Positions 1 through 64,000 of a stretch of 64,000 bases of DNA are shown here, piece by piece. Position 1 is the stretch's first letter. Each line of letters opens with the position of its first letter. Under the pieces are notes generated by a model. The model was not told where the DNA came from and did no database searches. It saw only the letters and a list, made by a program, of their open reading frames with translations. This stretch comes from Halobellus sp. LT62 (GTDB lineage Archaea; Halobacteriota; Halobacteria; Halobacteriales; Haloferacaceae): contig NZ_JAYEZO010000001.1 in the NCBI RefSeq assembly GCF_037031285.1, positions 1,054,001-1,118,000 on the forward strand. Direction: 5' to 3'. Position numbers and translations under genes: made by a program.

Positions 1-1
1 A

Positions 2-475
2 AGTGCACTGATCGCGGCCGAGCAAGCGGGTGCAAGCGAAATCGTGATGATCGGGGCTGACATCGACGAGGAAACGCGACTCCCGATCGCCGAACAGATG
101 GGTGCGACGGAAACCCGAAACGTTTCCGAAGGGCCGCTCGAAGAACCAGTCGACGTGTTCCTCGAAGCGTCCGGCCACGAGTCCGCCCTTCATCTCGCGG
201 AATCGAGCATTCGTCCGAACGGCGAACTCATCCAGATCGGAGCCTATCACGGAGCCGACCGCGTTTCAGTCGACTTCAGCAAATTTCTCACCGACGAGAT
301 ATCGATCCAATCGGTCAACGCCCGTCGCGAATCTGACTGGCGGCGAACCCTCGCGATTGCTCCCTCCGTCGATCTCTCCCCCGTCGTCGGACCCGCGTTC
401 GATATGGAAAACTACGAAGCCGGATTCGCCGCCGAGGCGAACCGCGAAGGGATCAAAATCATTCTCCGCCCCTGA
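2..475 (+). CDS. zinc-type alcohol dehydrogenase-like protein (MDR family), 3' part only
   Basis: The reading frame is open from base 2 to a TGA at 473-475, so the gene enters from the left edge and only about 157 C-terminal residues are seen. They look like the second half of a medium-chain dehydrogenase: an NAD(P)-binding segment (AEQAGASEIVMIGAD), then DVFLEASGHESAL and GELIQIGAYHG, the usual Rossmann-strand landmarks of zinc alcohol/threonine/sorbitol dehydrogenases. The zinc ligands and catalytic domain lie outside the window, so the substrate cannot be judged. It is followed by 500 bases without a gene. The family assignment is fairly safe; the exact enzyme is not. Confidence 0.75.
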   Translation, partial: SALIAAEQAGASEIVMIGADIDEETRLPIAEQMGATETRNVSEGPLEEPVDVFLEASGHESALHLAESSIRPNGELIQIGAYHGADRVSVDFSKFLTDEISIQSVNARRESDWRRTLAIAPSVDLSPVVGPAFDMENYEAGFAAEANREGIKIILRP

Positions 476-982
476 GAAAACGTCTCTGACTTACTCGGGA
501 CCCGCTCAGCCTTTCGAGAACTCATCACCGCGAGAGGAGAGTGTCGTCTTCGCACAGCACGTTCGTTCCGGGCAGAAATATCAACTGTGGACGTCCGACG
601 GAGCCGACGGAAAGCAGTGAGCAGTCGTCCTTCGACTATACCCGAAGGCCCCTAATGTAGCGGTTGCAACTGAGAATTCATCCGACCGAATGCCGCCGTC
701 CGGCCGAGTGGGTGAAGACATACAAGCGCTACAACACGATGCATTGTCGCTCCTGTTCGCGGACAGCAGCCCGCGTCCAATCGTGAAAATCTCGGCTCGA
801 ACCGATTGGGAACCGAGACGCGGCGCGTGCGCGCTCTTACGGGAGACGAGGATACCGGACAAGTCGTCCGCTGGAAACGAAAAACGGCTGTTTATGACGA
901 TCTGCAACGCCTTCGAGGTCTGCTCTCGGATACGAAGGGGACGTTTTGTCGTCCCCACATCTGACAAACGTGGAGGTCGAAA
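476..982. other. gene-free stretch
   Basis: No convincing coding sequence. The open frames here are shadows with arginine/serine-rich translations. The only structured element recognised is one copy of the dispersed palindromic repeat at 657-732. Confidence 0.6.
657..732 (+). repeat. dispersed palindromic repeat, copy A
   Basis: About 76 bp that starts GTAGCGGTTGCAACTGA and ends AAGCGCTAC, so the ends are complementary (GTAGCG/CGCTAC). Internal blocks TCATCCGA and GAGTGGGTGAAGACA are shared with copies at 9388, 15724, 17031 (reverse) and 7615 (reverse, degenerate). All copies lie between genes. It resembles a small non-autonomous element or REP-like sequence; no transposase in the window matches it. 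Confidence 0.7.
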
Positions 983-1972
983 CTACGCCTCCTCCTCCAA
1001 GGAGATTCGTGGGTCGATATACATATACAGGATATCCACGATGAAATTCGAGATAATCACCAGCGCGGCAGTGATGAAGAACAGGAACATCAACACGGGG
1101 AAGTCCCTGGCGAAGACCGCTTGGACGATCGTGTATCCGATCCCGGGCCAATTGAACACCGTTTCGATGAGGACGAGTCCACTCATCGACTGCGCGATCG
1201 AGATCGGATAGAGCGTGATGACCGGCAGGATCGAATGCCTAATGAGCCGTCGCAGTTGATCGGTCGAAGGCAGCCCACTGACTTCGTGATAGAACATAAA
1301 CTCTTGATTAGACACTTCGGTAAGGCTCGTTCTCATCGTCGTCGTCGGCAAGAAGAGATACCGGAGGACAACCGTCGCGGCTGGTAGCGTCCAGTGCCAC
1401 AGGAAGTCCTTCGTGAGATACACCTCATACCACGCCATATCGGTCGTGAGCGTCTCGACGGATGCCAGTCCACCAGTCGGGAAGATCCCCAAGATCCCCG
1501 CGAATACAATGACCATCACCATCGCGAGGAAGAAACTGGGGAACGATCCGACGAAGAGGACGCTTACCAGACCCGTCCGTTCAATCTTCGACCCCTTGTC
1601 GAAGCCCATATAGGAGCCAAAGAGGGTGCCGAGGACGTACGCCAGCGTGATCGCCGGCACCCCGAGGAGGAGCGTGTTCAGAATGCGGTCTTTCGTATAC
1701 TCCCAGACGGGTTCGCCGTTTTGCAGGGAGTTACCCATATCCAGCGTAAGGAAGTTCTTGAGGTACTGGTAGTACTGCACGTACAGCGGTTGATTGAGCC
1801 CCCACTTTCGCTCGAACGCGGCGATCGCCTCCTCGCTCGCCCCATCCGCCAGCAGCACCGAGGTGATAGACCCCGGCATCAATCGAAGTAGGAAGAAGAG
1901 GAACGTGAGCACTACAAATAGCAGAAATACAGTCTGTGCCGTCCGCTTCAGTAGGTAGGTGATGCTACTCAT
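983..1972 (-). CDS. ABC transporter permease, DppB/OppB type
   Basis: 329 residues. It is one of two membrane subunits of an importer of the dipeptide/oligopeptide/nickel class. Six hydrophobic segments are visible, beginning with an N-terminal one after SSITYLLKRTAQ. A long extracytoplasmic loop follows, and an EAA-like cytoplasmic loop around HEVSGLPSTDQLRRLIRHS contacts the ATPases. The end YMYIDPRIS is typical of DppB homologues. It is the last gene of the minus-strand operon 5040 to 983, 82 bases after the second ATPase gene. The translocated substrate cannot be read from the permease; peptides are the default for the family, but organic acids or nickel are possible. Confidence 0.9.
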   Translation of the reverse strand: MSSITYLLKRTAQTVFLLFVVLTFLFFLLRLMPGSITSVLLADGASEEAIAAFERKWGLNQPLYVQYYQYLKNFLTLDMGNSLQNGEPVWEYTKDRILNTLLLGVPAITLAYVLGTLFGSYMGFDKGSKIERTGLVSVLFVGSFPSFFLAMVMVIVFAGILGIFPTGGLASVETLTTDMAWYEVYLTKDFLWHWTLPAATVVLRYLFLPTTTMRTSLTEVSNQEFMFYHEVSGLPSTDQLRRLIRHSILPVITLYPISIAQSMSGLVLIETVFNWPGIGYTIVQAVFARDFPVLMFLFFITAALVIISNFIVDILYMYIDPRISLEEEA

Positions 1973-2054
1973 ACGAACTCACCCCCGAACGGATCACGGA
2001 ACTCACCGTCGGCGATTCCCCCACTCTCGACTGAGTCAGTGTATGCAAGCATCG

Positions 2055-3092
2055 TCATACCTCCCCCACCACTTCTTGCCCGACTTCATCCGTTTCACTC
2101 TCGTACTCCTCGTGGTCGTAGTACAGATGACACGCGGCCTCGTGACCTTCCGATTCGACGAGATGTGGCGTCTTTTCGCAGATATCCATCCGCTCCGGAC
2201 AACGGTCCCGGAATCGGCACCCTTCACCCATATCGATCGGATCTCGTGGCGATCCCTCGATCTTCGTCCGTTCGCGGTCGTGATCCAGACTGTGTGACGG
2301 AATTGCCTGAATCAGAGCCTGCGAGTACGGATGCTTCGGGCTTTCGAGAAGGTCGCGCGTCTCCGATCGTTCGACAATCCGTCCGAGGTACATCACGTTG
2401 ATGATATCACAAACGTGCGAGACTGTCGAGAGGTCGTGAGAGATATAAATAAGCGCGAGGTCACGCTTCTCCCGCAGTTCCGAGAGCAGGGTCAAGACGG
2501 ACGCTTGCGTAGACACGTCGAGCATCGAGGCGGGTTCATCGGCAAGCAGGATTTTCGGCTCGACGATCAGGGCTCTCGCGATCGCCACGCGCTGTAGCTC
2601 CCCCCCACTGAGCTGATCGGGGACTCGATCCAAGTACTGATCCGGGGGATTCAGCTCCACCTCCTTCAGCGTGTTATGTATCCGCTCTTCTTTATTCCCC
2701 ATATCGTGAATCCCCAGCTGTTCTTCCAGCGATTCCTTAATCGTCATCTTCGGATTCAGCGTATTGAACGGGTCCTGGAAGATAATCTGGACGTCACCCC
2801 GATAACTCTTCAACTCGCTTTTGTCGAACTCCGCCATATCCTTGCCCTTATATCGTATTCTCCCCGCTGTCGGGGCCTGCAATCCGATTAAGGTTTCTAA
2901 CAGCGTGGATTTTCCGCAGCCACTTTCGCCGATGATTCCGATTGATTCGTTCTCGTGGAGCGTGAATGAGACGTCGTCTACTGCTTGTATCTGTTCGCGA
3001 TCTCTCCGCAGCAGTGTATCGACGATACTGGTTGATTGGTCGAAATACCGTTTCAAGTTCTCGACTTCGAGGATGGGGCGAGCAGTCGACAT
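2055..3092 (-). CDS. ABC transporter ATPase, DppF/OppF type
   Basis: 345 residues. Nucleotide-binding subunit that powers import with its partner at 3092-4129. Walker A is GESGCGKSTLLETLIG, the signature loop QLSGGELQRVAIARAL and Walker B ILLADEPASMLDV. The C-terminal oligopeptide-transporter extension has the conserved cysteines in CRFRDRCPERMDIC. The ATG overlaps the previous stop by one base (TAATG), so translation of the two ATPases is probably coupled. The sequence is full length for the family, and nothing suggests inactivation. Confidence 0.92.
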   Translation of the reverse strand: MSTARPILEVENLKRYFDQSTSIVDTLLRRDREQIQAVDDVSFTLHENESIGIIGESGCGKSTLLETLIGLQAPTAGRIRYKGKDMAEFDKSELKSYRGDVQIIFQDPFNTLNPKMTIKESLEEQLGIHDMGNKEERIHNTLKEVELNPPDQYLDRVPDQLSGGELQRVAIARALIVEPKILLADEPASMLDVSTQASVLTLLSELREKRDLALIYISHDLSTVSHVCDIINVMYLGRIVERSETRDLLESPKHPYSQALIQAIPSHSLDHDRERTKIEGSPRDPIDMGEGCRFRDRCPERMDICEKTPHLVESEGHEAACHLYYDHEEYESETDEVGQEVVGEV

Positions 3093-4129
3093 TACAGACT
3101 ACCTCCCTGTTTCTGCTGGTCTTGCACAGCCTGCTCGCCAGCGTATTCGTCCCGGTACACCTCATCGAGTCTGAAACAGGCTGCGGTATGCAAGTCACTG
3201 TCGCCAATCTCTTCAGGGGACGGAGCAACCTCAGCGCACTCCTCCGTCGCCCACGGACATCTTTCGGCGAAGGTACAGTAGTCGACCTCGCCCATCGTTT
3301 TCGGCGGGGTGCCCTTGACCGTCCCGAGTTCCTTGTCGGGATTGTGAACGTCCGGAAACGCCTGCTTCAGTTGGATCGTGTAGGGATGACGGGGGTTGGC
3401 TAAGACATTGTTCGTGTATCCGTACTCTGCAACCTGTCCCGAGTGCATTATCGCCAATTTGTTACAGTTTTCGTAAATAATGCTCATATCGTGGGTGATC
3501 AACATCATACTCGTATCCAGATCCTCCCGCACGTTATCCAGATACTTGAACAATTGATCCTGCATAATCACGTCCAGTGCCGTGGTCGGTTCATCGGCCA
3601 CGATCAGGTCCGGATCGAGGAACAGAGCCATTGCAATCACAGCTCGCTGTTGCATCCCGCCGGAGAACTGATGGGGATAATCCGAGATTCTGGCCTTCGA
3701 TAGGCCGACGATCTCGAACATCTCGGCGAGACGCTCGCTGGCCTCGTTTGGCGACATATCCGTGTGGATACTCGCGAGCTTTTTCGCCTGTTTTTCAATC
3801 CGAAGAAGGGGATCAAGATTGTTCATCGAACTCTGAGGGATGAACGAGATCTTTTTCCACCGAATTCGTTCGTTCATCTCTTCGGTGGAGTAATCCTGGA
3901 TCTCTTCTCCGTTGACGCGAATTGTGCCGGACGTTACCTGTCCGTTGTCGTCGAGCGCACCCATAACCGCACGGGCGATCGTACTCTTTCCGCACCCTGA
4001 TTCTCCGACCAGCCCGAAATACTCACCTTCGTCAATTGTAAAGGAGGCGTCGGAGACGGCGGTCACGGAGCCTCTATCTGTACTGTACTGGATCGTGAGG
4101 TCAGACACATCGAGTACTGGATTTGACAT
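3092..4129 (-). CDS. ABC transporter ATPase, DppD/OppD type
   Basis: 345 residues. Walker A GESGCGKSTIARAVMG, signature QFSGGMQQRAVIAMAL, Walker B LIVADEPTTALDV and the C-terminal cysteine motif CTFAERCPW identify the D-type ATPase of a peptide/nickel importer. Haloarchaeal and bacterial members work as a D/F heterodimer, and the F partner follows with a one-base overlap. The start lies 5 bases after the stop of the permease gene upstream, so the genes form one operon. Confidence 0.92.
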   Translation of the reverse strand: MSNPVLDVSDLTIQYSTDRGSVTAVSDASFTIDEGEYFGLVGESGCGKSTIARAVMGALDDNGQVTSGTIRVNGEEIQDYSTEEMNERIRWKKISFIPQSSMNNLDPLLRIEKQAKKLASIHTDMSPNEASERLAEMFEIVGLSKARISDYPHQFSGGMQQRAVIAMALFLDPDLIVADEPTTALDVIMQDQLFKYLDNVREDLDTSMMLITHDMSIIYENCNKLAIMHSGQVAEYGYTNNVLANPRHPYTIQLKQAFPDVHNPDKELGTVKGTPPKTMGEVDYCTFAERCPWATEECAEVAPSPEEIGDSDLHTAACFRLDEVYRDEYAGEQAVQDQQKQGGSL

Positions 4130-4134
4130 AGTAA

Positions 4135-5040
4135 CTACCCCTGTGCGATCGCTGCTTCGCTATCTTCAGATTCCAGTTCGCGTCCGAGCAGGAACGTCGA
4201 GACGACCGTAAAGGCGATGAGGAGTCCTGGCGTCATAGACCACGCGAGCTGTCTGGCCATAAATCCGGAATCGTAGGCGTTCCGCAGCATAACCCCCCAC
4301 GAGGGCAAGAACGGGTTAGATGCGCCCAGGAATGCGAGACTCGCCTGGAGAATGATAGAAAGCCCGATCGCAATAGCGAAAAAGAGGAACGCCATCGGTG
4401 CGACGTTTGGCAGAATATGGCGAACGATGATATGCGGCGTACTCGCGCCGGTCGCTTGGGCCGTCTTGACGAACTGTCGGTTTTTGATTTGGAGGACTTG
4501 TGAGCGGAGGACACGGGCATTGCCTCGCCAGAGAATTATTCCGATAATGAGAATCGACGTGTAAAATCCAATGCCGAAGATAGCCGACATCACAAGTGCG
4601 AACGGGATGAACGGCATACTGTATGCCATATCTGTGAACCGCATCAGCAGACTGTCCACGCGGCCGCCGACGTAGCCGGCGGTAATTCCGATTGTCATAC
4701 CGATTGTAATAGCCATACCTCCGCCCAAGAGACCAGCAATAACTGTTGGTCTCGCCCCGATGATGACGCGGGATAAGACGTCGTTGCCCAGTGAAGTCGT
4801 TCCGAGAGGATGAGCCAGGGACGGCTGGGCAGTCTTGATGATGTCTCCACCCCTGATGATCGTTTCTTGGTAACCATAGGGCGCGATGTAGGGACCAACG
4901 AATCCGAGCGCGATCACCGAACAGAGGAAAATCGACGGAATGAGCGTTATTTTTTGCTCGGCCATTCTGGATAGGCCGGAAACTAAATTCCGGAGGAGGA
5001 AACTGTCCTCATAGTTGAATGGTAAGGTACGCCTAGCCAT
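4135..5040 (-). CDS. ABC transporter permease, DppC/OppC type
   Basis: 301 residues. Second membrane subunit. The N-terminal OppC_N-like segment with its first membrane helix (ITLIPSIFLCSVIALGFVG) is followed by five more helices and an EAA loop around TGASTPHIIVRHILPN. The stretch ASLAFLGASNP is typical of DppC. It is the first gene of the permease/ATPase operon. The matching binding-protein gene (5587-7428) lies upstream on the same strand, but a 383-bp inverted-repeat element separates them, which may have uncoupled the permease genes from the binding-protein promoter. Confidence 0.92.
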   Translation of the reverse strand: MARRTLPFNYEDSFLLRNLVSGLSRMAEQKITLIPSIFLCSVIALGFVGPYIAPYGYQETIIRGGDIIKTAQPSLAHPLGTTSLGNDVLSRVIIGARPTVIAGLLGGGMAITIGMTIGITAGYVGGRVDSLLMRFTDMAYSMPFIPFALVMSAIFGIGFYTSILIIGIILWRGNARVLRSQVLQIKNRQFVKTAQATGASTPHIIVRHILPNVAPMAFLFFAIAIGLSIILQASLAFLGASNPFLPSWGVMLRNAYDSGFMARQLAWSMTPGLLIAFTVVSTFLLGRELESEDSEAAIAQG

Positions 5041-5088
5041 AGTCGCTCAATGAGAACCTTCGTAAATAATCCTTTGGTCTGGCGCAAG

Positions 5089-5471
5089 GGTAGTGTTTAG
5101 TTAGGAGTGGATTCGGTGTGAACGGGGGAGACAAGCCCGTGGAAGCCCCCGCGGTCTCGACTCGATGGGCTCGCTGTCGTTCGAAAGACGCAGAGCACCC
5201 TTCGTGATGTGGCCAGAACGCGGAGCGTTCTGGCTGCCTGCCGGACGTCATCCGGCACTGACGAGAGAGCTTTGCTCTCTCGAACCACGGTCCTTGTCGC
5301 TCACTGCGTTCGCGCCTGCGGTCTCTACTCACGGGCGTGAAGCGCCCGTTCGTATCCGCGAGGCGGCAACGCGGCCTCGTGGCTTACGTCGCCCGTCTTC
5401 GTCGAGACGGCGGCCCCTTCTATTCCCGCCTCAGCAGTTTTTCGGCCGCTATCGCGTAACTAAACACAACC
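5089..5471. mobile_element. MITE-like element, 383 bp, with terminal inverted repeats and 8-bp target duplication
   Basis: The left end GGTAGTGTTTAGTTA (5089-5103) is the reverse complement of the right end (5457-5471) with one mismatch. The direct repeat GGCGCAAG flanks it at 5081-5088 and 5472-5479. The interior codes for nothing plausible but is full of short hairpins, such as CCAGAACGCGGAGCGTTCTGG around 5211-5231 and GAGAGCTTTGCTCTC around 5269. It lies between the binding-protein gene and the permease genes of the importer. An 8-bp duplication is usual for several DDE families such as IS5 and IS1595; I cannot assign the parental element. Confidence 0.8.
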
Positions 5472-5586
5472 GGCGCAAGAGTGAAGGAGGAAATATTACG
5501 TTCGATCTCCGATCGGCGCGCACGATTGCCGCGGAGGCGATGGTGAAAATCTACAAGAAGAGTCCCTGCCGGTGAGCAAAGGTAGC

Positions 5587-7428
5587 TCAGGGCTCTTGAT
5601 ACACCACTTCTCCGCCCTCCTCAGTGAGACAGGAGAACTCATCCGGCGAGGGGCGGCCGCCCAGCTCAAACACCGGACTGAGATCGGCATCCGGGGGGTA
5701 ATGCAGGTTGCCGTTGTCGTCCCATCCCCACCCGGCGTCGCTGAGAACTTGCCTTGCGCCCTCGATATCACCGGTCGGGTCTTCCGTGAACTCCGGAATC
5801 ATCTCGTCAGGCGCGAGGTAAGGGTAGGAATCAGCGTAGATCTCCGAGTGAAGGATCGGTTCAGACATCCCATCATACGCCAGCTGGTTGTGCCGCTGGC
5901 GGTTCATCGCTTTCCCGATCGCATGGCGGAACTCGGGGAACATACAGGGCCCCCTCGAACAGTTGGGGTAAATAACGACAGGCGCCCATCCATTGGTCGC
6001 GGAGAACTCTCCCCAGTCGTTCTCATTAATTCGCTCTCTCGCGTTGCTGGACGCATCTGTCGCGACATCCAAGTCCTCGGCCAAGAACGCCTGCATCGCT
6101 GCCTCCGCGCCCTCGTAGCCAACGTGGATGATTTCGTGCTCCGGAGACCACCCGTCCTCCCCGTACATCGGATGGCCTTCGTGCGGTGAGACACGCACCG
6201 CTTGGCTCGAATTGAAATTCTCTATTTGCCAGAGTCCCGACCCAATGATCTCATCCGGGTGCGCCTCCCCGGGATTTTCCATCGCACCCGCCTCTCTCCA
6301 AGAGTCGCTGTGAAGGATTCCCCAGTTGGGGAGGCGAGCCGTTTGGAGTAAGATATCGGGGTCCTCGCCCGTGAATCTCACCGTCTTATCGTCGACGACC
6401 TGTATTTCGTCGTACTGTGGCTCTCTCGCCAGTGGATACGAGCCAGGGTTCCCCAGAATGAGGTCGAAGGTGAACTTGACGTCTTCCGCCGTAATCTCGT
6501 CTCCGTTGTGGAAGGTCGCGTCTTTGAGCGTGACAGTCACCTCTCGACCTTCGTTTGCCTCTTCGACCGATTCAGCGAGAACATTCATCAGCTCGAAGTC
6601 CTCGTTGTACATCGTCAAGGGTTGGTGAATCCCGTGTGACCAGAACATAATATGTGGGGCCGCCGTGAGGGTCAGGAAGTTTCTCGAAGAGATCACCGTG
6701 GGATTGAGACTGCTGGTGAACGAGTCCCCCGAGGTGGGTTCCGACTGCCGCCACATATGCGTATTCGCGTACGTGAGACCCCACGATCCCAACCCATTGA
6801 GATTCACAGTACTGGAATTATATGTGCCGAAGTTCGGATATTTGAGTAGCGGAATCGAGAAGTACTCGTTACTTCTGATCTCCATCGCCCGATTGATCAA
6901 CTCCTGTCGTTCTTCGGACCGACCCTCAACGCTCTGTTGGTAGACCGTGTTTGTGTATTCACAGTTTGGATAGTCAGAGGGGTTGTCGGATCCGGTGTTA
7001 CCGACACGGTCTATCCCGAATCGATGTAGCATCTCATCCGGGTCGAGGCGGAACGGATTTGTACCGTGAATCATAAGTTCCATATCACTTTCACGTTCCC
7101 CTGACGCCATTTGAGAGATCTGCGTTGGGTAACTCTTTCCCTGTGCATTCAACGAAACACCGAGTTCAGACAAGGTATCGGTCGCCGTCGGGATGATTGA
7201 TTCGAAGACTCCGGTAACGCCTGGCACTCCGGTCCAGTAACCGATATTGACCTCTTCGACTGGTTCACCGAGATTTTCCGAACTCCCACCAGACCCATCT
7301 CCGCCGGACCCACCGTCACCGGATCCATTACCGCCACATCCCGCCAACCCGCCGATCGCTCCCGTGCCGCCAATTATTTTGATAAAATTCCGACGCTGCT
7401 GAGTGTATTCCTTGTTATCCCTTGGCAT
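5587..7428 (-). CDS. extracellular solute-binding protein, family 5 (DppA/OppA type), Tat lipoprotein
   Basis: 613 residues. The N-terminus has a twin-arginine motif (QQRRNFIKIIGG), a hydrophobic stretch and the lipobox GGLAGC, followed by a Gly/Ser/Asp-rich linker. The protein should therefore be folded, exported by Tat and lipid-anchored outside the cell, as usual in haloarchaea. The body has family-5 features, for instance NVLAESVEEANEGREVTVTL and the FHNGDEITAEDVKFTFD block (residues about 290-330). It delivers the ligand to the permeases at 983-5040. A TATA-like box lies 33 bases upstream of the ATG. The ligand is unknown; the neighbouring CoA-ligase/beta-oxidation genes leave open an acid or peptide nutrient. 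Confidence 0.9.
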   Translation of the reverse strand: MPRDNKEYTQQRRNFIKIIGGTGAIGGLAGCGGNGSGDGGSGGDGSGGSSENLGEPVEEVNIGYWTGVPGVTGVFESIIPTATDTLSELGVSLNAQGKSYPTQISQMASGERESDMELMIHGTNPFRLDPDEMLHRFGIDRVGNTGSDNPSDYPNCEYTNTVYQQSVEGRSEERQELINRAMEIRSNEYFSIPLLKYPNFGTYNSSTVNLNGLGSWGLTYANTHMWRQSEPTSGDSFTSSLNPTVISSRNFLTLTAAPHIMFWSHGIHQPLTMYNEDFELMNVLAESVEEANEGREVTVTLKDATFHNGDEITAEDVKFTFDLILGNPGSYPLAREPQYDEIQVVDDKTVRFTGEDPDILLQTARLPNWGILHSDSWREAGAMENPGEAHPDEIIGSGLWQIENFNSSQAVRVSPHEGHPMYGEDGWSPEHEIIHVGYEGAEAAMQAFLAEDLDVATDASSNARERINENDWGEFSATNGWAPVVIYPNCSRGPCMFPEFRHAIGKAMNRQRHNQLAYDGMSEPILHSEIYADSYPYLAPDEMIPEFTEDPTGDIEGARQVLSDAGWGWDDNGNLHYPPDADLSPVFELGGRPSPDEFSCLTEEGGEVVYQEP

Positions 7429-7455
7429 TCCGATTCTGACGTTAGAGTGCTGATA

Positions 7456-7464
7456 CTTAAATTT
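7456..7464 (-). promoter_or_regulatory. TATA-like promoter element of the binding-protein gene
   Basis: On the minus strand the sequence AAATTTAAG lies about 30 bases before the ATG at 7428, the spacing expected for a leaderless or short-leader haloarchaeal transcript. Confidence 0.45.
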
Positions 7465-7614
7465 TGTCTCTATCGGGGTTGTGTTCAGCTACGCAGTTGG
7501 CCGTTTGACCTCCGCTGAGTGGAATAACGGAGTCGCGTACCCGACCCGCGAACAGGGAGCCGAGTTGCGGGACTTTCACAGCTTCTCTTCGAGACTCGCC
7601 GCACTACGTTTTCG

Positions 7615-7677
7615 GTCGTGTTTGCACGTCATCACTCACTCGATCGGGCGACAGCGTGCGATCGATTGCACCGCTAC
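7615..7677 (-). repeat. dispersed palindromic repeat, copy E (degenerate, reversed)
   Basis: Read on the minus strand it starts GTAGCGG and keeps the blocks CGATCGCACGCTGTCG and CGATCGAGTGAGTGATGACG seen in the copy at 9388, but it is about 15 bp shorter. It lies between the binding-protein gene and the CoA-ligase gene. Assigned by eye. Confidence 0.55.
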
Positions 7678-7742
7678 TACCGCACAACAGATGCTGTGAG
7701 CCTGCGGGCCGCTTCCTAACCCACGGTGTGGCTGCCCTTCGG

Positions 7743-9299
7743 CTACTCTTCGAACTGCCGGATGGCGCTCTGTCTATCGAGCTTCCCGCTTGCCGTCCGC
7801 GGGAGGAGGTGGTCGACGAAGTGATACGCGCGCGGCCGCTCGAAGCGAGCGATTTCGTCGCTGTCCAGGCAGTACTGGTCGAGTTCGTCGGCACCGACGT
7901 CGGCATCTTCTCCCGTCCGTTTTACGATTGCAGTTACCCGTTCGCCGTACTCCTCGTCGTCGATGCCGACGACGATCGATTCCTCGACCCCTGGGTGAGA
8001 GTTCAGCCGCTCTTCGATGGGCGACGGGAACACCTTCATCCCTTTCGAGGTGATCATAAAGTCAGCTCGTCCTTCGAGATACAGGTAGCCATCTTCGTCC
8101 TTGTATCCGAGGTCGCCGGAGTACCACCAGCCGTCGGTAAATGCTTTCTCGGTCCGTTCGGTCTCATCCCACGCCCACACGGGCGCGTCCGGTCCTTTAA
8201 TGATGATCTCGCCGATCTCGTTCGCGGGGACGACGTCATCGGGATCGCCTCCCTCTTCGATGATCCGCAACTGCTGTCCGATGATCGGCTTCCCGACGCT
8301 TTCGATCCGGTCGCCCTCCATCTCGTGATTCGTGATCTCAGTGCCGACGATTTCCGTCGAGGAATACCCGTTCTTGATCGTATCGCAAATCCGCTCTTCC
8401 AGTTCCGACAGCGTCGTCGGATCGAGTTTTTCGCCGGTCGAGAAGATTCGCTGGAGCGACGACAGATCATACGAGTCGAGGTCATCACGGCGTAGGATCT
8501 CGCGCCACATCGTCGTGACGAACCCAGCGTGGGTTAGCCGCTCCTCCTCGATCAGCGAGAGTACCGATTCGGGGTTCCACTCCTGACGGTACACGATGGT
8601 TCCGGTGGCGAGCATCGTCGCCATCGTCGTTCCCCACCACGCGGCGAATCCCGGATCCAGAACCATCAATCGGCGCGCATTTCGCATCTTTGTCGTCGCG
8701 CTCTTGGTCGCTTTGAGCATAATACCACGATGAGTGTGACACCAGCCTTTGGGTTTCCCTGTCGTTCCAGAGGTCCACCATACTGCGGCGGTGTCCTCTT
8801 CACGGATCCGGATGTCGACCGGTTTCTCGCTTCCTTCACTGAGGAACTCACTGTACGGTTGCTCGTACGGTTGCATCGGTTCACCCGTGGTGACTACCGC
8901 TGAGATGTCCGTTTCGAGTTCAGGATAGATTCGATTCGCGAAGCGCTCAGAGAACTTTTCGTCGATGACGACGACCCGTGGGCGGAGCGTATCGATACAG
9001 TAACGGAACGTATCTGGTGACGCACGTACGTGTAGGTTCGAAGGGATTGCCCCGGCTTTCGAGGCACCCTGCATCATCACGATGTGATCGACTGACGACT
9101 GGCAGATGAATGCAACGCGGTCGCCCTGTGTGAGATGGTGTCGAAATGCATTCGCCGCTCGCGTACTCTCCGCATCGAACTTCTCCCATGTGAGATCACG
9201 GTGTGCGTCACTGAACGCGACACCGTTCGGATTGTTTTCTGCACCGATTCTGGCTAGTTCGTCCACTCTGGGAATCTCGATTGTCGAACGAGTATGCAT
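7743..9299 (-). CDS. AMP-dependent acyl-CoA synthetase/ligase
   Basis: 518 residues, normal for the ANL superfamily. The enzyme activates a carboxylic acid to acyl-AMP and then to acyl-CoA. The AMP-binding P-loop WWTSGTTGKPKGWCHTHRG is near residue 175. YSSTEIVGTE is the adenine/acyl pocket motif and GWWYSGDLGYKDEDGYLYL carries the catalytic Asp. The C-terminal lid has GRADFMITSKGMKVFPSPIE and ends RTASGKLDRQ with the conserved lysine. Beta-oxidation genes follow, so it probably feeds them. Whether the acid is a fatty, aromatic or branched acid cannot be decided from the sequence. Confidence 0.9.
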   Translation of the reverse strand: MHTRSTIEIPRVDELARIGAENNPNGVAFSDAHRDLTWEKFDAESTRAANAFRHHLTQGDRVAFICQSSVDHIVMMQGASKAGAIPSNLHVRASPDTFRYCIDTLRPRVVVIDEKFSERFANRIYPELETDISAVVTTGEPMQPYEQPYSEFLSEGSEKPVDIRIREEDTAAVWWTSGTTGKPKGWCHTHRGIMLKATKSATTKMRNARRLMVLDPGFAAWWGTTMATMLATGTIVYRQEWNPESVLSLIEEERLTHAGFVTTMWREILRRDDLDSYDLSSLQRIFSTGEKLDPTTLSELEERICDTIKNGYSSTEIVGTEITNHEMEGDRIESVGKPIIGQQLRIIEEGGDPDDVVPANEIGEIIIKGPDAPVWAWDETERTEKAFTDGWWYSGDLGYKDEDGYLYLEGRADFMITSKGMKVFPSPIEERLNSHPGVEESIVVGIDDEEYGERVTAIVKRTGEDADVGADELDQYCLDSDEIARFERPRAYHFVDHLLPRTASGKLDRQSAIRQFEE

Positions 9300-9387
9300 A
9301 CTAACGTGGTCGAGTCTCGTTGCCTACCGTATACGTATTTCGGATCTATGGCTCTTGTTCACAAGCCTCTGACTTTGCGGTGCGATA

Positions 9388-9465
9388 GTAGCGTTTGCAA
9401 CTGATGACACATCGATCGCACGACAGCGTGCGATCGAGTGAGTGGGTGAAGACTTGTAACGCTAC
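9388..9465 (+). repeat. dispersed palindromic repeat, copy B (best preserved)
   Basis: 78 bp: GTAGCGTTTGCAACTGA at the left, TTGTAACGCTAC at the right, and a perfect central stem GATCGCAC-GACA-GCGTGCGATC. It lies upstream of the enoyl-CoA hydratase gene; long reading frames that start inside it are artefacts. Confidence 0.75.
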
Positions 9466-9586
9466 CATATTGTCGATCCTGTTCGGAGGAATAATCCGCG
9501 AGAAGATGCTGATGAAGCGGCCTCGCTCCGAGCGGGACCGATCGACAACCGATAAAAAAATTTACCAGGAGGTTATTGGCCTGGAT

Positions 9587-10375
9587 ATGGATGAGTTAGA
9601 GACCGTCCTAGTTGATTTTGACGAAAATACCGGTATTGGAACGCTCACGCTGAATCGCCCCGACTCGATGAACGCGTTGAATGCTCAGTTGCGGTCGGAT
9701 ATCATCACCGGGTTGGAGCAGTTAGAATCCCACAACACCGACGGGGTTTCGCTCCGAGTGGTCGTGCTCGAAGCCGCGGGGGAGAAGGCGTTCTGCGCCG
9801 GTGCGGACGTCAACGAGTTCTCTGATGAAGCGGCTGGCGGGTCCTCCGAACGTCCGATGACGAAATTCATCCGCGACTTCCCCGCACCGGTTATTGCGAA
9901 GGTTCACGGATACTGTCTCGGCGGCGGACTGGAGACGATATTGGCTTGCGATCTCAGGTATGCCAGTACAGACAGCACGCTGGGCTTTCCCGAAGCCGAC
10001 CTCGGGATCATTCCCGGAATGGGCGGTATCCAGTACGCCTCGGCAATAGCGGGACCTGCGGTTGCCAACGAACTGGCTATGACGGCGAAACGGTTCTCCG
10101 GGGAGGAGGCGGACTCCTACGGATTAGTAAACGATACGTTCGAGAGAGAAGACCTCGACGAAGAAGTCGAAGAGCTCGCAGAAACCATCGCATCGAAGGC
10201 TCCGCTTGCCGTTCAAGAGGTGAAGAAGTCGACCCAGCTTTCGACGCAAGTCGGCGTCGAAGAAGGCGTTGCGCACGATCAGCAGGTTGGCGAGCTATTG
10301 TTAGCCACCGAGGATGCCAGCGAAGGGATGACCGCATTTGCCGAGAAACGTGATCCGGAGTTCGAGGGCAAATAG
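9587..10375 (+). CDS. enoyl-CoA hydratase/isomerase (crotonase family)
   Basis: 262 residues from the ATG at 9587. The longer frame from 9395 begins inside a repeat and has no family resemblance before MDELETVLVDFDE. The crotonase oxyanion-hole segments AFCAGADVNEFS and GYCLGGGLETILACDLRYA are present. The catalytic glutamates lie in GGGLE and FPEADLGIIPGMGG, which fits a true 2-enoyl-CoA hydratase. An AGGAGG-like sequence lies about 15 bases upstream, somewhat far for a ribosome site. It would hydrate enoyl-CoA in the beta-oxidation set formed by its neighbours. Confidence 0.9.
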   Translation: MDELETVLVDFDENTGIGTLTLNRPDSMNALNAQLRSDIITGLEQLESHNTDGVSLRVVVLEAAGEKAFCAGADVNEFSDEAAGGSSERPMTKFIRDFPAPVIAKVHGYCLGGGLETILACDLRYASTDSTLGFPEADLGIIPGMGGIQYASAIAGPAVANELAMTAKRFSGEEADSYGLVNDTFEREDLDEEVEELAETIASKAPLAVQEVKKSTQLSTQVGVEEGVAHDQQVGELLLATEDASEGMTAFAEKRDPEFEGK

Positions 10376-10483
10376 GGCGTTACATCCGCTCATACCGCTC
10401 TGACAGCTGAACTACCGTCTCGTGGCGACAGGGTCGTCGTACGTGCAGTCGGAGAAACAGTCACTGTGACGGCGCGCCCTCAG

Positions 10484-11638
10484 CTAGAGACGTTCGATGA
10501 TGGTGGCGATCCCCTGACCGTAGCCGATACACATCGTTGAAAGCGCAAAGTCGTTCCCCGTTCGTTCAAGTTCGTGTGCGAGCTTCCCGAGAAGCATCGT
10601 TCCGGTTGCTCCTGGAGGATGGCCGTGGGCGATTGCACCCCCGTTCACGTTCGTCTTTTCCCACGGAACGCCCGTTTCTTCCAACCACGCCCCTACGACA
10701 GACGCGAACGCCTCGTTGACTTCAAACAGATCGATATCTTCGAGATCGAGATCCGATTTGGCCATCACCTCTTCGGTTGCCGGAATCGGCCCCGTCAGGT
10801 TCAACAGCGGATCGGCTCCGACGACTTGCGTTTCGCGTATTTTCGCTAACGGATCCCACCCACGCTCTTCTGCGATCTCTCGGCTCGTAATGAGCGCGGC
10901 TGAAGATCCATCAACGATACCGGAGGAGTTCCCTGCGTGATGGACTCCGTTTCCTTCTTCCCGAAACGCCAGCGGCAACTCCGACAGCGTCTCCATATCA
11001 GTTCCCGGCCGGGGATTCCCGTCTCGTTCCACCGTGACCGCTTCACCGTCGACTTCGGTTTCGACGGGGACGACCTGATTATCGTAGTAGCCCGCTTCCC
11101 ACGCCTCGCTCCACCGTTTCTGGGAGTCGACTGCGATCTGGTCGACATCCTCTCGGGTCAGATCGTATTTTTCCGCGATCCGTTCTGCTCCCTCTCCCTG
11201 GTGGGTGATTTCGTCGAACTCCTCGTAGTAGGTATCGGACATATCGGACAGCTCACCGTCGGAACCCATCGGGATTCGGGTCATATGCTCGACGCCGCCA
11301 GCGACGACGACGTCCTGTCGTCCGGATTCAACATTTGCGGCGGCGAAGTTAACCGCCTGTTGCCCCGAGCCGCAGAATCGGTGCAGTTGCACGCCAGGGA
11401 TCCCATCGCCCCACCCGGCGACCATCGGGGCGAGTCGGCCAATATTCTTCGACTGTTCGTCAACGGGCGTGATACAGCCGTAGATGACGTCGTCGACGAT
11501 ATCCGGATCGAAACCGTTCCGATCCTCCAACGCTTTGAGCGGCTCGGCGGCGAGATCCTGGGGATGCGTATCGCGCAGGAGCCCTCCGTGTGCCCCGAAC
11601 GGCGTCCGGACGGCATCAACAATGACAGCGTCTCTCAT
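10484..11638 (-). CDS. acetyl-CoA C-acyltransferase (thiolase)
   Basis: 384 residues, the normal length of a catabolic or biosynthetic thiolase. The nucleophilic cysteine is C89 in HRFCGSGQQAVNFA. NVNGGAIAHGHPPGATGT carries the active-site His, and STMCIGYGQG the second catalytic cysteine. It should cleave 3-ketoacyl-CoA to acetyl-CoA plus a shorter acyl-CoA, or run in reverse. It converges on the hydratase gene, whose stop is about 110 bases away. No inactivating change is seen. Confidence 0.93.
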   Translation of the reverse strand: MRDAVIVDAVRTPFGAHGGLLRDTHPQDLAAEPLKALEDRNGFDPDIVDDVIYGCITPVDEQSKNIGRLAPMVAGWGDGIPGVQLHRFCGSGQQAVNFAAANVESGRQDVVVAGGVEHMTRIPMGSDGELSDMSDTYYEEFDEITHQGEGAERIAEKYDLTREDVDQIAVDSQKRWSEAWEAGYYDNQVVPVETEVDGEAVTVERDGNPRPGTDMETLSELPLAFREEGNGVHHAGNSSGIVDGSSAALITSREIAEERGWDPLAKIRETQVVGADPLLNLTGPIPATEEVMAKSDLDLEDIDLFEVNEAFASVVGAWLEETGVPWEKTNVNGGAIAHGHPPGATGTMLLGKLAHELERTGNDFALSTMCIGYGQGIATIIERL

Positions 11639-11813
11639 AGAAAGATATGATGATCAATATCTGTTAGGTGTTTCGGTCGCTAACGGTCATATTTCGTGGA
11701 ATGGTCGCAACTGGAACAAGCGCTACTGGGTGAAATGAAGGAGGCTCGGTCTCTTCGACGGCCTGTGCTCCGGTACTTGCGGCTACATTTCGCCTCCCGA
11801 AAGTCGAATCTGA

Positions 11814-12230
11814 CTACGGACCACGCTCATCTACCGGCGCAAAGCGGGGAATTTCGTATTCATCGCCTCCCGTGAACGTAACCGCGACCTCTTGGCCGAT
11901 AGAGATAGCACTCGGATCACAGTCGACGATATGAGTCATCATTCGGGGGCCCTCTTCCAGTTCGACGTAGGCGAGGACGTAGGGAGTTGCGTCGGCGTAC
12001 TCACCGCGCGTACGCCTGACGACAGTGTGCGTGTAGACTGTCCCGGTACCACTTGCTTGGACCCATATAACGTCGGCACCGAAACAGTGCGGACAACGGG
12101 CGCGAGGATAGTGATGGAATTCGTCACAGTCTCGACACTGGCGGATCAGGAGACGCCCGTCGGCGGTCGCCTCCCAGAACGGCTCCGTCTCGGGATGAAC
12201 CGGCGGCGTCGGATTCAGGAGGTCGCTCAT
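11814..12230 (-). CDS. Zn-ribbon / OB-fold acyl-CoA-associated protein (DUF35 family)
   Basis: 138 residues from the ATG at 12230 (MSDLLNPTPPVHPE). The longer frame upstream is unlikely, because this ATG overlaps the stop of the preceding thiolase-like gene as ATGA. A rubredoxin-like zinc site is seen in RQCRDCDEFHHYPRARCPHC, followed by an OB-fold with GTVYTHTVVRR and YVLAYVELEEGPRM. Family members bind and support thiolase-like partners, such as archaeal HMG-CoA synthase complexes and steroid side-chain aldolase/hydratase pairs. The tight coupling to the SCP2-type thiolase gene indicates the same here. Confidence 0.88.
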   Translation of the reverse strand: MSDLLNPTPPVHPETEPFWEATADGRLLIRQCRDCDEFHHYPRARCPHCFGADVIWVQASGTGTVYTHTVVRRTRGEYADATPYVLAYVELEEGPRMMTHIVDCDPSAISIGQEVAVTFTGGDEYEIPRFAPVDERGP

Positions 12231-13378
12231 ACGGTCTCTCTCCCCAGGATCGCCGTCACGCTCCCCATACGCGTTCCGATGCTTCCGCCCGTCCCGTGGA
12301 CGAGTGCCGTCTCGCAATCGGGCACTTGCAGCTCCGGCGCGGCCTCGCCGCGCAGTTGCCTGACTGCTTCGATCACTTTCGTCATCCCGCCGCGGTTCCC
12401 GGGGTGGTTGTTACAGAGGCCTCCGCCGTCAGTGTTGTACGGGAGGTCCCCATCGGGGGCTTTGAGCGTTCCTCCTTCGACGAAGGACCCTCCGTCGCCT
12501 TTCTCGCAGAATCCGAGATCTTCGAGCGTTTCGACGACCGTGATCGTGAACGAGTCGTAGATCGAAGCGTAGTCGATGTCGTCGTGATCGACGTCGGCCT
12601 CGCTGAAGGCTCTCGGACCTGAGTCGACCGCAGCCGTGTATGTCAGGTCGACAGCTCCGCCATGTGGATGTTTGACAGCCTCGCCACAGCCGAGGACCGG
12701 GATGCACTTCCGCTCAAGTTCGGCTGCCCGCTCATCGCTCACGACGAGTATCCCACCTCCGCCGTCGGACACGACACAGCAATCTAGGAGGTGAAGCGGG
12801 TCACAGACCAACGGCGACTCGACGACATCGTCGACAGTCACTGGCTCTTGAAACATCGCGTTTTCGTTGTACTGCGCGTGATGGGACGCCGCGACTCGAA
12901 CCTCCGCGAGCTGTTCGGAAGTTGTCCCGAACTCGTGCATATGTCGCCGGGCAGCGAGGGCATACGTGGCGGGAGCAGACAGCCCATACAGGTCTTCGAA
13001 TCCTGCTTCCGGTGTCTTGTTTTCGGGCGGGGAAGAGCTGTTCCGCGGTCGCCCTGCCATCGTTAACAACGCAACCTCACAGTCTCCGGCTTCGATCGCG
13101 GACGCAGCGTGCCCGAGGTGGGACACATACGACGATCCTCCGATGTCGGTGCCTTCGATATGAGAAAGGTCCTCCAGACCGAGGTAGTCGATCATCGATA
13201 AAACCGAAAACATCCCCGCTGGATCGCCTGCGGTGAAGTAGGCATCGACGTCGTCGATCGTCAACCCCGCGTCGTCGAGCGTTTCAGCAGTAATCTCTGC
13301 GTGTAATTCCGTTACGGACGTGTCCGGTGCATCTCTCGTTGGGTGTTCGTACACGCCAGCAATGGCGGCGGAACTCAT
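12227..13378 (-). CDS. SCP2/lipid-transfer-type thiolase-like protein
   Basis: 383 residues of thiolase fold. Where a thiolase has its nucleophilic cysteine this protein reads TDIGGSSYVSHLGHA, so the Cys appears to be Ser. The C-terminal part has CNNHPGNRGGMTKV and ALVHGTGGSIGTRMG. Proteins of this type, paired with DUF35, act as aldolases or acyl-CoA-binding subunits rather than classical thiolases. The partner gene follows with an ATGA overlap. Its likely role is carbon-carbon cleavage of a branched or side-chain acyl-CoA in the local pathway; this is inference. Confidence 0.85.
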   Translation of the reverse strand: MSSAAIAGVYEHPTRDAPDTSVTELHAEITAETLDDAGLTIDDVDAYFTAGDPAGMFSVLSMIDYLGLEDLSHIEGTDIGGSSYVSHLGHAASAIEAGDCEVALLTMAGRPRNSSSPPENKTPEAGFEDLYGLSAPATYALAARRHMHEFGTTSEQLAEVRVAASHHAQYNENAMFQEPVTVDDVVESPLVCDPLHLLDCCVVSDGGGGILVVSDERAAELERKCIPVLGCGEAVKHPHGGAVDLTYTAAVDSGPRAFSEADVDHDDIDYASIYDSFTITVVETLEDLGFCEKGDGGSFVEGGTLKAPDGDLPYNTDGGGLCNNHPGNRGGMTKVIEAVRQLRGEAAPELQVPDCETALVHGTGGSIGTRMGSVTAILGRETV

Positions 13379-13584
13379 TGATTCTGGATTTCCCGGGACG
13401 TGACTTATACATACGCCATCGAGAATCGGTGTTCCGTTCTGGTGGTAGAGCCAACCGGGCGAGTTCCCTGACGATGGTACCGTATTACGGCTAAGATAGC
13501 CGGTATCCCGATTTCGTACCGTTCGAAACTGTCAATAATATTTTAGCAGAAATTATAGCCCCCTGTTACAATTTACCGGACACA

Positions 13585-14328
13585 ATGTCGGATTCAATCG
13601 AATCAGTGGCAGTCGTTGGTGGCGGAATAATGGGCGGCGACATCGGACAGGTTCTGGCGCAAGCAGGATACGACGTCAACCTTCGGGACGTAGAAGAGGA
13701 CGCACTCGCGGACACGGAAGATCGAATCAAGAACGGCAACTACGGACTCGGGGCGTCGGTCGAAGGGGGGTATATCACAGCGGAGGAGCGCGATGCGACA
13801 CTCGACCGGCTCACCTTCACGCTCGACCTCGATGAGGCCTTGGACGACGTCGACGCGGTATTTGAGGCCGTTCCCGAGGATCTCGCCCTCAAAGGTGACG
13901 TTTTCCGCGAAATCGACAACCACACAGAGGGGATTCCGCTGTTCTCGAACACGAGTGGGCTGTCGGTCACGGCCCTAGCAAACGCAGTCGAGGACCGATC
14001 ACGATTCGCGGTGACGCACTTTTTCAGTCCGGTCCCGGTTATGGACTTAGTCGAGATCGTCCGCGCACCACAGACGGACGACCGGGTGATCGAAGTCGCT
14101 CAGTCTATCGCTGAGGATCTCGATAAGACGTACATCACGATCGAGGACACGACCGAGGAGTACGGGTTCGTCGCCAACCGCTGTTACTTCGCCCTGATGG
14201 AGGAGGCCGAGCGCGTGGTCGACGAAGGAATCGCGACCGAAGAACAGGTCAATACCGCGCTCAAGGAGGGGTTCAACCATCCGATCGGTCCCTTCGAGCT
14301 CATCGGAACCGGAAACGAGTGGGACTGA
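13585..14328 (+). CDS. 3-hydroxyacyl-CoA dehydrogenase, C-terminally shortened
   Basis: 247 residues. The NAD-binding segment VVGGGIMGGDIGQVLAQAGY is followed by FEAVPEDLALKGDVF, NTSGLSV and the catalytic His in VTHFFSPVPVMDLVEIV. The helical C-terminal domain starts (FVANRCYFALMEEAERVV, NHPIGPFEL) but the protein stops nine residues later. Family members of about 285 residues continue for roughly 40 more with the rest of the dimerisation domain. Only 54 bases separate this stop from the convergent acyl-CoA dehydrogenase gene, so the missing part is absent, not frameshifted nearby. Activity is uncertain. Confidence 0.85.
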   Translation: MSDSIESVAVVGGGIMGGDIGQVLAQAGYDVNLRDVEEDALADTEDRIKNGNYGLGASVEGGYITAEERDATLDRLTFTLDLDEALDDVDAVFEAVPEDLALKGDVFREIDNHTEGIPLFSNTSGLSVTALANAVEDRSRFAVTHFFSPVPVMDLVEIVRAPQTDDRVIEVAQSIAEDLDKTYITIEDTTEEYGFVANRCYFALMEEAERVVDEGIATEEQVNTALKEGFNHPIGPFELIGTGNEWD

Positions 14329-14382
14329 TCTGACCGAAACGGACGTCTAATAGCGCTGCTGTGGTCGTTTTCGGTCGGGTAC

Positions 14383-15534
14383 TCACTTCGATTGCTTGTA
14401 GATGAGATCCCGTTGAATGTCGTTGACTCCCTCGTAGATCATCGGAGCGCGAACGTCTCGGTAGACTCGGGTGATCCGGCGGTCGTTGAGAATTCCGCGC
14501 CCGCCGTGGAGTTTCACGCCGGTCTGTGCGCACTCCGCGGCGACTTCCGTGGCCTTGACTTTCGCCATCGCCGCCCACGCACTCGCGTCGTCGACGTCGG
14601 CTTCGGCCATTCGAGCGGCTCGCCAAGTCATTGCTCTGGCGCTCTCGAACTCTAATCGCATATCCGCCAAGTCGTGCTGGACCGACTGGAAATCGCTGAC
14701 CGTTTTCCCGAACTCCTCTCGGTCGTGGACGAACGCCCAAGCTTCCTCTACCGCTGCCGCTGCGAGACCGACGCCGTGTGCCGCGACACTGATACGACCC
14801 TCGTTGAAAAATTCGGTGAGCATCCGGAACCCCTCTCCCTCATCCCCGAGGAGATTCTCCGTCGGGACTCGACAGTCGTCAAAGACGATATGCGCCTGCT
14901 GGGAGGCCCGCATCGACATTTTCGCGGGAATCTCTTCGGCGTCATAGCCGTCTACGTCCGTCGGGACGATAATCAACGAATAGTTTTCGTAGGGGTTTTC
15001 GCCGTCTCCAGTCTTCGCGTACACGACGACCCAGTCGGCATCGACTCCGTTTCCGATCCAGTATTTTTCACCAGTTATTATCCACTCGTCCCCGTCTCGC
15101 TCGGCTGCCGTTTCCATCCCCGTGAGATCGCTTCCCGTTTCGGGTTCGGAAATCGCGCCGCCGCTGAACTCCTCGCCCGACGGAATCGGAGGAAGATAGC
15201 GGTCTTTCTGTTCGTCGGTCCCAAACAGTTCGATCATCGACGCACCGAATGCACGGCCGAGTAATGCCATACTTAGCCCAGCGTCCGCACGGAAAAATTC
15301 CTCGTGTACCGCGATGTCTTCGATGAGCGAGGTCCCACGTCCACCATATTCCTCACTGATTCCTTTCCCGACGAAGCCTGCTTCGACAGCGGGATCGACC
15401 AGTTCGTGGGGATATTTTCCACTGTTGAAATACTCTGCTGCGTTGGGTGCAATATATTCTTGAGCAAACTCACGGGCCTCACGTTTGATCTGTTTGGCCT
15501 CTTCCGGGAGGCCAACATCGGTGAGCAATTCCAT
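14383..15534 (-). CDS. acyl-CoA dehydrogenase
   Basis: 383 residues. The FAD/substrate segment GGAISEPETGSDLTGM and the stretch EWIITGEKYWIGNG are typical. The C-terminal domain has CAQTGVKLHGGRGI, and the catalytic base is the Glu of IYEGVNDIQRDLIY. It introduces the 2,3-double bond in acyl-CoA, the first oxidative step of the pathway whose later steps are encoded at 9587-13378. Electron transfer flavoprotein genes are not in the window. Confidence 0.93.
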   Translation of the reverse strand: MELLTDVGLPEEAKQIKREAREFAQEYIAPNAAEYFNSGKYPHELVDPAVEAGFVGKGISEEYGGRGTSLIEDIAVHEEFFRADAGLSMALLGRAFGASMIELFGTDEQKDRYLPPIPSGEEFSGGAISEPETGSDLTGMETAAERDGDEWIITGEKYWIGNGVDADWVVVYAKTGDGENPYENYSLIIVPTDVDGYDAEEIPAKMSMRASQQAHIVFDDCRVPTENLLGDEGEGFRMLTEFFNEGRISVAAHGVGLAAAAVEEAWAFVHDREEFGKTVSDFQSVQHDLADMRLEFESARAMTWRAARMAEADVDDASAWAAMAKVKATEVAAECAQTGVKLHGGRGILNDRRITRVYRDVRAPMIYEGVNDIQRDLIYKQSK

Positions 15535-15723
15535 ACCGCGTTGGTTCAGTGATCCGACGTAAAATAGTTGTTATGGTAGTCAATTACTCACACGATATGT
15601 GTCTCGGAGTGCGATCTCGTGGGGGTCCGGATGCCAGTATGCCCTGCAATCGCGATAATCGACACCCTCGATACGTCTGGTCACCGTCGAGGAGTGAGTA
15701 ATTGGAAGCAGTGAGCCAAGTTA

Positions 15724-15799
15724 GTGGCGTTTGCAACTGACTGCTCATCCGATCGCACGAAAGCGTGCGATCGAGTGAATGAAGACTGGCGTACGCTAC
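15724..15799 (+). repeat. dispersed palindromic repeat, copy C
   Basis: 76 bp: GTGGCGTTTGCAACTGA at the left, GCGTACGCTAC at the right, and central stem GATCGCAC-GAAA-GCGTGCGATC. It lies in the 379-base gap between the divergent acyl-CoA dehydrogenase and SDR genes, which otherwise shows no gene. Confidence 0.72.
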
Positions 15800-15897
15800 G
15801 ATAACAAAGGCTACGACAACTCTGTGAGGCTCGAGATGGTACGATAGCGGCTGTCTCACTCACAACCTTACCGAAACACGACCGGTCCCATGCCCCG

Positions 15898-15906
15898 TAA
15901 TTTTAA
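15898..15906 (+). promoter_or_regulatory. TATA-like promoter element of the SDR gene
   Basis: TAATTTTAA centred about 30 bases before the ATG at 15932. It supports that ATG over the in-frame GTG at 15914, which would lie too close to the box. Confidence 0.5.
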
Positions 15907-15931
15907 GCCGTGAGTGATAGACCTATCCGAT

Positions 15932-16699
15932 ATGATCACGATCGATATGGACGGAGAGACGGCAATCGTCACTGGCGCGGCACAGGGAATCGGCCGCGGG
16001 ATCGCGTCGCGATTGGGAGAGGCCGGCGCGAACGTGGTGCTTGCGGACATCCAGAGGGACGAAGTCACCGAAACCGCCGATGAGCTCGCAGCCGACGGCG
16101 CTACCACCGAGGCGGTGGCCTGTGACGTCACAGACCCCGACGACGTGGAGGCGATGGTCGAGGCGGCTGAGGAGTCCTTCGGCTCGGTCGAGATCCTCGT
16201 CAATAACGCCGGCGGTGCGGGTGGTCAGGCGATACAGGAACTCGAGCACGATGCCTGGGAGGACGCACTCGAACTGAACCTCACGGGGACGTACAACTGT
16301 ACGCGTGCGGTGATACCGGGGATGCTGGAGCGCGGCGAGGGCCGGATCGTCAACATCTCCTCGATGGCCGGTCGGAACGTCAGCGTCAACGGCGGGATCC
16401 ACTACACTGCTGCCAAGTGGGGAGTCATCGGCTTCACCAAGCACGCCGCACGCGACCTCGCTCCGGATGTGCGGGTCAACGCCGTCTGTCCCGGCGGCAC
16501 CCTCACGCCGATGCTAGAGGAGAACATCACCGAGGAGTGGCACGAGGAGTACGCCTCACGCGTACCGCTCGGGCGACTGGGGCGGGTGGAAGACCAAGCC
16601 AACAGCGTCCTCTTTCTCGCCTCTGAGCTGTCCGCCTATATGACTGGAACAGTACTCGAAGTCGACGGCGGCGGACAACTCAGCGAAGGCCGGAACTGA
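15932..16699 (+). CDS. short-chain dehydrogenase/reductase (FabG-like)
   Basis: 255 residues from the ATG at 15932. Classical SDR landmarks in order: cofactor motif TGAAQGIGRGIA, the Asp of DIQRDE suggesting NAD(H) preference, NNAGG, the catalytic Ser in NISSMAGR, and YTAAK with the catalytic Tyr and Lys. The C-terminus LASELSAYMTGTVLEVDGG is typical of 3-oxoacyl-reductase or 3-hydroxyacyl-CoA dehydrogenase type SDRs. In this cluster it could supply the 3-hydroxyacyl-CoA oxidation step, which matters because the classical dehydrogenase at 13585 is shortened. Confidence 0.9.
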   Translation: MITIDMDGETAIVTGAAQGIGRGIASRLGEAGANVVLADIQRDEVTETADELAADGATTEAVACDVTDPDDVEAMVEAAEESFGSVEILVNNAGGAGGQAIQELEHDAWEDALELNLTGTYNCTRAVIPGMLERGEGRIVNISSMAGRNVSVNGGIHYTAAKWGVIGFTKHAARDLAPDVRVNAVCPGGTLTPMLEENITEEWHEEYASRVPLGRLGRVEDQANSVLFLASELSAYMTGTVLEVDGGGQLSEGRN

Positions 16700-16814
16700 G
16701 CGAGCACTCGGGCAGGTCGTTCTCTGGCCGGTCGCCACATCCGGAGAGGGAGTTTGTATTTGCTGCAATTGGCGGTTCCGAAACATTCAATCGAAATTAA
16801 CAACAGTAGGTACT

Positions 16815-17021
16815 ATGGACGAAAGCAGTTCGCGATACGTCTGCTCTGCTTGCGGCTACTCGCGGGAATCGGTCGAAGCAGTCGTGAAACATATCGATAG
16901 ATCCCACAAAGACGAGTCGGCGGCTGTGTTGGAGTACGAATCTACTGAGAGCGATGGGTCGCCAACGTGGATCGGGAAGATCGTAAGATGGGTCGAGGAC
17001 GTGGTGGGAATCCGGATCTAA
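16815..17021 (+). CDS. small C2H2 zinc-finger protein
   Basis: 68 residues. One zinc-finger-like unit is seen: CSACGYSRESVEAVVKH followed by H five residues on, giving C-x2-C-x12-H-x4-H. The remainder is acidic and ends with an amphipathic stretch (TWIGKIVRWVEDVVGIRI). Such single-finger proteins are common in haloarchaea and are thought to bind DNA or proteins. No partner is obvious; a repeat copy follows directly. Confidence 0.7.
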   Translation: MDESSSRYVCSACGYSRESVEAVVKHIDRSHKDESAAVLEYESTESDGSPTWIGKIVRWVEDVVGIRI

Positions 17022-17030
17022 CCGATTATA

Positions 17031-17104
17031 GTGCGTTGCAAGTCTTCTTCTATGTGACCGCAGTCAGTGGCGCGGTCGGATGAGCAATCAGTGACAAGCG
17101 CTAC
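17031..17104 (-). repeat. dispersed palindromic repeat, copy D (reversed)
   Basis: Read on the minus strand: GTAGCGCTTGTCACTGA, then TCATCCGACC and AAGACTTGCAACGCAC at the far end. It matches copy A in the TCATCCGACC block and the GTAGCG end, in opposite orientation. It lies between the zinc-finger gene and the formylglycine-generating enzyme gene. Confidence 0.65.
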
Positions 17105-17155
17105 GATAGCTGGCGAGCACAACAATTAATCCCAACCTCCACGCTTGAAACGGGT

Positions 17156-18163
17156 ATGAAAGAGAAAGACCCAGCGTGTTGTGCCGCAACGCGCTCATCC
17201 GACAGTTCAGCCGACGGCGCAGACGACACAGAACGACGAGAGCAACAAGGAGTACTCCGTACCAAGCCTGCGACCGAAGACGACGACCGCACCGCCGGGA
17301 TGATCCACCTAGACGGCGACACCTTTCGGATGGGCACGGACTCAGGTGAGGGATTTCCACAGGACGGCGAGGGGCCCACTCGGGAGGTCACCGTCGATCA
17401 GTTTTACATCAGCAAGTACGCCGTGATGAACGCCGAGTTCCTCGAGTTCGTCCAAGAGACGGGATACACCACAGACGCCGAGAAGTTCGGCTGGTCGTTC
17501 GTCTTCGAGGATTTTGTCCCACGAACCGACTATGATCGGATCATTCAGAACATTGCGGCCGCGCCGTGGTGGGTCGCAGTCGAGGGTGCGAACTGGCTGC
17601 GCCCGAACGGCCCGAGTACGAGTATCTTAGACGACCGCGAGCTGCTGAAGCACCCTGTAACACACGTCTCGTGGAACGACGCGATAGCGTATGCTGAATG
17701 GGCTGGAAAACGACTTCCCACTGAAGCCGAGTGGGAGTATGCCGCCCGCGGCGGCAGAGAGGGCCGGCGTTTCCCTTGGGGCGACGAGCTGGAACCGGAC
17801 GGTGAACACCGCTGCAACGTCTGGCAAGGCGACTTCCCGGAGCACAACACAGGCGATGACGGCTACGAACGGACGGCACCGGTCAATGCGTTCGAATCGA
17901 ACGATTTCGGGCTCTACAACGTTTCTGGCAACGTCTGGGAGTGGTGCAACGATTGGTTCAGCCCAACCTATCACCGAACTGATGGGTACGACCACGAGAA
18001 CCCGACTGGACCGTCGACCGGCGATGAACGCGTGATGCGGGGCGGTTCCTATCTCTGTCACCAGTCGTGGTGTAACCGATATCGGCTCGCCGCTCGATCG
18101 AAGAACACCGCAGACAGCTCAACCGGCAACATCGGTTTTCGCTGTGTCGTCGACGCGAAATGA
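17156..18163 (+). CDS. formylglycine-generating enzyme (sulfatase-modifying factor)
   Basis: 335 residues. The FGE-sulfatase domain runs from about residue 45 (MIHLDGDTFRMGTDSGEG) to the end, with the typical HPVTHVSWNDAIAYAEWAGKR, LPTEAEWEYAARGG and FGLYNVSGNVWEW blocks. The catalytic cysteine pair is C301 and C306 in LCHQSWCNRYRLAARS. FGE uses copper and oxygen to convert the cysteine of a CxPxR motif to formylglycine. The next gene encodes exactly such a sulfatase, so this pair is a dedicated maturation unit. Confidence 0.93.
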   Translation: MKEKDPACCAATRSSDSSADGADDTERREQQGVLRTKPATEDDDRTAGMIHLDGDTFRMGTDSGEGFPQDGEGPTREVTVDQFYISKYAVMNAEFLEFVQETGYTTDAEKFGWSFVFEDFVPRTDYDRIIQNIAAAPWWVAVEGANWLRPNGPSTSILDDRELLKHPVTHVSWNDAIAYAEWAGKRLPTEAEWEYAARGGREGRRFPWGDELEPDGEHRCNVWQGDFPEHNTGDDGYERTAPVNAFESNDFGLYNVSGNVWEWCNDWFSPTYHRTDGYDHENPTGPSTGDERVMRGGSYLCHQSWCNRYRLAARSKNTADSSTGNIGFRCVVDAK

Positions 18164-18218
18164 GAGATATTTCAGGGGTCCCCGAGGGGAATCATACTAT
18201 AGATGTCATATTGCGGGA

Positions 18219-18228
18219 TTTTTATATG
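18219..18228 (+). promoter_or_regulatory. TATA-like promoter element of the sulfatase gene
   Basis: TTTTTATATG lies about 27 bases before the ATG at 18251. The sulfatase can thus be transcribed on its own as well as from the FGE gene upstream. Confidence 0.5.
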
Positions 18229-18250
18229 CCTCTAATCTCATCTGCGAACA

Positions 18251-19795
18251 ATGAGCGGCTCAAGCAGTAATATTCTATTCATCACAAGCGATCAGCATAG
18301 CCATCGATATCTGGGAAATCGACCAGCGCACAACGGTGGCGAGGATGTCGACACGCCCACGCTTGATCAGTTGGAAGACAACTCTACGTCGTTCGATAGC
18401 ACCTACTGTGCAACGCCGCTCTGTACCCCCTCGCGTCTGTCACTGCTCACGGGGAAACGTGCCCCCAACGCCGATGCGTGGGGTAATTCTAGTCTGCTTC
18501 AGCCGGACTTGGAGACGTTCCCCGAAACGCTGTCCAATGCGGGGTATGAGACGTGTCTCATTGGAAAAATGCACTTGGGGGGGAATCGCCAGTTCGCAGG
18601 GTTCGATCATCGGCCGTACGGTGACCTCACGGGGAACACTGGTCATCAGATGGAACCGCCGAATAGATCACTGGGTGAGCAGGGCCCTGATTGGGAGGCT
18701 CTCGTGACTGACGTCGGAAACACGGATATTCCCGAGAGCCTGCTCCAAGAGCGGAACGTCATCGCGGAATCGATGTCTTTTCTCCGCGAACACGAGTACG
18801 CGAATCCGGATCAGCCGTGGGCACTCTGCGCGTCATTCAGCCGTCCGCATTGGCCGCGAACCGCCCCAGAACGTTTCTTCGACAAATACTGGCAAGGTGG
18901 CGTCTCCGAACCACGGATAGTGGAGGGAGCGGATACGGACGAACATCCACTCATCGCCGAACAAAAAGAGTTGACAGCGGGAGTCACACACGACGACGCG
19001 ATGCGAGCACGGGCAGCGTATTTTGCTTGTGTCGAGTACTTGGACGAACTCATCGGAGACTTCCTCGCGGCGCTTGATCGAGACGGGTTCTTAGATGACA
19101 CAATAGTAGTCTATACGAGCGACCACGGTGAGATGGCCGGGGAACACGGACTCTGGGATAAATGCACATATCACGAGAGTTCCACTCGTGTCCCGCTTTT
19201 CGTCCAGACGCCGGAGCATCGAACAGACGATCTCGAACCATCCCGTTTCGAGAGGCCTGTCAATCTCATTGATCTGTATCCGACGCTGTGCAATCTCGTG
19301 GGTGTTACTCCTCCGAAGGATCTCGACGGAACAAACCTCTCAGCGAGCATCGTCAACGAAGAGGAACCCGAACGCGGGCCAGTGATGACTGACTGTTTCG
19401 CCACTCCCGGTGCTCCCGCAACGGACTACCGAATGGTCCGCGATGGCGACTACAAGTACGTGAGATTTCGGGACGCTCCAGAACTACTCTTCAATGTCGA
19501 GGAGGATCCGTTAGAGACGGAAAATTTGGCCGAAGAGCCACGAGACGACGATGCGGAGGCGTTGGAGTCTCTTCGGAACGTCGTACGCGAGTCACTGGAT
19601 TTCGAGGAAACGCTCGAACAGAAAGAGAAGGCTGCTCAGTTAAAGGACGAGTACAGATTGGGCGCCTACAGGGGTGGGCCTAACCAGTATCACCTCCCCG
19701 ATGGACGAGTCATCGATGCTGATACGCCTATCTATCATCCCGATGTCGTTGCTGAGGAACCGGACGTGATATTCGACGACTTCGAAGAGCCGTAA
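18251..19795 (+). CDS. sulfatase (Cys-type, alkaline-phosphatase fold)
   Basis: 514 residues. The metal-binding start ILFITSDQHSHRY is followed by the sulfatase signature with C58-T-P-S-R62 (LCTPSRLSLLTGK). C58 is the residue that FGE turns into formylglycine. Further ligands lie in YTSDHGEMAGEHGLWDK, with the C-terminal subdomain around DYRMVRDGDYKYVRF. No signal peptide is visible, so the enzyme is predicted to be cytoplasmic. It hydrolyses sulfate esters; the natural ester is unknown. The FGE gene directly upstream supports it being active. Confidence 0.92.
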   Translation: MSGSSSNILFITSDQHSHRYLGNRPAHNGGEDVDTPTLDQLEDNSTSFDSTYCATPLCTPSRLSLLTGKRAPNADAWGNSSLLQPDLETFPETLSNAGYETCLIGKMHLGGNRQFAGFDHRPYGDLTGNTGHQMEPPNRSLGEQGPDWEALVTDVGNTDIPESLLQERNVIAESMSFLREHEYANPDQPWALCASFSRPHWPRTAPERFFDKYWQGGVSEPRIVEGADTDEHPLIAEQKELTAGVTHDDAMRARAAYFACVEYLDELIGDFLAALDRDGFLDDTIVVYTSDHGEMAGEHGLWDKCTYHESSTRVPLFVQTPEHRTDDLEPSRFERPVNLIDLYPTLCNLVGVTPPKDLDGTNLSASIVNEEEPERGPVMTDCFATPGAPATDYRMVRDGDYKYVRFRDAPELLFNVEEDPLETENLAEEPRDDDAEALESLRNVVRESLDFEETLEQKEKAAQLKDEYRLGAYRGGPNQYHLPDGRVIDADTPIYHPDVVAEEPDVIFDDFEEP

Positions 19796-20002
19796 CCGGG
19801 AGTAACTGCGTCAGTGTGACCGGACCACCGGGGAGACAGACGTCTGGGTTCGACCGATCAAGTGGACAGATAGACAAGATCGCGAAAGGGTACATCGTAG
19901 CCACTGTGGGGCCGAGCGATCCGAGAGTCCACAGACCACCGCCAAAAAGTGAGTACTGCATCCGGAGACTCTAGAGATGGATCAGTGAGATGAACCGCGA
20001 GT

Positions 20003-20860
20003 TCACACCGAGAGGCGTAAGCCATCATCCGCGACGTACACAGTCCCCAAAAACTGTTGTTTCACCGAATCGGTGATCGCTTGTTCGTCCCGATACGGAA
20101 GTAGATGAGTCAACATCAGCGTGTCGACGTCGGCTGCAGCGGCTATTTCTCCGCGCTCCTCAGGACTACAGTGGACATCCGAAATCCCCTCCAGCACGCT
20201 CGGAGGGATGCCCGTAGTGTATTCCTCCCAGACGACTTCGTCACCGGTAGAATCGGGATAGCCACTCGTCGGTGCGATGCCACAGTCCTGAATGAGGAGG
20301 TCACCATCGCGGGCAGCGTCAACAACTGTGTCTGTCTTTCCCGTATCCCCGGAAATAGTGGTTATTGCTCCTGAGGAGTGTTCCCGTATACGGAATCCAT
20401 GCGTCTCGATCGAGTGCTTCACCTCGAAGGCCTCGATCGACCAGTTGGTCTTCGAGAATTCTGCTCCAGCGGCCACTTCATACGTCGGAAGATCCCTGAT
20501 TAGCTCTGAGGGTGCCCCTGCCGAAACTCGATAGTCGATTGCATCACCGTAGATGTCGTACAGACTCGACAGGAGTATGTCAGTAGTTGGCTGTGGGCCA
20601 TAGATGCTGAGTTTGTCTTCGCCCCGCGTCCAGTTCGTGATGAGGAAGTAATAGAAAGCAGCATTATGATCGATGTGGTGATGGGTAAAGAAGAGCGAAT
20701 CAATAGTGCCCGGATTAATTCCGTGTTCCACCATACGATGGATTGACCCCGGACCACAATCGAACAAGAGTCTCTCCTCGCCGATATCCACGAGAACGCT
20801 GGAACCAGATCAATTAGGAAGAGGAACAGGAGTGCCTGTTCCTAGTATCGTGATTTCCAT
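20003..20860 (-). pseudogene. metallo-beta-lactamase-fold hydrolase gene interrupted by one in-frame TGA
   Basis: The open part (20791 to 20003, GTG start, about 262 residues) carries the zinc motif FFTHHHIDHNAAF and later TISGDTGKTD and LMLTHLLPYRDE, as in RNase Z/arylsulfatase-like enzymes. It begins abruptly at VDIGEERLLFDCGPG. The same frame continues upstream as MEITILGTGTPVPLPN from an ATG at 20860, separated only by a TGA at 20810-20812. That upstream piece is the first beta-strand/loop of the fold. A single base change, for example CGA to TGA, explains it. The gene is either dead or makes an N-terminally truncated product. Confidence 0.75.
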
Positions 20861-21281
20861 ACGCTCCGTGTTGAGTGGAAAGTAATAAGTTGAGATGGTC
20901 CAGATCTCAAAACCAATTTACCTTAATATATTTGACACATATCCGCCAGTTTGTTACTAATTCGAGAGGCTCGAAGAGACCTATTTGTTGCGCTGAATTG
21001 ATTTCGTATTCGGGTTTCAGCCACCTCGTATCGGGTATTAGCAGAGGAACATAAGAAAAAACCAAAACAATTCGTGTAGCTCGAATCTGTGGCTGAGCGC
21101 AGTCTATTATTGATTATAAATTTTGTTACGGGCTATTTTCTGGTATAAATAATAGGCGTACACTTGTGAGGTGAAATTACCCCTCTGGGCTATCAGCCGC
21201 TCACGTATTTGGAAACTGCTTACGTGATGTGTTATTAGACCACATCCGTCGCGATTCGAATGAGTAGAATTTATCCGGCCG
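20861..21281. other. AT-rich gene-free stretch
   Basis: About 420 bases, clearly richer in A+T than the flanks, between the broken hydrolase gene and the IclR gene. No coding sequence or repeat recognised. Confidence 0.5.
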
Positions 21282-22028
21282 TTACGACTGCAAACTTATC
21301 GAGATCTCTGCCGCTTTTTCGAGGACGTCTTCAGAAAACACGCTGAGATCATCGTGCTTAGCACCATCGAAGGAGTGGAAGCCCACTGCACCAATCTCAT
21401 CAGCGACTGCTATTGGAGCGGCGATTGCATTGACTCCGGATACTGCTTCACCCTCCGAGATCGCATATCCCCGATCGCGGATGATTTCGATTTCGTCTCG
21501 AAGCCTCGTCTCACTTGTAATCGTGTGTTCAGTGCTTGATTGCAGCCTGTTGTCGCGGAGAATTTCGTCGATGCGATCGTCGGGAAGTACAGACAATATT
21601 GCTTTCCCACCAGCATTCGAATGAAGCGGCGTGAGCTGACCAATAACAGAATAATGGTTTTTCGAAGTCTGATTAGATGATCCATAAATAGGTGCACACA
21701 TATCATTTTCTAAGGAATATAGCCATGAAGTTTTTCTAGTTTGTACTGACAAGTTTTCTACAACTTCTCGGCCTGCAGAAAGCAAATCTCGCTGCTTACG
21801 TTCTTTATTCCCCAAGTAATACAGATGTAGACCAGCACGATATTGATCATTTATCTTTACAACCAGATCTTCATTGCGTAACGTTGTAAGATGTCTATGC
21901 GTGGTACTTTCGGCTATTTCTAATTCTTCTGCTAATTCTTTAATTGTCGAGCTATTCTTTTCTATCAACGTTTCTAGTATTTTGATTGATGTCTGTGTTG
22001 TTTGGACCGGCCGTCGTATTTCGACCAT
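21282..22028 (-). CDS. IclR-family transcriptional regulator
   Basis: 248 residues from the ATG at 22028; another in-frame ATG exists at 22040, but a TATA-like AAAGTATTA near 22052-22060 fits the inner one better. The N-terminal winged helix-turn-helix reads TIKELAEELEIAESTTHRHLTTL. The C-terminal IclR effector domain includes PLHSNAGGKAILSVLPDDRI and GYAISEGEAVSGVNAIAAPI. IclR proteins sense small carbon compounds and usually control neighbouring catabolic genes. The CoA-pathway, transporter and sulfatase genes to the left are candidate targets; this is inference. Confidence 0.9.
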   Translation of the reverse strand: MVEIRRPVQTTQTSIKILETLIEKNSSTIKELAEELEIAESTTHRHLTTLRNEDLVVKINDQYRAGLHLYYLGNKERKQRDLLSAGREVVENLSVQTRKTSWLYSLENDMCAPIYGSSNQTSKNHYSVIGQLTPLHSNAGGKAILSVLPDDRIDEILRDNRLQSSTEHTITSETRLRDEIEIIRDRGYAISEGEAVSGVNAIAAPIAVADEIGAVGFHSFDGAKHDDLSVFSEDVLEKAAEISISLQS

Positions 22029-22185
22029 ATCTCGTAACATTTTTTATGGATGTAATACTTTTCGAGTCAATCGAGATAGAGGAATTCGGAGCGAAGTTGT
22101 CGTTGAGGGCCTGCTTGCCCAGACAGAATGGTCTGCTCCGTTGAAATTCTTAGAGAGTTACAAGTTGCCCCGGTAGTCTGATCGG

Positions 22186-22575
22186 GTGGAAGCCGTCCCG
22201 AAATCGCGGTTACTCCAGTTCGTTGAGCAAGCGATGCACTTAGCTCGCCGAGCTGTCACTCGTTACTTCTCAAAGTTCTCGAAACAGCGGGACATACTTC
22301 ATCAGCACATCGTTCTCCTCTGTCTCAAGATTCGGAAGAATACGACGTACCGGACGCTTCTGGACGAACTTATCGAGATGCCTCGGATTCGGAGCGTCCT
22401 CAATCTTGAGGAACTCTCGTCTCCTTCGACGTTGTGTAAGGCGTTTAACCGCCTTGATATACTGTTTTGCGGGTTCTTCTCAATCACTGAGTCACACTTT
22501 CTCCCGGCCACCGGTGTCGTTGGGATTGACGCTTCCGGCTTTGACCGCAGTCACGCCTCGAAGCATTCCGAGTAG
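22186..22575 (+). pseudogene. IS5-type haloarchaeal transposase, N-terminal fragment
   Basis: 129 residues resembling the start of haloarchaeal DDE transposases. Landmarks are HQHIVLLCLKIRKNTTYRTL, DELIEMPRIRSVLNLEEL and VVGIDASGFDRSHASKH, where the first catalytic Asp lies in GIDASGFDR. The frame stops right after it, so roughly the last 60 percent of the protein, with the other catalytic residues, is missing. A possible element end, GCTCCGTTGAAAT, lies at 22135-22147. No right end was found. It is a dead relic. Confidence 0.75.
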
Positions 22576-22910
22576 ATGAGCGAGTTCAATCGTTTTGGGA
22601 GTGACGCTCCGGATCAATCAATTAACAGCGCATCGATTCCGGAGTCGAACTTTCCCGTGGTCCCGGAACCGTCGTTCCTGTAGGATTTCTACCCGGCTGT
22701 TTCCTGCTATTGGCACCGTCTTTTTCAGTGGGTGGCCTCGGACAAGTTAATATAAATAACTCCTGCGGGTTGACCACCGAGGATTTTGCCAGTCTAAAGG
22801 GATGTTCCAGTAGATATCCGAGAGGTTAGGCGCACAGCCATCGGTAGTTGTTGGGTAGAATGCGGCATCAAGGGGTTAGTTTTACAATATCCCGCAAGCG
22901 GAGGTGTCGT
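22576..22910. other. gene-free stretch downstream of the transposase relic
   Basis: About 335 bases without a recognisable gene. The end nearest 22911 should contain the promoter of the lipoprotein gene: TTAATATAAATAA at about 22748-22760 is AT-rich but far from the start. Confidence 0.4.
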
Positions 22911-24212
22911 ATGCCTTCCCGCTCGCGACGCGCACTCCTCCAAGCACTTGCCGGCACTGCCACCGTCCTCGCCGGCTGCCAAAGCGACACCCAGTCCAAG
23001 ACCACCCAAACCACTACAACAACGACATCGACATCCACCCCCACGACCACGGTATCGACTACGACGACCGAGGGGACCAAGCCCGAGGCCATCGGGGGCG
23101 ACCCTGACTCACTCCCGGAGAAAGTGTGGCCGCTCCCAGACCGAGGGCCATCGAACAATGCCTACCTCCCGGCTGGTCCTAGTTTCGGGACGGTGTCTGG
23201 GGTAGGCTGGGAATTTGCACCGATGAATCCCAACGGGGACCACTACAGTCCTCGGTACCTCCAACCTGTCATCGCAGAGGACACCATCTATGCGGTGAAC
23301 GCACTGACATACGGGGCGAACGTCGCCCTGCCCGAAAACCAGTACCTCCGCGCGGTCAGCACAGCTGGTGAAGAGCGCTGGACGGTGACTCTCTCCGCTG
23401 GTGATTCGACACCGGTGCCGTCCCTGCCAGCTATTCGCGACGACCTTGTCCTGCTTGGTCTCGACCAGATTCTCCGTGCCTATGAACGCTCAACTGGAGA
23501 GACCGCGTGGACGGTCGATATCGACGAAGGCATCCATACGATTGTCCCAACCTCACAACGCATCGTCGTTCGTGGCAGCCGCGCCATCATCGCAGTTGCC
23601 AGCGGCGACAAACAGTGGACAGTGCCGTATGAGGTGTACCCGAGTGCGATGGCGGTCGCCCAAGATACCGTGTTCGTCGGGTCGAGCAAACGCATTTCTG
23701 CACTCGATCCTGCTACTGGGAAGATACAGTGGCGCGAGGATCTCCCCTCGGTTACTGACGGCTGGGGAGTGAGCTCGCTGGTAGTCGTCCCCGGCGGCGT
23801 GCTGGCACGGCAAAATAGCGGCCACGTCTACGCCTACACCAAGACTGGGGTGAAGGTCTGGCAAGCCTCCGAGATAGATGACAATTTCGCCACTGACGGC
23901 ACCTCTCTCTACGCCGGCGGTGCCGGTAGCATCCGTTCGATCCGTGTTGCGAACGGGGAAATCGCCTGGGAACGTACGTGCGACGAAATTTCGGGCTGTG
24001 GTGGGACGATCAACGTCTTGGACGTCACCGCCACCGAGGATGGTGTCATAGCCGCCCTTGAGGATGGCTTTATCGTCGGCCTTGACGCGTGTACCGGCAG
24101 CGTTCAGTGGGTCACGCAGGCACCAATTACTATCGAAAGTCTTGCTATTACCGACAACGCCATCTTTGGCGTTGGCGACCTCGACGACCCGATGATCCAG
24201 CTCACGGCATAG
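22911..24212 (+). CDS. PQQ-like beta-propeller lipoprotein (Tat-exported)
   Basis: 433 residues from the ATG at 22911. The N-terminus SRSRRALLQALAGTATVLAGC has a twin-arginine motif and a lipobox Cys. A Thr/Ser-rich linker of about 40 residues follows. Then come repeated propeller units of the PQQ type, seen as recurring Trp and Thr patterns: STAGEERWTVTLSAGDSTPV, RSTGETAWTVDIDEG, PATGKIQWREDLPS, CTGSVQWVTQAP. It should sit outside the cell membrane. Such proteins are often structural or assembly factors rather than quinoprotein enzymes, and no clear PQQ-dehydrogenase active-site motif is visible. Confidence 0.88.
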   Translation: MPSRSRRALLQALAGTATVLAGCQSDTQSKTTQTTTTTTSTSTPTTTVSTTTTEGTKPEAIGGDPDSLPEKVWPLPDRGPSNNAYLPAGPSFGTVSGVGWEFAPMNPNGDHYSPRYLQPVIAEDTIYAVNALTYGANVALPENQYLRAVSTAGEERWTVTLSAGDSTPVPSLPAIRDDLVLLGLDQILRAYERSTGETAWTVDIDEGIHTIVPTSQRIVVRGSRAIIAVASGDKQWTVPYEVYPSAMAVAQDTVFVGSSKRISALDPATGKIQWREDLPSVTDGWGVSSLVVVPGGVLARQNSGHVYAYTKTGVKVWQASEIDDNFATDGTSLYAGGAGSIRSIRVANGEIAWERTCDEISGCGGTINVLDVTATEDGVIAALEDGFIVGLDACTGSVQWVTQAPITIESLAITDNAIFGVGDLDDPMIQLTA

Positions 24213-24375
24213 GTTCTATTTCAACTAGCCCCGCCGCTCTTTGAGGTTCATTGTATGCGTGCTCAACTTCCCCCGCGAAACTGCTTCAGTATGCTTTGGA
24301 ACGGTTCCGCATCCGGCCCTCACCCGGCCGGCTCGTGGAGTGTACTCTCTCCACTCACTTGAGGAGGTCACCAAA

Positions 24376-24561
24376 CTGAGCGAGCGCCGAACCCAGACTT
24401 CGTCCGAGGCGTTCCCGGATGATTCGTTGGCGTCGATTCGGGCGGCCGTCGAAGCCGTCCAAGCAAGCGTCTTCGACGGCTCGACGAAACACACGGAGGT
24501 CGGCGGGTTCGATACCGCGATCGTCGACGGCCGGTCGCGACGCCGACGCGGAGGCCGAGTG
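24376..24561 (+). other. in-frame region upstream of the PemK-like gene, possible antitoxin or N-terminal domain
   Basis: The frame of the PemK-like gene is open upstream to 24241. A strong ribosome-site-like GAGGAGGT (24361-24368) stands 7 bases before a CTG at 24376, followed by codons for SERRTQTSSEAFPDDSLAS. That translation is acidic and protein-like (SIRAAVEAVQASVFDG). It could be the real N-terminus of the protein with a non-standard or mutated start codon, or a fused antitoxin. No canonical ATG is available there; a GTG exists at 24340. Confidence 0.4.
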
Positions 24562-25071
24562 ATGCAGCAGACGCTCTCCCGCTGTGCCTTCTGCGACGTC
24601 CCGCCCGGTACCGAGACTGGCCAGGCCCATACCTGGGGGCAGGACGAACGGGTCACTCACCCGAGCTGTGTCGACCGCGCTATCCAAGTGGAGCCGGATA
24701 CCGACGGGCGCGATCACGTCGCCTGCGACGGGTGGGCTCGTCGTCGACGCGCTCGCGGCGACATCGTCTGGGCGACCGACCCGCCCTCGGAGAAAGGTCG
24801 CCCGATGCTCGTGCTGGGAACTCCCCGATTCCCGAACCACGGCGTACAACCCATCACGGTCTTGGTGTCCACGAAGACCTATCACGAAGAGGCGCTCCCA
24901 CTCAGGGATGACGACTACAAAGGCAACCCACTCGGGGAACGAAGTCACGTCCTCCCGTGGTCGCTCGCGACTCTCGACAGTGCTGGGGATGTCGAGCACT
25001 ACCTGACCACTCTCGTCGACGAGCGCACCGAGGATGTGGCGAGCCAGCTAATCGACTACATCTCCTCCTGA
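24562..25071 (+). CDS. PemK/MazF-like toxin-type protein with a Cys-rich N-terminus
   Basis: 169 residues from the ATG at 24562. The C-terminal about 110 residues look like a MazF/PemK endoribonuclease barrel: RRARGDIVWATDPP, then RPMLVLGTPRFP, ITVLVSTKTYHEEALPL and VLPWSLATLD. The N-terminal part CAFCDVPPGTETGQAHTWG plus THPSCV could hold a zinc ion. MazF proteins cut mRNA and are normally neutralised by an antitoxin encoded just upstream; here only an in-frame, ATG-less segment is there. Function is inferred from fold resemblance. Confidence 0.65.
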   Translation: MQQTLSRCAFCDVPPGTETGQAHTWGQDERVTHPSCVDRAIQVEPDTDGRDHVACDGWARRRRARGDIVWATDPPSEKGRPMLVLGTPRFPNHGVQPITVLVSTKTYHEEALPLRDDDYKGNPLGERSHVLPWSLATLDSAGDVEHYLTTLVDERTEDVASQLIDYISS

Positions 25072-25288
25072 GAGTCCCCTCCCGTCGTCGCCGTTCCAAA
25101 AACGCGTCATCCAGACCGACGACGACAGTTACGATCATCGCCGACAAAAGCGGAGACCCGATCATCAAGATTGAATCACACCGCTAAGTGCACACCTACC
25201 GAGAACTTGTTGCGCAAGGATCAGACAGAACCAAACTTGAATTGACACCGACCCGGATTTGGAAGGTGTCAGGTTGTATGGGTGATTT

Positions 25289-26656
25289 CTATCTCGAAAC
25301 GAACTCGACACCAGTGATCTCGAATCTTGCGCCACCGTCGGAGCCCTCAGTCACTGCAAGATTCCAGCCATGAGCATCGACAACTTGTTTGACAATGCGC
25401 AACCCGAACCCGGTCCCTTTGTCGGCGGTCGAATAGCCCGCCTCTAATACTTTATCACGTTCCTCAGGGGGGATGCCACGTCCATCGTCCTCTATGTAAA
25501 ATCCGCCCTCGAGTTGTCCGAGAGTCACAGTCACACTCTTGCCAGCGTGCTCAATTGCGTTCCGAACGAGATTCTCAAACAGTTGCTGAAGGCGGCTTGA
25601 ATCGGCACATATCTTTCGCTCGATATCCACTTGGAGGGTTGCGTCGTGGGTGTCGATGTTTTGCCACCAAGTCTCGCTAAAGATAGCCGGGTCGATTACT
25701 TCCATTTCGTCAATCTCCTCTCCTGCGAGGGCGAGTTCCAGCAAGTCGTCAATGAGCGCTTCAATCCGGTCGTGGGCCTTTATGACGGGATCAAGGTGTT
25801 CGCTGGTACACTCCTCTGTTGCGAGTTTCAATCGGCCCTGGGCGACATTAAGGGGGTTCCGAAGATCGTGGGAGACAATCGAGGCGAACTGCTCCAACTG
25901 CTCATTTTTCCTCTGGAGCTTGACCTTTGCTCGTCGCCGTTGGAGTTCGTAGCCTACCCACCGGCTCATCAAATCAACGAGAGTAACTTCCCACGTGGAG
26001 AACTGCCCGCTTCGAGCCTCTGTCCCGTAAAAGCAGAAGGTTCCATAGACGTCGTCTCCGATCATAACGGGGGCACCGATATAGCAGGATATCCCCCATT
26101 CAGTATATCCGGCTCGGTCAGTTTCATCCGGGGCATCCCGTTCGATATCACCAAGCACGAGGGTTCGTTCGTCGCTGGCTGCGATTTCGCAGTTCGTTGC
26201 TGAGACTGGGACTACGTTTCCCGCTTGAATACCGTCGTCATCAGCAGCAACGATCTCGAACACGTAGTCATCACCGCGGATTTCTGATAAGGTTCCGTAC
26301 TGCGTGTTGAGCTCTGCCCGGCCGAGTTCGAGGAGGGCCTGTACTTGTTCCTCGAAAGTCTGGTCCCGTGCCGAAATGATGGTATGCATCTCGCGGAGGA
26401 CATCCTCACGTCTCCGTCGGTCGGTAATATCCTGAACGAGTGCGTCGAAACAGCGTTCCTCAACGGTTTCGACAACGCGGGCGGTGACCAATACCCAGAT
26501 GGTATCGCCGCTCAGCGTCGTCACCTTCAGCTCCTCGTTGTGAACCTGTCCCACCTCGGTCAGTGCTGTGAGAAGATTCTCCCGCGTCTCTGGGTCCTGA
26601 TAAAACTCCGTGACTTCTCGGGACAGAATATCGTCCTGTGAGTCCCCGCCCACCAT
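25289..26656 (-). CDS. PAS/GAF sensor histidine kinase, 5'-truncated
   Basis: 455 residues if translated from the ATG at 26656. Order: remainder of a PAS domain, a GAF domain (ELGRAELNTQYGTLSEI to VTLVDLMSRW), HisKA with the phospho-His in FASIVSHDLRNPLNVA, and HATPase with LFENLVRNAIEHAG, EDDGRGIPPEER and KGTGFGLRIVKQVV. The first PAS is cut at this ATG: its N-terminal half is encoded in the same frame upstream (to 26833) without any start codon. The gene has probably lost its true 5' end. The kinase core looks intact; whether it is expressed is unknown. Confidence 0.8.
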   Translation of the reverse strand: MVGGDSQDDILSREVTEFYQDPETRENLLTALTEVGQVHNEELKVTTLSGDTIWVLVTARVVETVEERCFDALVQDITDRRRREDVLREMHTIISARDQTFEEQVQALLELGRAELNTQYGTLSEIRGDDYVFEIVAADDDGIQAGNVVPVSATNCEIAASDERTLVLGDIERDAPDETDRAGYTEWGISCYIGAPVMIGDDVYGTFCFYGTEARSGQFSTWEVTLVDLMSRWVGYELQRRRAKVKLQRKNEQLEQFASIVSHDLRNPLNVAQGRLKLATEECTSEHLDPVIKAHDRIEALIDDLLELALAGEEIDEMEVIDPAIFSETWWQNIDTHDATLQVDIERKICADSSRLQQLFENLVRNAIEHAGKSVTVTLGQLEGGFYIEDDGRGIPPEERDKVLEAGYSTADKGTGFGLRIVKQVVDAHGWNLAVTEGSDGGARFEITGVEFVSR

Positions 26657-26833
26657 AGAGACAAACGTAGAGTTTGCCGCACGGAACTCGCCATCTAGGG
26701 TTGTGCGTACGTACCCAATAGGCAGCGTCTCGATGAGTTGCTTGTATTGGTGGAGTTCGAGTTCCGCTGAATTCCGGTCAGTGATAAATAAAACCTCCTT
26801 ACTGGTATCTGGGAGGGAGAGATATAAATGAGT
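26657..26833 (-). other. in-frame upstream piece of the histidine kinase without a start codon
   Basis: Between a TGA at 26834-26836 and the kinase ATG the frame encodes EVLFITDRNSAELELHQYKQ and LIETLPIGYVRTTLDGEFRA, the classic junction and N-terminus of a PAS domain. No ATG, GTG or TTG that would make a sensible start is present, indicating loss of the original 5' region. Confidence 0.65.
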
Positions 26834-26959
26834 TCACCGACAAACCTCGGATTTCACGCCGGGGGAGGTGATTGGGGCGCAGCGAACCTGAAACTCAAAC
26901 ACCGGATCTCGGCTGAGTCGCCATTCCGTGGCGGGTACACCGACTCTAAGTGGGAAACA

Positions 26960-26972
26960 GCTCTGTTGAAAT
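26960..26972 (+). repeat. possible solo insertion-sequence end
   Basis: GCTCTGTTGAAAT differs by one base from the sequence 22135-22147 in front of the transposase fragment. This suggests a leftover end of the same element family, next to the truncated kinase and the broken membrane gene. Confidence 0.35.
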
Positions 26973-27045
26973 AATTGGACACCAACAAGTTGAGAATCCA
27001 TCTGTTAGATACAGGGGACTCACATATCGTTCAATGGGCCGGCGA

Positions 27046-27434
27046 CTATTTCGGAGGCCGAGGGCCGACACGTTCGACCAGCGCGTAGCCGCCGACCGCA
27101 CTAACCGTCACGACAGGCCCGACGACGACCGCGGTGACGACAGCTATGTCCGTCGCTCGACCGACATATCCCGCTCGGCGGGCGAGTGCCAAGGCCCCCA
27201 CTGTTGTCACGAACGGCACGAGGACCAGAACCCCAAGGCGATAGAGAAGCGACTGCGCAAAAAAAGTAGTCAAAAACGTAAGTTGAGAGTTCCACCGTGT
27301 TGCGAACTTGGCCGGTGTCACCGTACTCGACGGTCACAAGGGGGACAAGAAAGTACGCGACTGCTCCAGTAAGTCCCGTCACGGCCCCACTAAGAACGGC
27401 TAGAGTCCTCGAAAACGAACTCCGCTTCCCTCAT
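27046..27434 (-). pseudogene. haloarchaeal membrane protein gene with two apparent frameshifts
   Basis: From an ATG at 27434, correcting one extra G in a GGG run (27428-27430) gives MRKRSSFSRTLAVLSGAV. That frame then runs as TGAVAYFLVPLVTVEYG to TYVFDYFF. A second shift at a run of seven T (27259-27265 on the minus strand) continues as AQSLLYRLGVLVLVPFVTT, GALALARRAGYVGR and VVVGPVVTVSAVGGYALVER, ending in PRPPK. The joined product has a positive N-terminus and about four membrane helices. A TATA box stands at the right distance from 27434. Function unknown; both shifts are in homopolymers, so sequencing error must be excluded. Confidence 0.6.
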
Positions 27435-27452
27435 AGATTCCAATTTTACCGA

Positions 27453-27463
27453 TATATTTATAA
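27453..27463 (-). promoter_or_regulatory. TATA-like promoter of the broken membrane gene
   Basis: TTATAAATATA on the minus strand, centred about 24 bases before the ATG at 27434. This is a strong haloarchaeal-type box and supports that start. Confidence 0.55.
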
Positions 27464-27595
27464 CTATACCGGTGAAGGTGGAATAAATACTCTTGATGCT
27501 CAGGTCGTGTCCTACCCTAACAAGACGTAAGTAGTTGCTATTTATGCGTAAAAGGCTACTCGTCCTTTTCAGGTAACAACGAGTCCGAGATGTGT

Positions 27596-27636
27596 TTAAC
27601 CAACGAACCTATGGGATTGGGCGTTTCGTTGGTTAA
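27596..27636. repeat. fixed-geometry dyad, copy 1 (TTAACCAAC-N23-GTTGGTTAA)
   Basis: Arms at 27596-27604 and 27628-27636; the pairing extends outward as TTAACCAACGAA / TTCGTTGGTTAA. It lies 17-57 bases before the start of the small gene at 27653, so it may overlap that gene's promoter. Identical arms with the identical 23-base spacer occur at 31788 and 55483. Confidence 0.75.
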
Positions 27637-27652
27637 CACGAGGCGACCACAG

Positions 27653-27976
27653 ATGTCCTACGAACCCCCAACCCCACCGGCGAACCTCCCAACGGAGATC
27701 GTCAACACGCTCAACGATTCGACCCCGGAGCAGCTCCGAGATATTGCTACATACGCCGAAGCGCTAGTCGAGCACAAGGACCGTGAGGCCCGTCTCGAGG
27801 AGTCGGCAGACCAAGAAGAAGTGGAGGAGCGACCAGACGACCTCCCGGACGACGTCCCTGCCAAAGCGACGATCACGATCAAGGAGATCAACGACAATCG
27901 CTACTACTACTGGCAGTGGCGGGACGGGAATCGCGTCAAGTCAAAGTACAAATCGCCAGTGAACCCAGCCGAATAG
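27653..27976 (+). CDS. small conserved haloarchaeal protein (DUF6788-like)
   Basis: 107 residues from the ATG at 27653. N-terminal half: NLPTEIVNTLNDSTPEQLRD, an acidic helical segment. C-terminal half: ATITIKEINDNRYYYWQWRD then GNRVKSKYKSPVNP, an aromatic-rich beta segment that I recognise from small plasmid- and transposon-associated haloarchaeal proteins. The longer frame from 27590 would read through the dyad upstream and is unlikely. Function unknown; the dyad at 27596-27636 may regulate it. Confidence 0.75.
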   Translation: MSYEPPTPPANLPTEIVNTLNDSTPEQLRDIATYAEALVEHKDREARLEESADQEEVEERPDDLPDDVPAKATITIKEINDNRYYYWQWRDGNRVKSKYKSPVNPAE

Positions 27977-28047
27977 ACGAAATGGCATCCCAGCCGGATA
28001 GCCAGCCGGTCGAAGGGCACCCCGCCTGCGAAGTGAAACAGGGAGTG

Positions 28048-28458
28048 TTAGCGCTCGGGGCGCGGGGCAGTCTCATACCGTTTGATGTCGTCGGTTTTCT
28101 CCACCCGGTCGTAGATCGCTCGGAGTGTATTCTGCGCGCGAAGGAGCTTGTGCTCTGCGAGGAACTGCCGACCGTCCTCGCTGATCCCGTAGAACTTGTA
28201 CGGCAGGTCGTTCCGCCGCCGGTCCTCCGGCAGGAGTATTTCCTCGACGATGCCGACGTCGACAAGCTGTTGGAGGTGCTGACGAATCGTCGTCTGGCTC
28301 TTGCTTGGATTGACGTAGTCGAGTTCCTTCAGCGTCGGTAGTTCCGACGGATGCCCGAGGATGTCCTGGAGGAGTGCAAATCGCGTCTCCTGGGTAACGA
28401 CGTTCAGCCGCTCTCGGACGGAACCCAGATCGCTTGGCGGATGATCGGATGTACTCAT
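28048..28458 (-). CDS. winged-helix transcriptional regulator
   Basis: 136 residues from the ATG at 28458. It begins with an acidic N-terminus, then a winged-helix domain around VTQETRFALLQDILGHPSE and PSKSQTTIRQHLQQLVDVG, followed by the wing EEILLPEDRRRNDLPYKFYG and a helical tail SEDGRQFLAEHKLLRAQNTL. This MarR/ArsR-like arrangement is common in haloarchaea. It is transcribed divergently from the unknown gene at 28580, with the orc1 origin next to it, so it may regulate that gene or plasmid maintenance; this is inference. Confidence 0.82.
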   Translation of the reverse strand: MSTSDHPPSDLGSVRERLNVVTQETRFALLQDILGHPSELPTLKELDYVNPSKSQTTIRQHLQQLVDVGIVEEILLPEDRRRNDLPYKFYGISEDGRQFLAEHKLLRAQNTLRAIYDRVEKTDDIKRYETAPRPER

Positions 28459-28579
28459 TACTTCTTTATTTGAATAGTGCGTGCAAAAGCGTTTCGCCCA
28501 GATACGAATCGGTATGGAACGATACGGTCGCCGAAGCGTTCGCGACATTAAAGCAGATTACGGGAGAAGCCCCGCTCGA

Positions 28580-29170
28580 ATGAGTGACGAGCCGGTCACT
28601 GTCGACGAACTCGCCGAGAAAGCGGATGAGTATCTTCACGAGGGCTCACTCACGCCGGAAGAGTACGAAGCGCTCAAACAGAGTGTGGCGGAGTTCACGC
28701 CGATATTCTCAGCAGGGAATTCGTATTTCGTTCTCGGTAGCTACGGGCATCCCGAGATTCGGCGGCTCCAGCTTGTGAAAGATCGTCTCAACCGGAAGCC
28801 CGATGCGTATGCGTTCCTGATGGTCGACATTCGGAGTGAGTGGATGAATACCTATCTCAAATTTCGGCTGCTCGCCGATTACACGGACCTCATTGTGGGT
28901 GTCGCCGAACACGCCCAGGGCGGCTTCCTCGTCGAACAAGGGTACTTCACTGCCCTCGAAGAGTACTTCACGAAGACGTATGTCTTCAAACGCAAGTATG
29001 ACTCGTTGGATGCGGACGCCATCGATACGAGCATCGATATCGACAACCCGTATAGCGGAATGCAGACTGCGATCTTCGATATGCTCGACGATGCTGGGCG
29101 TCTCTATCAGTGGACATCTGGGGATGACCTCGTCGATTGTGCCGAGGCTCTTGTGAGTAGACAGAAGTAA
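28580..29170 (+). CDS. origin-adjacent protein of unknown function
   Basis: 196 residues from the ATG at 28580, with TTAAAG about 30 bases before it. In-frame alternative starts lie at 28514 and 28481. A short N-terminal helical part (VTVDELAEKADEYLHEG) precedes a globular alpha/beta region with SYFVLGSYGHPEIRRLQLVK and YAFLMVDIRSEWMN, then a helical end. I do not recognise a characterised family. The position between a regulator gene and the ORB cluster of an orc1 gene is typical for origin-associated genes of haloarchaeal replicons. Confidence 0.75.
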   Translation: MSDEPVTVDELAEKADEYLHEGSLTPEEYEALKQSVAEFTPIFSAGNSYFVLGSYGHPEIRRLQLVKDRLNRKPDAYAFLMVDIRSEWMNTYLKFRLLADYTDLIVGVAEHAQGGFLVEQGYFTALEEYFTKTYVFKRKYDSLDADAIDTSIDIDNPYSGMQTAIFDMLDDAGRLYQWTSGDDLVDCAEALVSRQK

Positions 29171-29201
29171 TGGGGATCAAAGCACTCTACCTGTTGTTTT
29201 T

Positions 29202-29550
29202 CACTTCGATGGAGGGGTGTATCTCTATTCGGAGCGAACACATCGATAACGGTGTGTTCCGTTGGAGTAGCGGTTCAAACACATCGATAGAGGTGTGAAA
29301 TCCGCATGTATCCACAGAGTATCTGTCGAAACAATTTGGGTATGGCACTACGCTCTTAAGAACAAAAACAAAGGTGGGGTATTCAACTCTCCAAGCCGTT
29401 TTAGCGCCTCTACTAGCGGAATACACTTCGATAGAGGTGTGTGGTGTAAGCTGGCGTGCACCCATCCTTTGAATCACAAGTCAGGGAGTAGAGCGCCCCT
29501 ATCGGAGTGTATGTGGATCTCTCTCGAATACACATCGATAGAGGGGAGGG
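29202..29550 (+). repeat. ORB-like origin repeats, downstream cluster (5 copies)
   Basis: Five copies of a sequence near ACACATCGATAGAGGTGTG, all in the same orientation, at about 29202-29220, 29236-29259, 29276-29297, 29422-29442 and 29528-29550. These are typical Orc1/Cdc6 recognition boxes. They lie between the unknown gene and the 3' end of orc1. Confidence 0.85.
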
Positions 29551-29585
29551 AACAGTGAGTCCACCAGCAAAGAATGTAGGACTGG

Positions 29586-31046
29586 TCAGGTCTCGTTTCG
29601 GAGTTGTGCTCTTACGACCGACGTCACTTCGTCGTCGGAGACCATCTTGAGACGGGAATCCTCACGTAGCGTGTCCAAAATGGTCTCCGGGCGTTCCCCG
29701 AACTGGAACTCGAGGAACATTCCCGAGCTTGGCCCGTGGCTCCGGCGCTCAAAGTCGACCAACGAGTACGTCGTCAGCTCCTTCATCTTGTTTACGTACG
29801 ACTCCTGTTGGTACTGGTCTGCATCGATCGAGTCGGTCAGGTACTGATACACCCGATACCCGGTCGTGCTTCGGGCAGTGCCATCCTTCGTTTCGGCAGC
29901 AACGGCCGCCGTCGCGTACAAGCAGAGTTTCTTTTGTGTGCTAATCCCACGGACAACTTCGAGGACCCGATTCTTTTCGACTTTATCTTGGGCCTGTCGG
30001 ACGTGTTCTTCACGAACACGGTCGTCGCCCTCTCGTTCAGCGAGTTCCCCGGCGACACGCATCAAGTCGATCGCTTTCCGGGCATCGCCGTGCGTCTGTG
30101 CGGCGAACGCTGCTGCCAGCGGGATGACGTCGTCCGCAACGACACCATCGTGGAAGGCATCTTGGCGACGGCGGAGGATCGACTGGAGTTGGTTCGCATC
30201 GTAGTCGTCGAAATGGACGTCTTCAGGCGTGAACGAGCTTAATGCACGACTGCCGACAGACTCCATCATCTTTGTGTCGTTCGAAATTGCAACCACTGAG
30301 AGATACGCAGTCAGGTCGTCGGCGGCACCGGCTCGCGAGAGTTGGTAGAGCAACCGAGAGAACGCAGGCTCCTGTTTGTCCCGGCGGCCAACGAGCATAT
30401 CCAGTTCATCGAGGACGAAGACGACGGAATCGAAGTTCTCGTTGACGATGCGGTAGAGTTCATCCCACTTCTCTTTCGTTGCCACGCCGTGTTTCGGAAC
30501 TTCGACCGCGACGCCGGCCTCGTTTGCGGCTTGCTGTGCGAGTTCATAGACCGCGACGCCGAGCGTGTCGAGATCCTGGCAGTTGACTTCGATCGTGCCG
30601 AACTGAATATCCCGTGAGTCACAGATGCGACTGATGTTTTTGCAGACGGCTTTCGTGATAAGCGACTTCCCCGTTCCGGAGGGACCGTACAGGAACAGGT
30701 TTGGGGGGCGGTTGTCGCCGAGTGCAACGCGTAGCATCTTCGTGACTTCTTGAAGTTGTTCGTCGCGCCCGACGATTCGGTCCTCTGCAACGATGTAGTT
30801 TGGATCGAGGAGTGACCGATCACGGATGAGCCCCTCCTGTTCGTCGAACTCGAGGAGCATCTCCTCGATGGATTGTGACTCCGTCGTTTGGTCAGGTTCG
30901 ACGGGTTGACGAGATGACGATTGGCCTGTCGATTGCGAGGACAAATCAGTGTCTGAGGAATCAGATACGAGATTCGCGTCCGTCGGGGCCTCATTTTCCG
31001 ATGGTTCCGAGTCTGTCTTGGAGCCATCAGAATCGTGAGTCCTCAT
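29586..31046 (-). CDS. orc1: Orc1/Cdc6 replication initiator
   Basis: 486 residues from the ATG at 31046 (a second ATG at 31058 would add four). The frame stays open to 31322, but its extra N-terminus is a translation of an ORB repeat (HIDRGV) and is rejected. An acidic Ser/Thr-rich N-terminal tail of about 75 residues precedes the AAA+ domain. Walker A is FLYGPSGTGKSLITKAVC and Walker B VVFVLDELDMLVG. Then come the sensor region and lid (HGDARKAIDLMRVAGELAER) and a C-terminal winged helix for DNA binding. It binds the ORB repeats on both sides and starts replication of this replicon. Confidence 0.95.
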   Translation of the reverse strand: MRTHDSDGSKTDSEPSENEAPTDANLVSDSSDTDLSSQSTGQSSSRQPVEPDQTTESQSIEEMLLEFDEQEGLIRDRSLLDPNYIVAEDRIVGRDEQLQEVTKMLRVALGDNRPPNLFLYGPSGTGKSLITKAVCKNISRICDSRDIQFGTIEVNCQDLDTLGVAVYELAQQAANEAGVAVEVPKHGVATKEKWDELYRIVNENFDSVVFVLDELDMLVGRRDKQEPAFSRLLYQLSRAGAADDLTAYLSVVAISNDTKMMESVGSRALSSFTPEDVHFDDYDANQLQSILRRRQDAFHDGVVADDVIPLAAAFAAQTHGDARKAIDLMRVAGELAEREGDDRVREEHVRQAQDKVEKNRVLEVVRGISTQKKLCLYATAAVAAETKDGTARSTTGYRVYQYLTDSIDADQYQQESYVNKMKELTTYSLVDFERRSHGPSSGMFLEFQFGERPETILDTLREDSRLKMVSDDEVTSVVRAQLRNET

Positions 31047-31083
31047 AGTGACGACCATACAACTAGGGGACAAAAAGGTTTCC

Positions 31084-31732
31084 CCACCCCTATCGAAGTG
31101 TGTCTTATTGTTAGAGGTGTTCAAGTTTTGTTTTTCAGCAGTAGCAGGATATATTGAGCTCGATTTTCTGAAACGGGCAACGAAGTGTTCATCAGAGAGC
31201 GGGTGTGGCAAGAGACACACCCCTCTATCGATGTGTTCGCCGGATACTCGTGGGGGGTTGCTCTCGGACTGTAGCAGGTACTTGATCGAGGTAAGATACA
31301 CGCATCTTAGCCGATAACACAATAGTTGAGAGTATACGTAGTACAGCTAGTCTATAGTTTAATTCGGGATCTTTCCTTCTTCTTCTTCTTTCTTTATATA
31401 CACGAACACACACACACACACCTCTATCGATGTGTTCGATGTGTTCATTCGATTTCCGTTATGCCTCAACAGCGGGCCATACTCTTCGATGTGTAATCGG
31501 TCCCTCTCACGCCAAAATCACTATTTCGTACCGTTTTTCGCGAATCGTTCCTGATCCCTCCGTTTGAGTCCCCCCTTACGTGTTTTTTCACGAGGTCCCC
31601 GTTTCTTCTGAACACATCGATAGAGGGGTGTCTGTTCGTTCAAGATACCTGACGTCCCCTTTGTACTCGATGCACTTCGTGCCTAAATGGGTTGGACTAC
31701 ACAAAGCTGAACACATCGATAGAGGTGTGTCT
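31084..31732. repeat. replication origin: upstream ORB-like cluster (5 copies) with AT-rich segment
   Basis: Copies at about 31084-31103, 31213-31239 and 31417-31437 read in reverse; copies at 31610-31633 and 31709-31732 read forward (GAACACATCGATAGAGGGGTGTCT type, 24 bases with flanks). Between the second and third copy lies an AT-rich and then pyrimidine-rich stretch (31330-31400), a candidate unwinding region. No gene lies in 31047-31859. With orc1 adjacent this is almost certainly an origin. Confidence 0.82.
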
Positions 31733-31787
31733 CTGTCCCCGGTCGGGGACTACTGTACTTCGGTTTCGGTGATTCGCTCTTCTGGAC

Positions 31788-31828
31788 TTAACCAACTGTT
31801 TTTCCTTCCTACCATTCTTGTTGGTTAA
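31788..31828. repeat. fixed-geometry dyad, copy 2 (TTAACCAAC-N23-GTTGGTTAA)
   Basis: Arms at 31788-31796 and 31820-31828 with a 23-base pyrimidine-rich spacer. It closes the origin region just after the last ORB copy and before the PolB fragment. Same arms and spacer as at 27596 and 55483. Confidence 0.75.
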
Positions 31829-31859
31829 TTTATCACAAATGAGCGCTCATACGCTGCAA

Positions 31860-32435
31860 CTAGGAGAGTCTGCCCGCTGTACGGTTCATTACTCCGGTCG
31901 GAGTGGTGTCATCCCACGACCGACCGGCTCGGAACTCCCTACCCGTTGGTGTACCGACGCACTTCGTGATTGCCGTCGCGAGCGTCTCGGGTTCCTCGCA
32001 GTCATCGTCGTCGACTTTGGGATCCCGTGTCACCCAGATGGAGTCGACGATGCCGTGGACGACGCGCCAGCCGCCGGCTTCCAGCCGCTGTTTCGCCGTC
32101 AGCAGAATCTCGCGAGCGAACGCGTTGATCGTCTCGTGACACTCGATTCTCCCATACTTGCTATTCGCAACGCCCTGATAGCCGAAGCAGGCGACGAGGA
32201 TCCACTTCAGCGCGCCCGACCGTCCCTCGAGCTCCGCCAGACGGTCCTCGTCGGGGTCATCCCGTTCCTTCTCGCGACGGATGGCCGCCTTGATCTCGTC
32301 GCGTGCGTCGATGATCGGTTGTAGCACGTCGACGAGGTAGCCCTGGTCGTCGCAGATCGAGTATCCGAGGCCGGGGACGTCGTCGCGGTCGCTGTGGCAG
32401 CTACACCGGATGACGTCCGGCGAGACGTTCCCCAC
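31860..32435 (-). pseudogene. family-B DNA polymerase (PolB2-like) fragment
   Basis: About 190 residues covering part of the polymerase palm: CHSDRDDVPGLGYSICDDQG, LKWILVACFGYQGVANSKYG, RIECHETINAFAREIL and HGIVDSIWVTRD. The last is motif C, normally containing DTDS; here the first Asp position is not Asp, as in PolB2-type proteins. The exonuclease, motif A and motif B/thumb context is missing. After ATAITKCVG the sequence no longer resembles the family. The 5' end overlaps the protease gene by 35 bases. It is a remnant of a larger gene, left beside the origin. Confidence 0.75.
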
Positions 32436-33246
32436 CGTAGAGGATCACCAAGAGAACGGCAATAAATACGAGTGGAAGGGCCCCTGAAACTTCGGCGAGC
32501 AGGTTCAGCCACGGGTCAGGAACACCATTCGGGATGAGCGCTTCCGGGTCAGCTGGATGGAAGATTCCCATCGCATTAACGCCAGCATGGAACACCGCGA
32601 CGGCGAGCACGCTGCCGCCGGTGCTGTTGTACATCCACGTCCAGAGAATCGAGCCCGCAAGGATGGAGACTATCCAGAGGAGTTGCTGGGAGAGCGGCCA
32701 GCCGCCGTGGGTGGTCGTCGCGTTCAGGAACAACGGGAGATGCCAAGCAGCCCACGTGACGCCCACGATGACACTTGAGGTCAGCGCGCTGTAGGAGTCC
32801 TGCAGGATAGGGAGCATGAAGCCACGCCAGCCGAGATCCTCCTGGCCGCCACCCCACACGGTTCCCCACACCATCGCGAACAGGTAGATGAAGGGCGATT
32901 CGAATTCGGTGAGGTCGATTGGGCCGCCAGCTAAGACGAACAGCAAGACGCCCAATGAGAGAATAATCAAGGGGAGGCCGAACGCGAGCGCCCACCATTT
33001 CGCACCGATCCGCCACTTGAACATCTGGCCGACCCACTTACGGAGGCTTCCACCGGAAGCCCAGATGACCACCGTCGCGCCGATCGGCGGACCGAATCCG
33101 CCGAAGCCGATCAGGATCGAGTGCGTCCAGGTGGCTTCCATCCCGGAATACGCGAGCGTCCCCTGGATCGTCCACGTGAACGCATAGGCGATTACAACGA
33201 AGCTTAGGAGGCGATGTTGGTTGACCCACGAGCGGATACTGGCCAT
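32401..33246 (-). CDS. CPBP-family intramembrane metalloprotease
   Basis: 281 residues from the ATG at 33246 (an upstream ATG at 33306 is less likely). About eight membrane helices. The Abi/CPBP motif 1 reads GGGQEDLGWRGFMLP, where the usual EE pair is QED; motif 2 is WAAWHLPLFL and motif 3 AVFHAGVNAMG. These residues would bind zinc or form the active site of a type II CAAX-protease-like enzyme. Substrates are unknown. The last residues overlap the PolB remnant, so the natural C-terminus may have been replaced by readthrough into it. Confidence 0.85.
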   Translation of the reverse strand: MASIRSWVNQHRLLSFVVIAYAFTWTIQGTLAYSGMEATWTHSILIGFGGFGPPIGATVVIWASGGSLRKWVGQMFKWRIGAKWWALAFGLPLIILSLGVLLFVLAGGPIDLTEFESPFIYLFAMVWGTVWGGGQEDLGWRGFMLPILQDSYSALTSSVIVGVTWAAWHLPLFLNATTTHGGWPLSQQLLWIVSILAGSILWTWMYNSTGGSVLAVAVFHAGVNAMGIFHPADPEALIPNGVPDPWLNLLAEVSGALPLVFIAVLLVILYGGERLAGRHPV

Positions 33247-33340
33247 ACCTCCGATTGGGGCACACATCATAATTAACGGTACTCCTAGGTACCGAGTTTT
33301 CGGCACTACACTCTTCTCAACACCTCCCGAACTCTATCGT

Positions 33341-33769
33341 ATGCCTGACAACGTTCTCGTCGCCTTGGACGGCTCCCCGCTTGCCGAGCGTGCACTCATG
33401 TACGCACTCGAGACCTTTCCGAACGCCACGATCACCACAATTTACGTCATCAACCCGATCGACTCGGTAATCGATGTAGAGGCCGGTGGCTTGCCAGTCG
33501 CAGAGGACTGGTACGATACCGCCCAGGAGCGGGCGACCGAGATTCACACGACTGCGACGGATCTTGCGGCGGACCACGATATTGTGCTCGCTACAGTTAC
33601 TGAAGTCGGGAAACCAGCGCGTGAGATTCTCGACTACGCTGCCGACAACGGCATCGACCAGATCGTTATGGGGAGCCACGGTCGGTCAGGCCTAGACCGG
33701 ACGTTCCTCGGGAGTGTCGCCGAGACAGTCACTCGCCGAGCACAGATCCCGGTAACCATCATTGGATGA
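33341..33769 (+). CDS. universal stress protein (UspA family)
   Basis: 142 residues from the ATG at 33341, the normal single-domain length. The start NVLVALDGSPLAERAL and the C-terminal ATP-binding loop MGSHGRSGLDRTFLGSVAE are those of the ATP-binding Usp subgroup. It probably modulates a stress response. Divergent from the protease gene. It sits 33 bases before the metal ATPase gene in the same orientation and may be cotranscribed with it. Confidence 0.92.
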   Translation: MPDNVLVALDGSPLAERALMYALETFPNATITTIYVINPIDSVIDVEAGGLPVAEDWYDTAQERATEIHTTATDLAADHDIVLATVTEVGKPAREILDYAADNGIDQIVMGSHGRSGLDRTFLGSVAETVTRRAQIPVTIIG

Positions 33770-33802
33770 AATCCTCGACTCGTGTGCCGAGATCAGGATC
33801 GG

Positions 33803-36043
33803 ATGAATGCTCGTGGGCCCACCTCAAACGTGAAATCAAACCAACCCATAGGTACCGAGAACGTGGCTGTTACTGAATCACCACCTCTCTCGACGTGTAC
33901 GATCCACATTGAACGACGAGGTGGTCGTGGCGACGCGGGAGCACGGGCGCTCGAACGACATCTTAGGCGTCTCTCCGGCGTCCACGATGTCGACGTCTCG
34001 TTTCGAACAGGGGACGCCCGGATCACCTACGACGGGAGCGTCACCTCGGAAGAAACGATTCGAGACGCTGTCCGCGACCGCCACGTGTCGATTCAGGACG
34101 AATCTGAGACAGCAACGGATGACGTGAGTACCCGCTCGGAACTCAGGCAGGAGGCCGTGTTCGTCGGTCTGACCCTCCTCGGGATGGCGGTCGGCCTAGT
34201 GACGGGATGGCTCGAGGGACCACAGATTCTCATATGGGCCGGGTACGGCGTCGCATACGTCTTCGGTGGCTGGTACGGGCTCAAAGGCGCGGTCGAGACC
34301 CTCCGGCACCGTGCGGTCGACATCGACCTGTTGATGATCGTCGCAGCGGTCGGCGCCCTCTCGATTGGCGCCCCGTTCGAGGGCGCGATGCTGCTGTTCC
34401 TGTTCTCACTATCGAACACGCTCCAGCACTACGCGATTGGCCGCTCGCGACGGGCGATCATGTCTCTCGTCGAGATGCGACCGGACGAGGCACAGGTCCT
34501 CCGCGACGGTGAGGAGGTCACTGTGCCCATCGACGAGGTCGCCGTGGGTGACGTGTTCGTCGTCCGTCCCGGCGACAGGATTCCGCTCGACGGCGTCGTC
34601 GCGTCGGGCGAGGGAACGGTCGATCAGGCGTCGCTCACTGGCGAATCAGTGCCCGTGCCGAAAGAGCCCGGCGACGAAGTGTTCGGCGGGACGATCAACG
34701 AGAGTGGCAGCTTGGAGATTGAGGTCACACGGCAGGCTCACGAGTCGGCGATCAGCCGGCTCATCCACATGGTCGAGCGTGCTCAGAGCGAGAAGGCGCC
34801 GACACAGCGGCTCATCGACCGCCTTGAGCAGCCGTACGTCCTCGGTGTGTTCGGGCTCACAATTGCGGCGATCGCCATCCCGCTCGCGCTCGGAAGCGAG
34901 TTCACTAGCACGTTCTACCGCGCGATGACCCTGATGGTCGCCGCCTCGCCGTGTGCGGTCATCATCTCCACGCCGGCGGCGGTGCTGTCGGCTATTGCCT
35001 CCGGTGGGAGGCAGGGCGTTCTGTTCAAGGGTGGCGAACACGTCGAGGCGGCTGCGAACATCGACGCGGTCGCGTTCGACAAGACGGGCACACTCACGCG
35101 GGGCGAGACACAGCTGACGGACGTGTTCGTCCGGGACGGCCTCGCGAACGAGTCGCTGACTGCCGACGAGCTGCTCTCGCTCGCGGCCGCCGTCCAGGCT
35201 CGCTCGGAGCACCACCTCGCCCGTGCGACCGTCTCAGAAGCCGAAGACCGCGCCCTCGACGTCCCCGACGCACGTCGGTTTCAGTCGGCGGCCGGGAAAG
35301 GCGTGCGCGCCGATGTCGACGACGTCGTTATCCACATCGGGAATCGGAGTTATGTCAAGACGGTTCTCGAAGATGCTTCGATCAAGGGACTCGAACCGGG
35401 CCTCGACAGGCTTCGGACCCTGGAGGCGGAGGGGAAGACGAGTGTCGTCGTCGTCCGTGAACACGGCGACGACGTCACGGTGCTGGGCTGGCTGGCGTTC
35501 ACCGACACGGTTCGCCCGGGGGCTGCAGAGATGATCGAGGACGTCCGGTCACTCGGCGTGGAGCATATCGTCATGCTGACCGGCGACAACGAACGCGTCG
35601 CCCAGCAGATCGCGGACGAAGTCGGTATCGACGAGGTGCAAGCGGAACTGCTGCCGGAAGAGAAGGTGGCGACCATCGAGGATCTGGTTGAGCGATACGA
35701 GAACGTGGCGATGGTGGGTGACGGCGTGAACGACGCCCCGGCACTGGCGACGGCGACGCTCGGGATCGCCATGGGTGGCGCCGGGACCGACGTTGCCCTA
35801 GAGACGGCTGACGTCGTGTTGATGGGCGACGACATCGGGAAGATTCCCTACGTGCTCGGACTCGGTCGCAGGACGCGCCGGACGCTGACAGTCAACCTCG
35901 CAATCGCCTTCGGTGCAATCGCGTTGATGGTTGGCACGATTCTGTTACGCGGTATCCCCTTACCGCTGGCCGTGGTCGGCCACGAGGGATCGACGGTCCT
36001 CGTGTCCCTGAACGGGCTTCGATTACTCGGTTTCCGCAAATAA
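33803..36043 (+). CDS. P1B-type metal-transporting ATPase (P1B-4-like)
   Basis: 746 residues from the ATG at 33803 (a GTG at 33782 also possible). The N-terminal about 70-residue domain has the shape of a heavy-metal-associated domain (TCTIHIERRGGRGDAG), but the CxxC pair is absent. Then come membrane helices, actuator loop LTGESVPVPKEPGDEV, ion motif SPC in MVAASPCAVIISTPAA (about residue 382), phosphorylation site DKTGTLT and hinge [10 protein letters not shown]. The last helix has GHEGSTVLVSLNGLRLL. SPC plus HEG(S/G)T marks the P1B-4 group that exports Co, Zn or Fe. The HP motif of the N-domain reads SEHHLARA. Confidence 0.9.
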   Translation: MNARGPTSNVKSNQPIGTENVAVTESPPLSTCTIHIERRGGRGDAGARALERHLRRLSGVHDVDVSFRTGDARITYDGSVTSEETIRDAVRDRHVSIQDESETATDDVSTRSELRQEAVFVGLTLLGMAVGLVTGWLEGPQILIWAGYGVAYVFGGWYGLKGAVETLRHRAVDIDLLMIVAAVGALSIGAPFEGAMLLFLFSLSNTLQHYAIGRSRRAIMSLVEMRPDEAQVLRDGEEVTVPIDEVAVGDVFVVRPGDRIPLDGVVASGEGTVDQASLTGESVPVPKEPGDEVFGGTINESGSLEIEVTRQAHESAISRLIHMVERAQSEKAPTQRLIDRLEQPYVLGVFGLTIAAIAIPLALGSEFTSTFYRAMTLMVAASPCAVIISTPAAVLSAIASGGRQGVLFKGGEHVEAAANIDAVAFDKTGTLTRGETQLTDVFVRDGLANESLTADELLSLAAAVQARSEHHLARATVSEAEDRALDVPDARRFQSAAGKGVRADVDDVVIHIGNRSYVKTVLEDASIKGLEPGLDRLRTLEAEGKTSVVVVREHGDDVTVLGWLAFTDTVRPGAAEMIEDVRSLGVEHIVMLTGDNERVAQQIADEVGIDEVQAELLPEEKVATIEDLVERYENVAMVGDGVNDAPALATATLGIAMGGAGTDVALETADVVLMGDDIGKIPYVLGLGRRTRRTLTVNLAIAFGAIALMVGTILLRGIPLPLAVVGHEGSTVLVSLNGLRLLGFRK

Positions 36044-36081
36044 TCGGTCGCTGAAGGCGACGAATGGACCGATAGCGCCAA

Positions 36082-36303
36082 TCAGCAACAACTAGTGTCG
36101 TCGGGAGTCCACTCGCACGCATTCCCGGTAGTGAGGTCGTTCTCGTCGATATATGCGGACAGACAGGCGTAGTTACAGAAATACGTGGGTGAGCCACACT
36201 CGTCATCGCAATCGCGGACGCAGATTGGATCGTGGTCGAAGATCCTGGATCCACAGTACGCATATGTCTCGTCTGTTTCGGGTGTTGAGACAGTCGTCGA
36301 CAT
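36082..36303 (-). CDS. small Cys-rich putative metal-binding protein
   Basis: 73 residues from the ATG at 36303. Eight cysteines in a TRASH/MYM-like arrangement: YCGSRIFDHDPICVRDC, DECGSPTYFCNYACLSAY and a C-terminal CEWTPDDTSCC. Such domains bind metal ions in sensors and chaperones. It converges on the metal ATPase gene with 38 bases between stops, and the whole neighbourhood is metal handling, so a metal chaperone or sensor role is plausible. No characterised homologue is recognised. Confidence 0.7.
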   Translation of the reverse strand: MSTTVSTPETDETYAYCGSRIFDHDPICVRDCDDECGSPTYFCNYACLSAYIDENDLTTGNACEWTPDDTSCC

Positions 36304-36447
36304 ACTCGTGTTGAGGAGCTGCCCACAGAAAACGTTTCTTCGGGCTGTGATCAGTGAAGGAGTCTCGATCACCCTCTCCTCCTCGAATTAGCAGTCTTCC
36401 CACCACTTTTTCGAACAGCGTTGAAAACAGTCACCTGTTACAAATCC

Positions 36448-37089
36448 TCAGGTTCCGGTTCGCGTCGTCCGTCGATATCCTTCGTACAGGGCAGGTAACC
36501 CAAGAGGAAGTGCGAGGAATCCAAACCCGAGAAGGGCATATCGGTCTCTATCCTGGTGTCGCATGACGAGGATGGTCGTGACGATGCCGAATAGTGCAAT
36601 GACGTATGCGGTGTTGCTCCAGAGCACGTCGTAGGTCGAACAGTACAGCCAGCAAACGAACGTGTAGGCCGGGGCGTTCCAGGTCGGTGGATGGAGCTTC
36701 GGCCAGAAGAACCGGCAGTACGTCGTCCAGCCCAGCATCGCCACGGTCGGCAACCCGACGAGCCACACCGCTGCTCCACGATTCCTGTCGCCGTATCGCC
36801 GGTATTCAGCGAGGAAGAGTGCGGGAAAGCAGAAGACCCACAGCCAGATGCCGATAGTGTAGGTCACCGGCCAGTGTTCGATTCGGGGCTGTACAATCGG
36901 TAATCGTAGAGACTCGGGCAGCGTCGCCCACGGGAACGAGGGGTCGGGAACGGGATTCGTGAGGAACGCGACCAGACAGAGTCCCGTCCCGACGAGGAGT
37001 CCGTATACTCCCAGCGTCGTGTATCGGTCGAGCCACGCTGGAAGTTGCGGACGCGTCGACTGTTGACGGTGGTCGGGGAAGCCGGTCAT
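36448..37089 (-). CDS. multi-pass membrane protein of unknown function
   Basis: 213 residues with about five or six hydrophobic segments (TLGVYGLLVGTGLCLVAFL, IGIWLWVFCFPALFLAEY, WLVGLPTVAMLGWTTYC, YVIALFGIVTTILVM, ALLGFGFLALPLGLPALYE). No family motif recognised. It is 23 bases downstream of the SHOCT membrane protein gene on the same strand, so the two probably form an operon and share a role in the metal island. Confidence 0.72.
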   Translation of the reverse strand: MTGFPDHRQQSTRPQLPAWLDRYTTLGVYGLLVGTGLCLVAFLTNPVPDPSFPWATLPESLRLPIVQPRIEHWPVTYTIGIWLWVFCFPALFLAEYRRYGDRNRGAAVWLVGLPTVAMLGWTTYCRFFWPKLHPPTWNAPAYTFVCWLYCSTYDVLWSNTAYVIALFGIVTTILVMRHQDRDRYALLGFGFLALPLGLPALYEGYRRTTRTGT

Positions 37090-37112
37090 CGTTCAAGTTT
37101 GCCGGACGGGAA

Positions 37113-37484
37113 TCAGGTATCTCGTTCGAGTGCTTCGCGTCGCTGTTCGTATTCCTCGTCGGTCAGCTCACCGCGGGCGTACGCGAGCCGGAGCTCCTTG
37201 AGGGCTTGGTCTGAACTACGCTCACTTCCCGTAATCGCACGGTAGATGAGGTAGCCACCGCCGACGAGGGCGGCGAGGAACAGTAACTGCATCACGATGC
37301 CGACGATGAACATCCAGCCAGGCATCGTCCCGTCACCCCACATGTGACCGCCCCACATCCCGCCCATCATTGGGCCGAACCCCATCATCCCGAAGCCCAT
37401 GAAGAACAGCGGGAAGATGACGAACGCACCGATGATAACGAGGAGGAGCGTAACAAGTCGCGTGTCGTCTGAATTTGTCGCCAT
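37113..37484 (-). CDS. SHOCT-domain membrane protein, copy 1
   Basis: 123 residues. Two membrane helices (LVTLLLVIIGAFVIFPLFF and WMFIVGIVMQLLFLAALVG) are separated by a Met/Gly/His-rich outside loop (GFGPMMGGMWGGHMWGDG). A C-terminal SHOCT motif follows (AYARGELTDEEYEQRREAL), a short helical oligomerisation/binding unit. Three more proteins of this build occur at 41907, 42782 and 43245. The Met/His-rich loop could bind Cu(I). Function is not established. Confidence 0.8.
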   Translation of the reverse strand: MATNSDDTRLVTLLLVIIGAFVIFPLFFMGFGMMGFGPMMGGMWGGHMWGDGTMPGWMFIVGIVMQLLFLAALVGGGYLIYRAITGSERSSDQALKELRLAYARGELTDEEYEQRREALERDT

Positions 37485-37665
37485 ATTGTGGTCCCTCCGT
37501 GAGTTTGGGTCTCAAGTATTACTACGTACTAACTATTCAATGCGGTTGTGCCTTAGACCTGCGTGCTACTCCCACCGCTATTCTTTTGAATTCATACTTA
37601 CCACGGCTCTAACCCGAACTATCTGAAGGAAAACTGCAAAAGATGATCCGCACGATGATACATCT

Positions 37666-39060
37666 ATGCAGGTGACGATGGTCGAGGGTATCTTCGAAGC
37701 CCTCCGAATCGGTGTCGGATTCCTCTGGACGGCGGCGTGGGCGATCATTATGGGACTCACGATCACGAGTCTGGTCCAAGTCTATGTCTCCAAGGAGCGA
37801 ATGGCACAGGTGCTGGGCGACGGTGATCTGAGCGGGCTCACCAAGGCGACTGCGTTCGGCGCGGCCAGTAGTGGCTGCAGTTTCGGCGCTGTCGCCATCG
37901 GGAAGGGACTGTTCAAGAAGGGAGCGCACGCGGTGAACTTTCTCGCGTTCATGTTCGCGTCGACGAATCTGATCGTCGAACTCGGGCTGATGATTCTGAT
38001 TCTGCTCGGCTGGGAGTTCCTCCTGGCGGAACTGCTGGGCGGCCTCATCCTCATCGCCGTGATGGCGGTGATCGTCCACCTCACGCTCCCCGAGAATCTC
38101 TTTGCCGAAGTTCGAGAAACGCTCAACGAGCGCGACCGTGAGGCGGGCGTCACCGAAGACCCGACCTGTGGGATGGAAGGCAAAGACGAGTACACGATCA
38201 CGACCGACGGCGGTGAGACGCTCAAGTTCTGCTCGGAGGGCTGTATGGAGACGTACCTACAGGAGATATCGAGTCGTGGCGGGTGGCGTGACGAGTTGCT
38301 GTCGTGGGGTGGCTGGTACAAAGTCGGGAATCAGTACCGCAAGGAGTGGTCGATGATCTGGAAGGACATCGTCGCTGGCTTCCTTATTTCTGGGTTCGTC
38401 ATCGTCTTCGTCCCCCAGTGGGTCTGGAACACCCTGTTCATCCAGGGCGACGGGCTTCTCGTGACCGCTGAGAACGCGATTATGGGTGTCACCATCGCCG
38501 TCCTCAGTTTCGTTGGCAGTATGGGTAACGTCCCGTTCGCGGTTGCGCTGTGGGGCGGTGGCGTCAGCTTCGCCGGGATCATCGCGTTCGTCTACGCCGA
38601 CCTCATTACGATTCCCGTGCTGAACGTCTACCGGAAGTATTACGGCTGGAAGATCTTGCTGTACATCCTCGGCGTCTTTTTCGTGACGATGGCGTTCACC
38701 GGCTTCCTCATGGAGCTGCTGTTCGACGCGCTAGGAATCGTTCCAGATCTGGCGGGCGGCGAGACGGCGACTGAGCAGACGTATTTTAAACTCAACTACA
38801 CGTTCTACCTCAACCTCATCGCGTTCGCGCTCTCCGGGTGCCTGCTGTACGTCTATCGTCGTGGCCTCGGTGCGCCCGGCCAGTACCGCGACCCTGTCTG
38901 TGGGATGCGGACTGACGACAGCGAGCCATCGGCGACGCACGACGGCGAGACGTACTACTTCTGCTCGCAGACCTGTAAGGAGACGTTCGAAAAGGACCCA
39001 GATGAATTCGCCCATCAACACCCAGAGGCGGGAGCGTCTCAGGATCATGACCACCATTGA
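37666..39060 (+). CDS. permease (DUF318-like) with two YHS metal-binding domains
   Basis: 464 residues. Two blocks of membrane helices of the DUF318/ArsP-like permease type (TKATAFGAASSGCSFGAVAI and later VLSFVGSMGNVPFAVALWGG) each precede a YHS domain. The first YHS is around residues 165-195 (EDPTCGMEGKDEYTI, LKFCSEGCMETY), the second around 408-445 (RDPVCGMRTDDSE, YYFCSQTCKETF). The C-terminus is His-rich (DHDHH). YHS domains bind metals including copper. Such fusions occur in copper and mercury resistance loci, so export or storage of a soft metal is likely. The start is the ATG at 37666; MVEG at 37678 is an alternative. Confidence 0.85.
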   Translation: MQVTMVEGIFEALRIGVGFLWTAAWAIIMGLTITSLVQVYVSKERMAQVLGDGDLSGLTKATAFGAASSGCSFGAVAIGKGLFKKGAHAVNFLAFMFASTNLIVELGLMILILLGWEFLLAELLGGLILIAVMAVIVHLTLPENLFAEVRETLNERDREAGVTEDPTCGMEGKDEYTITTDGGETLKFCSEGCMETYLQEISSRGGWRDELLSWGGWYKVGNQYRKEWSMIWKDIVAGFLISGFVIVFVPQWVWNTLFIQGDGLLVTAENAIMGVTIAVLSFVGSMGNVPFAVALWGGGVSFAGIIAFVYADLITIPVLNVYRKYYGWKILLYILGVFFVTMAFTGFLMELLFDALGIVPDLAGGETATEQTYFKLNYTFYLNLIAFALSGCLLYVYRRGLGAPGQYRDPVCGMRTDDSEPSATHDGETYYFCSQTCKETFEKDPDEFAHQHPEAGASQDHDHH

Positions 39061-39191
39061 ACACCGATTCGAGATATCGAATTTGTGGGGCTGCCAGCTC
39101 CGTGATTGCGTTGGCCAATCAAAACTGGTACAGCAATGTCTCACGAACTCTCACGTATGAGCAAGTCTCTCGGAGGATCGAGGTGGGGAAG

Positions 39192-39785
39192 ATGAATCGA
39201 CGGCGAGCCGATACCGTAGCCGGTGCCCTGGTCGCTGCCGTCCTCATCGTCGGTGGTGTGCTCACTTGGCAAGCGTACCAGCAACAGCAGGCCTTCGAGC
39301 AGATGGGCTCGATGATGGGTACATCGATGGGCGCGGTTCACGGAACGAACCCACTCTTGTACGTTCTCGGAACGCTTCTTGTCTCGGCTGTCGTTGGTGG
39401 GGGCTATCTCGTGGTTCGGGACGAGCTCACTAGCACAGAGGTAGCCGATCGCTCACAGACTGAGATGGCGAATCCAACCGATTCTGAGAGTATCGAATCG
39501 CAGGAAGAGGCCGTTCAATCTGAGGGAAAGATCAATCCGGAGTCCCAGCCACAGGCTCGCGTATTGGATCTCTTGCCGGACGACGAACGCCGAATTCTCG
39601 AACCGGTCCTCTCGTCGCCCGGTATCACACAGATCGAACTCCGGGATCGCTCGAACTTCTCGAAAAGCAAGGTCAGTCAGACGGTGAGTGCCCTCGAGAA
39701 GCGCGGCTTACTGTACCGTGAGCGACAAGGGCGAACGTATCGCATCTATCCAAGCGACGACTTAGAACAGAAACAGGCGAACTAG
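39192..39785 (+). CDS. membrane-anchored helix-turn-helix regulator
   Basis: 197 residues from the ATG at 39192; GAGGTGG lies just upstream, and the longer frame from 39057 lacks features. Two N-terminal membrane helices (TVAGALVAAVLIVGGVLTW, LLYVLGTLLVSAVVGGGYLV) enclose a Met/Gln-rich loop (QQQQAFEQMGSMMGTSMG). An acidic linker and a winged helix follow (LLPDDERRILEPVLSS, FSKSKVSQTVSALEKRGLLY). This resembles haloarchaeal DUF7343-type regulators. The Met-rich external loop suggests sensing of copper outside the membrane; this is inference. It could control the permease or oxidase genes around it. Confidence 0.8.
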   Translation: MNRRRADTVAGALVAAVLIVGGVLTWQAYQQQQAFEQMGSMMGTSMGAVHGTNPLLYVLGTLLVSAVVGGGYLVVRDELTSTEVADRSQTEMANPTDSESIESQEEAVQSEGKINPESQPQARVLDLLPDDERRILEPVLSSPGITQIELRDRSNFSKSKVSQTVSALEKRGLLYRERQGRTYRIYPSDDLEQKQAN

Positions 39786-39907
39786 CGGGGGGTCTCGGGA
39801 ATCCGGGATCGTTCACCGTATCGCCGGGACTAAACTCGGAACGAGGATGGCCGTATGAACTTCTCTCATCGCGAGGCCTTTACTCGCTGACCGCGAAAAC
39901 GAAGGCA

Positions 39908-41323
39908 ATGACCTCCTGGGGACTTTCTCGCCGTAGGCTCCTCCAATTATCGGGGATATCAACTCTCGGAGCGCTTGCGGGGTGTGCCAGTCCGCTACCG
40001 GGCACCGACGATGGTGGAGGCCGTGCGGTGACCCCCCGTCCGACTGTCACAGGTGCCCCGGATACCTCCGTTAGCCTCACTGCGACGTCTGGGACCATTC
40101 GACCAGATTCGGATGCTTCGACGACTGCTTGGCTGTACGACGGACAGTACCCGGGCCCAGAGTTGCGCGTGCAGGAAGGTGACGTGCTCAGCGTGGAACT
40201 GGCTAACGACTTGCAGGAGGAGACGACGATTCACTGGCACGGGATTCCCGTTGCGAATCCAGTCGACGGCGTACCGAACGTGACGCAGGATCCGGTTGCT
40301 TCCGGTGATACATTCACATACAAGTTCCGTGCCGAACCCGCTGGGACGTATTTTTACCACAGCCACGTCGGACTCCAACTCGATCGTGGATTACTCGGCC
40401 CCCTGATCGTTGAAGAACGAGACCCACACGTTGAGTACGACCGCGAGTATATCGTCGTGCTTGACGATTACCTCTCTAGAGAACCCCGTCTTCCGTCGGA
40501 CGGTGGGATGGGTGGCGGTGGAATGGGTGGAATGATGGGAGACGTTCGACCGCCATACGAGGGGCTTTTGATCAACGGTCAACTGCCCGAGAATCCCCCG
40601 ACGTTCGACGTAGCGGAGGGCGATCGGGTTCGCTTTCGGTTCGTGAATGCCGCCAGCGCGACAGTCTTTGGTGTGCGAATCGCTGGACACGAGATGTCGG
40701 TGACCCACGCCGATGGGCAGCCCGTCGAACCGGTCGAGTCCGACTCGTTCGTCTTCGGTGCTGGTGAACGATACGATGTCGTCGTTGAAGCGACGAATCC
40801 GGGGCGATGGTTCGTTCAGGCGAACGCGCTCGACGGGAACGAACCACCGGCCAGAGCCGTCGTCGAGTACGAATCAACAGACGGTTCGATCACTCCGCAG
40901 CCTCCATCATCTTCGAGTAACAGATTGCAATACGGTGACCTGCGAGCACGCTCCTCGCTCGACGGTGTGAGTGGAAATCCAGACCGGACGTTCGACCTGA
41001 CGCTCTCACGTGGTAGAAACCAGTCCTACACGTGGACGATAGACGGACAGGCCTATCCGGATGCCGACCCGCTTCAGATTCGGCCTGGGGAACACGTCCG
41101 AATTCGGATGACCAATCAGAGCCCGGTCGTCCATCCGATGCACCTTCACGGCCACTTCTTCCAGGTCGGCAACGCGATCAAAGACACGGTTATCGTCCCG
41201 GGACATCGAGGACAGGTGACGCTGGACTTCCACGCGGATAACCCCGGTCGGTGGTTGTTCCACTGTCACAATCTGTACCACCTCGATGCGGGGATGGCAC
41301 GTGTTGTGGAATACGTCGAATGA
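39908..41323 (+). CDS. multicopper oxidase, Tat-exported lipoprotein
   Basis: 471 residues. Signal SRRRLLQLSGISTLGALAGC has twin arginines and a lipobox. Three cupredoxin domains carry all copper motifs: HWHG (residue 108), YHSH (149), HPMHLHGHFF (408) and HCHNLYHLDAGM (451), where the last Met is a type-1 axial ligand. Between domains one and two a loop GGMGGGGMGGMMGD is rich in Met and Gly, as in CueO-type cuprous oxidases. It should oxidise Cu(I) or phenols outside the cell, in line with the copper genes around. Confidence 0.93.
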   Translation: MTSWGLSRRRLLQLSGISTLGALAGCASPLPGTDDGGGRAVTPRPTVTGAPDTSVSLTATSGTIRPDSDASTTAWLYDGQYPGPELRVQEGDVLSVELANDLQEETTIHWHGIPVANPVDGVPNVTQDPVASGDTFTYKFRAEPAGTYFYHSHVGLQLDRGLLGPLIVEERDPHVEYDREYIVVLDDYLSREPRLPSDGGMGGGGMGGMMGDVRPPYEGLLINGQLPENPPTFDVAEGDRVRFRFVNAASATVFGVRIAGHEMSVTHADGQPVEPVESDSFVFGAGERYDVVVEATNPGRWFVQANALDGNEPPARAVVEYESTDGSITPQPPSSSSNRLQYGDLRARSSLDGVSGNPDRTFDLTLSRGRNQSYTWTIDGQAYPDADPLQIRPGEHVRIRMTNQSPVVHPMHLHGHFFQVGNAIKDTVIVPGHRGQVTLDFHADNPGRWLFHCHNLYHLDAGMARVVEYVE

Positions 41324-41552
41324 GTGGGTTGAGACTCGATTTCTGGTTGATCAATCTGTGGCCCGTATGGTCTTAGTCCCGTTCCGAACGAGGCGTTGAG
41401 TGCCATCCCGGCGAATTCGAGCCGGATGAACGCTCTTGTTTCTGAAACACGATTAAAACGCTGTATACACGTTCTCGAACGTTCTCCTGCGTGAGTTCAC
41501 GCCCATCGTCATAACTCCCGAGCGGTCCTACGAGTAACCGAGGAGAAAGACA

Positions 41553-41849
41553 ATGACCAACTTCAAACTCGGCGGCTGGCTGCTCGTGGCGCTCGCGCTC
41601 GTCGGACTCGCGTTCGCCGCCCCCGTGGTCAGCGCACACGGTACCGACACGACAGCTGACGACGTGCCCACAGACAACGCTACCGCTGATGACTGGGCGG
41701 CCTGGATGGAGACGCAGATGACTGAGCACATGGGCCCTGGTAGCGTCGACTGGATGGAGTCGCATATGGGTGTGACCGTCGACGAGATGGGCCAAGACAT
41801 GGCTGACAACGACTACAACGGCGGAATGTACGGGCAGGGCCACTGCTAA
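41553..41849 (+). CDS. secreted Met/His-rich small protein
   Basis: 98 residues. Sec-type signal peptide LLVALALVGLAFAAPVVSAHG with probable cleavage near VSA. The mature part is acidic and has repeated Met/His pairs: WMETQMTEHMGPG, WMESHMGVTVDEMG and MYGQGHC at the end. This composition points to extracellular copper binding. It is followed 57 bases later by a SHOCT membrane protein gene, probably cotranscribed. No family is recognised. Confidence 0.75.
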   Translation: MTNFKLGGWLLVALALVGLAFAAPVVSAHGTDTTADDVPTDNATADDWAAWMETQMTEHMGPGSVDWMESHMGVTVDEMGQDMADNDYNGGMYGQGHC

Positions 41850-41906
41850 CGGCTCTGACCGTTTTGATCGCTTCAACCGAACACCGAAATTCACCACCGC
41901 AAGACA

Positions 41907-42263
41907 ATGACGCAACCCATCACTCACATCGGACGCACTGCTCGTCGCCTCGCGATCCTCGCCATCCCGCTGCTGGTCGCGGCGACTGGAACGGCTGCCG
42001 CCCACGGCGGCGGGAGCTATGGCGGCGGGATGATGGGCGGAAGCGGCTGGGGCCTCTTCGGCGGAGCGATGGGGCTCTGGGGACTCCTCTGGATGGGGCT
42101 CCTCATCGCCGTTCCGCTCTACCTCGTCTATGCGCTCCTCAACCGAGGATCCGGCGGGGACGATGAGCAGTCGTTGTCGGTTCTCCGCGAGCGATACGCT
42201 CGCGGGGAGCTTTCGGACGATGAATTCGAACGGCGGCGAAAACAGCTCGAACGGACTGGATGA
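41907..42263 (+). CDS. SHOCT-domain membrane protein, copy 2
   Basis: 118 residues. Hydrophobic N-terminal helix (LAILAIPLLVAATGTAAAHG), a Gly/Met-rich loop (GGSYGGGMMGGSGWGLFGG), a second helix (GLLWMGLLIAVPLYLVYALL) and a C-terminal SHOCT unit (RYARGELSDDEFERRRKQL). Same build as the proteins at 37113, 42782 and 43245. The loop between the helices is on the outer face and could bind metal. Role unknown. Confidence 0.8.
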   Translation: MTQPITHIGRTARRLAILAIPLLVAATGTAAAHGGGSYGGGMMGGSGWGLFGGAMGLWGLLWMGLLIAVPLYLVYALLNRGSGGDDEQSLSVLRERYARGELSDDEFERRRKQLERTG

Positions 42264-42358
42264 TCGGAACGGCTGCTGTTCCATCTGAGACACTGCCCTC
42301 CCCAACGATCGCTGTTGGGCACCCAACCGTTAACCCTGCGGACGGGGTATGATATTCC

Positions 42359-42769
42359 ATGGAATACACAATACAGACCACAGTCACTGGCGAATTCGAC
42401 GACGTCGTTGATGCAACGAACGCTGCACTCACGGACGAGGGATTCGGTGTCCTCTGTGATATCGACATTCAGGCGACACTCAAGGAGAAGCTTGGCGAAG
42501 AGTTCCGTCAGTATCGCATCCTCGGTGCATGTAATCCTCCGCTAGCATACGAAGGGTTAACCGAGGAAATCGAGCTTGGTGCGCTCTTGCCCTGTAACGT
42601 CATCGTCTATGAGACTGATGACGGCGACATCGTGGTAAGTGCGGTCGATCCGGAGCAGTTGGTCGGGATTGCTGATAACGACGCGCTTGATTCCATCGCA
42701 ACCGAGGTCACCGAGCGATTTGATCGTGTACTGGCAGCCGTTAGAGACGAGTTCGACCCCGCGTCGTAG
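42359..42769 (+). CDS. DUF302-family protein
   Basis: 136 residues. DUF302 domain with EYTIQTTVTGEFDDVVDATN, DIDIQATLKEKLGEEFRQYR, ILGACNPPLAYEGL and LLPCNVIVYETDDGD. Members are small cytoplasmic proteins often found next to copper and other metal genes, sometimes fused to SHOCT-like regions. The biochemical role is unknown. It stands 12 bases before the next SHOCT gene, so an operon is likely. Confidence 0.88.
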   Translation: MEYTIQTTVTGEFDDVVDATNAALTDEGFGVLCDIDIQATLKEKLGEEFRQYRILGACNPPLAYEGLTEEIELGALLPCNVIVYETDDGDIVVSAVDPEQLVGIADNDALDSIATEVTERFDRVLAAVRDEFDPAS

Positions 42770-42781
42770 GCCTGATCGTCG

Positions 42782-43135
42782 ATGGCTTCATCAAATCAAC
42801 TGGACACAACGACGATACTGCTCCTGATCCTCGGAGCGTTCATCCTCCTTCCGTTGCTCACGATGGGGATGGGCTTCGGCGGGATGATGGGATACGGGGG
42901 AATGATGGGCCAGTACGGTAGTACCGGTGGCTGGTGGCCCGTTATCGGAATGCTTGTTCCACTCGTCTTCCTCGTTGTGCTTCTCGGCGGTGGCTTCCTC
43001 CTCTTCAGGCGGGTGAGCGAAACACAAACGTCTCACAATCCCGCGATGGAAGAATTACGTCTAGCGTATGCCCGTGGCGATCTCACGGACGAAGAGTTCG
43101 AATCCCGCCGAAACAAGCTCGAACAATCAGAGTGA
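42782..43135 (+). CDS. SHOCT-domain membrane protein, copy 3
   Basis: 117 residues. Two helices (TILLLILGAFILLPLLTMG and VIGMLVPLVFLVVLLGGGFL) are separated by a Met/Gly-rich loop (GFGGMMGYGGMMGQYG). The C-terminal SHOCT unit reads LAYARGDLTDEEFESRRNKL. Very similar in plan to copy 1. It probably forms an operon with the DUF302 gene. Confidence 0.8.
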   Translation: MASSNQLDTTTILLLILGAFILLPLLTMGMGFGGMMGYGGMMGQYGSTGGWWPVIGMLVPLVFLVVLLGGGFLLFRRVSETQTSHNPAMEELRLAYARGDLTDEEFESRRNKLEQSE

Positions 43136-43244
43136 CCATCCTCTAAACAACTTGGTTCCTGCCGAGCAGATGACGTATATTGAACACGGCGGCATCCTCA
43201 ACTACGTCCATTGACCGTTCCTCGCGTTTTTAAGGACAACGCGG

Positions 43245-43643
43245 TCAGTAACGGCCGCCACCGGATATGAGACGGGCGCGACGGTGGTCGAACTCCTCGT
43301 CGTCGATCTCGCCACGAGCGTACCGCTCTTGGAGGACGGCGAGCGCGCTGTCCTCAGTGCGGCCATCCGTTTGGGATCGCGTTGCCAGCCAGTAGACGAG
43401 ATAGATGGGGAGAGCGACGAGGAGGGCCATCCACAGGAGACCGAACAGCATCATCCCCCAGCCCCAGCTACCCCATCCGGCCATGTGGCCGTCGTTCCAC
43501 ATGCCGTCGTGCCAGCCCCACATCATTGCATCTGGGACGGTCGTATGCGTTAGCGCCATTCCGGCGACGACGGCCAGTGCCAGCGCTCCAACGACGATGA
43601 GTCCCAGAGAACGAATCCCGTGTGCTTGAATTGGATTTTGCAT
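43245..43643 (-). CDS. SHOCT-domain membrane protein, copy 4
   Basis: 132 residues from the ATG at 43643; the frame is open further, but that part is arginine/serine-rich antisense of the DoxX gene. Helix 1 (SLGLIVVGALALAVVAGMAL), a Trp/Met/His-rich loop (MMWGWHDGMWNDGHMAGWG), helix 2 (MLFGLLWMALLVALPIYLVY) and SHOCT (RYARGEIDDEEFDHRRARL). The loop is the most metal-ligand-rich of the four copies. It lies 28 bases after the DoxX gene and is probably in its operon. Confidence 0.8.
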   Translation of the reverse strand: MQNPIQAHGIRSLGLIVVGALALAVVAGMALTHTTVPDAMMWGWHDGMWNDGHMAGWGSWGWGMMLFGLLWMALLVALPIYLVYWLATRSQTDGRTEDSALAVLQERYARGEIDDEEFDHRRARLISGGGRY

Positions 43644-43671
43644 TGTTGTACTCCCAAAGGTCTCGGCGTGG

Positions 43672-44232
43672 TTAGCCGAGGATGTATTCGAGGGCGGGGT
43701 AGCGCTCGACGAGCGTCTGGCCGCCGACGTCGTAGTTCTCGATGTACTGGTCGAGGCCCAGGATGCGGCCCGCGGCGAACGCGGCAACCGCGAGGAACAC
43801 AAGCATGTACGCGAAGTCGCCGTTGATGAATCCGTGGCTCATGTCCCAGTTGCCGAAGTAGAACATGAGCATCATGAGCGCGCCGAAGAACGCCGCGAGA
43901 CGGACGAACGCGCCAATGAGGAGGCCGAGGCCGATGAACAGTTCGCCCCACGGGACAGCGACGTTCGCGAACTCAACGAACCACGGCGTCGAACCCATCC
44001 ACGCGAACATGCCCGCGAGCGGGTTGCCATTCGTCGCCGCGACGTTGGTCAGGTAGCCGCCCGCCGCGAACTCGCCGGTGATCTTCGTGAACCCGGAGTA
44101 CGCGAATGCGTACCCCATCATGAGGCGGAGCGCCAGCACGAACCACGCGCTGAGGCTGTGGACTTTCCCGCCGACGGTCAGGCCGCCGACTCTGCTCTCG
44201 AGCTGGTTCATACCGGAGTCGAGTGTGGACAT
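43672..44232 (-). CDS. DoxX-family membrane protein
   Basis: 186 residues with four membrane helices: ALRLMMGYAFAYSGFTKITG, VPWGELFIGLGLLIGAFVRL, FFGALMMLMFYFGNWD and YMLVFLAVAAFAAGRILGLD. The pattern RLMMGYAFAYSGFTKI plus GELFIGLGLLIG is typical of DoxX/terminal quinol oxidase small-subunit-like proteins. These often accompany redox or stress modules; catalytic function is not established. Divergent from the regulator gene at 44347, which may control it. Confidence 0.85.
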   Translation of the reverse strand: MSTLDSGMNQLESRVGGLTVGGKVHSLSAWFVLALRLMMGYAFAYSGFTKITGEFAAGGYLTNVAATNGNPLAGMFAWMGSTPWFVEFANVAVPWGELFIGLGLLIGAFVRLAAFFGALMMLMFYFGNWDMSHGFINGDFAYMLVFLAVAAFAAGRILGLDQYIENYDVGGQTLVERYPALEYILG

Positions 44233-44346
44233 AATTATTGCACCTTCAACTATCAGTAGGCGGGTAGAGACGATATAATAGCGAGCCGGCGTTCTGAGTC
44301 AGAAAACCGGCGGGCTATATTACCCTCCTGTGGCGATTAGAGGAGT

Positions 44347-44697
44347 GTGACTGAGGAGGCCGACCCGTCGGAGGTCTTCGCGACGCTCGACGACGAGTAC
44401 GCCCGCGACATCCTCGTGGCGACGAAGACCGACCGACTGTCTGCGAAGGAACTCAGCGAGGAATGCGATATGTCACGCCCGACCGTCTCGCGGCGTGTCA
44501 CCCGCCTCGTCGAGCAGGGCCTCCTCGAGGAGTACACGCACGTCGACCCCGGTGGCCGGCACTACAGCGAGTACGAGGCGCGCCTCGAACGCGTCGAAGT
44601 GCTCCTGCAGGCGGAGGGGTTCGACGTGCAGATCGACGTCCGGCCGGACCCCGCCGACCGGATCACGTCCATCTTCGAGGAGATGCGGGGGGACTGA
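44347..44697 (+). CDS. winged-helix regulator (ArsR-like)
   Basis: 116 residues with a GTG start. The DNA-binding domain includes VFATLDDEYARDILVATK, LSAKELSEECDMSRPTVSRR and VTRLVEQGLLEEYTHVDPGG. A helical C-terminal part follows (YEARLERVEVLLQAEGFD). This is a common haloarchaeal regulator type. It is encoded 4 bases before the small membrane protein gene, and divergent from DoxX. Confidence 0.85.
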   Translation: MTEEADPSEVFATLDDEYARDILVATKTDRLSAKELSEECDMSRPTVSRRVTRLVEQGLLEEYTHVDPGGRHYSEYEARLERVEVLLQAEGFDVQIDVRPDPADRITSIFEEMRGD

Positions 44698-44700
44698 CCC

Positions 44701-44976
44701 ATGGAACACACCCTATTCGTCATCGGCAAACTGTTCACCACCGCATTGGCGCTGGTCATCGCCTACCAGGCCTATCGCGGATACCAACGGCATCACACAC
44801 AGTTGCTCCTGTACGTCGCCGCTGGCTTCGCGCTGGTCGGCCTTGGCGGCCTTCTCGAAGGCGTTCTCTTCGAACTCCTCCAAGTGTCGATCTTCGAAGC
44901 GGGATTCGTCGCGGCACTCGTGACCGCAGCCGGGATGCTGTCGATCCTCTACGCTCTGTATGCCCCAAATCCCTGA
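44701..44976 (+). CDS. small membrane protein (DUF7521-like)
   Basis: 91 residues with three hydrophobic helices: LFTTALALVIAYQAYRGYQ, LLLYVAAGFALVGLGGLLEG and AGFVAALVTAAGMLSILYAL. Small proteins of this plan regularly follow a winged-helix regulator in haloarchaea, as here, with 3 bases between the two genes. The pair probably works together, possibly with the membrane protein as a signal or redox sensor. Function is not known. Confidence 0.8.
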   Translation: MEHTLFVIGKLFTTALALVIAYQAYRGYQRHHTQLLLYVAAGFALVGLGGLLEGVLFELLQVSIFEAGFVAALVTAAGMLSILYALYAPNP

Positions 44977-45112
44977 GGATTCGGGACGTTCATCCGAAAA
45001 GCGGCCTCTGTGCGTCGTCTTTGGTTCGACGCCGGTACTGTTTGGACCCCTATGTTCTCGGTAGTGTAGGATCACAGCGAGAATTATATCCGTATCGGTC
45101 GTACCATATCGT

Positions 45113-45508
45113 ATGATTCGAACACTCGTAGGTGTCCTTGGCGCTCTCTCAGCGCTGTTCCCGGACGAAACCCTCGAGCTCTTCGAGAGACTCGCGATTG
45201 CGAATCCAAGCGAAGGGACGGTGAGAGGGTGGGTACGTCCAGCAGTTCGGTCGGAAGGCGTTCTTATAGCTGTGATTTCCCTCCTTAACGGGCGAGCATA
45301 CGCGTGGCTGATGAATCTTACCGGCGTGTTCGGCGCGATCATCCTCCTGTTTCCCGATCTGTATCGGAGATTTGCCACCGCGTTCCTATACGAGCGTCCG
45401 GAGTCGATGGAATGGAACGAGCGATTCAATTCGGCTGTTCGGGCAATCGGCGCACTATACGTCTTTTTAGCAGCAAAGACGTACAGAGAGCGCCACAACG
45501 ATACCTGA
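45113..45508 (+). CDS. haloarchaeal membrane-associated protein of unknown function
   Basis: 131 residues. An N-terminal hydrophobic segment (IRTLVGVLGALSALFPDE) and a central one (WLMNLTGVFGAIILLFPDLY), with RPAVRSEGVLIAVISLLNGR between them. It ends RAIGALYVFLAAKTYRERHN. I recognise no motif. A TATA-like AATTATAT lies about 30 bases before the ATG, so it is transcribed on its own. Confidence 0.7.
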   Translation: MIRTLVGVLGALSALFPDETLELFERLAIANPSEGTVRGWVRPAVRSEGVLIAVISLLNGRAYAWLMNLTGVFGAIILLFPDLYRRFATAFLYERPESMEWNERFNSAVRAIGALYVFLAAKTYRERHNDT

Positions 45509-45655
45509 GCCTATCAGCCATCGACAGCTGGTGAATCTGAGATTTGGTTCGTTGCGGCTGCACGTATCACTTGGAATCTAAAGTTTGACCCCCCAAGAGA
45601 CCCGTATCATCGAAAGAGAAATCTGCTAAAGAGAGGGAGCCGTATGTACCTCTGT

Positions 45656-45853
45656 ATGACGACGATCATCACCGTGGAAGGAATGTCGTGCGGTCACTGT
45701 GAGCAGACGGTCGAAGAGGCCCTTGAAGAGGTCTCTGGCGTGACTTCCGTAACCGTCGACAGGGAGAGCGAACAGGCAAGTGTCGACGGTGAGGCAGAGA
45801 TCACGGCCCTCGTGGAGGCCGTCGAAGACGCAGGATATACCGCTCACGCCTGA
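45656..45853 (+). CDS. CopZ-like heavy-metal chaperone (HMA domain)
   Basis: 65 residues from the ATG at 45656; an ATG four codons earlier at 45644 is possible. A single HMA domain with the metal site GMSCGHCEQTV, then VSGVTSVTVDRESEQASVDG and VEDAGYTAHA. It should carry Cu(I) in the cytoplasm to an ATPase. The CopB-type ATPase gene follows 133 bases downstream in the same direction, the natural partner. Confidence 0.93.
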   Translation: MTTIITVEGMSCGHCEQTVEEALEEVSGVTSVTVDRESEQASVDGEAEITALVEAVEDAGYTAHA

Positions 45854-45986
45854 GGGTAGCACAGACCAGTTCAAGACAACGGCAAACCGTTGTCTTCGGA
45901 GTTTGCCTACGCTGGTCCTGCTGTACGGTTTCAGGGGGCGAAGATTCAGGAAGCCGGCGGATCCACCTCTAAAGAGCATATGATCT

Positions 45987-48269
45987 ATGGACGACCACAA
46001 AGACACAACTGAGAATTCCCCGGGAGGAGAGGACCAGCAGGATATCACCAGCCACCAGCACGAACACGGCGACCAAGATGAAGCGGTCGCTGAATCAGAC
46101 GAGGAAAGGGTAGAACAGGAGCTACTGGAGGAGGAGGCTCACCCTGCTGCGGCAGGTGAGATGGCGTCCCACGAGCAGCACGAGCACGCCGGACACGAGG
46201 GCGAAGGGCACGGCCACGGTTCCCACGAGGGACACGGCGAGGGCCATGGCGGGATGCATGAAGGCCACGAGCAGATGTTCCGGCGGCGCTTCTTCGTCTC
46301 GACGCTCCTGTCGATTCCCGTCCTCCTGTACAGCGAAATGCTACAGGAGTGGCTCGGGTTCTCCGTCCCGGCATTCCCGGGGAGCGAATGGATCAACCCC
46401 GTCTTCGCGGTCATCGTCTTCGCGTACGGTGGGGTCCCATTCCTCCAGATGGCGGTGCCGGAGCTGAAAGACCGGTCGCCGGGGATGATGACGTTGATCT
46501 CGATGGCCATCTCGGTCGCGTTCGTCTACAGCCTCGCGAGCGTAGTATTCCCGAGGCAGTCGGCGTTCTTCTGGGAGCTCGTCACTCTGATCGACATTAT
46601 GCTACTGGGGCACTGGATCGAGATGCGGTCGGTCCGCCGTGCCTCAAGCGCCGTCGACGAACTGGCGAAGCTGATGCCGGACACGGCGGAACGAATCACC
46701 GACGACGGCGAGACCGAGGAAGTCCCTGTCAGCAAACTCTCCGAGGGCGACCTCGTGCTCGTCCGACCGGGCGCGAGCGTGCCCGCTGACGGCGTCGTCG
46801 AGGAGGGCGATTCGGACGTCAACGAGTCGATGATCACAGGTGAATCGAAACCGGTATCGAAGGAGCCCGACGACGAGGTCATCGGCGGCACCATCAACGG
46901 GGACGGCAGCCTCCGTGTCCGCGTCGGTGCGACGGGCGAGGAGACGACACTCGCGGGCATCATGCGCCTGGTCGAGGAAGCTCAGCAGAGCAAGTCCAAG
47001 ACGCAAGTGTTGGCCGACCGCGCGGCCGGCTGGCTGTTCTATGTCGCGCTCGGGGCGGCAGTCGTGACCGCGATTGCGTGGACGGTCGCGGTCTCGTTCG
47101 ACGCGACCGTCATCGAACGCGTCGTGACGGTGCTCGTCATCGCCTGCCCACACGCCCTCGGGCTCGCTATCCCGCTGGTCGTCGCGATCAACACGTCGCT
47201 CGCCGCTCGCAACGGGATGCTCGTTCGCGACCGCATCGCGATGGAAGACGCACGGAATCTGGACGCGATCATCTTCGACAAGACGGGGACGCTCACCGAG
47301 GGCGAACACGGCGTCGTGGATATGGCGACCGTCGACGGCGTCGACGAGGACGACGCGCTCGCGCTGGCGGCGGCCGTCGAGAGCGACTCCGAACACATGA
47401 TCGCCCGAGCGATCCGTGAGGCCGCCGACGAGCGCGACGTACCTACTCCTGACGCGACCGCCTTTGAGGCGATCAAGGGCCGAGGAGTTCGTGCGAACGT
47501 CGACGGAAACGAGGTGTACGTCGGCGGCCCGAACCTGTTGGCCCAACTCGATAGCGAAATTCCCGATCACCTCCAACGCTTCGCTGACGAGGCCGGCCAG
47601 AACGCCCAGACCGTGGTGTACCTCGTTCGCGACGGAGAGTTGATCGCCGCGTTCGCGATGGCCGACGTGATCCGCGAGGAGAGTTTCCGCGTCGTCGACG
47701 CCCTCCACGATCTTGGCATCGAGGTGGCAATGTTGACTGGCGATTCTCAGGACGTTGCCGACGCTGTCGCCGACGAACTGGGTATCGACACGGTGTTCGC
47801 GGAGGTCCTCCCCGAAGACAAGGACGAGAAAGTCCAAGAACTTCAGGACCAAGGGAAGCTCGTAGGGATGGTCGGTGACGGGGTGAACGACGCGCCGGCG
47901 CTGACGCGAGCTGACGTCGGCATCGCAATCGGGAGCGGCACCGATGTTGCCGTCCAGTCGGCGGACGTCATCTTGGTGCAGAACAACCCGATGGACGTCG
48001 TTCGGCTGGTCAAGCTCAGCAAGGCGAGCTACCGGAAGATGCAGGAAAACATCGTCTGGGCCGCCGGCTACAACGTCTTCGCGATTCCGCTTGCAGCAGG
48101 CGTGTTGGCACCGATTGGGATTCTGCTGTCTCCCGCCGTGGGGGCACTCCTAATGTCACTGAGCACGGTCATCGTCGCAATCAACGCACAGCTGCTTCGT
48201 CGCGTGGACCTGTCCATCCCCGAACTTCCAGACGGGACACCAGCGACTGACGCACAACCTGCAGACTGA
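45987..48269 (+). CDS. copB: copper-exporting P-type ATPase, CopB type (P1B-3)
   Basis: 760 residues. The N-terminal about 95 residues are extremely His-rich ([20 protein letters not shown]), replacing the CxxC domains of CopA. Core motifs: actuator [16 protein letters not shown], ion site CPH in [11 protein letters not shown] (about residue 386), phosphorylation site DKTGTLT (about 431) and hinge [10 protein letters not shown]. The last helices include [17 protein letters not shown] defines the P1B-3 group, Cu(II)/Cu(I)/Ag export. The usual HP of the N-domain is HM (SEHMIARA). It works with the CopZ-like protein upstream. Confidence 0.93.
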
Positions 48270-48456
48270 AACGCTCCCGATCGATTCGGAGCTTCTTTCA
48301 ATTGAGTTCGGTTGGTGGACAGCAAATGGCGACACTGCGTAATTTCGGTGGGTATCGCTATGTGGTCACCGGTTCCACTGTTTTCAGCAGAGGGGCACGT
48401 AGTTCGGTATACACAGACGCTTCCTCTGATGGGCTACATTCCTGCGCCAGCACTAG

Positions 48457-48465
48457 GTTTATACC
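48457..48465 (+). promoter_or_regulatory. TATA-like promoter element of the 34-residue gene
   Basis: GTTTATACC about 27 bases before the ATG at 48488, the standard position for a leaderless haloarchaeal transcript. Confidence 0.45.
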
Positions 48466-48487
48466 GTTAGACGGACTTCTTTCTAGT

Positions 48488-48592
48488 ATGAGCCTCGAAG
48501 AGACGGTGGACTACTTCGCCGAGGAACTTGACCTCGAGCGAAGTGAACACGTCCGTGAGGTTGGTCAGTCAGTCGCCGAACTCCGCGACTGA
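48488..48592 (+). CDS. 34-residue acidic micro-protein
   Basis: Starts MSLEETVDYFAEELDLE and ends VGQSVAELRD; the whole product is a predicted amphipathic acidic helix. A TATA-like box at the proper distance and a tail-to-tail arrangement (stop at 48590-48592, neighbour's stop at 48593) support it being a real gene. Function unknown; it could be an antitoxin-like or accessory peptide. Not proven by sequence alone. Confidence 0.5.
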   Translation: MSLEETVDYFAEELDLERSEHVREVGQSVAELRD

Positions 48593-48847
48593 TCAGAACA
48601 TTTCTCTGAAGTCCCGTTCGACGAGCCCGTCCTCCAGATACGTGATGAACTCTTGTTTCGTTGGTCCTTGACGGTCGAGTGGATCGTCCCGTCCTACTCG
48701 TTCGAGAACTGCCTGCGCGAAGTCCGTACAGTGGGATTCGTGCTGCTCAGCGTACTTCGACAGGGCTTCTCTCCAGTGCATATCCAGCTCGAACTCGGCT
48801 AATCGGATTTGGATTCCGTCTTTCCGTTCTACGAGGTCGAGGGACAA
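48593..48847 (-). CDS. small protein of unknown function
   Basis: 84 residues, acidic, no membrane segment: RLAEFELDMHWREALSKYAE, HCTDFAQAVLERVGRDDP and TKQEFITYLEDGLVERDF. The codon pattern and composition look coding. Its 5' end overlaps the first open codons of the broken ATPase gene on the other strand. That suggests it marks the border where the ATPase gene was truncated by rearrangement. No family recognised. Confidence 0.6.
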   Translation of the reverse strand: MSLDLVERKDGIQIRLAEFELDMHWREALSKYAEQHESHCTDFAQAVLERVGRDDPLDRQGPTKQEFITYLEDGLVERDFREMF

Positions 48848-49507
48848 CGCCTCCGGGACAGCGGCTTCCGTGAGAAAACCAGGGAGAAGAAGGCACGGGC
48901 CGCTCTCCAGCGCCTCATCAATCGTGAGTTGACGACGGCCCGGGGGAAGACCCGCCCCGAGCTAGTCCTCTGTGGGACCGAGCTCGCGAACTTCGTCCTC
49001 GTTCCCTCCTCCGAACAGTTGACCGTCGAAGGGACGCGAGGAACCAGGGCCGAACAGCAGAGCCGGAACCCGCTCCCGTGGCCGAATCCGGATCTGATTC
49101 AGCAGTTCTAGGAGGGAATGGCCATCGGCTACGCGCTCGACGAGAACGGTGAGCCACGGCCGGACCCCATTCGGATTCCGCCGGACCTGTTGCCGACGCA
49201 TTACGGGCGGTTCGCGTCGACGGGCGGCGGGAAGTCGAAGGCCATCATCAACGACGCGCTCTCGCTTCGCGAGACGACGGGTGGCCCCGTTGTCCTCGTC
49301 GACCCGAAGGGTGACGGGATGTGTGAGAACTACCTGCGCTGCCACTACGAGCGGTTCGATGACCTCGACGACGTCTACCACTTCCGCGTCCCGGAGACCA
49401 TCCCCGCGTTCTCCTTCTTCGACATCCGGCCCGCGCTCGAGGCGGGTCGCAACCGAGAGGACGCGATTCAGGACAAGGCGACCACTTCCACGACATCCTC
49501 CGGATGA
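48809..49507 (+). pseudogene. VirD4/HerA-like plasmid ATPase, broken 5' part
   Basis: One frame encodes EGQRLRDSGFREKTREKKAR, LVLCGTELANFVLVPSSEQL and NPLPWPNPDLIQQF, then a TAG at 49109-49111. It continues in the same frame as EGMAIGYALDENGEPRPDPI, THYGRFASTGGGKSKAIIND (Walker A) and VDPKGDGMCENYLRCHY. At 49479-49480 a base is missing: frame one ends in TTSTTSSG, while the next frame reads DHFHDILRMIMGREQYGQAF and continues to 51303. So one nonsense and one -1 change split an ATPase of the conjugation-coupling/HerA class. The start near 48809 is also unclear, since the neighbour on the other strand overlaps it. Confidence 0.75.
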
Positions 49508-51303
49508 TTATGGGACGCGAGCAGTACGGGCAGGCGTTCGTCGCGAACGAGATCCTCAGCTACCTGATCAAGGCGCTGTTCGACGAGGAGTACGGAAACG
49601 ACGTGTTCGGGCTGGACGACCTCTTCGCCGCCGCTCTCCGGATGCAGCGCGATCAGACGATTCCTCCGGTCTCTGCGGACAACCAGAACATCGAGGAATC
49701 GCTGACGCGCCACTTCGCGAAGGACAACCACCAGTTCCAGGTCTCGATGGACGCCGTGCAGGTACGCCGTCGCGACGGTCAGACCGACTACGAGAAGCTC
49801 ACGAACCTCATCATCGAGGAGGCGGCGCCGGTCGCGTCGACGAAGCTCGTCTCCGAGCAGCTACTGCCCCAAGGCCGATCGTTCGGTCTGAGTATGGGGC
49901 TCGTGATGCAGTTCCCTGAACAGGTGCGGAACCGGAACGAGCGGGCCTACGACGAGGTGCTGAACAACATCAAGACGAAGCTCATCGGCAACATCTCGAT
50001 CGAGCGCGACCTCGCAGAGTCGCTTGCCCACGAGGACCTCAGCCCGACCGAACTCCGCAACCGAATCAACACGCTCCCAAGTGGCGAGTGGATCGCACAG
50101 CTCCCCAGTCCGTCGTTCGGCGAGACTGGTCCGCCGCCGTTTTCGCTGAAGCCGCTCCCGATTGCGGCGGGGCATCCAGAAAGCGACCAGCCGCTCACAG
50201 AGCCCCAGGAAGATCATTTCGAGTCCGTGTCCCGGCCACGGATGGTCGAGCGGACACAGACCCAGTACGGGCTGACAGAGCCGACTGAGTCGAGCACTGC
50301 TCCGGAAGAGTCTGGTTGGGGGAGTTCGGGAGCCGAGACGACGGGCTCGACTGCCGACGGCGATGCAGCGACCGACCCGACCCAATCCGCGTTCATCAGC
50401 GAATCGACGACGGAGGACGCGTCGACGTGGACTACGCAGCCCGAGGCGGACAGCGACCCAGATGGGGATGAGACAGAGATGAGTCCCCTGTTCGGGCAAG
50501 CCACCGAGACGGACGAAGAATCAGCAGATGACCAAGCAGCGCAGCCGGAGAACGGGGCAACCCCCGTCCAAGAAAGTAGCGTGCCTGTTCCTGATGACGA
50601 ACTCCGACAACGCGGGCTCAGCCGTGACGACGTCCGGTTCCTGAATCGGGTCCTCGACGTGATGAACAGGGACGACGACGAGTACACGCTACTGGACAGG
50701 ATGAGCCAGCTCCGGGACGAATACGACGACCTCCATATAGAGCGGCACACGGAGCAGGACCTCATAGAAGCGGACTCCGCGGCGGGGCGCAAGTACTACA
50801 CCGTCCTCCCTGACGGTCGAGACCTCCTCGGGAGAGAATTGAAGGCGGGACCAGGAGCGGGCGATCTCGGCGAGAAAACGCCACACAAGGTTGGCGTCCG
50901 GCTCCTCGAGCTGTGGCTCCAGCAGCGGGACGATGTCATTCGCGTGGACCCGTACTACGAAACCGACGACGGCACCGTCCTGGACGTGGCCGGCTTCGAC
51001 GAGGACGGCGATCTCGTCTGGGCCGGCGAAGCAGAGCTCGCGAGTAACAACCGGCACGCCCCGATCGAGGATTACGACAAACTCAGCGCGGTGGACGCCC
51101 ACGCGATCTGGGCCTTCAACAATCGCGAGACAGCGCTCGACGTCCTGGATAGCCTTGCCGACGCGGACCGAATCGACAAGCGGGTCAGCGGCCGGGCGGC
51201 ACGGTCGTTCGCGACCATCAGAGACGCCGTCGACGACTTCGACGCTGCGGGCCTGACCACCGTTCGGGGCTTCAAAAATCTCGATCAAGAGCTCAACCAA
51301 TGA
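49504..51303 (+). CDS. VirD4/HerA-like ATPase, 3' part, with C-terminal nuclease-like domain
   Basis: 599 open residues from the ATG at 49504. The first about 220 complete the ATPase: VSADNQNIEESLTRHFAKDN, a Walker-B-like NLIIEEAAPVAS and LPQGRSFGLSMGLVMQFPEQ. The junction SMDAVQVRRRDG looks short compared with what I recall of relatives, possibly an internal deletion. A long acidic low-complexity linker follows (residues about 240-360). The last 200 residues form another domain, with YYETDDGTVLDVAGFDEDGD and WAGEAELASNNRHAPIEDYD, an arrangement like PD-(D/E)xK nucleases. The stop overlaps the primase start (ATGA). Walker A lies in the broken upstream part, so ATPase activity of this piece is doubtful. 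Confidence 0.7.
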   Translation: MIMGREQYGQAFVANEILSYLIKALFDEEYGNDVFGLDDLFAAALRMQRDQTIPPVSADNQNIEESLTRHFAKDNHQFQVSMDAVQVRRRDGQTDYEKLTNLIIEEAAPVASTKLVSEQLLPQGRSFGLSMGLVMQFPEQVRNRNERAYDEVLNNIKTKLIGNISIERDLAESLAHEDLSPTELRNRINTLPSGEWIAQLPSPSFGETGPPPFSLKPLPIAAGHPESDQPLTEPQEDHFESVSRPRMVERTQTQYGLTEPTESSTAPEESGWGSSGAETTGSTADGDAATDPTQSAFISESTTEDASTWTTQPEADSDPDGDETEMSPLFGQATETDEESADDQAAQPENGATPVQESSVPVPDDELRQRGLSRDDVRFLNRVLDVMNRDDDEYTLLDRMSQLRDEYDDLHIERHTEQDLIEADSAAGRKYYTVLPDGRDLLGRELKAGPGAGDLGEKTPHKVGVRLLELWLQQRDDVIRVDPYYETDDGTVLDVAGFDEDGDLVWAGEAELASNNRHAPIEDYDKLSAVDAHAIWAFNNRETALDVLDSLADADRIDKRVSGRAARSFATIRDAVDDFDAAGLTTVRGFKNLDQELNQ

Positions 51304-52184
51304 CCTGGCGACAGGCGACCCGCGAGGAGATCTACGCCTACTACGCCGAAGAGTTCCCCCGCTATCTGGATTATCTGCCGGAATTCATCACGGCGACCGG
51401 CCCGAAACAGTACGCCATCGCCTTCCGAGAGTCCCACCCGGTTCGCAAAGACGAGGTGCCGGACAAGGACTTCATCCGGCGGGATACGTGGCAAACAGAT
51501 GCGTCGGGGGACCGAACGACGCCCGAGTTCGATGACTTCGAGGATGTCGTTGAGTTCATTCGGCATCCAGCTCGCAACGACCCGCTGGGGCGGAACAAGT
51601 TCGCGCTTGCCGATCCGGAGGTGCTGGAGAAACCGGACCCACGGCCCGACGCCGTCTACTACGCGCTGGATCACTGGGAACGGCCGTGGGTCCTCCTCGT
51701 CGACATCGACGCCAAAGAGATTGCCCGAGACCGAGCGGACGAGATGGTGTCGGCGAACGGCGACGATCGGGACGACGATGCGCTCCTCGACGCCGCCGGA
51801 ATCCTTGACGCCGCTCCCGATGGGTATCCGTACGCCTTCGAAGACGTCGACCGCGCCATCGAGTACGGGTTCGAGGTGCGCGATATCTTCGAGGACGATT
51901 TCGACGCCGAGGAAACGATGGTCGTCTACAGCGGGCAGGGTGTCCACGTCTACCTGCTGGATACCGATCCGGCGCACCGATACGACGAGCAGAGTCGCGA
52001 GGTGTTGAACGACCTTCTCCTCGAGACGTACGACATCCCGATCGACCCCGTCGTGACGGCCGACCGCCGGCGGGTCGCCCGCCTGCCCTATTCACTCCAC
52101 GCCGACGTCTGTAGCATCGTTCAACCCATCGAGAGCCCGGCGTTCGACGCTCGGTCGGCGACTCCCGAGGTGATCGACGAATGA
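51300..52184 (+). CDS. archaeo-eukaryotic primase superfamily protein (PriS-like)
   Basis: 294 residues. AEP landmarks: the metal-binding Asp pair D135 and D137 in WVLLVDIDAKE, the nucleotide-binding S-x4-H in YSGQGVHVYLL (S211, H216), and the third acidic position with the arginine-rich strand in IDPVVTADRRRVARLPYSLH. The first 110 residues are plasmid-type and differ from chromosomal PriS, and the protein is shorter than chromosomal PriS (usually above 350). It should synthesise primers for the replicon. Both neighbours overlap by four bases (ATGA), so the three genes are translationally coupled. Confidence 0.85.
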   Translation: MTWRQATREEIYAYYAEEFPRYLDYLPEFITATGPKQYAIAFRESHPVRKDEVPDKDFIRRDTWQTDASGDRTTPEFDDFEDVVEFIRHPARNDPLGRNKFALADPEVLEKPDPRPDAVYYALDHWERPWVLLVDIDAKEIARDRADEMVSANGDDRDDDALLDAAGILDAAPDGYPYAFEDVDRAIEYGFEVRDIFEDDFDAEETMVVYSGQGVHVYLLDTDPAHRYDEQSREVLNDLLLETYDIPIDPVVTADRRRVARLPYSLHADVCSIVQPIESPAFDARSATPEVIDE

Positions 52185-53704
52185 GCCCGAGTACGCCCAC
52201 CGACGACGAGGACATAGCGTATCGGGTTGCGGCACTCCCGTTGGAGTACGGTGAGACCCGCATCAACCAGCTGTTTACACGTGGCTACGACCGATACGTC
52301 GTCGACGGCGAGGACCAGCCCGACGACCTCGTGAACGACGTCGAGCGGTTCGGGACGGCGGCGTTCAAAGAGCAGGTTCGTGCTGACGTCGCCGAGGAGC
52401 CGTTCGTCGACGAGCCAAGAACGCTTGCCGTGCTCGCGACGCTGAGTGCGATCTGTGTGAAAGAGCAACCGAAGTTTGAGCACGCGTCACCACGGAACAT
52501 CCAGGTGCTCTACGACATCCGTGAGCTGTACGTCAACAATCTCGCCTCCCTCATCCGCGCCCACGCCGATGGGTCACTCCAGCAGGACATCGCCGACGTG
52601 CTGTACAGCAAGGAGCCCGGTGAGGATGGCCCGCATCCTGGGCGAGTCTGTACGGGCATCACAGAGATACCGGAGTTCGGGGATGGCCTGTACCTCGAAA
52701 TCCCGATGGCGGCGGCGTCACGCAAATGTCTCGTTCGAGCGGAGGGCGAGTCATCGACGGGGAGTGACGGCGGGGAGATACTGACGCGAGTGAATGACAA
52801 CAAGCTGTACGTCCCGGTGGGTGATTTCGACAGCAAGTATCGTGACTACGCTGAGCGGGCGTTCAAGAAGCTCTTGCGCGTACAGGAGGATGGCCTCTCC
52901 GACGACCAGCTATCGTGGTTGACCACGAACGAGTCGGCGATCACGGAGCGGATCGACCGCTTCCTCGAGACCGGCCACCACGAGCGAATCTGGCGGAACT
53001 GGGACCGTGGGGAGCGGACGATCCGCGTCCTCCGACGGGCCCTGAGTGACGCCCCCGACGACGTGGCACAAAAGGGTGAGTTCCACACGGCGAAAGAGCT
53101 CTACCGAGCGGTCGAGGCGTATGAGGCCGAGGACGAGTGGGAATCCTCCGTGACGGACTGGATCTCGAGCCCGAGCAGTCTCGCGAAGACGCTGGCCGAC
53201 CACGAGTCCCACTCGGCCGTCACGATCGACCGCGACGGGCGCGTCAATACGTACCGAATCGGGCGAGCCGGATCCGGCGCCGAGCAGATCGAGGTCCGGG
53301 AGATCGAAGAGATCTTCGAACTCCCCTGTATGGCGAATATGGAGGAGCGGCTACACGAGAAGAAGCCCGTCCGGAAGGACCTCTACAACTTCGCGCGGAT
53401 GGTGATGTGGCTGCCGCAGTATCAGGACAGCAGCCTCGACGAGATTGTCGCGGATCTCAAGGACGTCTTCGCCCGGTGGCCGTGGTACGACGAGCAGGAG
53501 ACTGAGTACCAGGTTCGCTACGAGTTCTCGAACACGATTGACGGCGACACGCCGCTGCCGATGAACTGCGATAACGACGATCTGCAGCGCTACTGTATCG
53601 GTCAGGACCAGTGTCCCTACTCGATCTGGGGCAGCCTCCCGTTCCCGGATGAGATGTACGAGCAGGTTGAGGAGGAATCAGCTGGGCCCGCTGAGCAATT
53701 CTAA
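52181..53704 (+). CDS. PriL-like primase large subunit with Fe-S domain
   Basis: 507 residues. The C-terminal domain matches the iron-sulfur domain of PriL. C383 lies in FELPCMANMEERLHEKKPVR, followed by RKDLYNFARMVMWLPQY and ETEYQVRYEF, then C463, C472 and C478 in MNCDNDDLQRYCIGQDQCPY. In archaeal primases these four cysteines bind a 4Fe-4S cluster needed for initiation. The N-terminal 370 residues are mostly helical and poorly recognisable. The gene overlaps the PriS-like gene by four bases. The two presumably form a plasmid-borne heterodimeric primase. Confidence 0.82.
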   Translation: MSPSTPTDDEDIAYRVAALPLEYGETRINQLFTRGYDRYVVDGEDQPDDLVNDVERFGTAAFKEQVRADVAEEPFVDEPRTLAVLATLSAICVKEQPKFEHASPRNIQVLYDIRELYVNNLASLIRAHADGSLQQDIADVLYSKEPGEDGPHPGRVCTGITEIPEFGDGLYLEIPMAAASRKCLVRAEGESSTGSDGGEILTRVNDNKLYVPVGDFDSKYRDYAERAFKKLLRVQEDGLSDDQLSWLTTNESAITERIDRFLETGHHERIWRNWDRGERTIRVLRRALSDAPDDVAQKGEFHTAKELYRAVEAYEAEDEWESSVTDWISSPSSLAKTLADHESHSAVTIDRDGRVNTYRIGRAGSGAEQIEVREIEEIFELPCMANMEERLHEKKPVRKDLYNFARMVMWLPQYQDSSLDEIVADLKDVFARWPWYDEQETEYQVRYEFSNTIDGDTPLPMNCDNDDLQRYCIGQDQCPYSIWGSLPFPDEMYEQVEEESAGPAEQF

Positions 53705-53989
53705 ATCATAGACTCCCCGAATCTGTGGAACCCTTAGATAGGATTGGTTTGGCGACTCTGCTGAGTAGAGAGAGCGGATCGACCATCGCGTTGAATCGCT
53801 AAGTACAGATACTGTACTGCGTACGCCATCCTATGATTCCTCCAAATGGCATCTCCACGAGACCACAATCGCGCAGGTCAAGTTCAACCAGTTTCTTACG
53901 TTCTACTTCTTACAAATTTTGGGAAACAAATTCCTTCGACTCTTTTCGCCTAATGAAAACTCCTCTAAATCGATGTAGGGTTTGATAAC

Positions 53990-53999
53990 GTTTTTATTC
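53990..53999 (+). promoter_or_regulatory. TATA-like promoter element
   Basis: GTTTTTATTC ends 25 bases before the ATG at 54025. The 320 bases between the primase operon and this gene contain nothing else recognisable. Confidence 0.45.
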
Positions 54000-54024
54000 A
54001 ATTCGTCCCGTAATAATCAATCGT

Positions 54025-54360
54025 ATGACATTCCAATCCTGCTACCCGGATAAGGCACCACAGATGAGCCAACTACTTGATATACTAAGCCACAGTATTC
54101 GCCGCGAAATCATCCACTTCTTCGAAAACCACACTGACTCCCGGACAGCCCCCATCAATGAACTTGTCTCACATATCACAAATCGAGTACCCGCAGCGTG
54201 TGAGGAAGAACTCGAAATAGAACTCTTCCATACTCATCTCCCGAAACTAGCTCACGCTGACTGGCTTACCTATGACCCTAGATCCGGAGATATCCGGTAC
54301 TACGGGCACGACCACGTAGAGGACTGGCTCCGAGATCTTTATGCCATCTTCTACTCGTGA
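54025..54360 (+). CDS. winged-helix domain protein (DUF7344-like)
   Basis: 111 residues. The single domain LLDILSHSIRREIIHFFENH, then APINELVSHITNRVP, IELFHTHLPKLAHADWLTYD and IRYYGHDHVEDWLRDLYA is the small haloarchaeal winged helix annotated as DUF7344. It has the HTH recognition region replaced by a His-containing helix. A good TATA box precedes it. Probably a transcription factor; target unknown. Confidence 0.82.
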   Translation: MTFQSCYPDKAPQMSQLLDILSHSIRREIIHFFENHTDSRTAPINELVSHITNRVPAACEEELEIELFHTHLPKLAHADWLTYDPRSGDIRYYGHDHVEDWLRDLYAIFYS

Positions 54361-55033
54361 GACTGTTCAATGGATACGCACACCCAATTAAAGGTCAATT
54401 CTCCATCAAAGGTGCGAAACAAACATCGGCAGCTTTCTGCATCTATCCCCTATATTTAGCAAGCCGGTTGTGTAAGCTCGATAGGTTTCAACAGATCCAC
54501 TCCTCTCAGTATATCGAAAATCATATTTCGGACTATAATCAGGTGCTTCCGAACTCCCGTCAAGCAATTTCCAGCGGCTGATACGGCCGGAATGGGGAGA
54601 ATAGGGAAAATTTCACGATTCGAAGTGCCGAGCCGGAGGACCTCGAGAGACTCAGAACAGGGGGATCAACGATTCCAAGCTATCCAGATACGCCCGAAAT
54701 CACCTTCGTTACCCCGGCGTCGAACAATTTTTGAAATCACAGCAGTATCCCGGAACTCGTCTAGGTACTTTCTACGCCCTCAAATCGGCCCGACGTGGTT
54801 CTTCTGCGATGTAAGGCCGTCACTTTGCCTTGCATATCGCGTTTTTCGTCCAAAGAAAGAGGCGATATGCAGTGTGCGAAGGCCGCCAGCTCTCTCAGGC
54901 CGAGGGGCCATCACAGGGGTAGTGGAGTCAAGAAAGTATCAGATTGAGCGCATAGGTTGACCGGGTACGTTTCGGTGGTGTTTGTCGCCCCCGCGAGGGG
55001 GTGGCGGGGCGCATCCCGTCCCCCCGATAAACG
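54361..55033. other. gene-free stretch of about 670 bases
   Basis: Two open frames of 74 and 122 codons exist but are Arg/Ser-rich without domain signs or ribosome sites, and I do not accept them. GC-rich hairpins occur just before 55034 (around CCCCCGCGAGGGGGTGG). No repeat recognised. Confidence 0.45.
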
Positions 55034-55444
55034 ATGGCTTCGGAACGACGTAGCAAGACACGAGCAGCGCATCACGCAGCAACCACCCCCGGCGGTCAGG
55101 CACCGTGGGCGGACCTCAAGATGACGGTTCCGACCGACCGGGATCACGCGTCGGTCGTCGCCCTCGTAGAGTGTGCCCTCGTCGAGCTCACGAACGAGGC
55201 CGTGGGCGCCGTCTTCGTTTCCCGGCAGGTCGGGCGGTTGACGCGGACGCAGTACGTCGCCGGCGACGACATCGGCGAGCAGTTCCAGACGCGGCACTTC
55301 GACGACCGGCTGGGCTGGCACGAGACCATCATCCCCCGACGGACCGTTTGCGACGAGTTTATCACCCAGCTCACGCGGTCGGCCTCACGTCGACCGAACA
55401 GGCAGGTAAAGAAGCAGCCAGCGAGCCAGCTACCTTCGTCGTGA
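55034..55444 (+). CDS. small haloarchaeal protein of unknown function, possible C-terminal frameshift
   Basis: 136 residues as read. The conserved-looking part is WADLKMTVPTDRDHASVVAL, VGRLTRTQYVAGDDIGEQF and WHETIIPRRTVCDEFITQLT. After that the frame turns Arg/Lys/Gln-rich (SRRPNRQVKKQPASQ). An overlapping frame gives VGLTSTEQAGKEAASEPATF and VVKPVRDLRTT to a stop at 55473, which looks more like native haloarchaeal sequence. A one-base indel near 55378-55385 would join them. Function unknown. Confidence 0.6.
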   Translation: MASERRSKTRAAHHAATTPGGQAPWADLKMTVPTDRDHASVVALVECALVELTNEAVGAVFVSRQVGRLTRTQYVAGDDIGEQFQTRHFDDRLGWHETIIPRRTVCDEFITQLTRSASRRPNRQVKKQPASQLPSS

Positions 55445-55474
55445 AGCCAGTTCGAGATCTTCGAACAACGTAGC

Positions 55475-55591
55475 GGCTAGGATTAACCAACATTCCCGGC
55501 CGATACCAGCAAGTGTTGGTTAATACTTGGGCTGAATCCACTCCCGCGCCCCCACCCACCGCCCGACTCCTCGAGTGAGTGAATCCTAGCC
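55475..55591. repeat. fixed-geometry dyad, copy 3, nested in a larger inverted repeat
   Basis: Inner dyad: TTAACCAAC at 55483-55491 and GTTGGTTAA at 55515-55523, spacer 23. Outer inverted repeat: GGCTAGGATT at 55475-55484 and AATCCTAGCC at 55582-55591. The outer arms are perfect over ten bases and the left one runs directly into the inner dyad. The rest of 55445-55749 has no gene, apart from the promoter of the kinase. Confidence 0.72.
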
Positions 55592-55706
55592 ACCGGTCGG
55601 CTCGAACGGCCGTCGTGACGGGTTCTCAATTCTTACTGATTCGATTTTATCACCCAGTATATGACACCACGATATAGCCTGACCGGCGATTGCGTAAACT
55701 TACCAA

Positions 55707-55719
55707 ATTAATATTATAC
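55707..55719 (+). promoter_or_regulatory. TATA-like promoter element of the PAS kinase gene
   Basis: ATTAATATTATAC about 31-43 bases before the ATG at 55750. Confidence 0.45.
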
Positions 55720-55749
55720 GAGAAACACCAACCGTGAGGATACTGGTCC

Positions 55750-57909
55750 ATGATTGACTCTGTTACCCTCCTCTGCGTTGATCAACCCGAATGGACGGAA
55801 AAAGTTACACGGCAACTCTCGAACGAAGATGATCGATTTGAGGTGATTTGCGAGCAATTAGCTTCTGAGGCATTAGGTCTGGTTGAGAGAAAAGATATTG
55901 ATTGCATACTCTCTGCATACGACCTTCCAGAACAGACTGGTCTGGAATTCTTAAGACGTGTTCGTGAAAGGCATCCCGACCTGCCCTTCGTTATCTTTAC
56001 TACAGAGGGCGCAGAGCAAATCGCTGGTGAAGCTATCTCCGCTGGCGTCTCGGACTATTTCATCAAAGATCAGATTGACTCCCAGTATCTTATTCTCGCG
56101 AATCGACTCAAAACCCTGGTCGAAGCACACCGGGCTGAACAAATTGTCGACGCAGCCGAGTCAAATTGGAGGGAAACCACTGAGAGAGTGAACGACATCT
56201 ACTATATGTTCTCAAGCGATTGGAATAGTCTCCTGTATATCAACTCTGCTTATGAGGAAGTTTGGGGGGGTCCAATCGAAGAGCTTCGAGAAAATCCGCA
56301 ATCGTTCCTTGACAATATACATCCTAGTGATCGGGAAATCGCCGTTGAGGCGATGCAGAAGTTATCGAAGGGCGAGTCTACGGACATCGAATATCGGGTC
56401 CAACCATCGAGTGGAGGAACCCGGTGGGTCCGTGGTGTGAGCGAACCGATCTTCAACACAAATGGAGACGTGATTCGAGTCATGGGTGCAGTGCGAGATA
56501 TCTCACGATTGAAGGAGCGGGAACGACGGTTTCAGGCCGTATTCGAGGACGCCTTTGATGCGATGGTCATCGCCGATGACGAGGGAACGTATATCGCCGT
56601 AAATGACGCTGCCTGCGAATTGTTCGGGCTAGAAGAAGAGGAACTTCTCGGAAGAAATGTCACGGAGTTCGCTACCTCCGAGTATGATGCCGAGAAAGCT
56701 TGGGGTGAATTCCAATCAACGGATAACGAGACTGGCTACTTCCCTCTCCAGCGCCCGGATGGGACTGTTCGACTTGTTGAATACGCGGCTACGACAGATA
56801 TTGTCTCAGGCGAACATCTCTCTATTCTCCGAGATATTACTGAGCGAGAACAGCAACGGCAGAAACTGGCGGAAAGTGAGGCCAGATACGAGACGCTAAT
56901 CGAGGACGTTCTAGACACGTCTTCTGTAGGGACATTCATTCTCGATGGAGAGTTTGACGTCGTATGGATTAACCGTACCATCGAGGAGTATTTCGGCGTT
57001 GAACGCGAGGATGTCCTCGGCCAAGACAAGGCTAAGCTCATCCAAAACCAACTAATGCAGAAATTCGCACAGCCGGAACAGTTCGCTGAGAAAGTGCTCA
57101 ACACGTATGAAGACAATACATACACAGAACAGTTCGATTGTAAAATCCAGAACGAAACCACCGCGGGATGGCGTTGGCTCAGACATTGGAGTCAACCCAT
57201 TCGATCAGGTCTATACCAAGGTGGCCGAATAGAGCACTATACCGACATCACAGAGGTAAAGGCCCGAGAGCGCCAGCTACAGGTCCTTGAACGAATCTTC
57301 CGACACAACCTGCAAAATAAAATGAATGTCATTCTGGGATTTGCAGAGACGATCGCTTCAAACGCCCCAGAAGAAACAAGCCGGCAGGCAGACCGGATTA
57401 TCCAAGCCGGACGGGATTTATTAAAGCTATCTGCGAAAGAGAAACGAATCGTGGAGTTAGTTCGGGAGAACTACGAACAACAGCCAATCGAGATAGCAAG
57501 CCGGCTTCAGAAAATTGTTGACGAAATTGAGACGAAGTTCCCGGACGCCAAAATAACCATACAGGGTCAGTCTATGGCGCAGGTCTTGGCTGTCTCAGAT
57601 ATTGACCGAGCGATTGTTGAAGTCATCGAGAACGCTGTTATGCACAGTCGTGGGGCACCTCAGGTCGTGGTTTCAATACACTCGACTCCAGCAGAGACTA
57701 CGATCACCGTCCGTGATGACAATCCGCCTATTCCAGAACTTGAGAAGTCTGTGCTGCGTGGTGATGTCGAGATTGATCAATTCTCGCATAGCCGAGGGCT
57801 CGGCCTGTGGTTAGCTTACTGGTTAGTTTCCAAATCCAATGGCACCATCTCCTTCGAAAGTGTGAATCAAGGAAATGAAGTTGGGATAACCCTCCCGAGG
57901 CCCGAATGA
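55750..57909 (+). CDS. receiver-PAS-PAS-PAS histidine kinase with degenerate receiver
   Basis: 719 residues. An N-terminal receiver-like domain (1-125) reads DCILSAYDLPEQTGLEFLRR, where the phospho-accepting Asp position (usually SDYD) is Ala. Three PAS domains follow (about 145-260, 265-385, 390-515). The histidine-kinase helix has RIFRHNLQNKMNVILGFAET, and the ATPase domain has VEVIENAVMHSRG, VRDDNPPIPE and HSRGLGLWLAYWLV. No membrane helix, so it is a cytoplasmic sensor. The receiver probably acts as a docking or dimer domain rather than a phosphorylation switch. Downstream HalOD1 proteins may belong to the same signalling network. Confidence 0.9.
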   Translation: MIDSVTLLCVDQPEWTEKVTRQLSNEDDRFEVICEQLASEALGLVERKDIDCILSAYDLPEQTGLEFLRRVRERHPDLPFVIFTTEGAEQIAGEAISAGVSDYFIKDQIDSQYLILANRLKTLVEAHRAEQIVDAAESNWRETTERVNDIYYMFSSDWNSLLYINSAYEEVWGGPIEELRENPQSFLDNIHPSDREIAVEAMQKLSKGESTDIEYRVQPSSGGTRWVRGVSEPIFNTNGDVIRVMGAVRDISRLKERERRFQAVFEDAFDAMVIADDEGTYIAVNDAACELFGLEEEELLGRNVTEFATSEYDAEKAWGEFQSTDNETGYFPLQRPDGTVRLVEYAATTDIVSGEHLSILRDITEREQQRQKLAESEARYETLIEDVLDTSSVGTFILDGEFDVVWINRTIEEYFGVEREDVLGQDKAKLIQNQLMQKFAQPEQFAEKVLNTYEDNTYTEQFDCKIQNETTAGWRWLRHWSQPIRSGLYQGGRIEHYTDITEVKARERQLQVLERIFRHNLQNKMNVILGFAETIASNAPEETSRQADRIIQAGRDLLKLSAKEKRIVELVRENYEQQPIEIASRLQKIVDEIETKFPDAKITIQGQSMAQVLAVSDIDRAIVEVIENAVMHSRGAPQVVVSIHSTPAETTITVRDDNPPIPELEKSVLRGDVEIDQFSHSRGLGLWLAYWLVSKSNGTISFESVNQGNEVGITLPRPE

Positions 57910-58013
57910 GAATAAGGAGCTTGTCGCGACGCCGGCGAAGTGACCCCAACAGTCTTTATTGATTCGCTGAAAATTGTAAGTAAGAAAACAACTCGTGATC
58001 GGCTGCGCGACCG

Positions 58014-58181
58014 ATGACCGACGAGGACGCGGTTTCCCAGGAAATCGCGGCCGCTTACTACGATGATGAGGTCTCCGTCGAGCAACTCAAAATCCTCGTC
58101 GGTGCCGAGGAAGTGGCGAATCTCCGGGTGTTGAAACAGCAGCTGGATGAGAACTTCATCGACGAGGTTGCTGACGCATAG
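58014..58181 (+). CDS. antitoxin-like small protein, no toxin next to it
   Basis: 55 residues: MTDEDAVSQEIAAAYYDDEV, SVEQLKILVGAEEVANLRV and LKQQLDENFIDEVADA. The sequence resembles the short acidic antitoxin partners of PIN-type toxins in haloarchaea. The stretch after the stop at 58179-58181 up to 58406 contains no PIN-domain frame, so the partner is missing or lies elsewhere. Too short to be certain, but start, stop and composition are good. Confidence 0.6.
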   Translation: MTDEDAVSQEIAAAYYDDEVSVEQLKILVGAEEVANLRVLKQQLDENFIDEVADA

Positions 58182-58405
58182 ATTCAGACACTCGTCGCAG
58201 ACGTTTCCTCTCTTTTCAGTCGCCGACATATTACTGACCAAGGTTCTGATGTGCAAGGCAGTGGCAGTCGTCAAAATGATAACGGCGCTGTATCCCTCTC
58301 ACCTACGCTGTCGGACGCTCCGCTCGCTGCGTTGCGCGTTATGGGCGAGGACTTAACGCCTGAAAAACAGTTAAACAGCGGTCATACGAAATTCAACATA
58401 CACAG

Positions 58406-58663
58406 ATGCACCCTGCGTCAACAGCAAGTGCAAAGAGATCAGATGACCTCCTCGTTGAGATCATCGAGAGACTGGAGGCATATGGGCTCGAGGAAGAACC
58501 CTACTGCCTCAACGACTACGTCGACGTCGACGCCCTCGAGAAGGTGCTTGCTTCGGGTGACGGTGAAATCGCCGTCCAGTTCACCATCGAAGGGGTTCGT
58601 CTTGCTGTCTCTCCAGCGGGAGTGGATGCCCGCGTCGACCAAGAGATGAATTCCTCGAGCTAG
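58406..58663 (+). CDS. HalOD1 output-domain protein
   Basis: 85 residues, one HalOD1 domain: DLLVEIIERLEAYGLEEEPY, CLNDYVDVDALEKVLASGDG and AVQFTIEGVRLAVSPAGVD. In haloarchaea this domain is found alone or behind receivers and PAS domains as an output module. It is 225 bases after the antitoxin-like gene. Molecular action is not known. Confidence 0.85.
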   Translation: MHPASTASAKRSDDLLVEIIERLEAYGLEEEPYCLNDYVDVDALEKVLASGDGEIAVQFTIEGVRLAVSPAGVDARVDQEMNSSS

Positions 58664-58703
58664 TAGCGACGTCAGTCGTGGGGCTGCCATTCCACATCCG
58701 AAA

Positions 58704-58940
58704 TCAGCCAGACCGAGGCGGGATCCGAAGATCTTCGTCAACTTCGTACAGATAGCCCTTCAGGAGCAACCGCTTAATCCGATCACGAGCATCGGCACGC
58801 TCGAGGCCCTGCTCTGCAAGGTAGTTTATCGCTGTTGCACGCGTCACCGACTCAGTATCTGCATTCGAAGCGATGTATGTCTCGAGTTGTTCGAGGGCTT
58901 CTCGTTCACCCGGTCGCAGTGGCGTCTCCGAATTCCCCAT
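58704..58940 (-). CDS. small winged-helix-like protein
   Basis: 78 residues: REALEQLETYIASNADTESV, TRATAINYLAEQGLERADAR and DRIKRLLLKGYLYEVDEDLR. The last part is the recognition-helix/wing pattern of haloarchaeal winged-helix proteins. It converges on the HalOD1 gene with 40 bases between stops. Probably DNA-binding; target unknown. Confidence 0.75.
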   Translation of the reverse strand: MGNSETPLRPGEREALEQLETYIASNADTESVTRATAINYLAEQGLERADARDRIKRLLLKGYLYEVDEDLRIPPRSG

Positions 58941-59042
58941 TATCGGGACCTTTGATCCGCTCTTAGTAGACTGTTGGGGAAGGGTGCTGTCCTTCAGCTA
59001 CGGAAGGCGGGTGATACGTAAGCCAGTGCTCAACAAGTTCCC

Positions 59043-59252
59043 TCATTTGTGTTGACTCCACAGCAGCAGCGCGACGCCAGTAATAGAGACTGACATCCCA
59101 AGGAGAATCAACCCGAGATAGGCAATGGCTATTGATCCGAGATCTTGGATGGCCGCGTTGTACCTGTTGGTAGTATGCTGGTACAATAATGCGGTGCCTG
59201 CGATACTGATGAGAAGTCCGACCGCGTTTGTCCACAGTCCTCCTTTTGGCAT
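59043..59252 (-). CDS. small two-helix membrane protein
   Basis: 69 residues: WTNAVGLLISIAGTALLYQH, a short polar loop, IAIAYLGLILLGMSVSITGV and LLLWSQHK. Two membrane helices are clear. No motif, no known family. Start codon ATG at 59252. Confidence 0.6.
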   Translation of the reverse strand: MPKGGLWTNAVGLLISIAGTALLYQHTTNRYNAAIQDLGSIAIAYLGLILLGMSVSITGVALLLWSQHK

Positions 59253-59641
59253 ACGAGTAGCCTGTGTCGTCAGTCTGAAATAAGAACCGGGGGCTCACGG
59301 TGATTTTTCTTTGTCCTCTGCTATGCAGTATCTCCCGCTCTGTTGCAGACCTAGTCAATGGTGAAATTTCCGGCTCTCAATACCAATCGATGGTATTCCA
59401 GCACTCGACAACGACGGATACCGCTTCATCGTAAGGGTCCATAGAACGCCTGTCACAGTATTTAATTCACGATTTCACAGCCGAATGATCCGTGAGGACA
59501 TACGTGCGTATCGGTCGCGAACATCCTACCGCTTTTGACCGAAACAAAACACTCACGACATTCTCCATCCGTCGAAATTTGGTGAGTTAGGAATATCTGA
59601 GCAAAAAGCGAACTTAATACTCCCAATAATCGTTCATAGAT
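59253..59641. other. gene-free stretch with promoter at its right end
   Basis: About 390 bases with no accepted gene. ACTTAATAC near 59612-59620 stands about 22-30 bases before the ATG at 59642 and is the likely TATA box of that gene. Confidence 0.45.
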
Positions 59642-60319
59642 ATGGTCATCTCCTCCGCCGCTACATTATCCCCTGTTGCAGTCCTCGATACGTATGGGGA
59701 TATAGTGGAGGTGAATCAGGCTTGGAAGGCCTTCGGTGAGCGAAACGGAGTATCCAAGGAGTATACTTCTGTTGGCAAGAACTATGTTGCAATCTCCGAA
59801 CAGGCAGACGATATATACGGAGAACGGGTCGCAACCCAGCTTCGCCGTTTACTAAGCGATGAGCAGACCGGATTCACGGTCGTATACCCTTGTCACTCAC
59901 CAAATCAGAAACGTTGGTTCCGACTCTACGCGACGGCTGTTTCGTTCGGTGGCGGTCAGTACTACCTTCTCGTTCATCAACAACTCGACCGAGATTCACC
60001 CTCCAGAGGCAACACTCCGTCAGACGGCGTAGATGCCCCGACGAGAAACGCCGACCATCGAGATCGTAATCGATTAGTAACTTACAACCTCTCCCCGGAT
60101 GAGTCCGCTAACGACGGTCTCCTTATGGCGTTCGATGCGATTGGCGTTGACGTACAACGTCAGGACACGACTCTGGTAGATTGGATCGATCCGGATGTGA
60201 TCAACGGACTCCAAACCATCACATCCGAGTTCTATATCACGTTTGACGTATGGAACTATCCAGTCGCCCTTACTTCAGACAAAGTGATCATATACACGCC
60301 TGAAGGCAGTTCTACATAG
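59642..60319 (+). CDS. PAS-like sensor with C-terminal HalOD1 domain
   Basis: 225 residues. The N-terminal about 110 form a PAS-like domain (AVLDTYGDIVEVNQAWKAFG, GKNYVAISEQADDIYGERVA, GFTVVYPCHSPNQKRWFRLY). A charged linker leads to a divergent HalOD1 domain in the last 75 residues (AFDAIGVDVQRQDTTLVDWI, VALTSDKVIIYTPEG). This is a one-component sensor-output protein without kinase. It is probably controlled from its own TATA promoter. Confidence 0.82.
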   Translation: MVISSAATLSPVAVLDTYGDIVEVNQAWKAFGERNGVSKEYTSVGKNYVAISEQADDIYGERVATQLRRLLSDEQTGFTVVYPCHSPNQKRWFRLYATAVSFGGGQYYLLVHQQLDRDSPSRGNTPSDGVDAPTRNADHRDRNRLVTYNLSPDESANDGLLMAFDAIGVDVQRQDTTLVDWIDPDVINGLQTITSEFYITFDVWNYPVALTSDKVIIYTPEGSST

Positions 60320-60605
60320 CAGACTGGAACCGAGTCTGCGCAAGTGGCACGGTGTATTGATCGATAGGTGAGTTCCCTATACAGACCGATTGAAGAAAGA
60401 ACCACATAGCCTCGATACGGGATGCAAAAGAGTCAAAAATTCTAAAGGATGGGGAAGTGAAATACCTCAAACCTATCCCTGCAAAAGGTTCCCACACGTT
60501 CGAGGGGACTACAGTAATCGAGAGGTCACACAATACGCTTCGCCCGCATCTGGAGTCCACACGACTTACCCTCGTTGAGAACGAAGCCGGATGTAGAACA
60601 TCAGG

Positions 60606-61022
60606 ATGGATTCTCGAGATCCGTTCCCTCCGCAAAGTGAGGAGCCTGTGGACACCCCGCCAGTCTCTTGTGCCGCCTGTACGGCTGCACTGCAATCCCC
60701 TGAACACCAACATCTCTCGTTTTTACTGCTGGATCAATTCACAATCCCTGTTGTCGGCTGTACGGAGCATCTCGCACAGTTCACCTCCATTTGTGGGTAT
60801 ACGACAGATGCCACTGCTGAGCTCGTTGGGCATCGCCCTGCCGGCGGTATCAGCTGCCCGAGTTGCCAGCTGGCCCCCTATAATCAACGGCACCCCGTCA
60901 TTCCGGTCGGCACCGGAGCAGTGAGCATTCTCGCCTGTCCGGAACACCAATCCGAGATTGTCAATCGCTTCCATACCGGATTCCAAACGCAACAGCAACT
61001 CACGGCATCCTTGGATACTTGA
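60606..61022 (+). CDS. Cys/His-rich putative zinc-binding protein
   Basis: 138 residues. Two similar halves, each with a CxxC and a later C-x-E-H: VSCAACTAAL with GCTEHLAQFTSICG, then ISCPSCQLAPYN with ACPEHQSEIVNRF. The paired arrangement looks like two zinc sites. Similar proteins are frequent on haloarchaeal replicons near HalOD1 genes. Function unknown. Confidence 0.72.
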   Translation: MDSRDPFPPQSEEPVDTPPVSCAACTAALQSPEHQHLSFLLLDQFTIPVVGCTEHLAQFTSICGYTTDATAELVGHRPAGGISCPSCQLAPYNQRHPVIPVGTGAVSILACPEHQSEIVNRFHTGFQTQQQLTASLDT

Positions 61023-61281
61023 CGTAACTCTTCCATTTACCTGAATTGAGGCGCTAAGGCCCCTTCCTCAACGAGCGAGCGGAGCGAGCGAGTAGGGGGG
61101 GATACAGCGTTCACGAGAGCGAAGCTCTCGTGCGCGAACGAGACGCCGGATTCCCCGCCGACGTTCGGCCTCGACAACGGGGAAACTGCTGGCATCGCGG
61201 GGCTGACACTCAATGGCGGATACGGGCACTTTACACGCGAGTACGGTCTCGCCTGCGACGCGCTGACTGAAGTCGACGTCG

Positions 61282-61640
61282 GGCCGCATCTAAGCCGGTG
61301 GCTCCACGCGTGGGCGTTCGACCGGCTACAGACGCGGCTCGCGGACAAGGCCGCCGCCGACATCCCGGTCCGCTAGGTCGACCCGGCGTACACATCCCAA
61401 ATCTGCCACGCCTGTGGCCACATCGGCACCCAACCGGAACAGGCGGAGTTCCGCTGCACGAACGATGACTGCTTGGTGTCGGTCTATCAGGCCGATATCA
61501 ACGCGGCGGCCAACATCGCTGGCCGCCTCGATACGTGGGGTGAGAGCTGTCCTTGGAAACCGGCCAACGATGACACGCCACGGAGCAGGCGCACCCGTGA
61601 CAGTGCCTCGGGACCTCGTGAGCAGAGCCCATCACAATGA
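61282..61640 (+). pseudogene. IS1341-type TnpB C-terminal remnant with an in-frame stop
   Basis: The frame encodes SRWLHAWAFDRLQTRLADKA, IPVR, a TAG at 61374-61376 where relatives have Tyr, then VDPAYTSQICHACGHIGTQP, the zinc knuckle completed by FRCTNDDC, and YQADINAAANIAGRLDTWGE to a TGA at 61638. These are the last segments of TnpB, with the final catalytic Asp in QADINAAANIA. The N-terminal two thirds are absent. The GC-rich hairpins at 61070-61130 and the GAAGATGTCACTCC at 61707 look like IS-end or guide-RNA-region leftovers. Confidence 0.8.
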
Positions 61641-62019
61641 CGGCGCTCACGAGTTCAGTCCTGAAACCTCAGTAACGCCTCCTGTGTGAGGCACCGGTGC
61701 GGTGAAGATGTCACTCCGGGTGGTCTGCCTGGTCGCCAAGCAGGCTCTTTTTTGCTGTATGCCGGACCGGCCCAGACCTCGCCGCCCCACCCTCCGCTCC
61801 GTGCTCGCTCCCCTGCGGTCGCTGCGCGCCCAGCCACGACCTCACTCACCGGTCCAACATTTATCCGGAAAACCGAGGGAAGGTGTGTGTCGAGCACCAC
61901 CATCTCTGGGAGCGAGCGTCCCCGCTTCGACTCGATACGCGGTGAGCTATTGGGCAGTCCCAATTGATCCGAGTTGAGGCGGTAGGAGGCTAGTGGTCTA
62001 TCGCCGGACCTCCCAATAG
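61641..62019. other. gene-free stretch, right-end remnant of the IS1341-type element
   Basis: About 380 bases with no accepted gene. The first about 120 bases, including GAAGATGTCACTCCGGGTGG at 61707-61726, resemble the conserved 3' non-coding end that follows tnpB in haloarchaea. The rest has no recognisable structure. Confidence 0.45.
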
Positions 62020-64000
62020 TCAGCGCTGAATATCCGCATCAGAGATTTCGAACCGGGCGCCACCGGCAGTACTCTCGGATATCGTGATATCCCAACCATG
62101 TCCGTCAACGATTTCGCGGACAATATAGAGTCCAAACCCGGTTCCATCATCTTGTGAGGTAAACCCACGTTCAAATACTCGGTCACGATCAGACTTGGAT
62201 ATTCCAGGGCCATTATCGGCGATCGCAAATCCGTCCTCGATAGCTTCGACCCAGATTCGGACATCGGATCCCCCGTGTTCAATTGCATTCCGGAAAATGT
62301 TTTCAAAGAGTTGGCTAAGACGATCATCGTCAGCCGATATTTCGCCTAAATCGTTATGAAGTACGAGCTCTCCAGCAGAATTAGTATCGAGAACAGTCTC
62401 CCATGCCGAGCTAGCTATATACTGTAGGTCGACAGATTCCAGTTCGCCGATTTGTTGATTCTCGCGTGCTAGATAGAGCAAGTCATCGATGATTCGCTCC
62501 ATCCGATCAAGGGCCACCTCGATTCGATCGAATTGTTCGGGGTCACCATCTTCACGGGCGAGTTCGAGGAATCCAGTAGCAACCGAGAGCGGATTCTGAA
62601 GATCATGACTTACTACGGAGGCGAATTCTTCGAGGCGATCGTTTTTGCGTTGGAGCTCTTCCTCGCGCCGCTGTCGTTCCGTTACGTCTCGAGCGGTCAA
62701 AACGACCGCTCTCTTGCCGTCGATCCGGGTTTGTAAGGGCGCTATCCGTGCCTCAAACCATCGATCACCAGCCGGCACGTTGAGTTCGTATTCGAGTGTT
62801 TGTACGTCACCTGTTTCCAGTGTCTTCTTGATTGTTGAAAAAATCTGCCTGCCAAGGTCTTCTGGAAGCAACTCCTGCATCTGCTGATCGCGAAGCGTCT
62901 CAGCGGGAAGATAGAGATGCTCCTCGTGGTCAGGACCAACGAAGCACTCCTTCGTGTAGCCTTCTTCGTCAACGATGAACGTGATATCCGGTGTAGTCTT
63001 TGTGAAGGCTTTCAACTGGCGTTCACGTCGTTTCTGCTCGGTGAGATCGATATAGATGGCGAAGCCTCCCCGTTGATCGGCCCCTGAGGGATCACCAAAT
63101 GGAACGACAGTGAGCAAAAAGTCACGCGTCCCGTCCACTGCATCGCGTTGGACCTCGGTTTCGAACTGCTCTCCCTCCCGAACGCATTCGTTGAACTCAT
63201 CGGCATCTGATTCGCATTCTGCTGGTACGATGAGATCGTCGAGCGATTCTCCAATAACGGCATCCCCATCGACACCGAACGTCCGCTCGAATGCAGGGTT
63301 CACTCCCTGAATCAAAGGATAGTCCTCCTCAAAAACCGTCTCTGCGAGAGGAACATCGATATGTTGCCACAGGATGGCAAATCGGTCACGTTCGGTTTGG
63401 AGCGCCGACTCACGCGCTTTGAGTTCAGAGATGTCATGTGCAACGAGCAGGAGCCGATGTTGCCCGCCCAATGTAACCGGCTTCATTGTCAATTCCGCCC
63501 AGAACGAATTACCATCAGCCCCCTCACACTTCCAGTTGACCGATCGTTCTCCCTCCTCAAGTGTTCGTTCGAACAGTTCGTGGGCTCGTTCTTTGGTGAA
63601 GTTTGAGTCGTCAGAACTCAAATCATCGATCGACTGAGTTTTCAATTCCTCCTGTGAGTAGCCCCAGAGGTTGGAAGCTGAGGAGTTGACACCAACAACG
63701 TCGAAACTGGTCGCATCATAAACCAAGACAGCCGCATTGACGGCGTTGAATAGCTCTCGGTATTCGAGGCTTTTGCGATAGTCTTCGACAAGGTCTGCAA
63801 CGATAGCCGCCAATTTCTCCCATTGCCTCGATTCTGAATGCTCTAGATACTCGGATACGTCAGCCGAGATAGCTTCGGAAACGACCCCCTCGTCTCCACT
63901 ATCGGTCGAAAGAATGAATGGCAATTCGGGATACTCCTCCCGGACTGTTTTGAGCACCTCGAGTCCATTCGAGTTCGGCAAGTGGTGTCTACTAACAATA
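62020..64000 (-). CDS. receiver-PAS-PAS-PAS histidine kinase, 5' end outside the window
   Basis: About 660 residues are visible; the frame is still open at the right edge (IVSRHHLPNSNGLEVLKTVR). The receiver fragment lacks an Asp at the phosphorylation position (SR instead of SD). Three PAS domains follow, about residues 75-195, 200-320 and 325-445 of the visible part. HisKA has FASVVSHDLQNPLSVATGFL, and HATPase has LFENIFRNAIEHGG, IADNGPGISKSDRD and DDGTGFGLYIVREIV. It resembles the truncated kinase at 25289 in its SHDLxNPLxVA box and ATPase end. Cytoplasmic sensor, signal unknown. Confidence 0.9.
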   Translation of the reverse strand, partial: IVSRHHLPNSNGLEVLKTVREEYPELPFILSTDSGDEGVVSEAISADVSEYLEHSESRQWEKLAAIVADLVEDYRKSLEYRELFNAVNAAVLVYDATSFDVVGVNSSASNLWGYSQEELKTQSIDDLSSDDSNFTKERAHELFERTLEEGERSVNWKCEGADGNSFWAELTMKPVTLGGQHRLLLVAHDISELKARESALQTERDRFAILWQHIDVPLAETVFEEDYPLIQGVNPAFERTFGVDGDAVIGESLDDLIVPAECESDADEFNECVREGEQFETEVQRDAVDGTRDFLLTVVPFGDPSGADQRGGFAIYIDLTEQKRRERQLKAFTKTTPDITFIVDEEGYTKECFVGPDHEEHLYLPAETLRDQQMQELLPEDLGRQIFSTIKKTLETGDVQTLEYELNVPAGDRWFEARIAPLQTRIDGKRAVVLTARDVTERQRREEELQRKNDRLEEFASVVSHDLQNPLSVATGFLELAREDGDPEQFDRIEVALDRMERIIDDLLYLARENQQIGELESVDLQYIASSAWETVLDTNSAGELVLHNDLGEISADDDRLSQLFENIFRNAIEHGGSDVRIWVEAIEDGFAIADNGPGISKSDRDRVFERGFTSQDDGTGFGLYIVREIVDGHGWDITISESTAGGARFEISDADIQR

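Follow-up and report, generated by a model that had tools for sequence, protein, structure and literature searches.

The window, by which the whole analysed stretch of 64,000 nucleotides of Halobellus sp. LT62 is meant, carries five palindromic repeats in its first 17 kb. They lie in catabolic surroundings, as the first-pass annotation had described, the genes near them encoding beta-oxidation enzymes and parts of ABC transporters. All five palindromes reported there are present, each within a few bases of its original placement, and the alignment revealed that they are true homologues belonging to one family. The copies are listed below with their scores in a whole-genome search with a covariance model trained on 22 copies.

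Copy A, 651-738, forward strand: diverged full-length element (82.2 bits, E = 1.9e-21; in the training set)
Copy B, 7609-7683, reverse strand: degenerate element with a left-arm deletion (38.1 bits, E = 1.2e-7; not in the training set)
Copy C, 9382-9471, forward strand: element with 4 bases inserted into its right inner arm (81.1 bits, E = 4.5e-21; in the training set)
Copy D, 15718-15805, forward strand: less diverged than the other four (95.0 bits, E = 2.1e-25; in the training set)
Copy E, 17025-17110, reverse strand: diverged element whose inner stem is broken (65.3 bits, E = 3.8e-16; in the training set)

Copy B, which lies outside the training set, is still significant at E = 1.2e-7. A three-part right-arm pattern matched copies A, C and D in the window and gave 0 matches in 100 dinucleotide shuffles, and TTGCAACTGA taken alone was not significant. 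The remaining 47 kb were correctly described as free of the repeat, only these five of the genome-wide model matches falling within the window. The repeats had been given as about 75 bp long; they are real, but measure about 84-88 bp in full, as the limits GTAGCG/CGCTAC leave out the outer TATA/TATA.

Another dispersed repeat of the window, at 5089-5471, is about 383 bp long and has inverted ends of 15 bases (GGTAGTGTTTAGTTA / TAACTAAACACAACC). Pieces of it occur at 72-93% identity in the source genome and in other Halobellus genomes and barely on public plasmids, and it is probably another non-autonomous element. Further along, an Orc1/Cdc6 gene (29586-31046, reverse strand; Pfam Cdc6_lid and Cdc6_C) is flanked on both sides, within the region 29190-31740, by repeats like AACACATCGATAGAGGTGTGT in opposite orientations. 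Judging from this arrangement, the region is likely to be a replication origin with ORB-type sites.

The source genome (3,229,908 bases in three contigs) holds about 71 distinct copies of the family at E <= 0.01 in the covariance-model search, the palindromic form of the element causing most places to be matched on both strands. This search had been proposed in the first-pass annotation and did return further copies; the supposed confinement to the catabolic region does not hold across the 3.23 Mb genome, the apparent restriction having arisen because only one window was viewed. The pattern TTGCAACTGA-N-TGAAGAC matched 21 times in the source genome, compared with 0 matches for the reversed control. 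The copies are mildly clustered, with 13 neighbour gaps shorter than 3 kb where 4.4 would be expected (p = 0.0004); the occurrence of at least five copies within 16.5 kb somewhere in the genome has a p of about 0.03. The first 17 kb of the window is not conserved as a block among congeners.

The consensus is an 80-bp core, TAGTAGCGTTTGCAA...TTGCAAACGCTACTA, with TA on either side. Over 88 columns it forms a symmetric palindrome in which column i stands opposite column 89-i, and the unit can be written as TA, TAGTAGCGTTTGCAA, CTGATTN, inner stem, 4-nt loop, inner stem, TGAAGAC, TTGCAAACGCTACTA and TA. The terminal inverted repeats (TIRs) measure 14-18 bp; the outer stem reaches up to 18 pairs, with 91% of the outer-helix cells paired, and the inner stem has 15 pairs with one mismatch and is closed by a loop of four bases. 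Between the stems lies a 7-column internal block, CTGATTN / TGAAGAC, which is mostly unpaired, its CTGA and AAGAC parts being strongly conserved; in young copies this block is slightly the best conserved part, with 94-95% identity compared with 91% for the stems. A K-turn or C/D-box reading of CTGA/TGAAGAC was rejected by eye, as the register does not fit. Most young copies possess the TA ends (left T in 34 and A in 40 of 42; right T in 37 and A in 34 of 42), and the flanks beyond TA..TA are near random. The central loop (columns 43-46) occurs in both orientations in each of three versions, CAGT/ACTG, CTGT/ACAG and CCGT/ACGG, suggesting that the centre of the palindrome may have been inverted repeatedly. 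On the tree of copies the loop orientation needs 12 changes against 12.4 in shuffles, and two of three control traits were likewise without signal, so that the comparison is uninformative.

A GC-rich subfamily with arms CTCGCCGCGTTTGCAA is represented by four genome copies at loci L101, L102, L104 and L106 (about 1455-1710 in each). Around the 88-bp core its flanks are homologous as well, up to about 240 bp, and make up a longer composite form.

All five loci of genome G000 that were compared have collinear flanking genes in congeners, and the element is absent in all congeners examined, the comparison being between species, not strains: L042 is empty in G003, G002 and G007; L079 in G002; L031 in G002, G003, G007, G011 and G006; L026 in G002, G003 and G009; and L048 in G002 and G003. 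Empty sites in relatives, which the first-pass annotation had suggested looking for, thus exist at every locus tested. The corresponding gaps are too short for the element or are filled by unrelated sequence. The clearest junction among these orthologous loci was found with G003, where the empty site reads GAACTAT-TG and the filled one GAACTAT[CGTCGCG...]CATTG.

On a plasmid of Halobellus sp. DFY28 the element splits an aglF-like gene and lies between fragments annotated as NDP-sugar synthase and sugar phosphate nucleotidyltransferase. Removal of 82 bp, that is, the core and one TA, restores a continuous frame (...DHVFEQL/VGLGISEF..., the slash marking the junction), which aligns through the junction with homologues from Halorussus and H. 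limi. The target sequence is C-TA-G, and with the element in place it becomes C-TA-[80 bp]-TA-G. Another two copies on the same plasmid lie head-to-tail with a single TA common to both. The split gene and the tandem pair fit insertion at TA with duplication of 2 bp, in line with the TA ends of most copies; an 82-bp insertion with TA duplication is indicated by this reconstruction, its base-level definition coming from one split gene and one tandem pair, since divergence at the remaining empty sites is too great for both borders to be fixed. A general scan for target-site duplications longer than 2 bp gave no convincing signal. The same plasmid (NZ_CP134947.1, 1-50000 and 165000-248206; L286, L250, L289) carries a large internal duplication with many genes in common, some identical and some diverged, and one copy of the element is common to both parts with identical flanks; no paralogous empty site was found in the duplicated stretch.

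In the source genome, 70 of the 71 copies are intergenic according to a simple codon-usage gene finder, one of them at a contig edge. Between two genes, the contexts are tandem in 39 cases, divergent in 15 and convergent in 15, with no gene-orientation bias, and in the tandem gaps the two strands of the element occur 18:21. The public annotation of the DFY28 plasmid is concordant, almost every copy being intergenic and one splitting a gene. A terminator, promoter or mRNA-end function would be expected to bias placement, and no such bias was found. At locus L026 (1501-1600) the insertion lies directly upstream of a TATA-like box, TTTATATA, which is conserved in G002, and the element takes the place of upstream promoter sequence present in G002.

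The first-pass annotation had noted that the stems differ in sequence while keeping their pairing, and had taken this as a hint of selection on RNA or DNA structure. The covariance model, whose automatic secondary structure was poor, served only for finding copies; the pairing counts were made on a separate alignment without gaps. Of the cells in 50 ungapped copies, 92.3% are paired, and two-sided changes occur at ten pairs; paired changes exceed shuffles (27 cells vs 12.4), but one-arm changes are more numerous than two-arm changes, and Watson-Crick pairing drops steadily with divergence (89, 84, 75 and 58%). G-T mismatches show no significant excess over A-C mismatches, either in young copies (42:32, p = 0.30) or overall (99:80, p = 0.18). 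A DNA palindrome that mutates once it has been inserted shows just this pattern of pairing. The double changes are concentrated at a few positions (6-83, 12-77, 9-80 and 36-53); in a palindrome, inheritance within subfamilies and arm-to-arm copying should produce symmetric changes as well, and the double changes would fit either of these two, which the data do not separate.

A structured RNA, such as a 3'-end stabiliser, terminator, regulatory hairpin or sRNA, kept by selection on its fold, could be proposed from the long hairpins, the 92% of paired cells in young copies, the ten pairs changed on both sides and the conserved, non-complementary internal block CTGA/GAAGAC. However, the window gave 0 Rfam matches at the gathering threshold; the copies favour neither gene 3' ends nor convergent gaps nor one of the strands; and the element is missing at orthologous loci in all congeners examined. 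Falling pairing and the absence of a significant G-T excess leave an RNA function without support, and this explanation is extremely improbable. A role of the DNA hairpin during transposition is possible.

The family is widely but patchily distributed. Twelve of the 16 congeners have from 10 to at least 73 copies each, and copies are absent from about four, three of which are 89-99% complete. The strict matches in the named genome collection all belong to Halobellus (H. inordinatus, H. clavatus, H. salinus, H. rufus, H. rarus and sp. Atlit-31R), and on the tree the copies group by genome (10 changes vs 15.3 shuffled). Other genera are mostly without copies, the exceptions being G017 and G021 of the same family and G041, G057 and G054 of two other families of the order. 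In the related elements of other genera the ends TATAGT...GCTACTATA are kept and the TGACTTGCA or AGACTTGCA side is mostly kept, while the cores differ; the G017 version is 113 bp long. Copies were found on plasmids of Halobellus limi, Halobellus DFY28, Haloferax mediterranei (28 places on one replicon), Halorubrum, Haloplanus, Halostella and Natronorubrum, those on plasmids of other haloarchaeal genera being more diverged. Phage records yielded no family match, and viral contigs only two chance 18-mers in AT-rich contigs. The literature search returned no paper describing the family, and a search with the end sequences led to unrelated papers.

The position between genes and the slightly higher conservation of the internal block in young copies could also mean that transposition has spread DNA sites which the host has since come to use in part, as targets of a nucleoid, condensin or replication protein. 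The family is nevertheless missing from the three largely complete congeners, has no common positions at the tested loci, decays in old copies and is clustered instead of regularly spaced, which makes such domestication very improbable.

The family, which occurs in Halobellus and in other haloarchaea, mainly Haloferacaceae, is highly likely to be a palindromic, non-autonomous miniature transposable element of the MITE/SMR type. The other suggestion of the first-pass annotation, repeated transposition of different subfamilies, is supported by the 71 dispersed copies, their patchy occurrence among congeners and the subfamilies with different arms, as well as by the empty orthologous sites and the split gene with its TA duplication. 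The element is too short for a gene and has no coding capacity, and it must therefore rely for its movement on a protein supplied in trans. Such an enzyme would recognise the TAGTAGC... ends, cut, and insert a copy at TA; copies within genes would be purged by selection and the remaining ones would drift. Selection on a transcript would not be the source of the paired changes, which would come from subfamily ends and arm-to-arm copying of the palindrome.

A transposase with matching ends, which the first-pass annotation had suggested looking for, was not found. About 1 Mb of loci contained no inverted TIR pairs at transposon distance apart from neighbouring small copies, and pattern scans for a long element with the family ends revealed none among the matches listed. 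IS630-type transposases are the usual kind that duplicates TA, and some IS5-type elements duplicate 2-4 bp at TA. The copy-rich genomes G000, G004 and G015 have no IS630-type (DDE_3) transposases; the copy-free G010 and G012 do have them, and no TAGTAGC ends were found near these transposases; IS630 was rejected as a partner on the basis of this distribution and these ends.

It could be asked whether the element is REP-like or derived from IS200/IS605 and moves as single-stranded hairpin DNA, as an analogue of PATE or REP/RAYT and not as a classical DDE-type MITE. This would change the enzyme only and would leave the family a mobile repeat. The palindrome spanning the whole element, the conserved mismatches and the two loop orientations, which hairpin intermediates could give, agree with such a route, but long TIRs reaching the ends and TA duplication are reportedly missing in IS605-type elements and PATEs (PMC3119063), and the route is unlikely. 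There is also a small chance that this group of elements exists across haloarchaeal genera and families without any autonomous parent. The hairpin, whose asymmetric CTGA/GAAGAC internal loop is conserved, would then be read by an unrecognised or host enzyme, and central-loop inversion would be a by-product.

Miniature inverted-repeat transposable elements (MITEs) include TA-targeting palindromic bacterial ones such as ERIC, Correia/NEMIS and RUP, and bacterial REP/BIME sequences are dispersed intergenic palindromes with GTAG near the end. The family is MITE-like by structure: it is short, non-coding, dispersed and multicopy, with TIRs, target duplication and empty sites. It shares with MITEs the small palindrome, the TIRs, the TA duplication, intergenic accumulation, subfamilies and mobilisation in trans; however, MITEs are defined by a parent insertion sequence, and no such link was found in the sequence searched. 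REP/BIME resemble the family in being intergenic palindromes with a near-end GTAG, but the family is about two to three times longer, has TIRs to its ends and duplicates TA.

Among described classes, the small mobile repeats (SMR-A/SMR-B) of Haloquadratum walsbyi come nearest; Dyall-Smith et al. 2011 (PMC3119063) called their mobilisation enigmatic. Like the family, SMRs are haloarchaeal, geneless, 80-110 bp long and present in tens of copies per genome, with prominent TIRs; those of SMRs match no known transposon (PMC3119063), and for those of the family no partner was found in the sequence searched. By description, and not by comparison with the HqIRS40-43/55 sequences, SMRs reportedly lack target duplication and hit other mobile elements, whereas in the family TA duplication is indicated and most copies occupy ordinary intergenic gaps (PMC3119063). 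Haloarchaeal PATEs are likewise palindromic, transposase-free and multicopy but have neither TIRs nor target duplications, and TIRs are the most obvious feature of the family (PMC3119063). As a parent transposon defines a MITE and none was identified, the family was filed under the broader kind, as a transposase-free miniature inverted-repeat element, and not as an SMR or PATE.

The family is real, widespread and mobile, and ordinary in kind. It gives Halobellus and its neighbours a countable mobile repeat with defined ends, target and presence/absence sites, and it warns that paired changes in such palindromes do not necessarily mean RNA. It is also a starting point for finding what moves the transposase-free repeats of haloarchaea, the question called enigmatic in PMC3119063.

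Follow-up and report, generated by a model that had tools for sequence, protein, structure and literature searches.

The available text of PMC7986276 describes the IS6 family as one that makes 8-bp target repeats, with halobacterial clades of 700 to 750 bp and two known MITEs, of 227 and 336 bp, in ISfinder. A haloarchaeal IS6-family MITE, MITEHarch3, is named in the part of PMC6807381 available to us, in which one group also argues that the archaeal members should be taken out of the IS6/IS26 family. Smaller palindromic repeats have been described in several hosts. In Haloquadratum walsbyi, the repeats SMR-A and SMR-B measure 80 to 110 bp, have terminal inverted repeats, are defined by sequence in one species and insert into palindromes without target duplication by a mobilizer given as unknown, and SMR-A enters the near-terminal palindromes of other elements (PMC3119063, available portions). 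Bacterial REP dimers are dispersed tandem hairpins whose stems vary within families, and some of them lie inside longer palindromes; REPs of the CGTC type carry an unpaired CGTC tag, 8- to 9-bp stems starting with A-T pairs, loops of 4 to 5 bases and a CCA tail, and in the accessible text of the same source archaea occur in two reference titles only (PMC3733652). Mitochondrial double-hairpin elements, or repetitive hairpin elements, are tandem mobile hairpins of organelles whose stems differ by complementary substitutions (PMC2800124, available part).

The locus studied here lies in a stretch of 64,000 nucleotides of the genome of Halobellus sp. LT62 (called the window below, with positions counted from its first letter). 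It is best read as an ordinary MITE carrying nested palindromic repeats of the REP or SMR kind, and we consider it quite probable that an IS6-type element of this sort, entered at its palindrome tip by hairpin units without target duplication, explains the whole locus. A preliminary description of the same DNA had recognized the MITE, and that part holds; its proposal that the hairpins end or process transcripts and so change subunit stoichiometry gained nothing from our analysis, and the hairpins as a separate and much wider phenomenon had escaped it.

The MITE in the importer operon and its IS6-type partner

The element is 383 bp long (5089 to 5471) and has no transposase gene; the ORFs of 99 and 136 amino acids that cross it overrun its ends. 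It sits in a 546-bp gap 3' of an SBP_bac_5 gene and, as described before, parts this binding-protein gene from the permease and ATPase genes of an oligopeptide/nickel-type ABC importer. The five genes run in the order SBP_bac_5, permease, two ATPases and second permease, all on the minus strand, so transcription reaches the element after the first gene. The features of the site are the following.

5081-5088, no strand: left copy of the 8-bp target duplication GGCGCAAG
5472-5479, no strand: right copy of the 8-bp target duplication GGCGCAAG
5089-5103, plus: left end of the MITE, terminal inverted repeat GGTAGTGTTTAGTTA
5457-5471, minus: right end of the MITE, terminal inverted repeat reading GGTTGTGTTTAGTTA on this strand
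5587-7428, minus: substrate-binding protein gene, SBP_bac_5 (family 5), upstream in the operon
4135-5040, minus: BPD_transp_1 permease gene, downstream of the element
2055-4129, minus: two ABC ATPase genes (3092-4129 and 2055-3092)
983-1972, minus: second BPD_transp_1 permease gene

The two target copies are identical, and the 15-bp ends (GGTAGTGTTTAGTTA against TAACTAAACACAACC) are complementary at 14 of 15 positions, in agreement with the preliminary description. Across 119 genomes of the family, the permease has no relative closer than 60% identity, so orthologous intergenic DNA for an empty-site comparison was absent.

The MITE reading is supported by copies scattered over the same genome and the genus that have paired ends and 8-bp duplications, and these contradict the lack of copies elsewhere that the preliminary description had named as evidence against it. 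The MITE end pattern, with at most one mismatch, has 15 matches in the 3.23-Mb genome, compared with 0 for the reversed pattern used as a control, and a whole-genome search with the element itself gave 28 matching pieces. Target repeats accompany paired ends at the window copy (8/8), at C2:696898-697113 (216 bp, 8/8) and at C1:1014664-1014770 (107 bp, 7/8); the other end pairs of the genome are without one (C1:1654135-1654313, 4/8; C1:1613, 4/8; C1:1940, 1/8; C1:410.6 kb, 4/8). Among the relatives, 31 of 60 genomes contain a match to the element. Paired ends were seen in 17 of 40 partly matching loci, 35 of which came from six relatives and 5 from the genome itself, and the remaining 23 had none. 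Eleven of the 17 end-paired copies are 213 to 216 bp long. Their target repeats agree at 8/8 positions in 11 copies, 7/8 in 3, 6/8 in 2 and 3/8 in 1, a distribution that slightly favors good target repeats in that, where several end pairings were available, the one with the best sum of end and target match was taken.

An IS with matching ends and 8-bp duplications, of the kind the preliminary description pointed to, exists in the genus. It is 697 bp long at L135 (ends GGTAGTGTTTAGTTTGGAGC and GGTCGTGTTTAGTTAAGGAT, target repeat 8/8) and 696 bp at L139 (matching ends, 8/8), and a further locus, L134, has a 7/8 repeat. Three others (L136, L151 and L153) have 8/8 repeats, but their ends deviate more from the pattern, and most of the remaining IS6/IS240-type transposase loci of the genus have poorer ends or no repeat. 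The ends GGTNNTGTTTAGTTA are common to the MITE and the 697-bp IS. The proteins of L135 and L139 belong to the IS6 family (185 and 179 bits to NCBIfam NF033587 versus a cut-off of 125), and the partner protein scores 30.3 to Pfam PF13610 (cut-off, 27). ISH6 was rejected as the partner, given 25.7 bits to the ISH6 model versus a cut-off of 240. With its length of about 700 bp, single transposase gene, GG-starting ends and 8-bp target repeats, the partner resembles archaeal IS6-type ISs; only degenerate copies were seen in the Halobellus sp. LT62 genome. No intact IS6-type transposase was seen in that genome, where the single PF13610 match carries a stop codon, and a frameshifted transposase remnant (L035) lies beside a MITE-type end.

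Judged by its sequence, the 383-bp element is an ordinary MITE that belongs to, or falls close to, a known kind, and as a finding the MITE is ordinary as well. Like the IS6-family haloarchaeal MITEs such as MITEHarch3, it is non-coding, a few hundred base pairs long and bounded by IS6-type ends and 8-bp target repeats (PMC7986276 and PMC6807381, as far as available); the likeness is drawn from descriptions, and the window copy is longer than those MITEs by two hairpin blocks. From the shared ends we infer that the 697-bp IS moves the MITE in trans. The anatomy, the copies and the target duplications show a MITE set in an 8-bp target between the binding-protein and permease genes; the transposition that put it there would have been the work of a transposase acting in this way. 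A sequence at 7477 to 7506, some 50 bp upstream of the gene for the binding protein, resembles the MITE right end (GGTTGTGTTCAGCTACGCAGTTGGCCG), with 3 mismatches to the end pattern, and may be what is left of an old MITE in the promoter region.

Nested palindromes in the MITE body

Alignment with the 216-bp copies covers three segments of the window element, 5089-5177, 5289-5323 and 5382-5471, and leaves two extra blocks, both hairpin arrays, at 5178-5288 and 5324-5381. Its parts, all on the plus strand, are as follows.

5089-5177, plus: left part common to the 213- to 216-bp copies (84% to L074)
5142-5161, plus: 5' arm of the core palindrome, GAAGCCCC box and covarying arm
5178-5288, plus: extra block A at the tip, a degenerate double-hairpin unit (CGTTCG ... 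CGAACCAC), absent from the 213- to 216-bp copies
5210-5260, plus: second hairpin pair (5212-5234 and 5239-5257), splitting the middle joint of the double-hairpin unit
5262-5282, plus: perfect hairpin CGAGAGAGC(TTT)GCTCTCTCG, second stem of the double-hairpin unit
5289-5323, plus: tip segment common to the 213- to 216-bp copies (89-91% to L074-L077)
5324-5381, plus: extra block B, a third hairpin pair (5331-5349 and about 5359-5379), absent from the 213- to 216-bp copies
5382-5471, plus: right part common to the 213- to 216-bp copies (76-82%)
5401-5420, plus: 3' arm of the core palindrome, covarying arm and CCCCTTC box

The hairpin-packed interior reported earlier is real, with the one caution that the first hairpin of the double-hairpin unit (5184 to 5202) has decayed in the window copy. 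Both strands fold far better than shuffled sequences, the minus strand as RNA with z = -6.08 and the plus strand as DNA with z = -6.06, and in each case 0 of 100 shuffles was as good. The middle joint of the unit is split into CGTGATG and ACGAG by the second hairpin pair, which stands alone elsewhere (L060 and L067).

The body of the MITE is a palindromic core with the boxes GGAAGCCCC, GTGCTTRCGTCG and CCCCTTCCATTCC and with covarying arms. Many related cores carry no MITE ends, and seven such places, with the core running from GGAAGCCCC to CCCCTTCCATTCC, were read in the Halobellus sp. LT62 genome. Four Halorubrum loci (L195, L222, L236 and L248) show the same core layout with other arms and with a double-hairpin unit at the tip. 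The core arms were paired at 12 or more of 14 positions in 75 of 155 candidates from the retrieved loci (68 of them distinct), compared with 13 of 465 when ends were exchanged. Within the order, 37 of 81 genomes contain the pattern of the core 3' half, with up to 76 matches in one genome; elsewhere in the phylum it was found in 0 of 311 genomes, and the controls gave 0. Rather than a shortened IS, the MITE body is this palindromic core, which is found order-wide without MITE ends as well.

The box GGAAGCCCC presumably resembles the right ends of haloarchaeal tnpB elements, and the idea of a TnpB guide-RNA relic was dropped. In the window copy, the C-runs of the core boxes at 5143-5149 and 5412-5418 (AAGCCCC and GCCCCTT) face each other unpaired while the outer AAG and CTT pair, and this mismatch is kept across the order. 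At L377 (1260 to 1546), the left box of the core occurs four times at 57-bp steps and is followed by one right half, an arrangement of tandem growth of a half palindrome.

Filled and empty sites could be compared in another genus (g13). When a 1.4-kb query was used, its flanks were found to adjoin in two genomes (G403 and G774), and its middle part was dispersed at many places. The gap between the flanking genes is 30 and 52 nt where empty (L410 and L411) and 360, 360, 332 and 285 nt in four cases filled with the core, and in a further copy (L420) a complete double-hairpin unit stands at the tip of the core. These empty, filled and unit-bearing states indicate that the core has been gained or lost at the site, and the unit likewise inside the core. 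No target duplication is visible when the unfilled MITE core, GCTGT-GGTCC, is compared with the filled one, in which CGTTCG..CGAACCAC stands between GCTGT and GGTCC. The tip of the palindrome would be where smaller tandem-hairpin units come in, leaving no visible target duplication. In the window copy these would be a double-hairpin unit (5178 to 5288) interrupted by the second pair (5210 to 5260), and the third pair (5324 to 5381).

Double-hairpin units across the order

In many genomes the unit has the frame GTCGTTCG, stem, CGTGATGACG, stem, CGAACCAC, with constant joints. Of 392 genomes of the order, 216 have the exact pattern, and 70 of 95 genera are represented (controls, 0); it was absent from the Halobellus sp. 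LT62 genome. In a scan of 84,980 genomes, the 80 listed of at least 120 matching stretches all lay in records with haloarchaeal titles. Annotated plasmids contributed one partial match only. Spread by virus was rejected as a candidate, with 0 exact matches in viral contigs.

Among 152 distinct copies, which represent the listed loci and not every match, perfect pairing was seen in 133 for the first stem and in 127 for the second; the 5' arms came in 44 and 45 versions, respectively. Copies were picked by exact joints, which partly builds in the constancy of the joints; stem pairing was not demanded by the pattern. In each of seven length classes, pairing in the stems (0.91 to 0.98) exceeded the maxima of 500 column shuffles per class (0.74 to 0.91). 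The frequent arms AGAGAGC, AAAGGCGC, AGACGCC and AAAATC recur at both stem positions. The most common loops have three bases, and the joint CG pairs inside the stems.

According to crude gene calls based on long acidic ORFs, 120 of 143 unit copies lie outside predicted genes (24 of these at the edge of the locus) and 23 overlap one. For the 96 units with two predicted neighbors, the neighboring genes are tandem in 44 cases, divergent in 29 and convergent in 23; such placement regardless of gene direction speaks against a terminator or promoter role. The flanks paired above the 95th percentile of exchanged flanks in only 28 of 167 units, indicating that many units are not at a recognizable palindrome tip. 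At L226 (1173 to 1229), where no core is present, CCACGGG and GTGACCCCGTGG make a short unrelated palindrome with a unit in its loop, and in Halorubrum coriense (L207, 6999 to 7143) two units stand 24 bp apart.

In the general sense of the term these units are REPs, being short palindromic repeats, mostly intergenic (120/143) and present in many copies (216/392 genomes). With bacterial REP dimers they share dispersed tandem hairpins, variable stems and insertion in longer palindromes (PMC3733652, available text). They fall outside the definition of CGTC-tagged REPs in that their loops mostly have three bases, their joint CG lies within the stems and their hosts are archaeal. Insertion in palindromes without target duplication is shared with the SMRs of H. 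walsbyi (PMC3119063, in the portions available); unlike SMRs (HqIRS40-43 and 55, compared by description only), the units have constant joints and varying stems and are order-wide. Tandem mobile hairpins with complementary stem substitutions also liken them to the mitochondrial double-hairpin elements (PMC2800124, available part), which differ in their organellar setting and in having no common joint. In the literature searched, including by the letters of the unit and the core (most subscription journals and ISfinder being outside its scope), no description of either was found. A Y1 transposase (RAYT/IS200-type) was rejected as the mobilizer of the units, as it was present in 7 of 12 unit-rich genomes versus 9 of 12 unit-free ones in a sample of 24 chosen genomes (12 rich in units and 12 without an exact unit match).

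Competing readings, meaning and other hairpins in the window

The perfect 8-bp duplications at 11 of the 17 end-paired copies, or at 13 to 14 when one mismatch is allowed, together with the 0 genomic matches of the reversed end pattern, make it extremely improbable that the paired ends and repeats are a coincidence within a locally born palindrome cluster, even though the region is dense in inverted repeats and many related cores lack such ends. An element that is rich in hairpins and lies between the first gene and the remainder of the operon could act as a transcription terminator or attenuator, lowering the output of permease and ATPases relative to that of the binding protein. However, the operon strand has no T-run of four or more within 5081 to 5479, where the sole TTTTT is on the other strand, and a scan with models of bacterial terminators gave nothing inside the element on the operon strand and 2 sites in 4900 to 5700, versus 0.8 expected. 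Such a role appears unlikely to us, and nothing was found in favor of the processing site that the preliminary description had offered along with it. Given the lack of a T-run on the operon strand, readthrough would be expected, and most likely the operon is little affected by the element.

A somewhat less remote alternative, which we nonetheless consider improbable, is that the hairpin array is a structured RNA, a processing or stability element that forms part of the operon transcript and is under selection at the RNA level, whose stems covary to maintain the fold. The strong covariation, the constant joints and the fold of the operon strand (z = -6.08) are consistent with this, as is the excess of G-T over A-C among the non-Watson-Crick pairs of the double-hairpin stems (21 versus 9 on the GTCGTTCG strand). 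The core arms, however, show the opposite bias (16 G-T versus 29 A-C), and with stems and arms in contradiction an RNA-strand signature from these pairs was rejected. The units do not lean toward transcribed sides (44 tandem, 29 divergent and 23 convergent), and Rfam gave no family match; a known RNA family was rejected with 0 matches in window positions 4900 to 5700 at E values up to 1 and only tRNAs in eight loci. With up to 76 core matches per genome and with empty sites, a spreading repeat fits better than a regulator.

We take the units to be spreading palindromes, by analogy best compared with REP dimers and with the Haloquadratum SMRs. On the model of REPs or SMRs, they would most likely spread in hairpin form, either single-stranded or extruded, with stems renewed while the joints are kept. 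More tentatively, and in our view with the odds somewhat against it, MITE, core and units may be parts of one order-wide system of nested palindromes in which structure is inherited and stem sequence is not, with constant joints, exchangeable arms, insertion at the tip without target duplication and transposons as carriers. If so, it would be a kind of repeat undescribed so far in archaea, and it would need a form of copying that preserves arm complementarity, for which template switching at extruded hairpins and whole-hairpin exchange are two examples.

The hairpins matter more than the MITE, as palindromic repeats of this type occur in more than half of the 392 sampled genomes of the order and account for much unannotated intergenic DNA in haloarchaea. 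Joints conserved base for base beside stems that have repeatedly changed on both strands amount to a natural experiment on the making and keeping of long hairpins, and they raise the concrete question of which process renews both arms together.

Other hairpins are found in the window as well. Those at 9412-9437 and 15750-15773 are near-identical and perfect, with the form (T)CGATCGCACG-loop-CGTGCGATCG(A), and are perhaps another dispersed hairpin; CAGCGTGCGATCGAT also occurs near 7653 to 7668, where the full partner is absent. The perfect hairpin CACGAGAGCGAAGCTCTCGTG at 61112 to 61132 has arms that resemble those of double-hairpin units. Altogether, the window contains 9 sites of perfect hairpins with arms of at least 9 (one site being counted twice), versus 0 to 3 in eight Markov controls.
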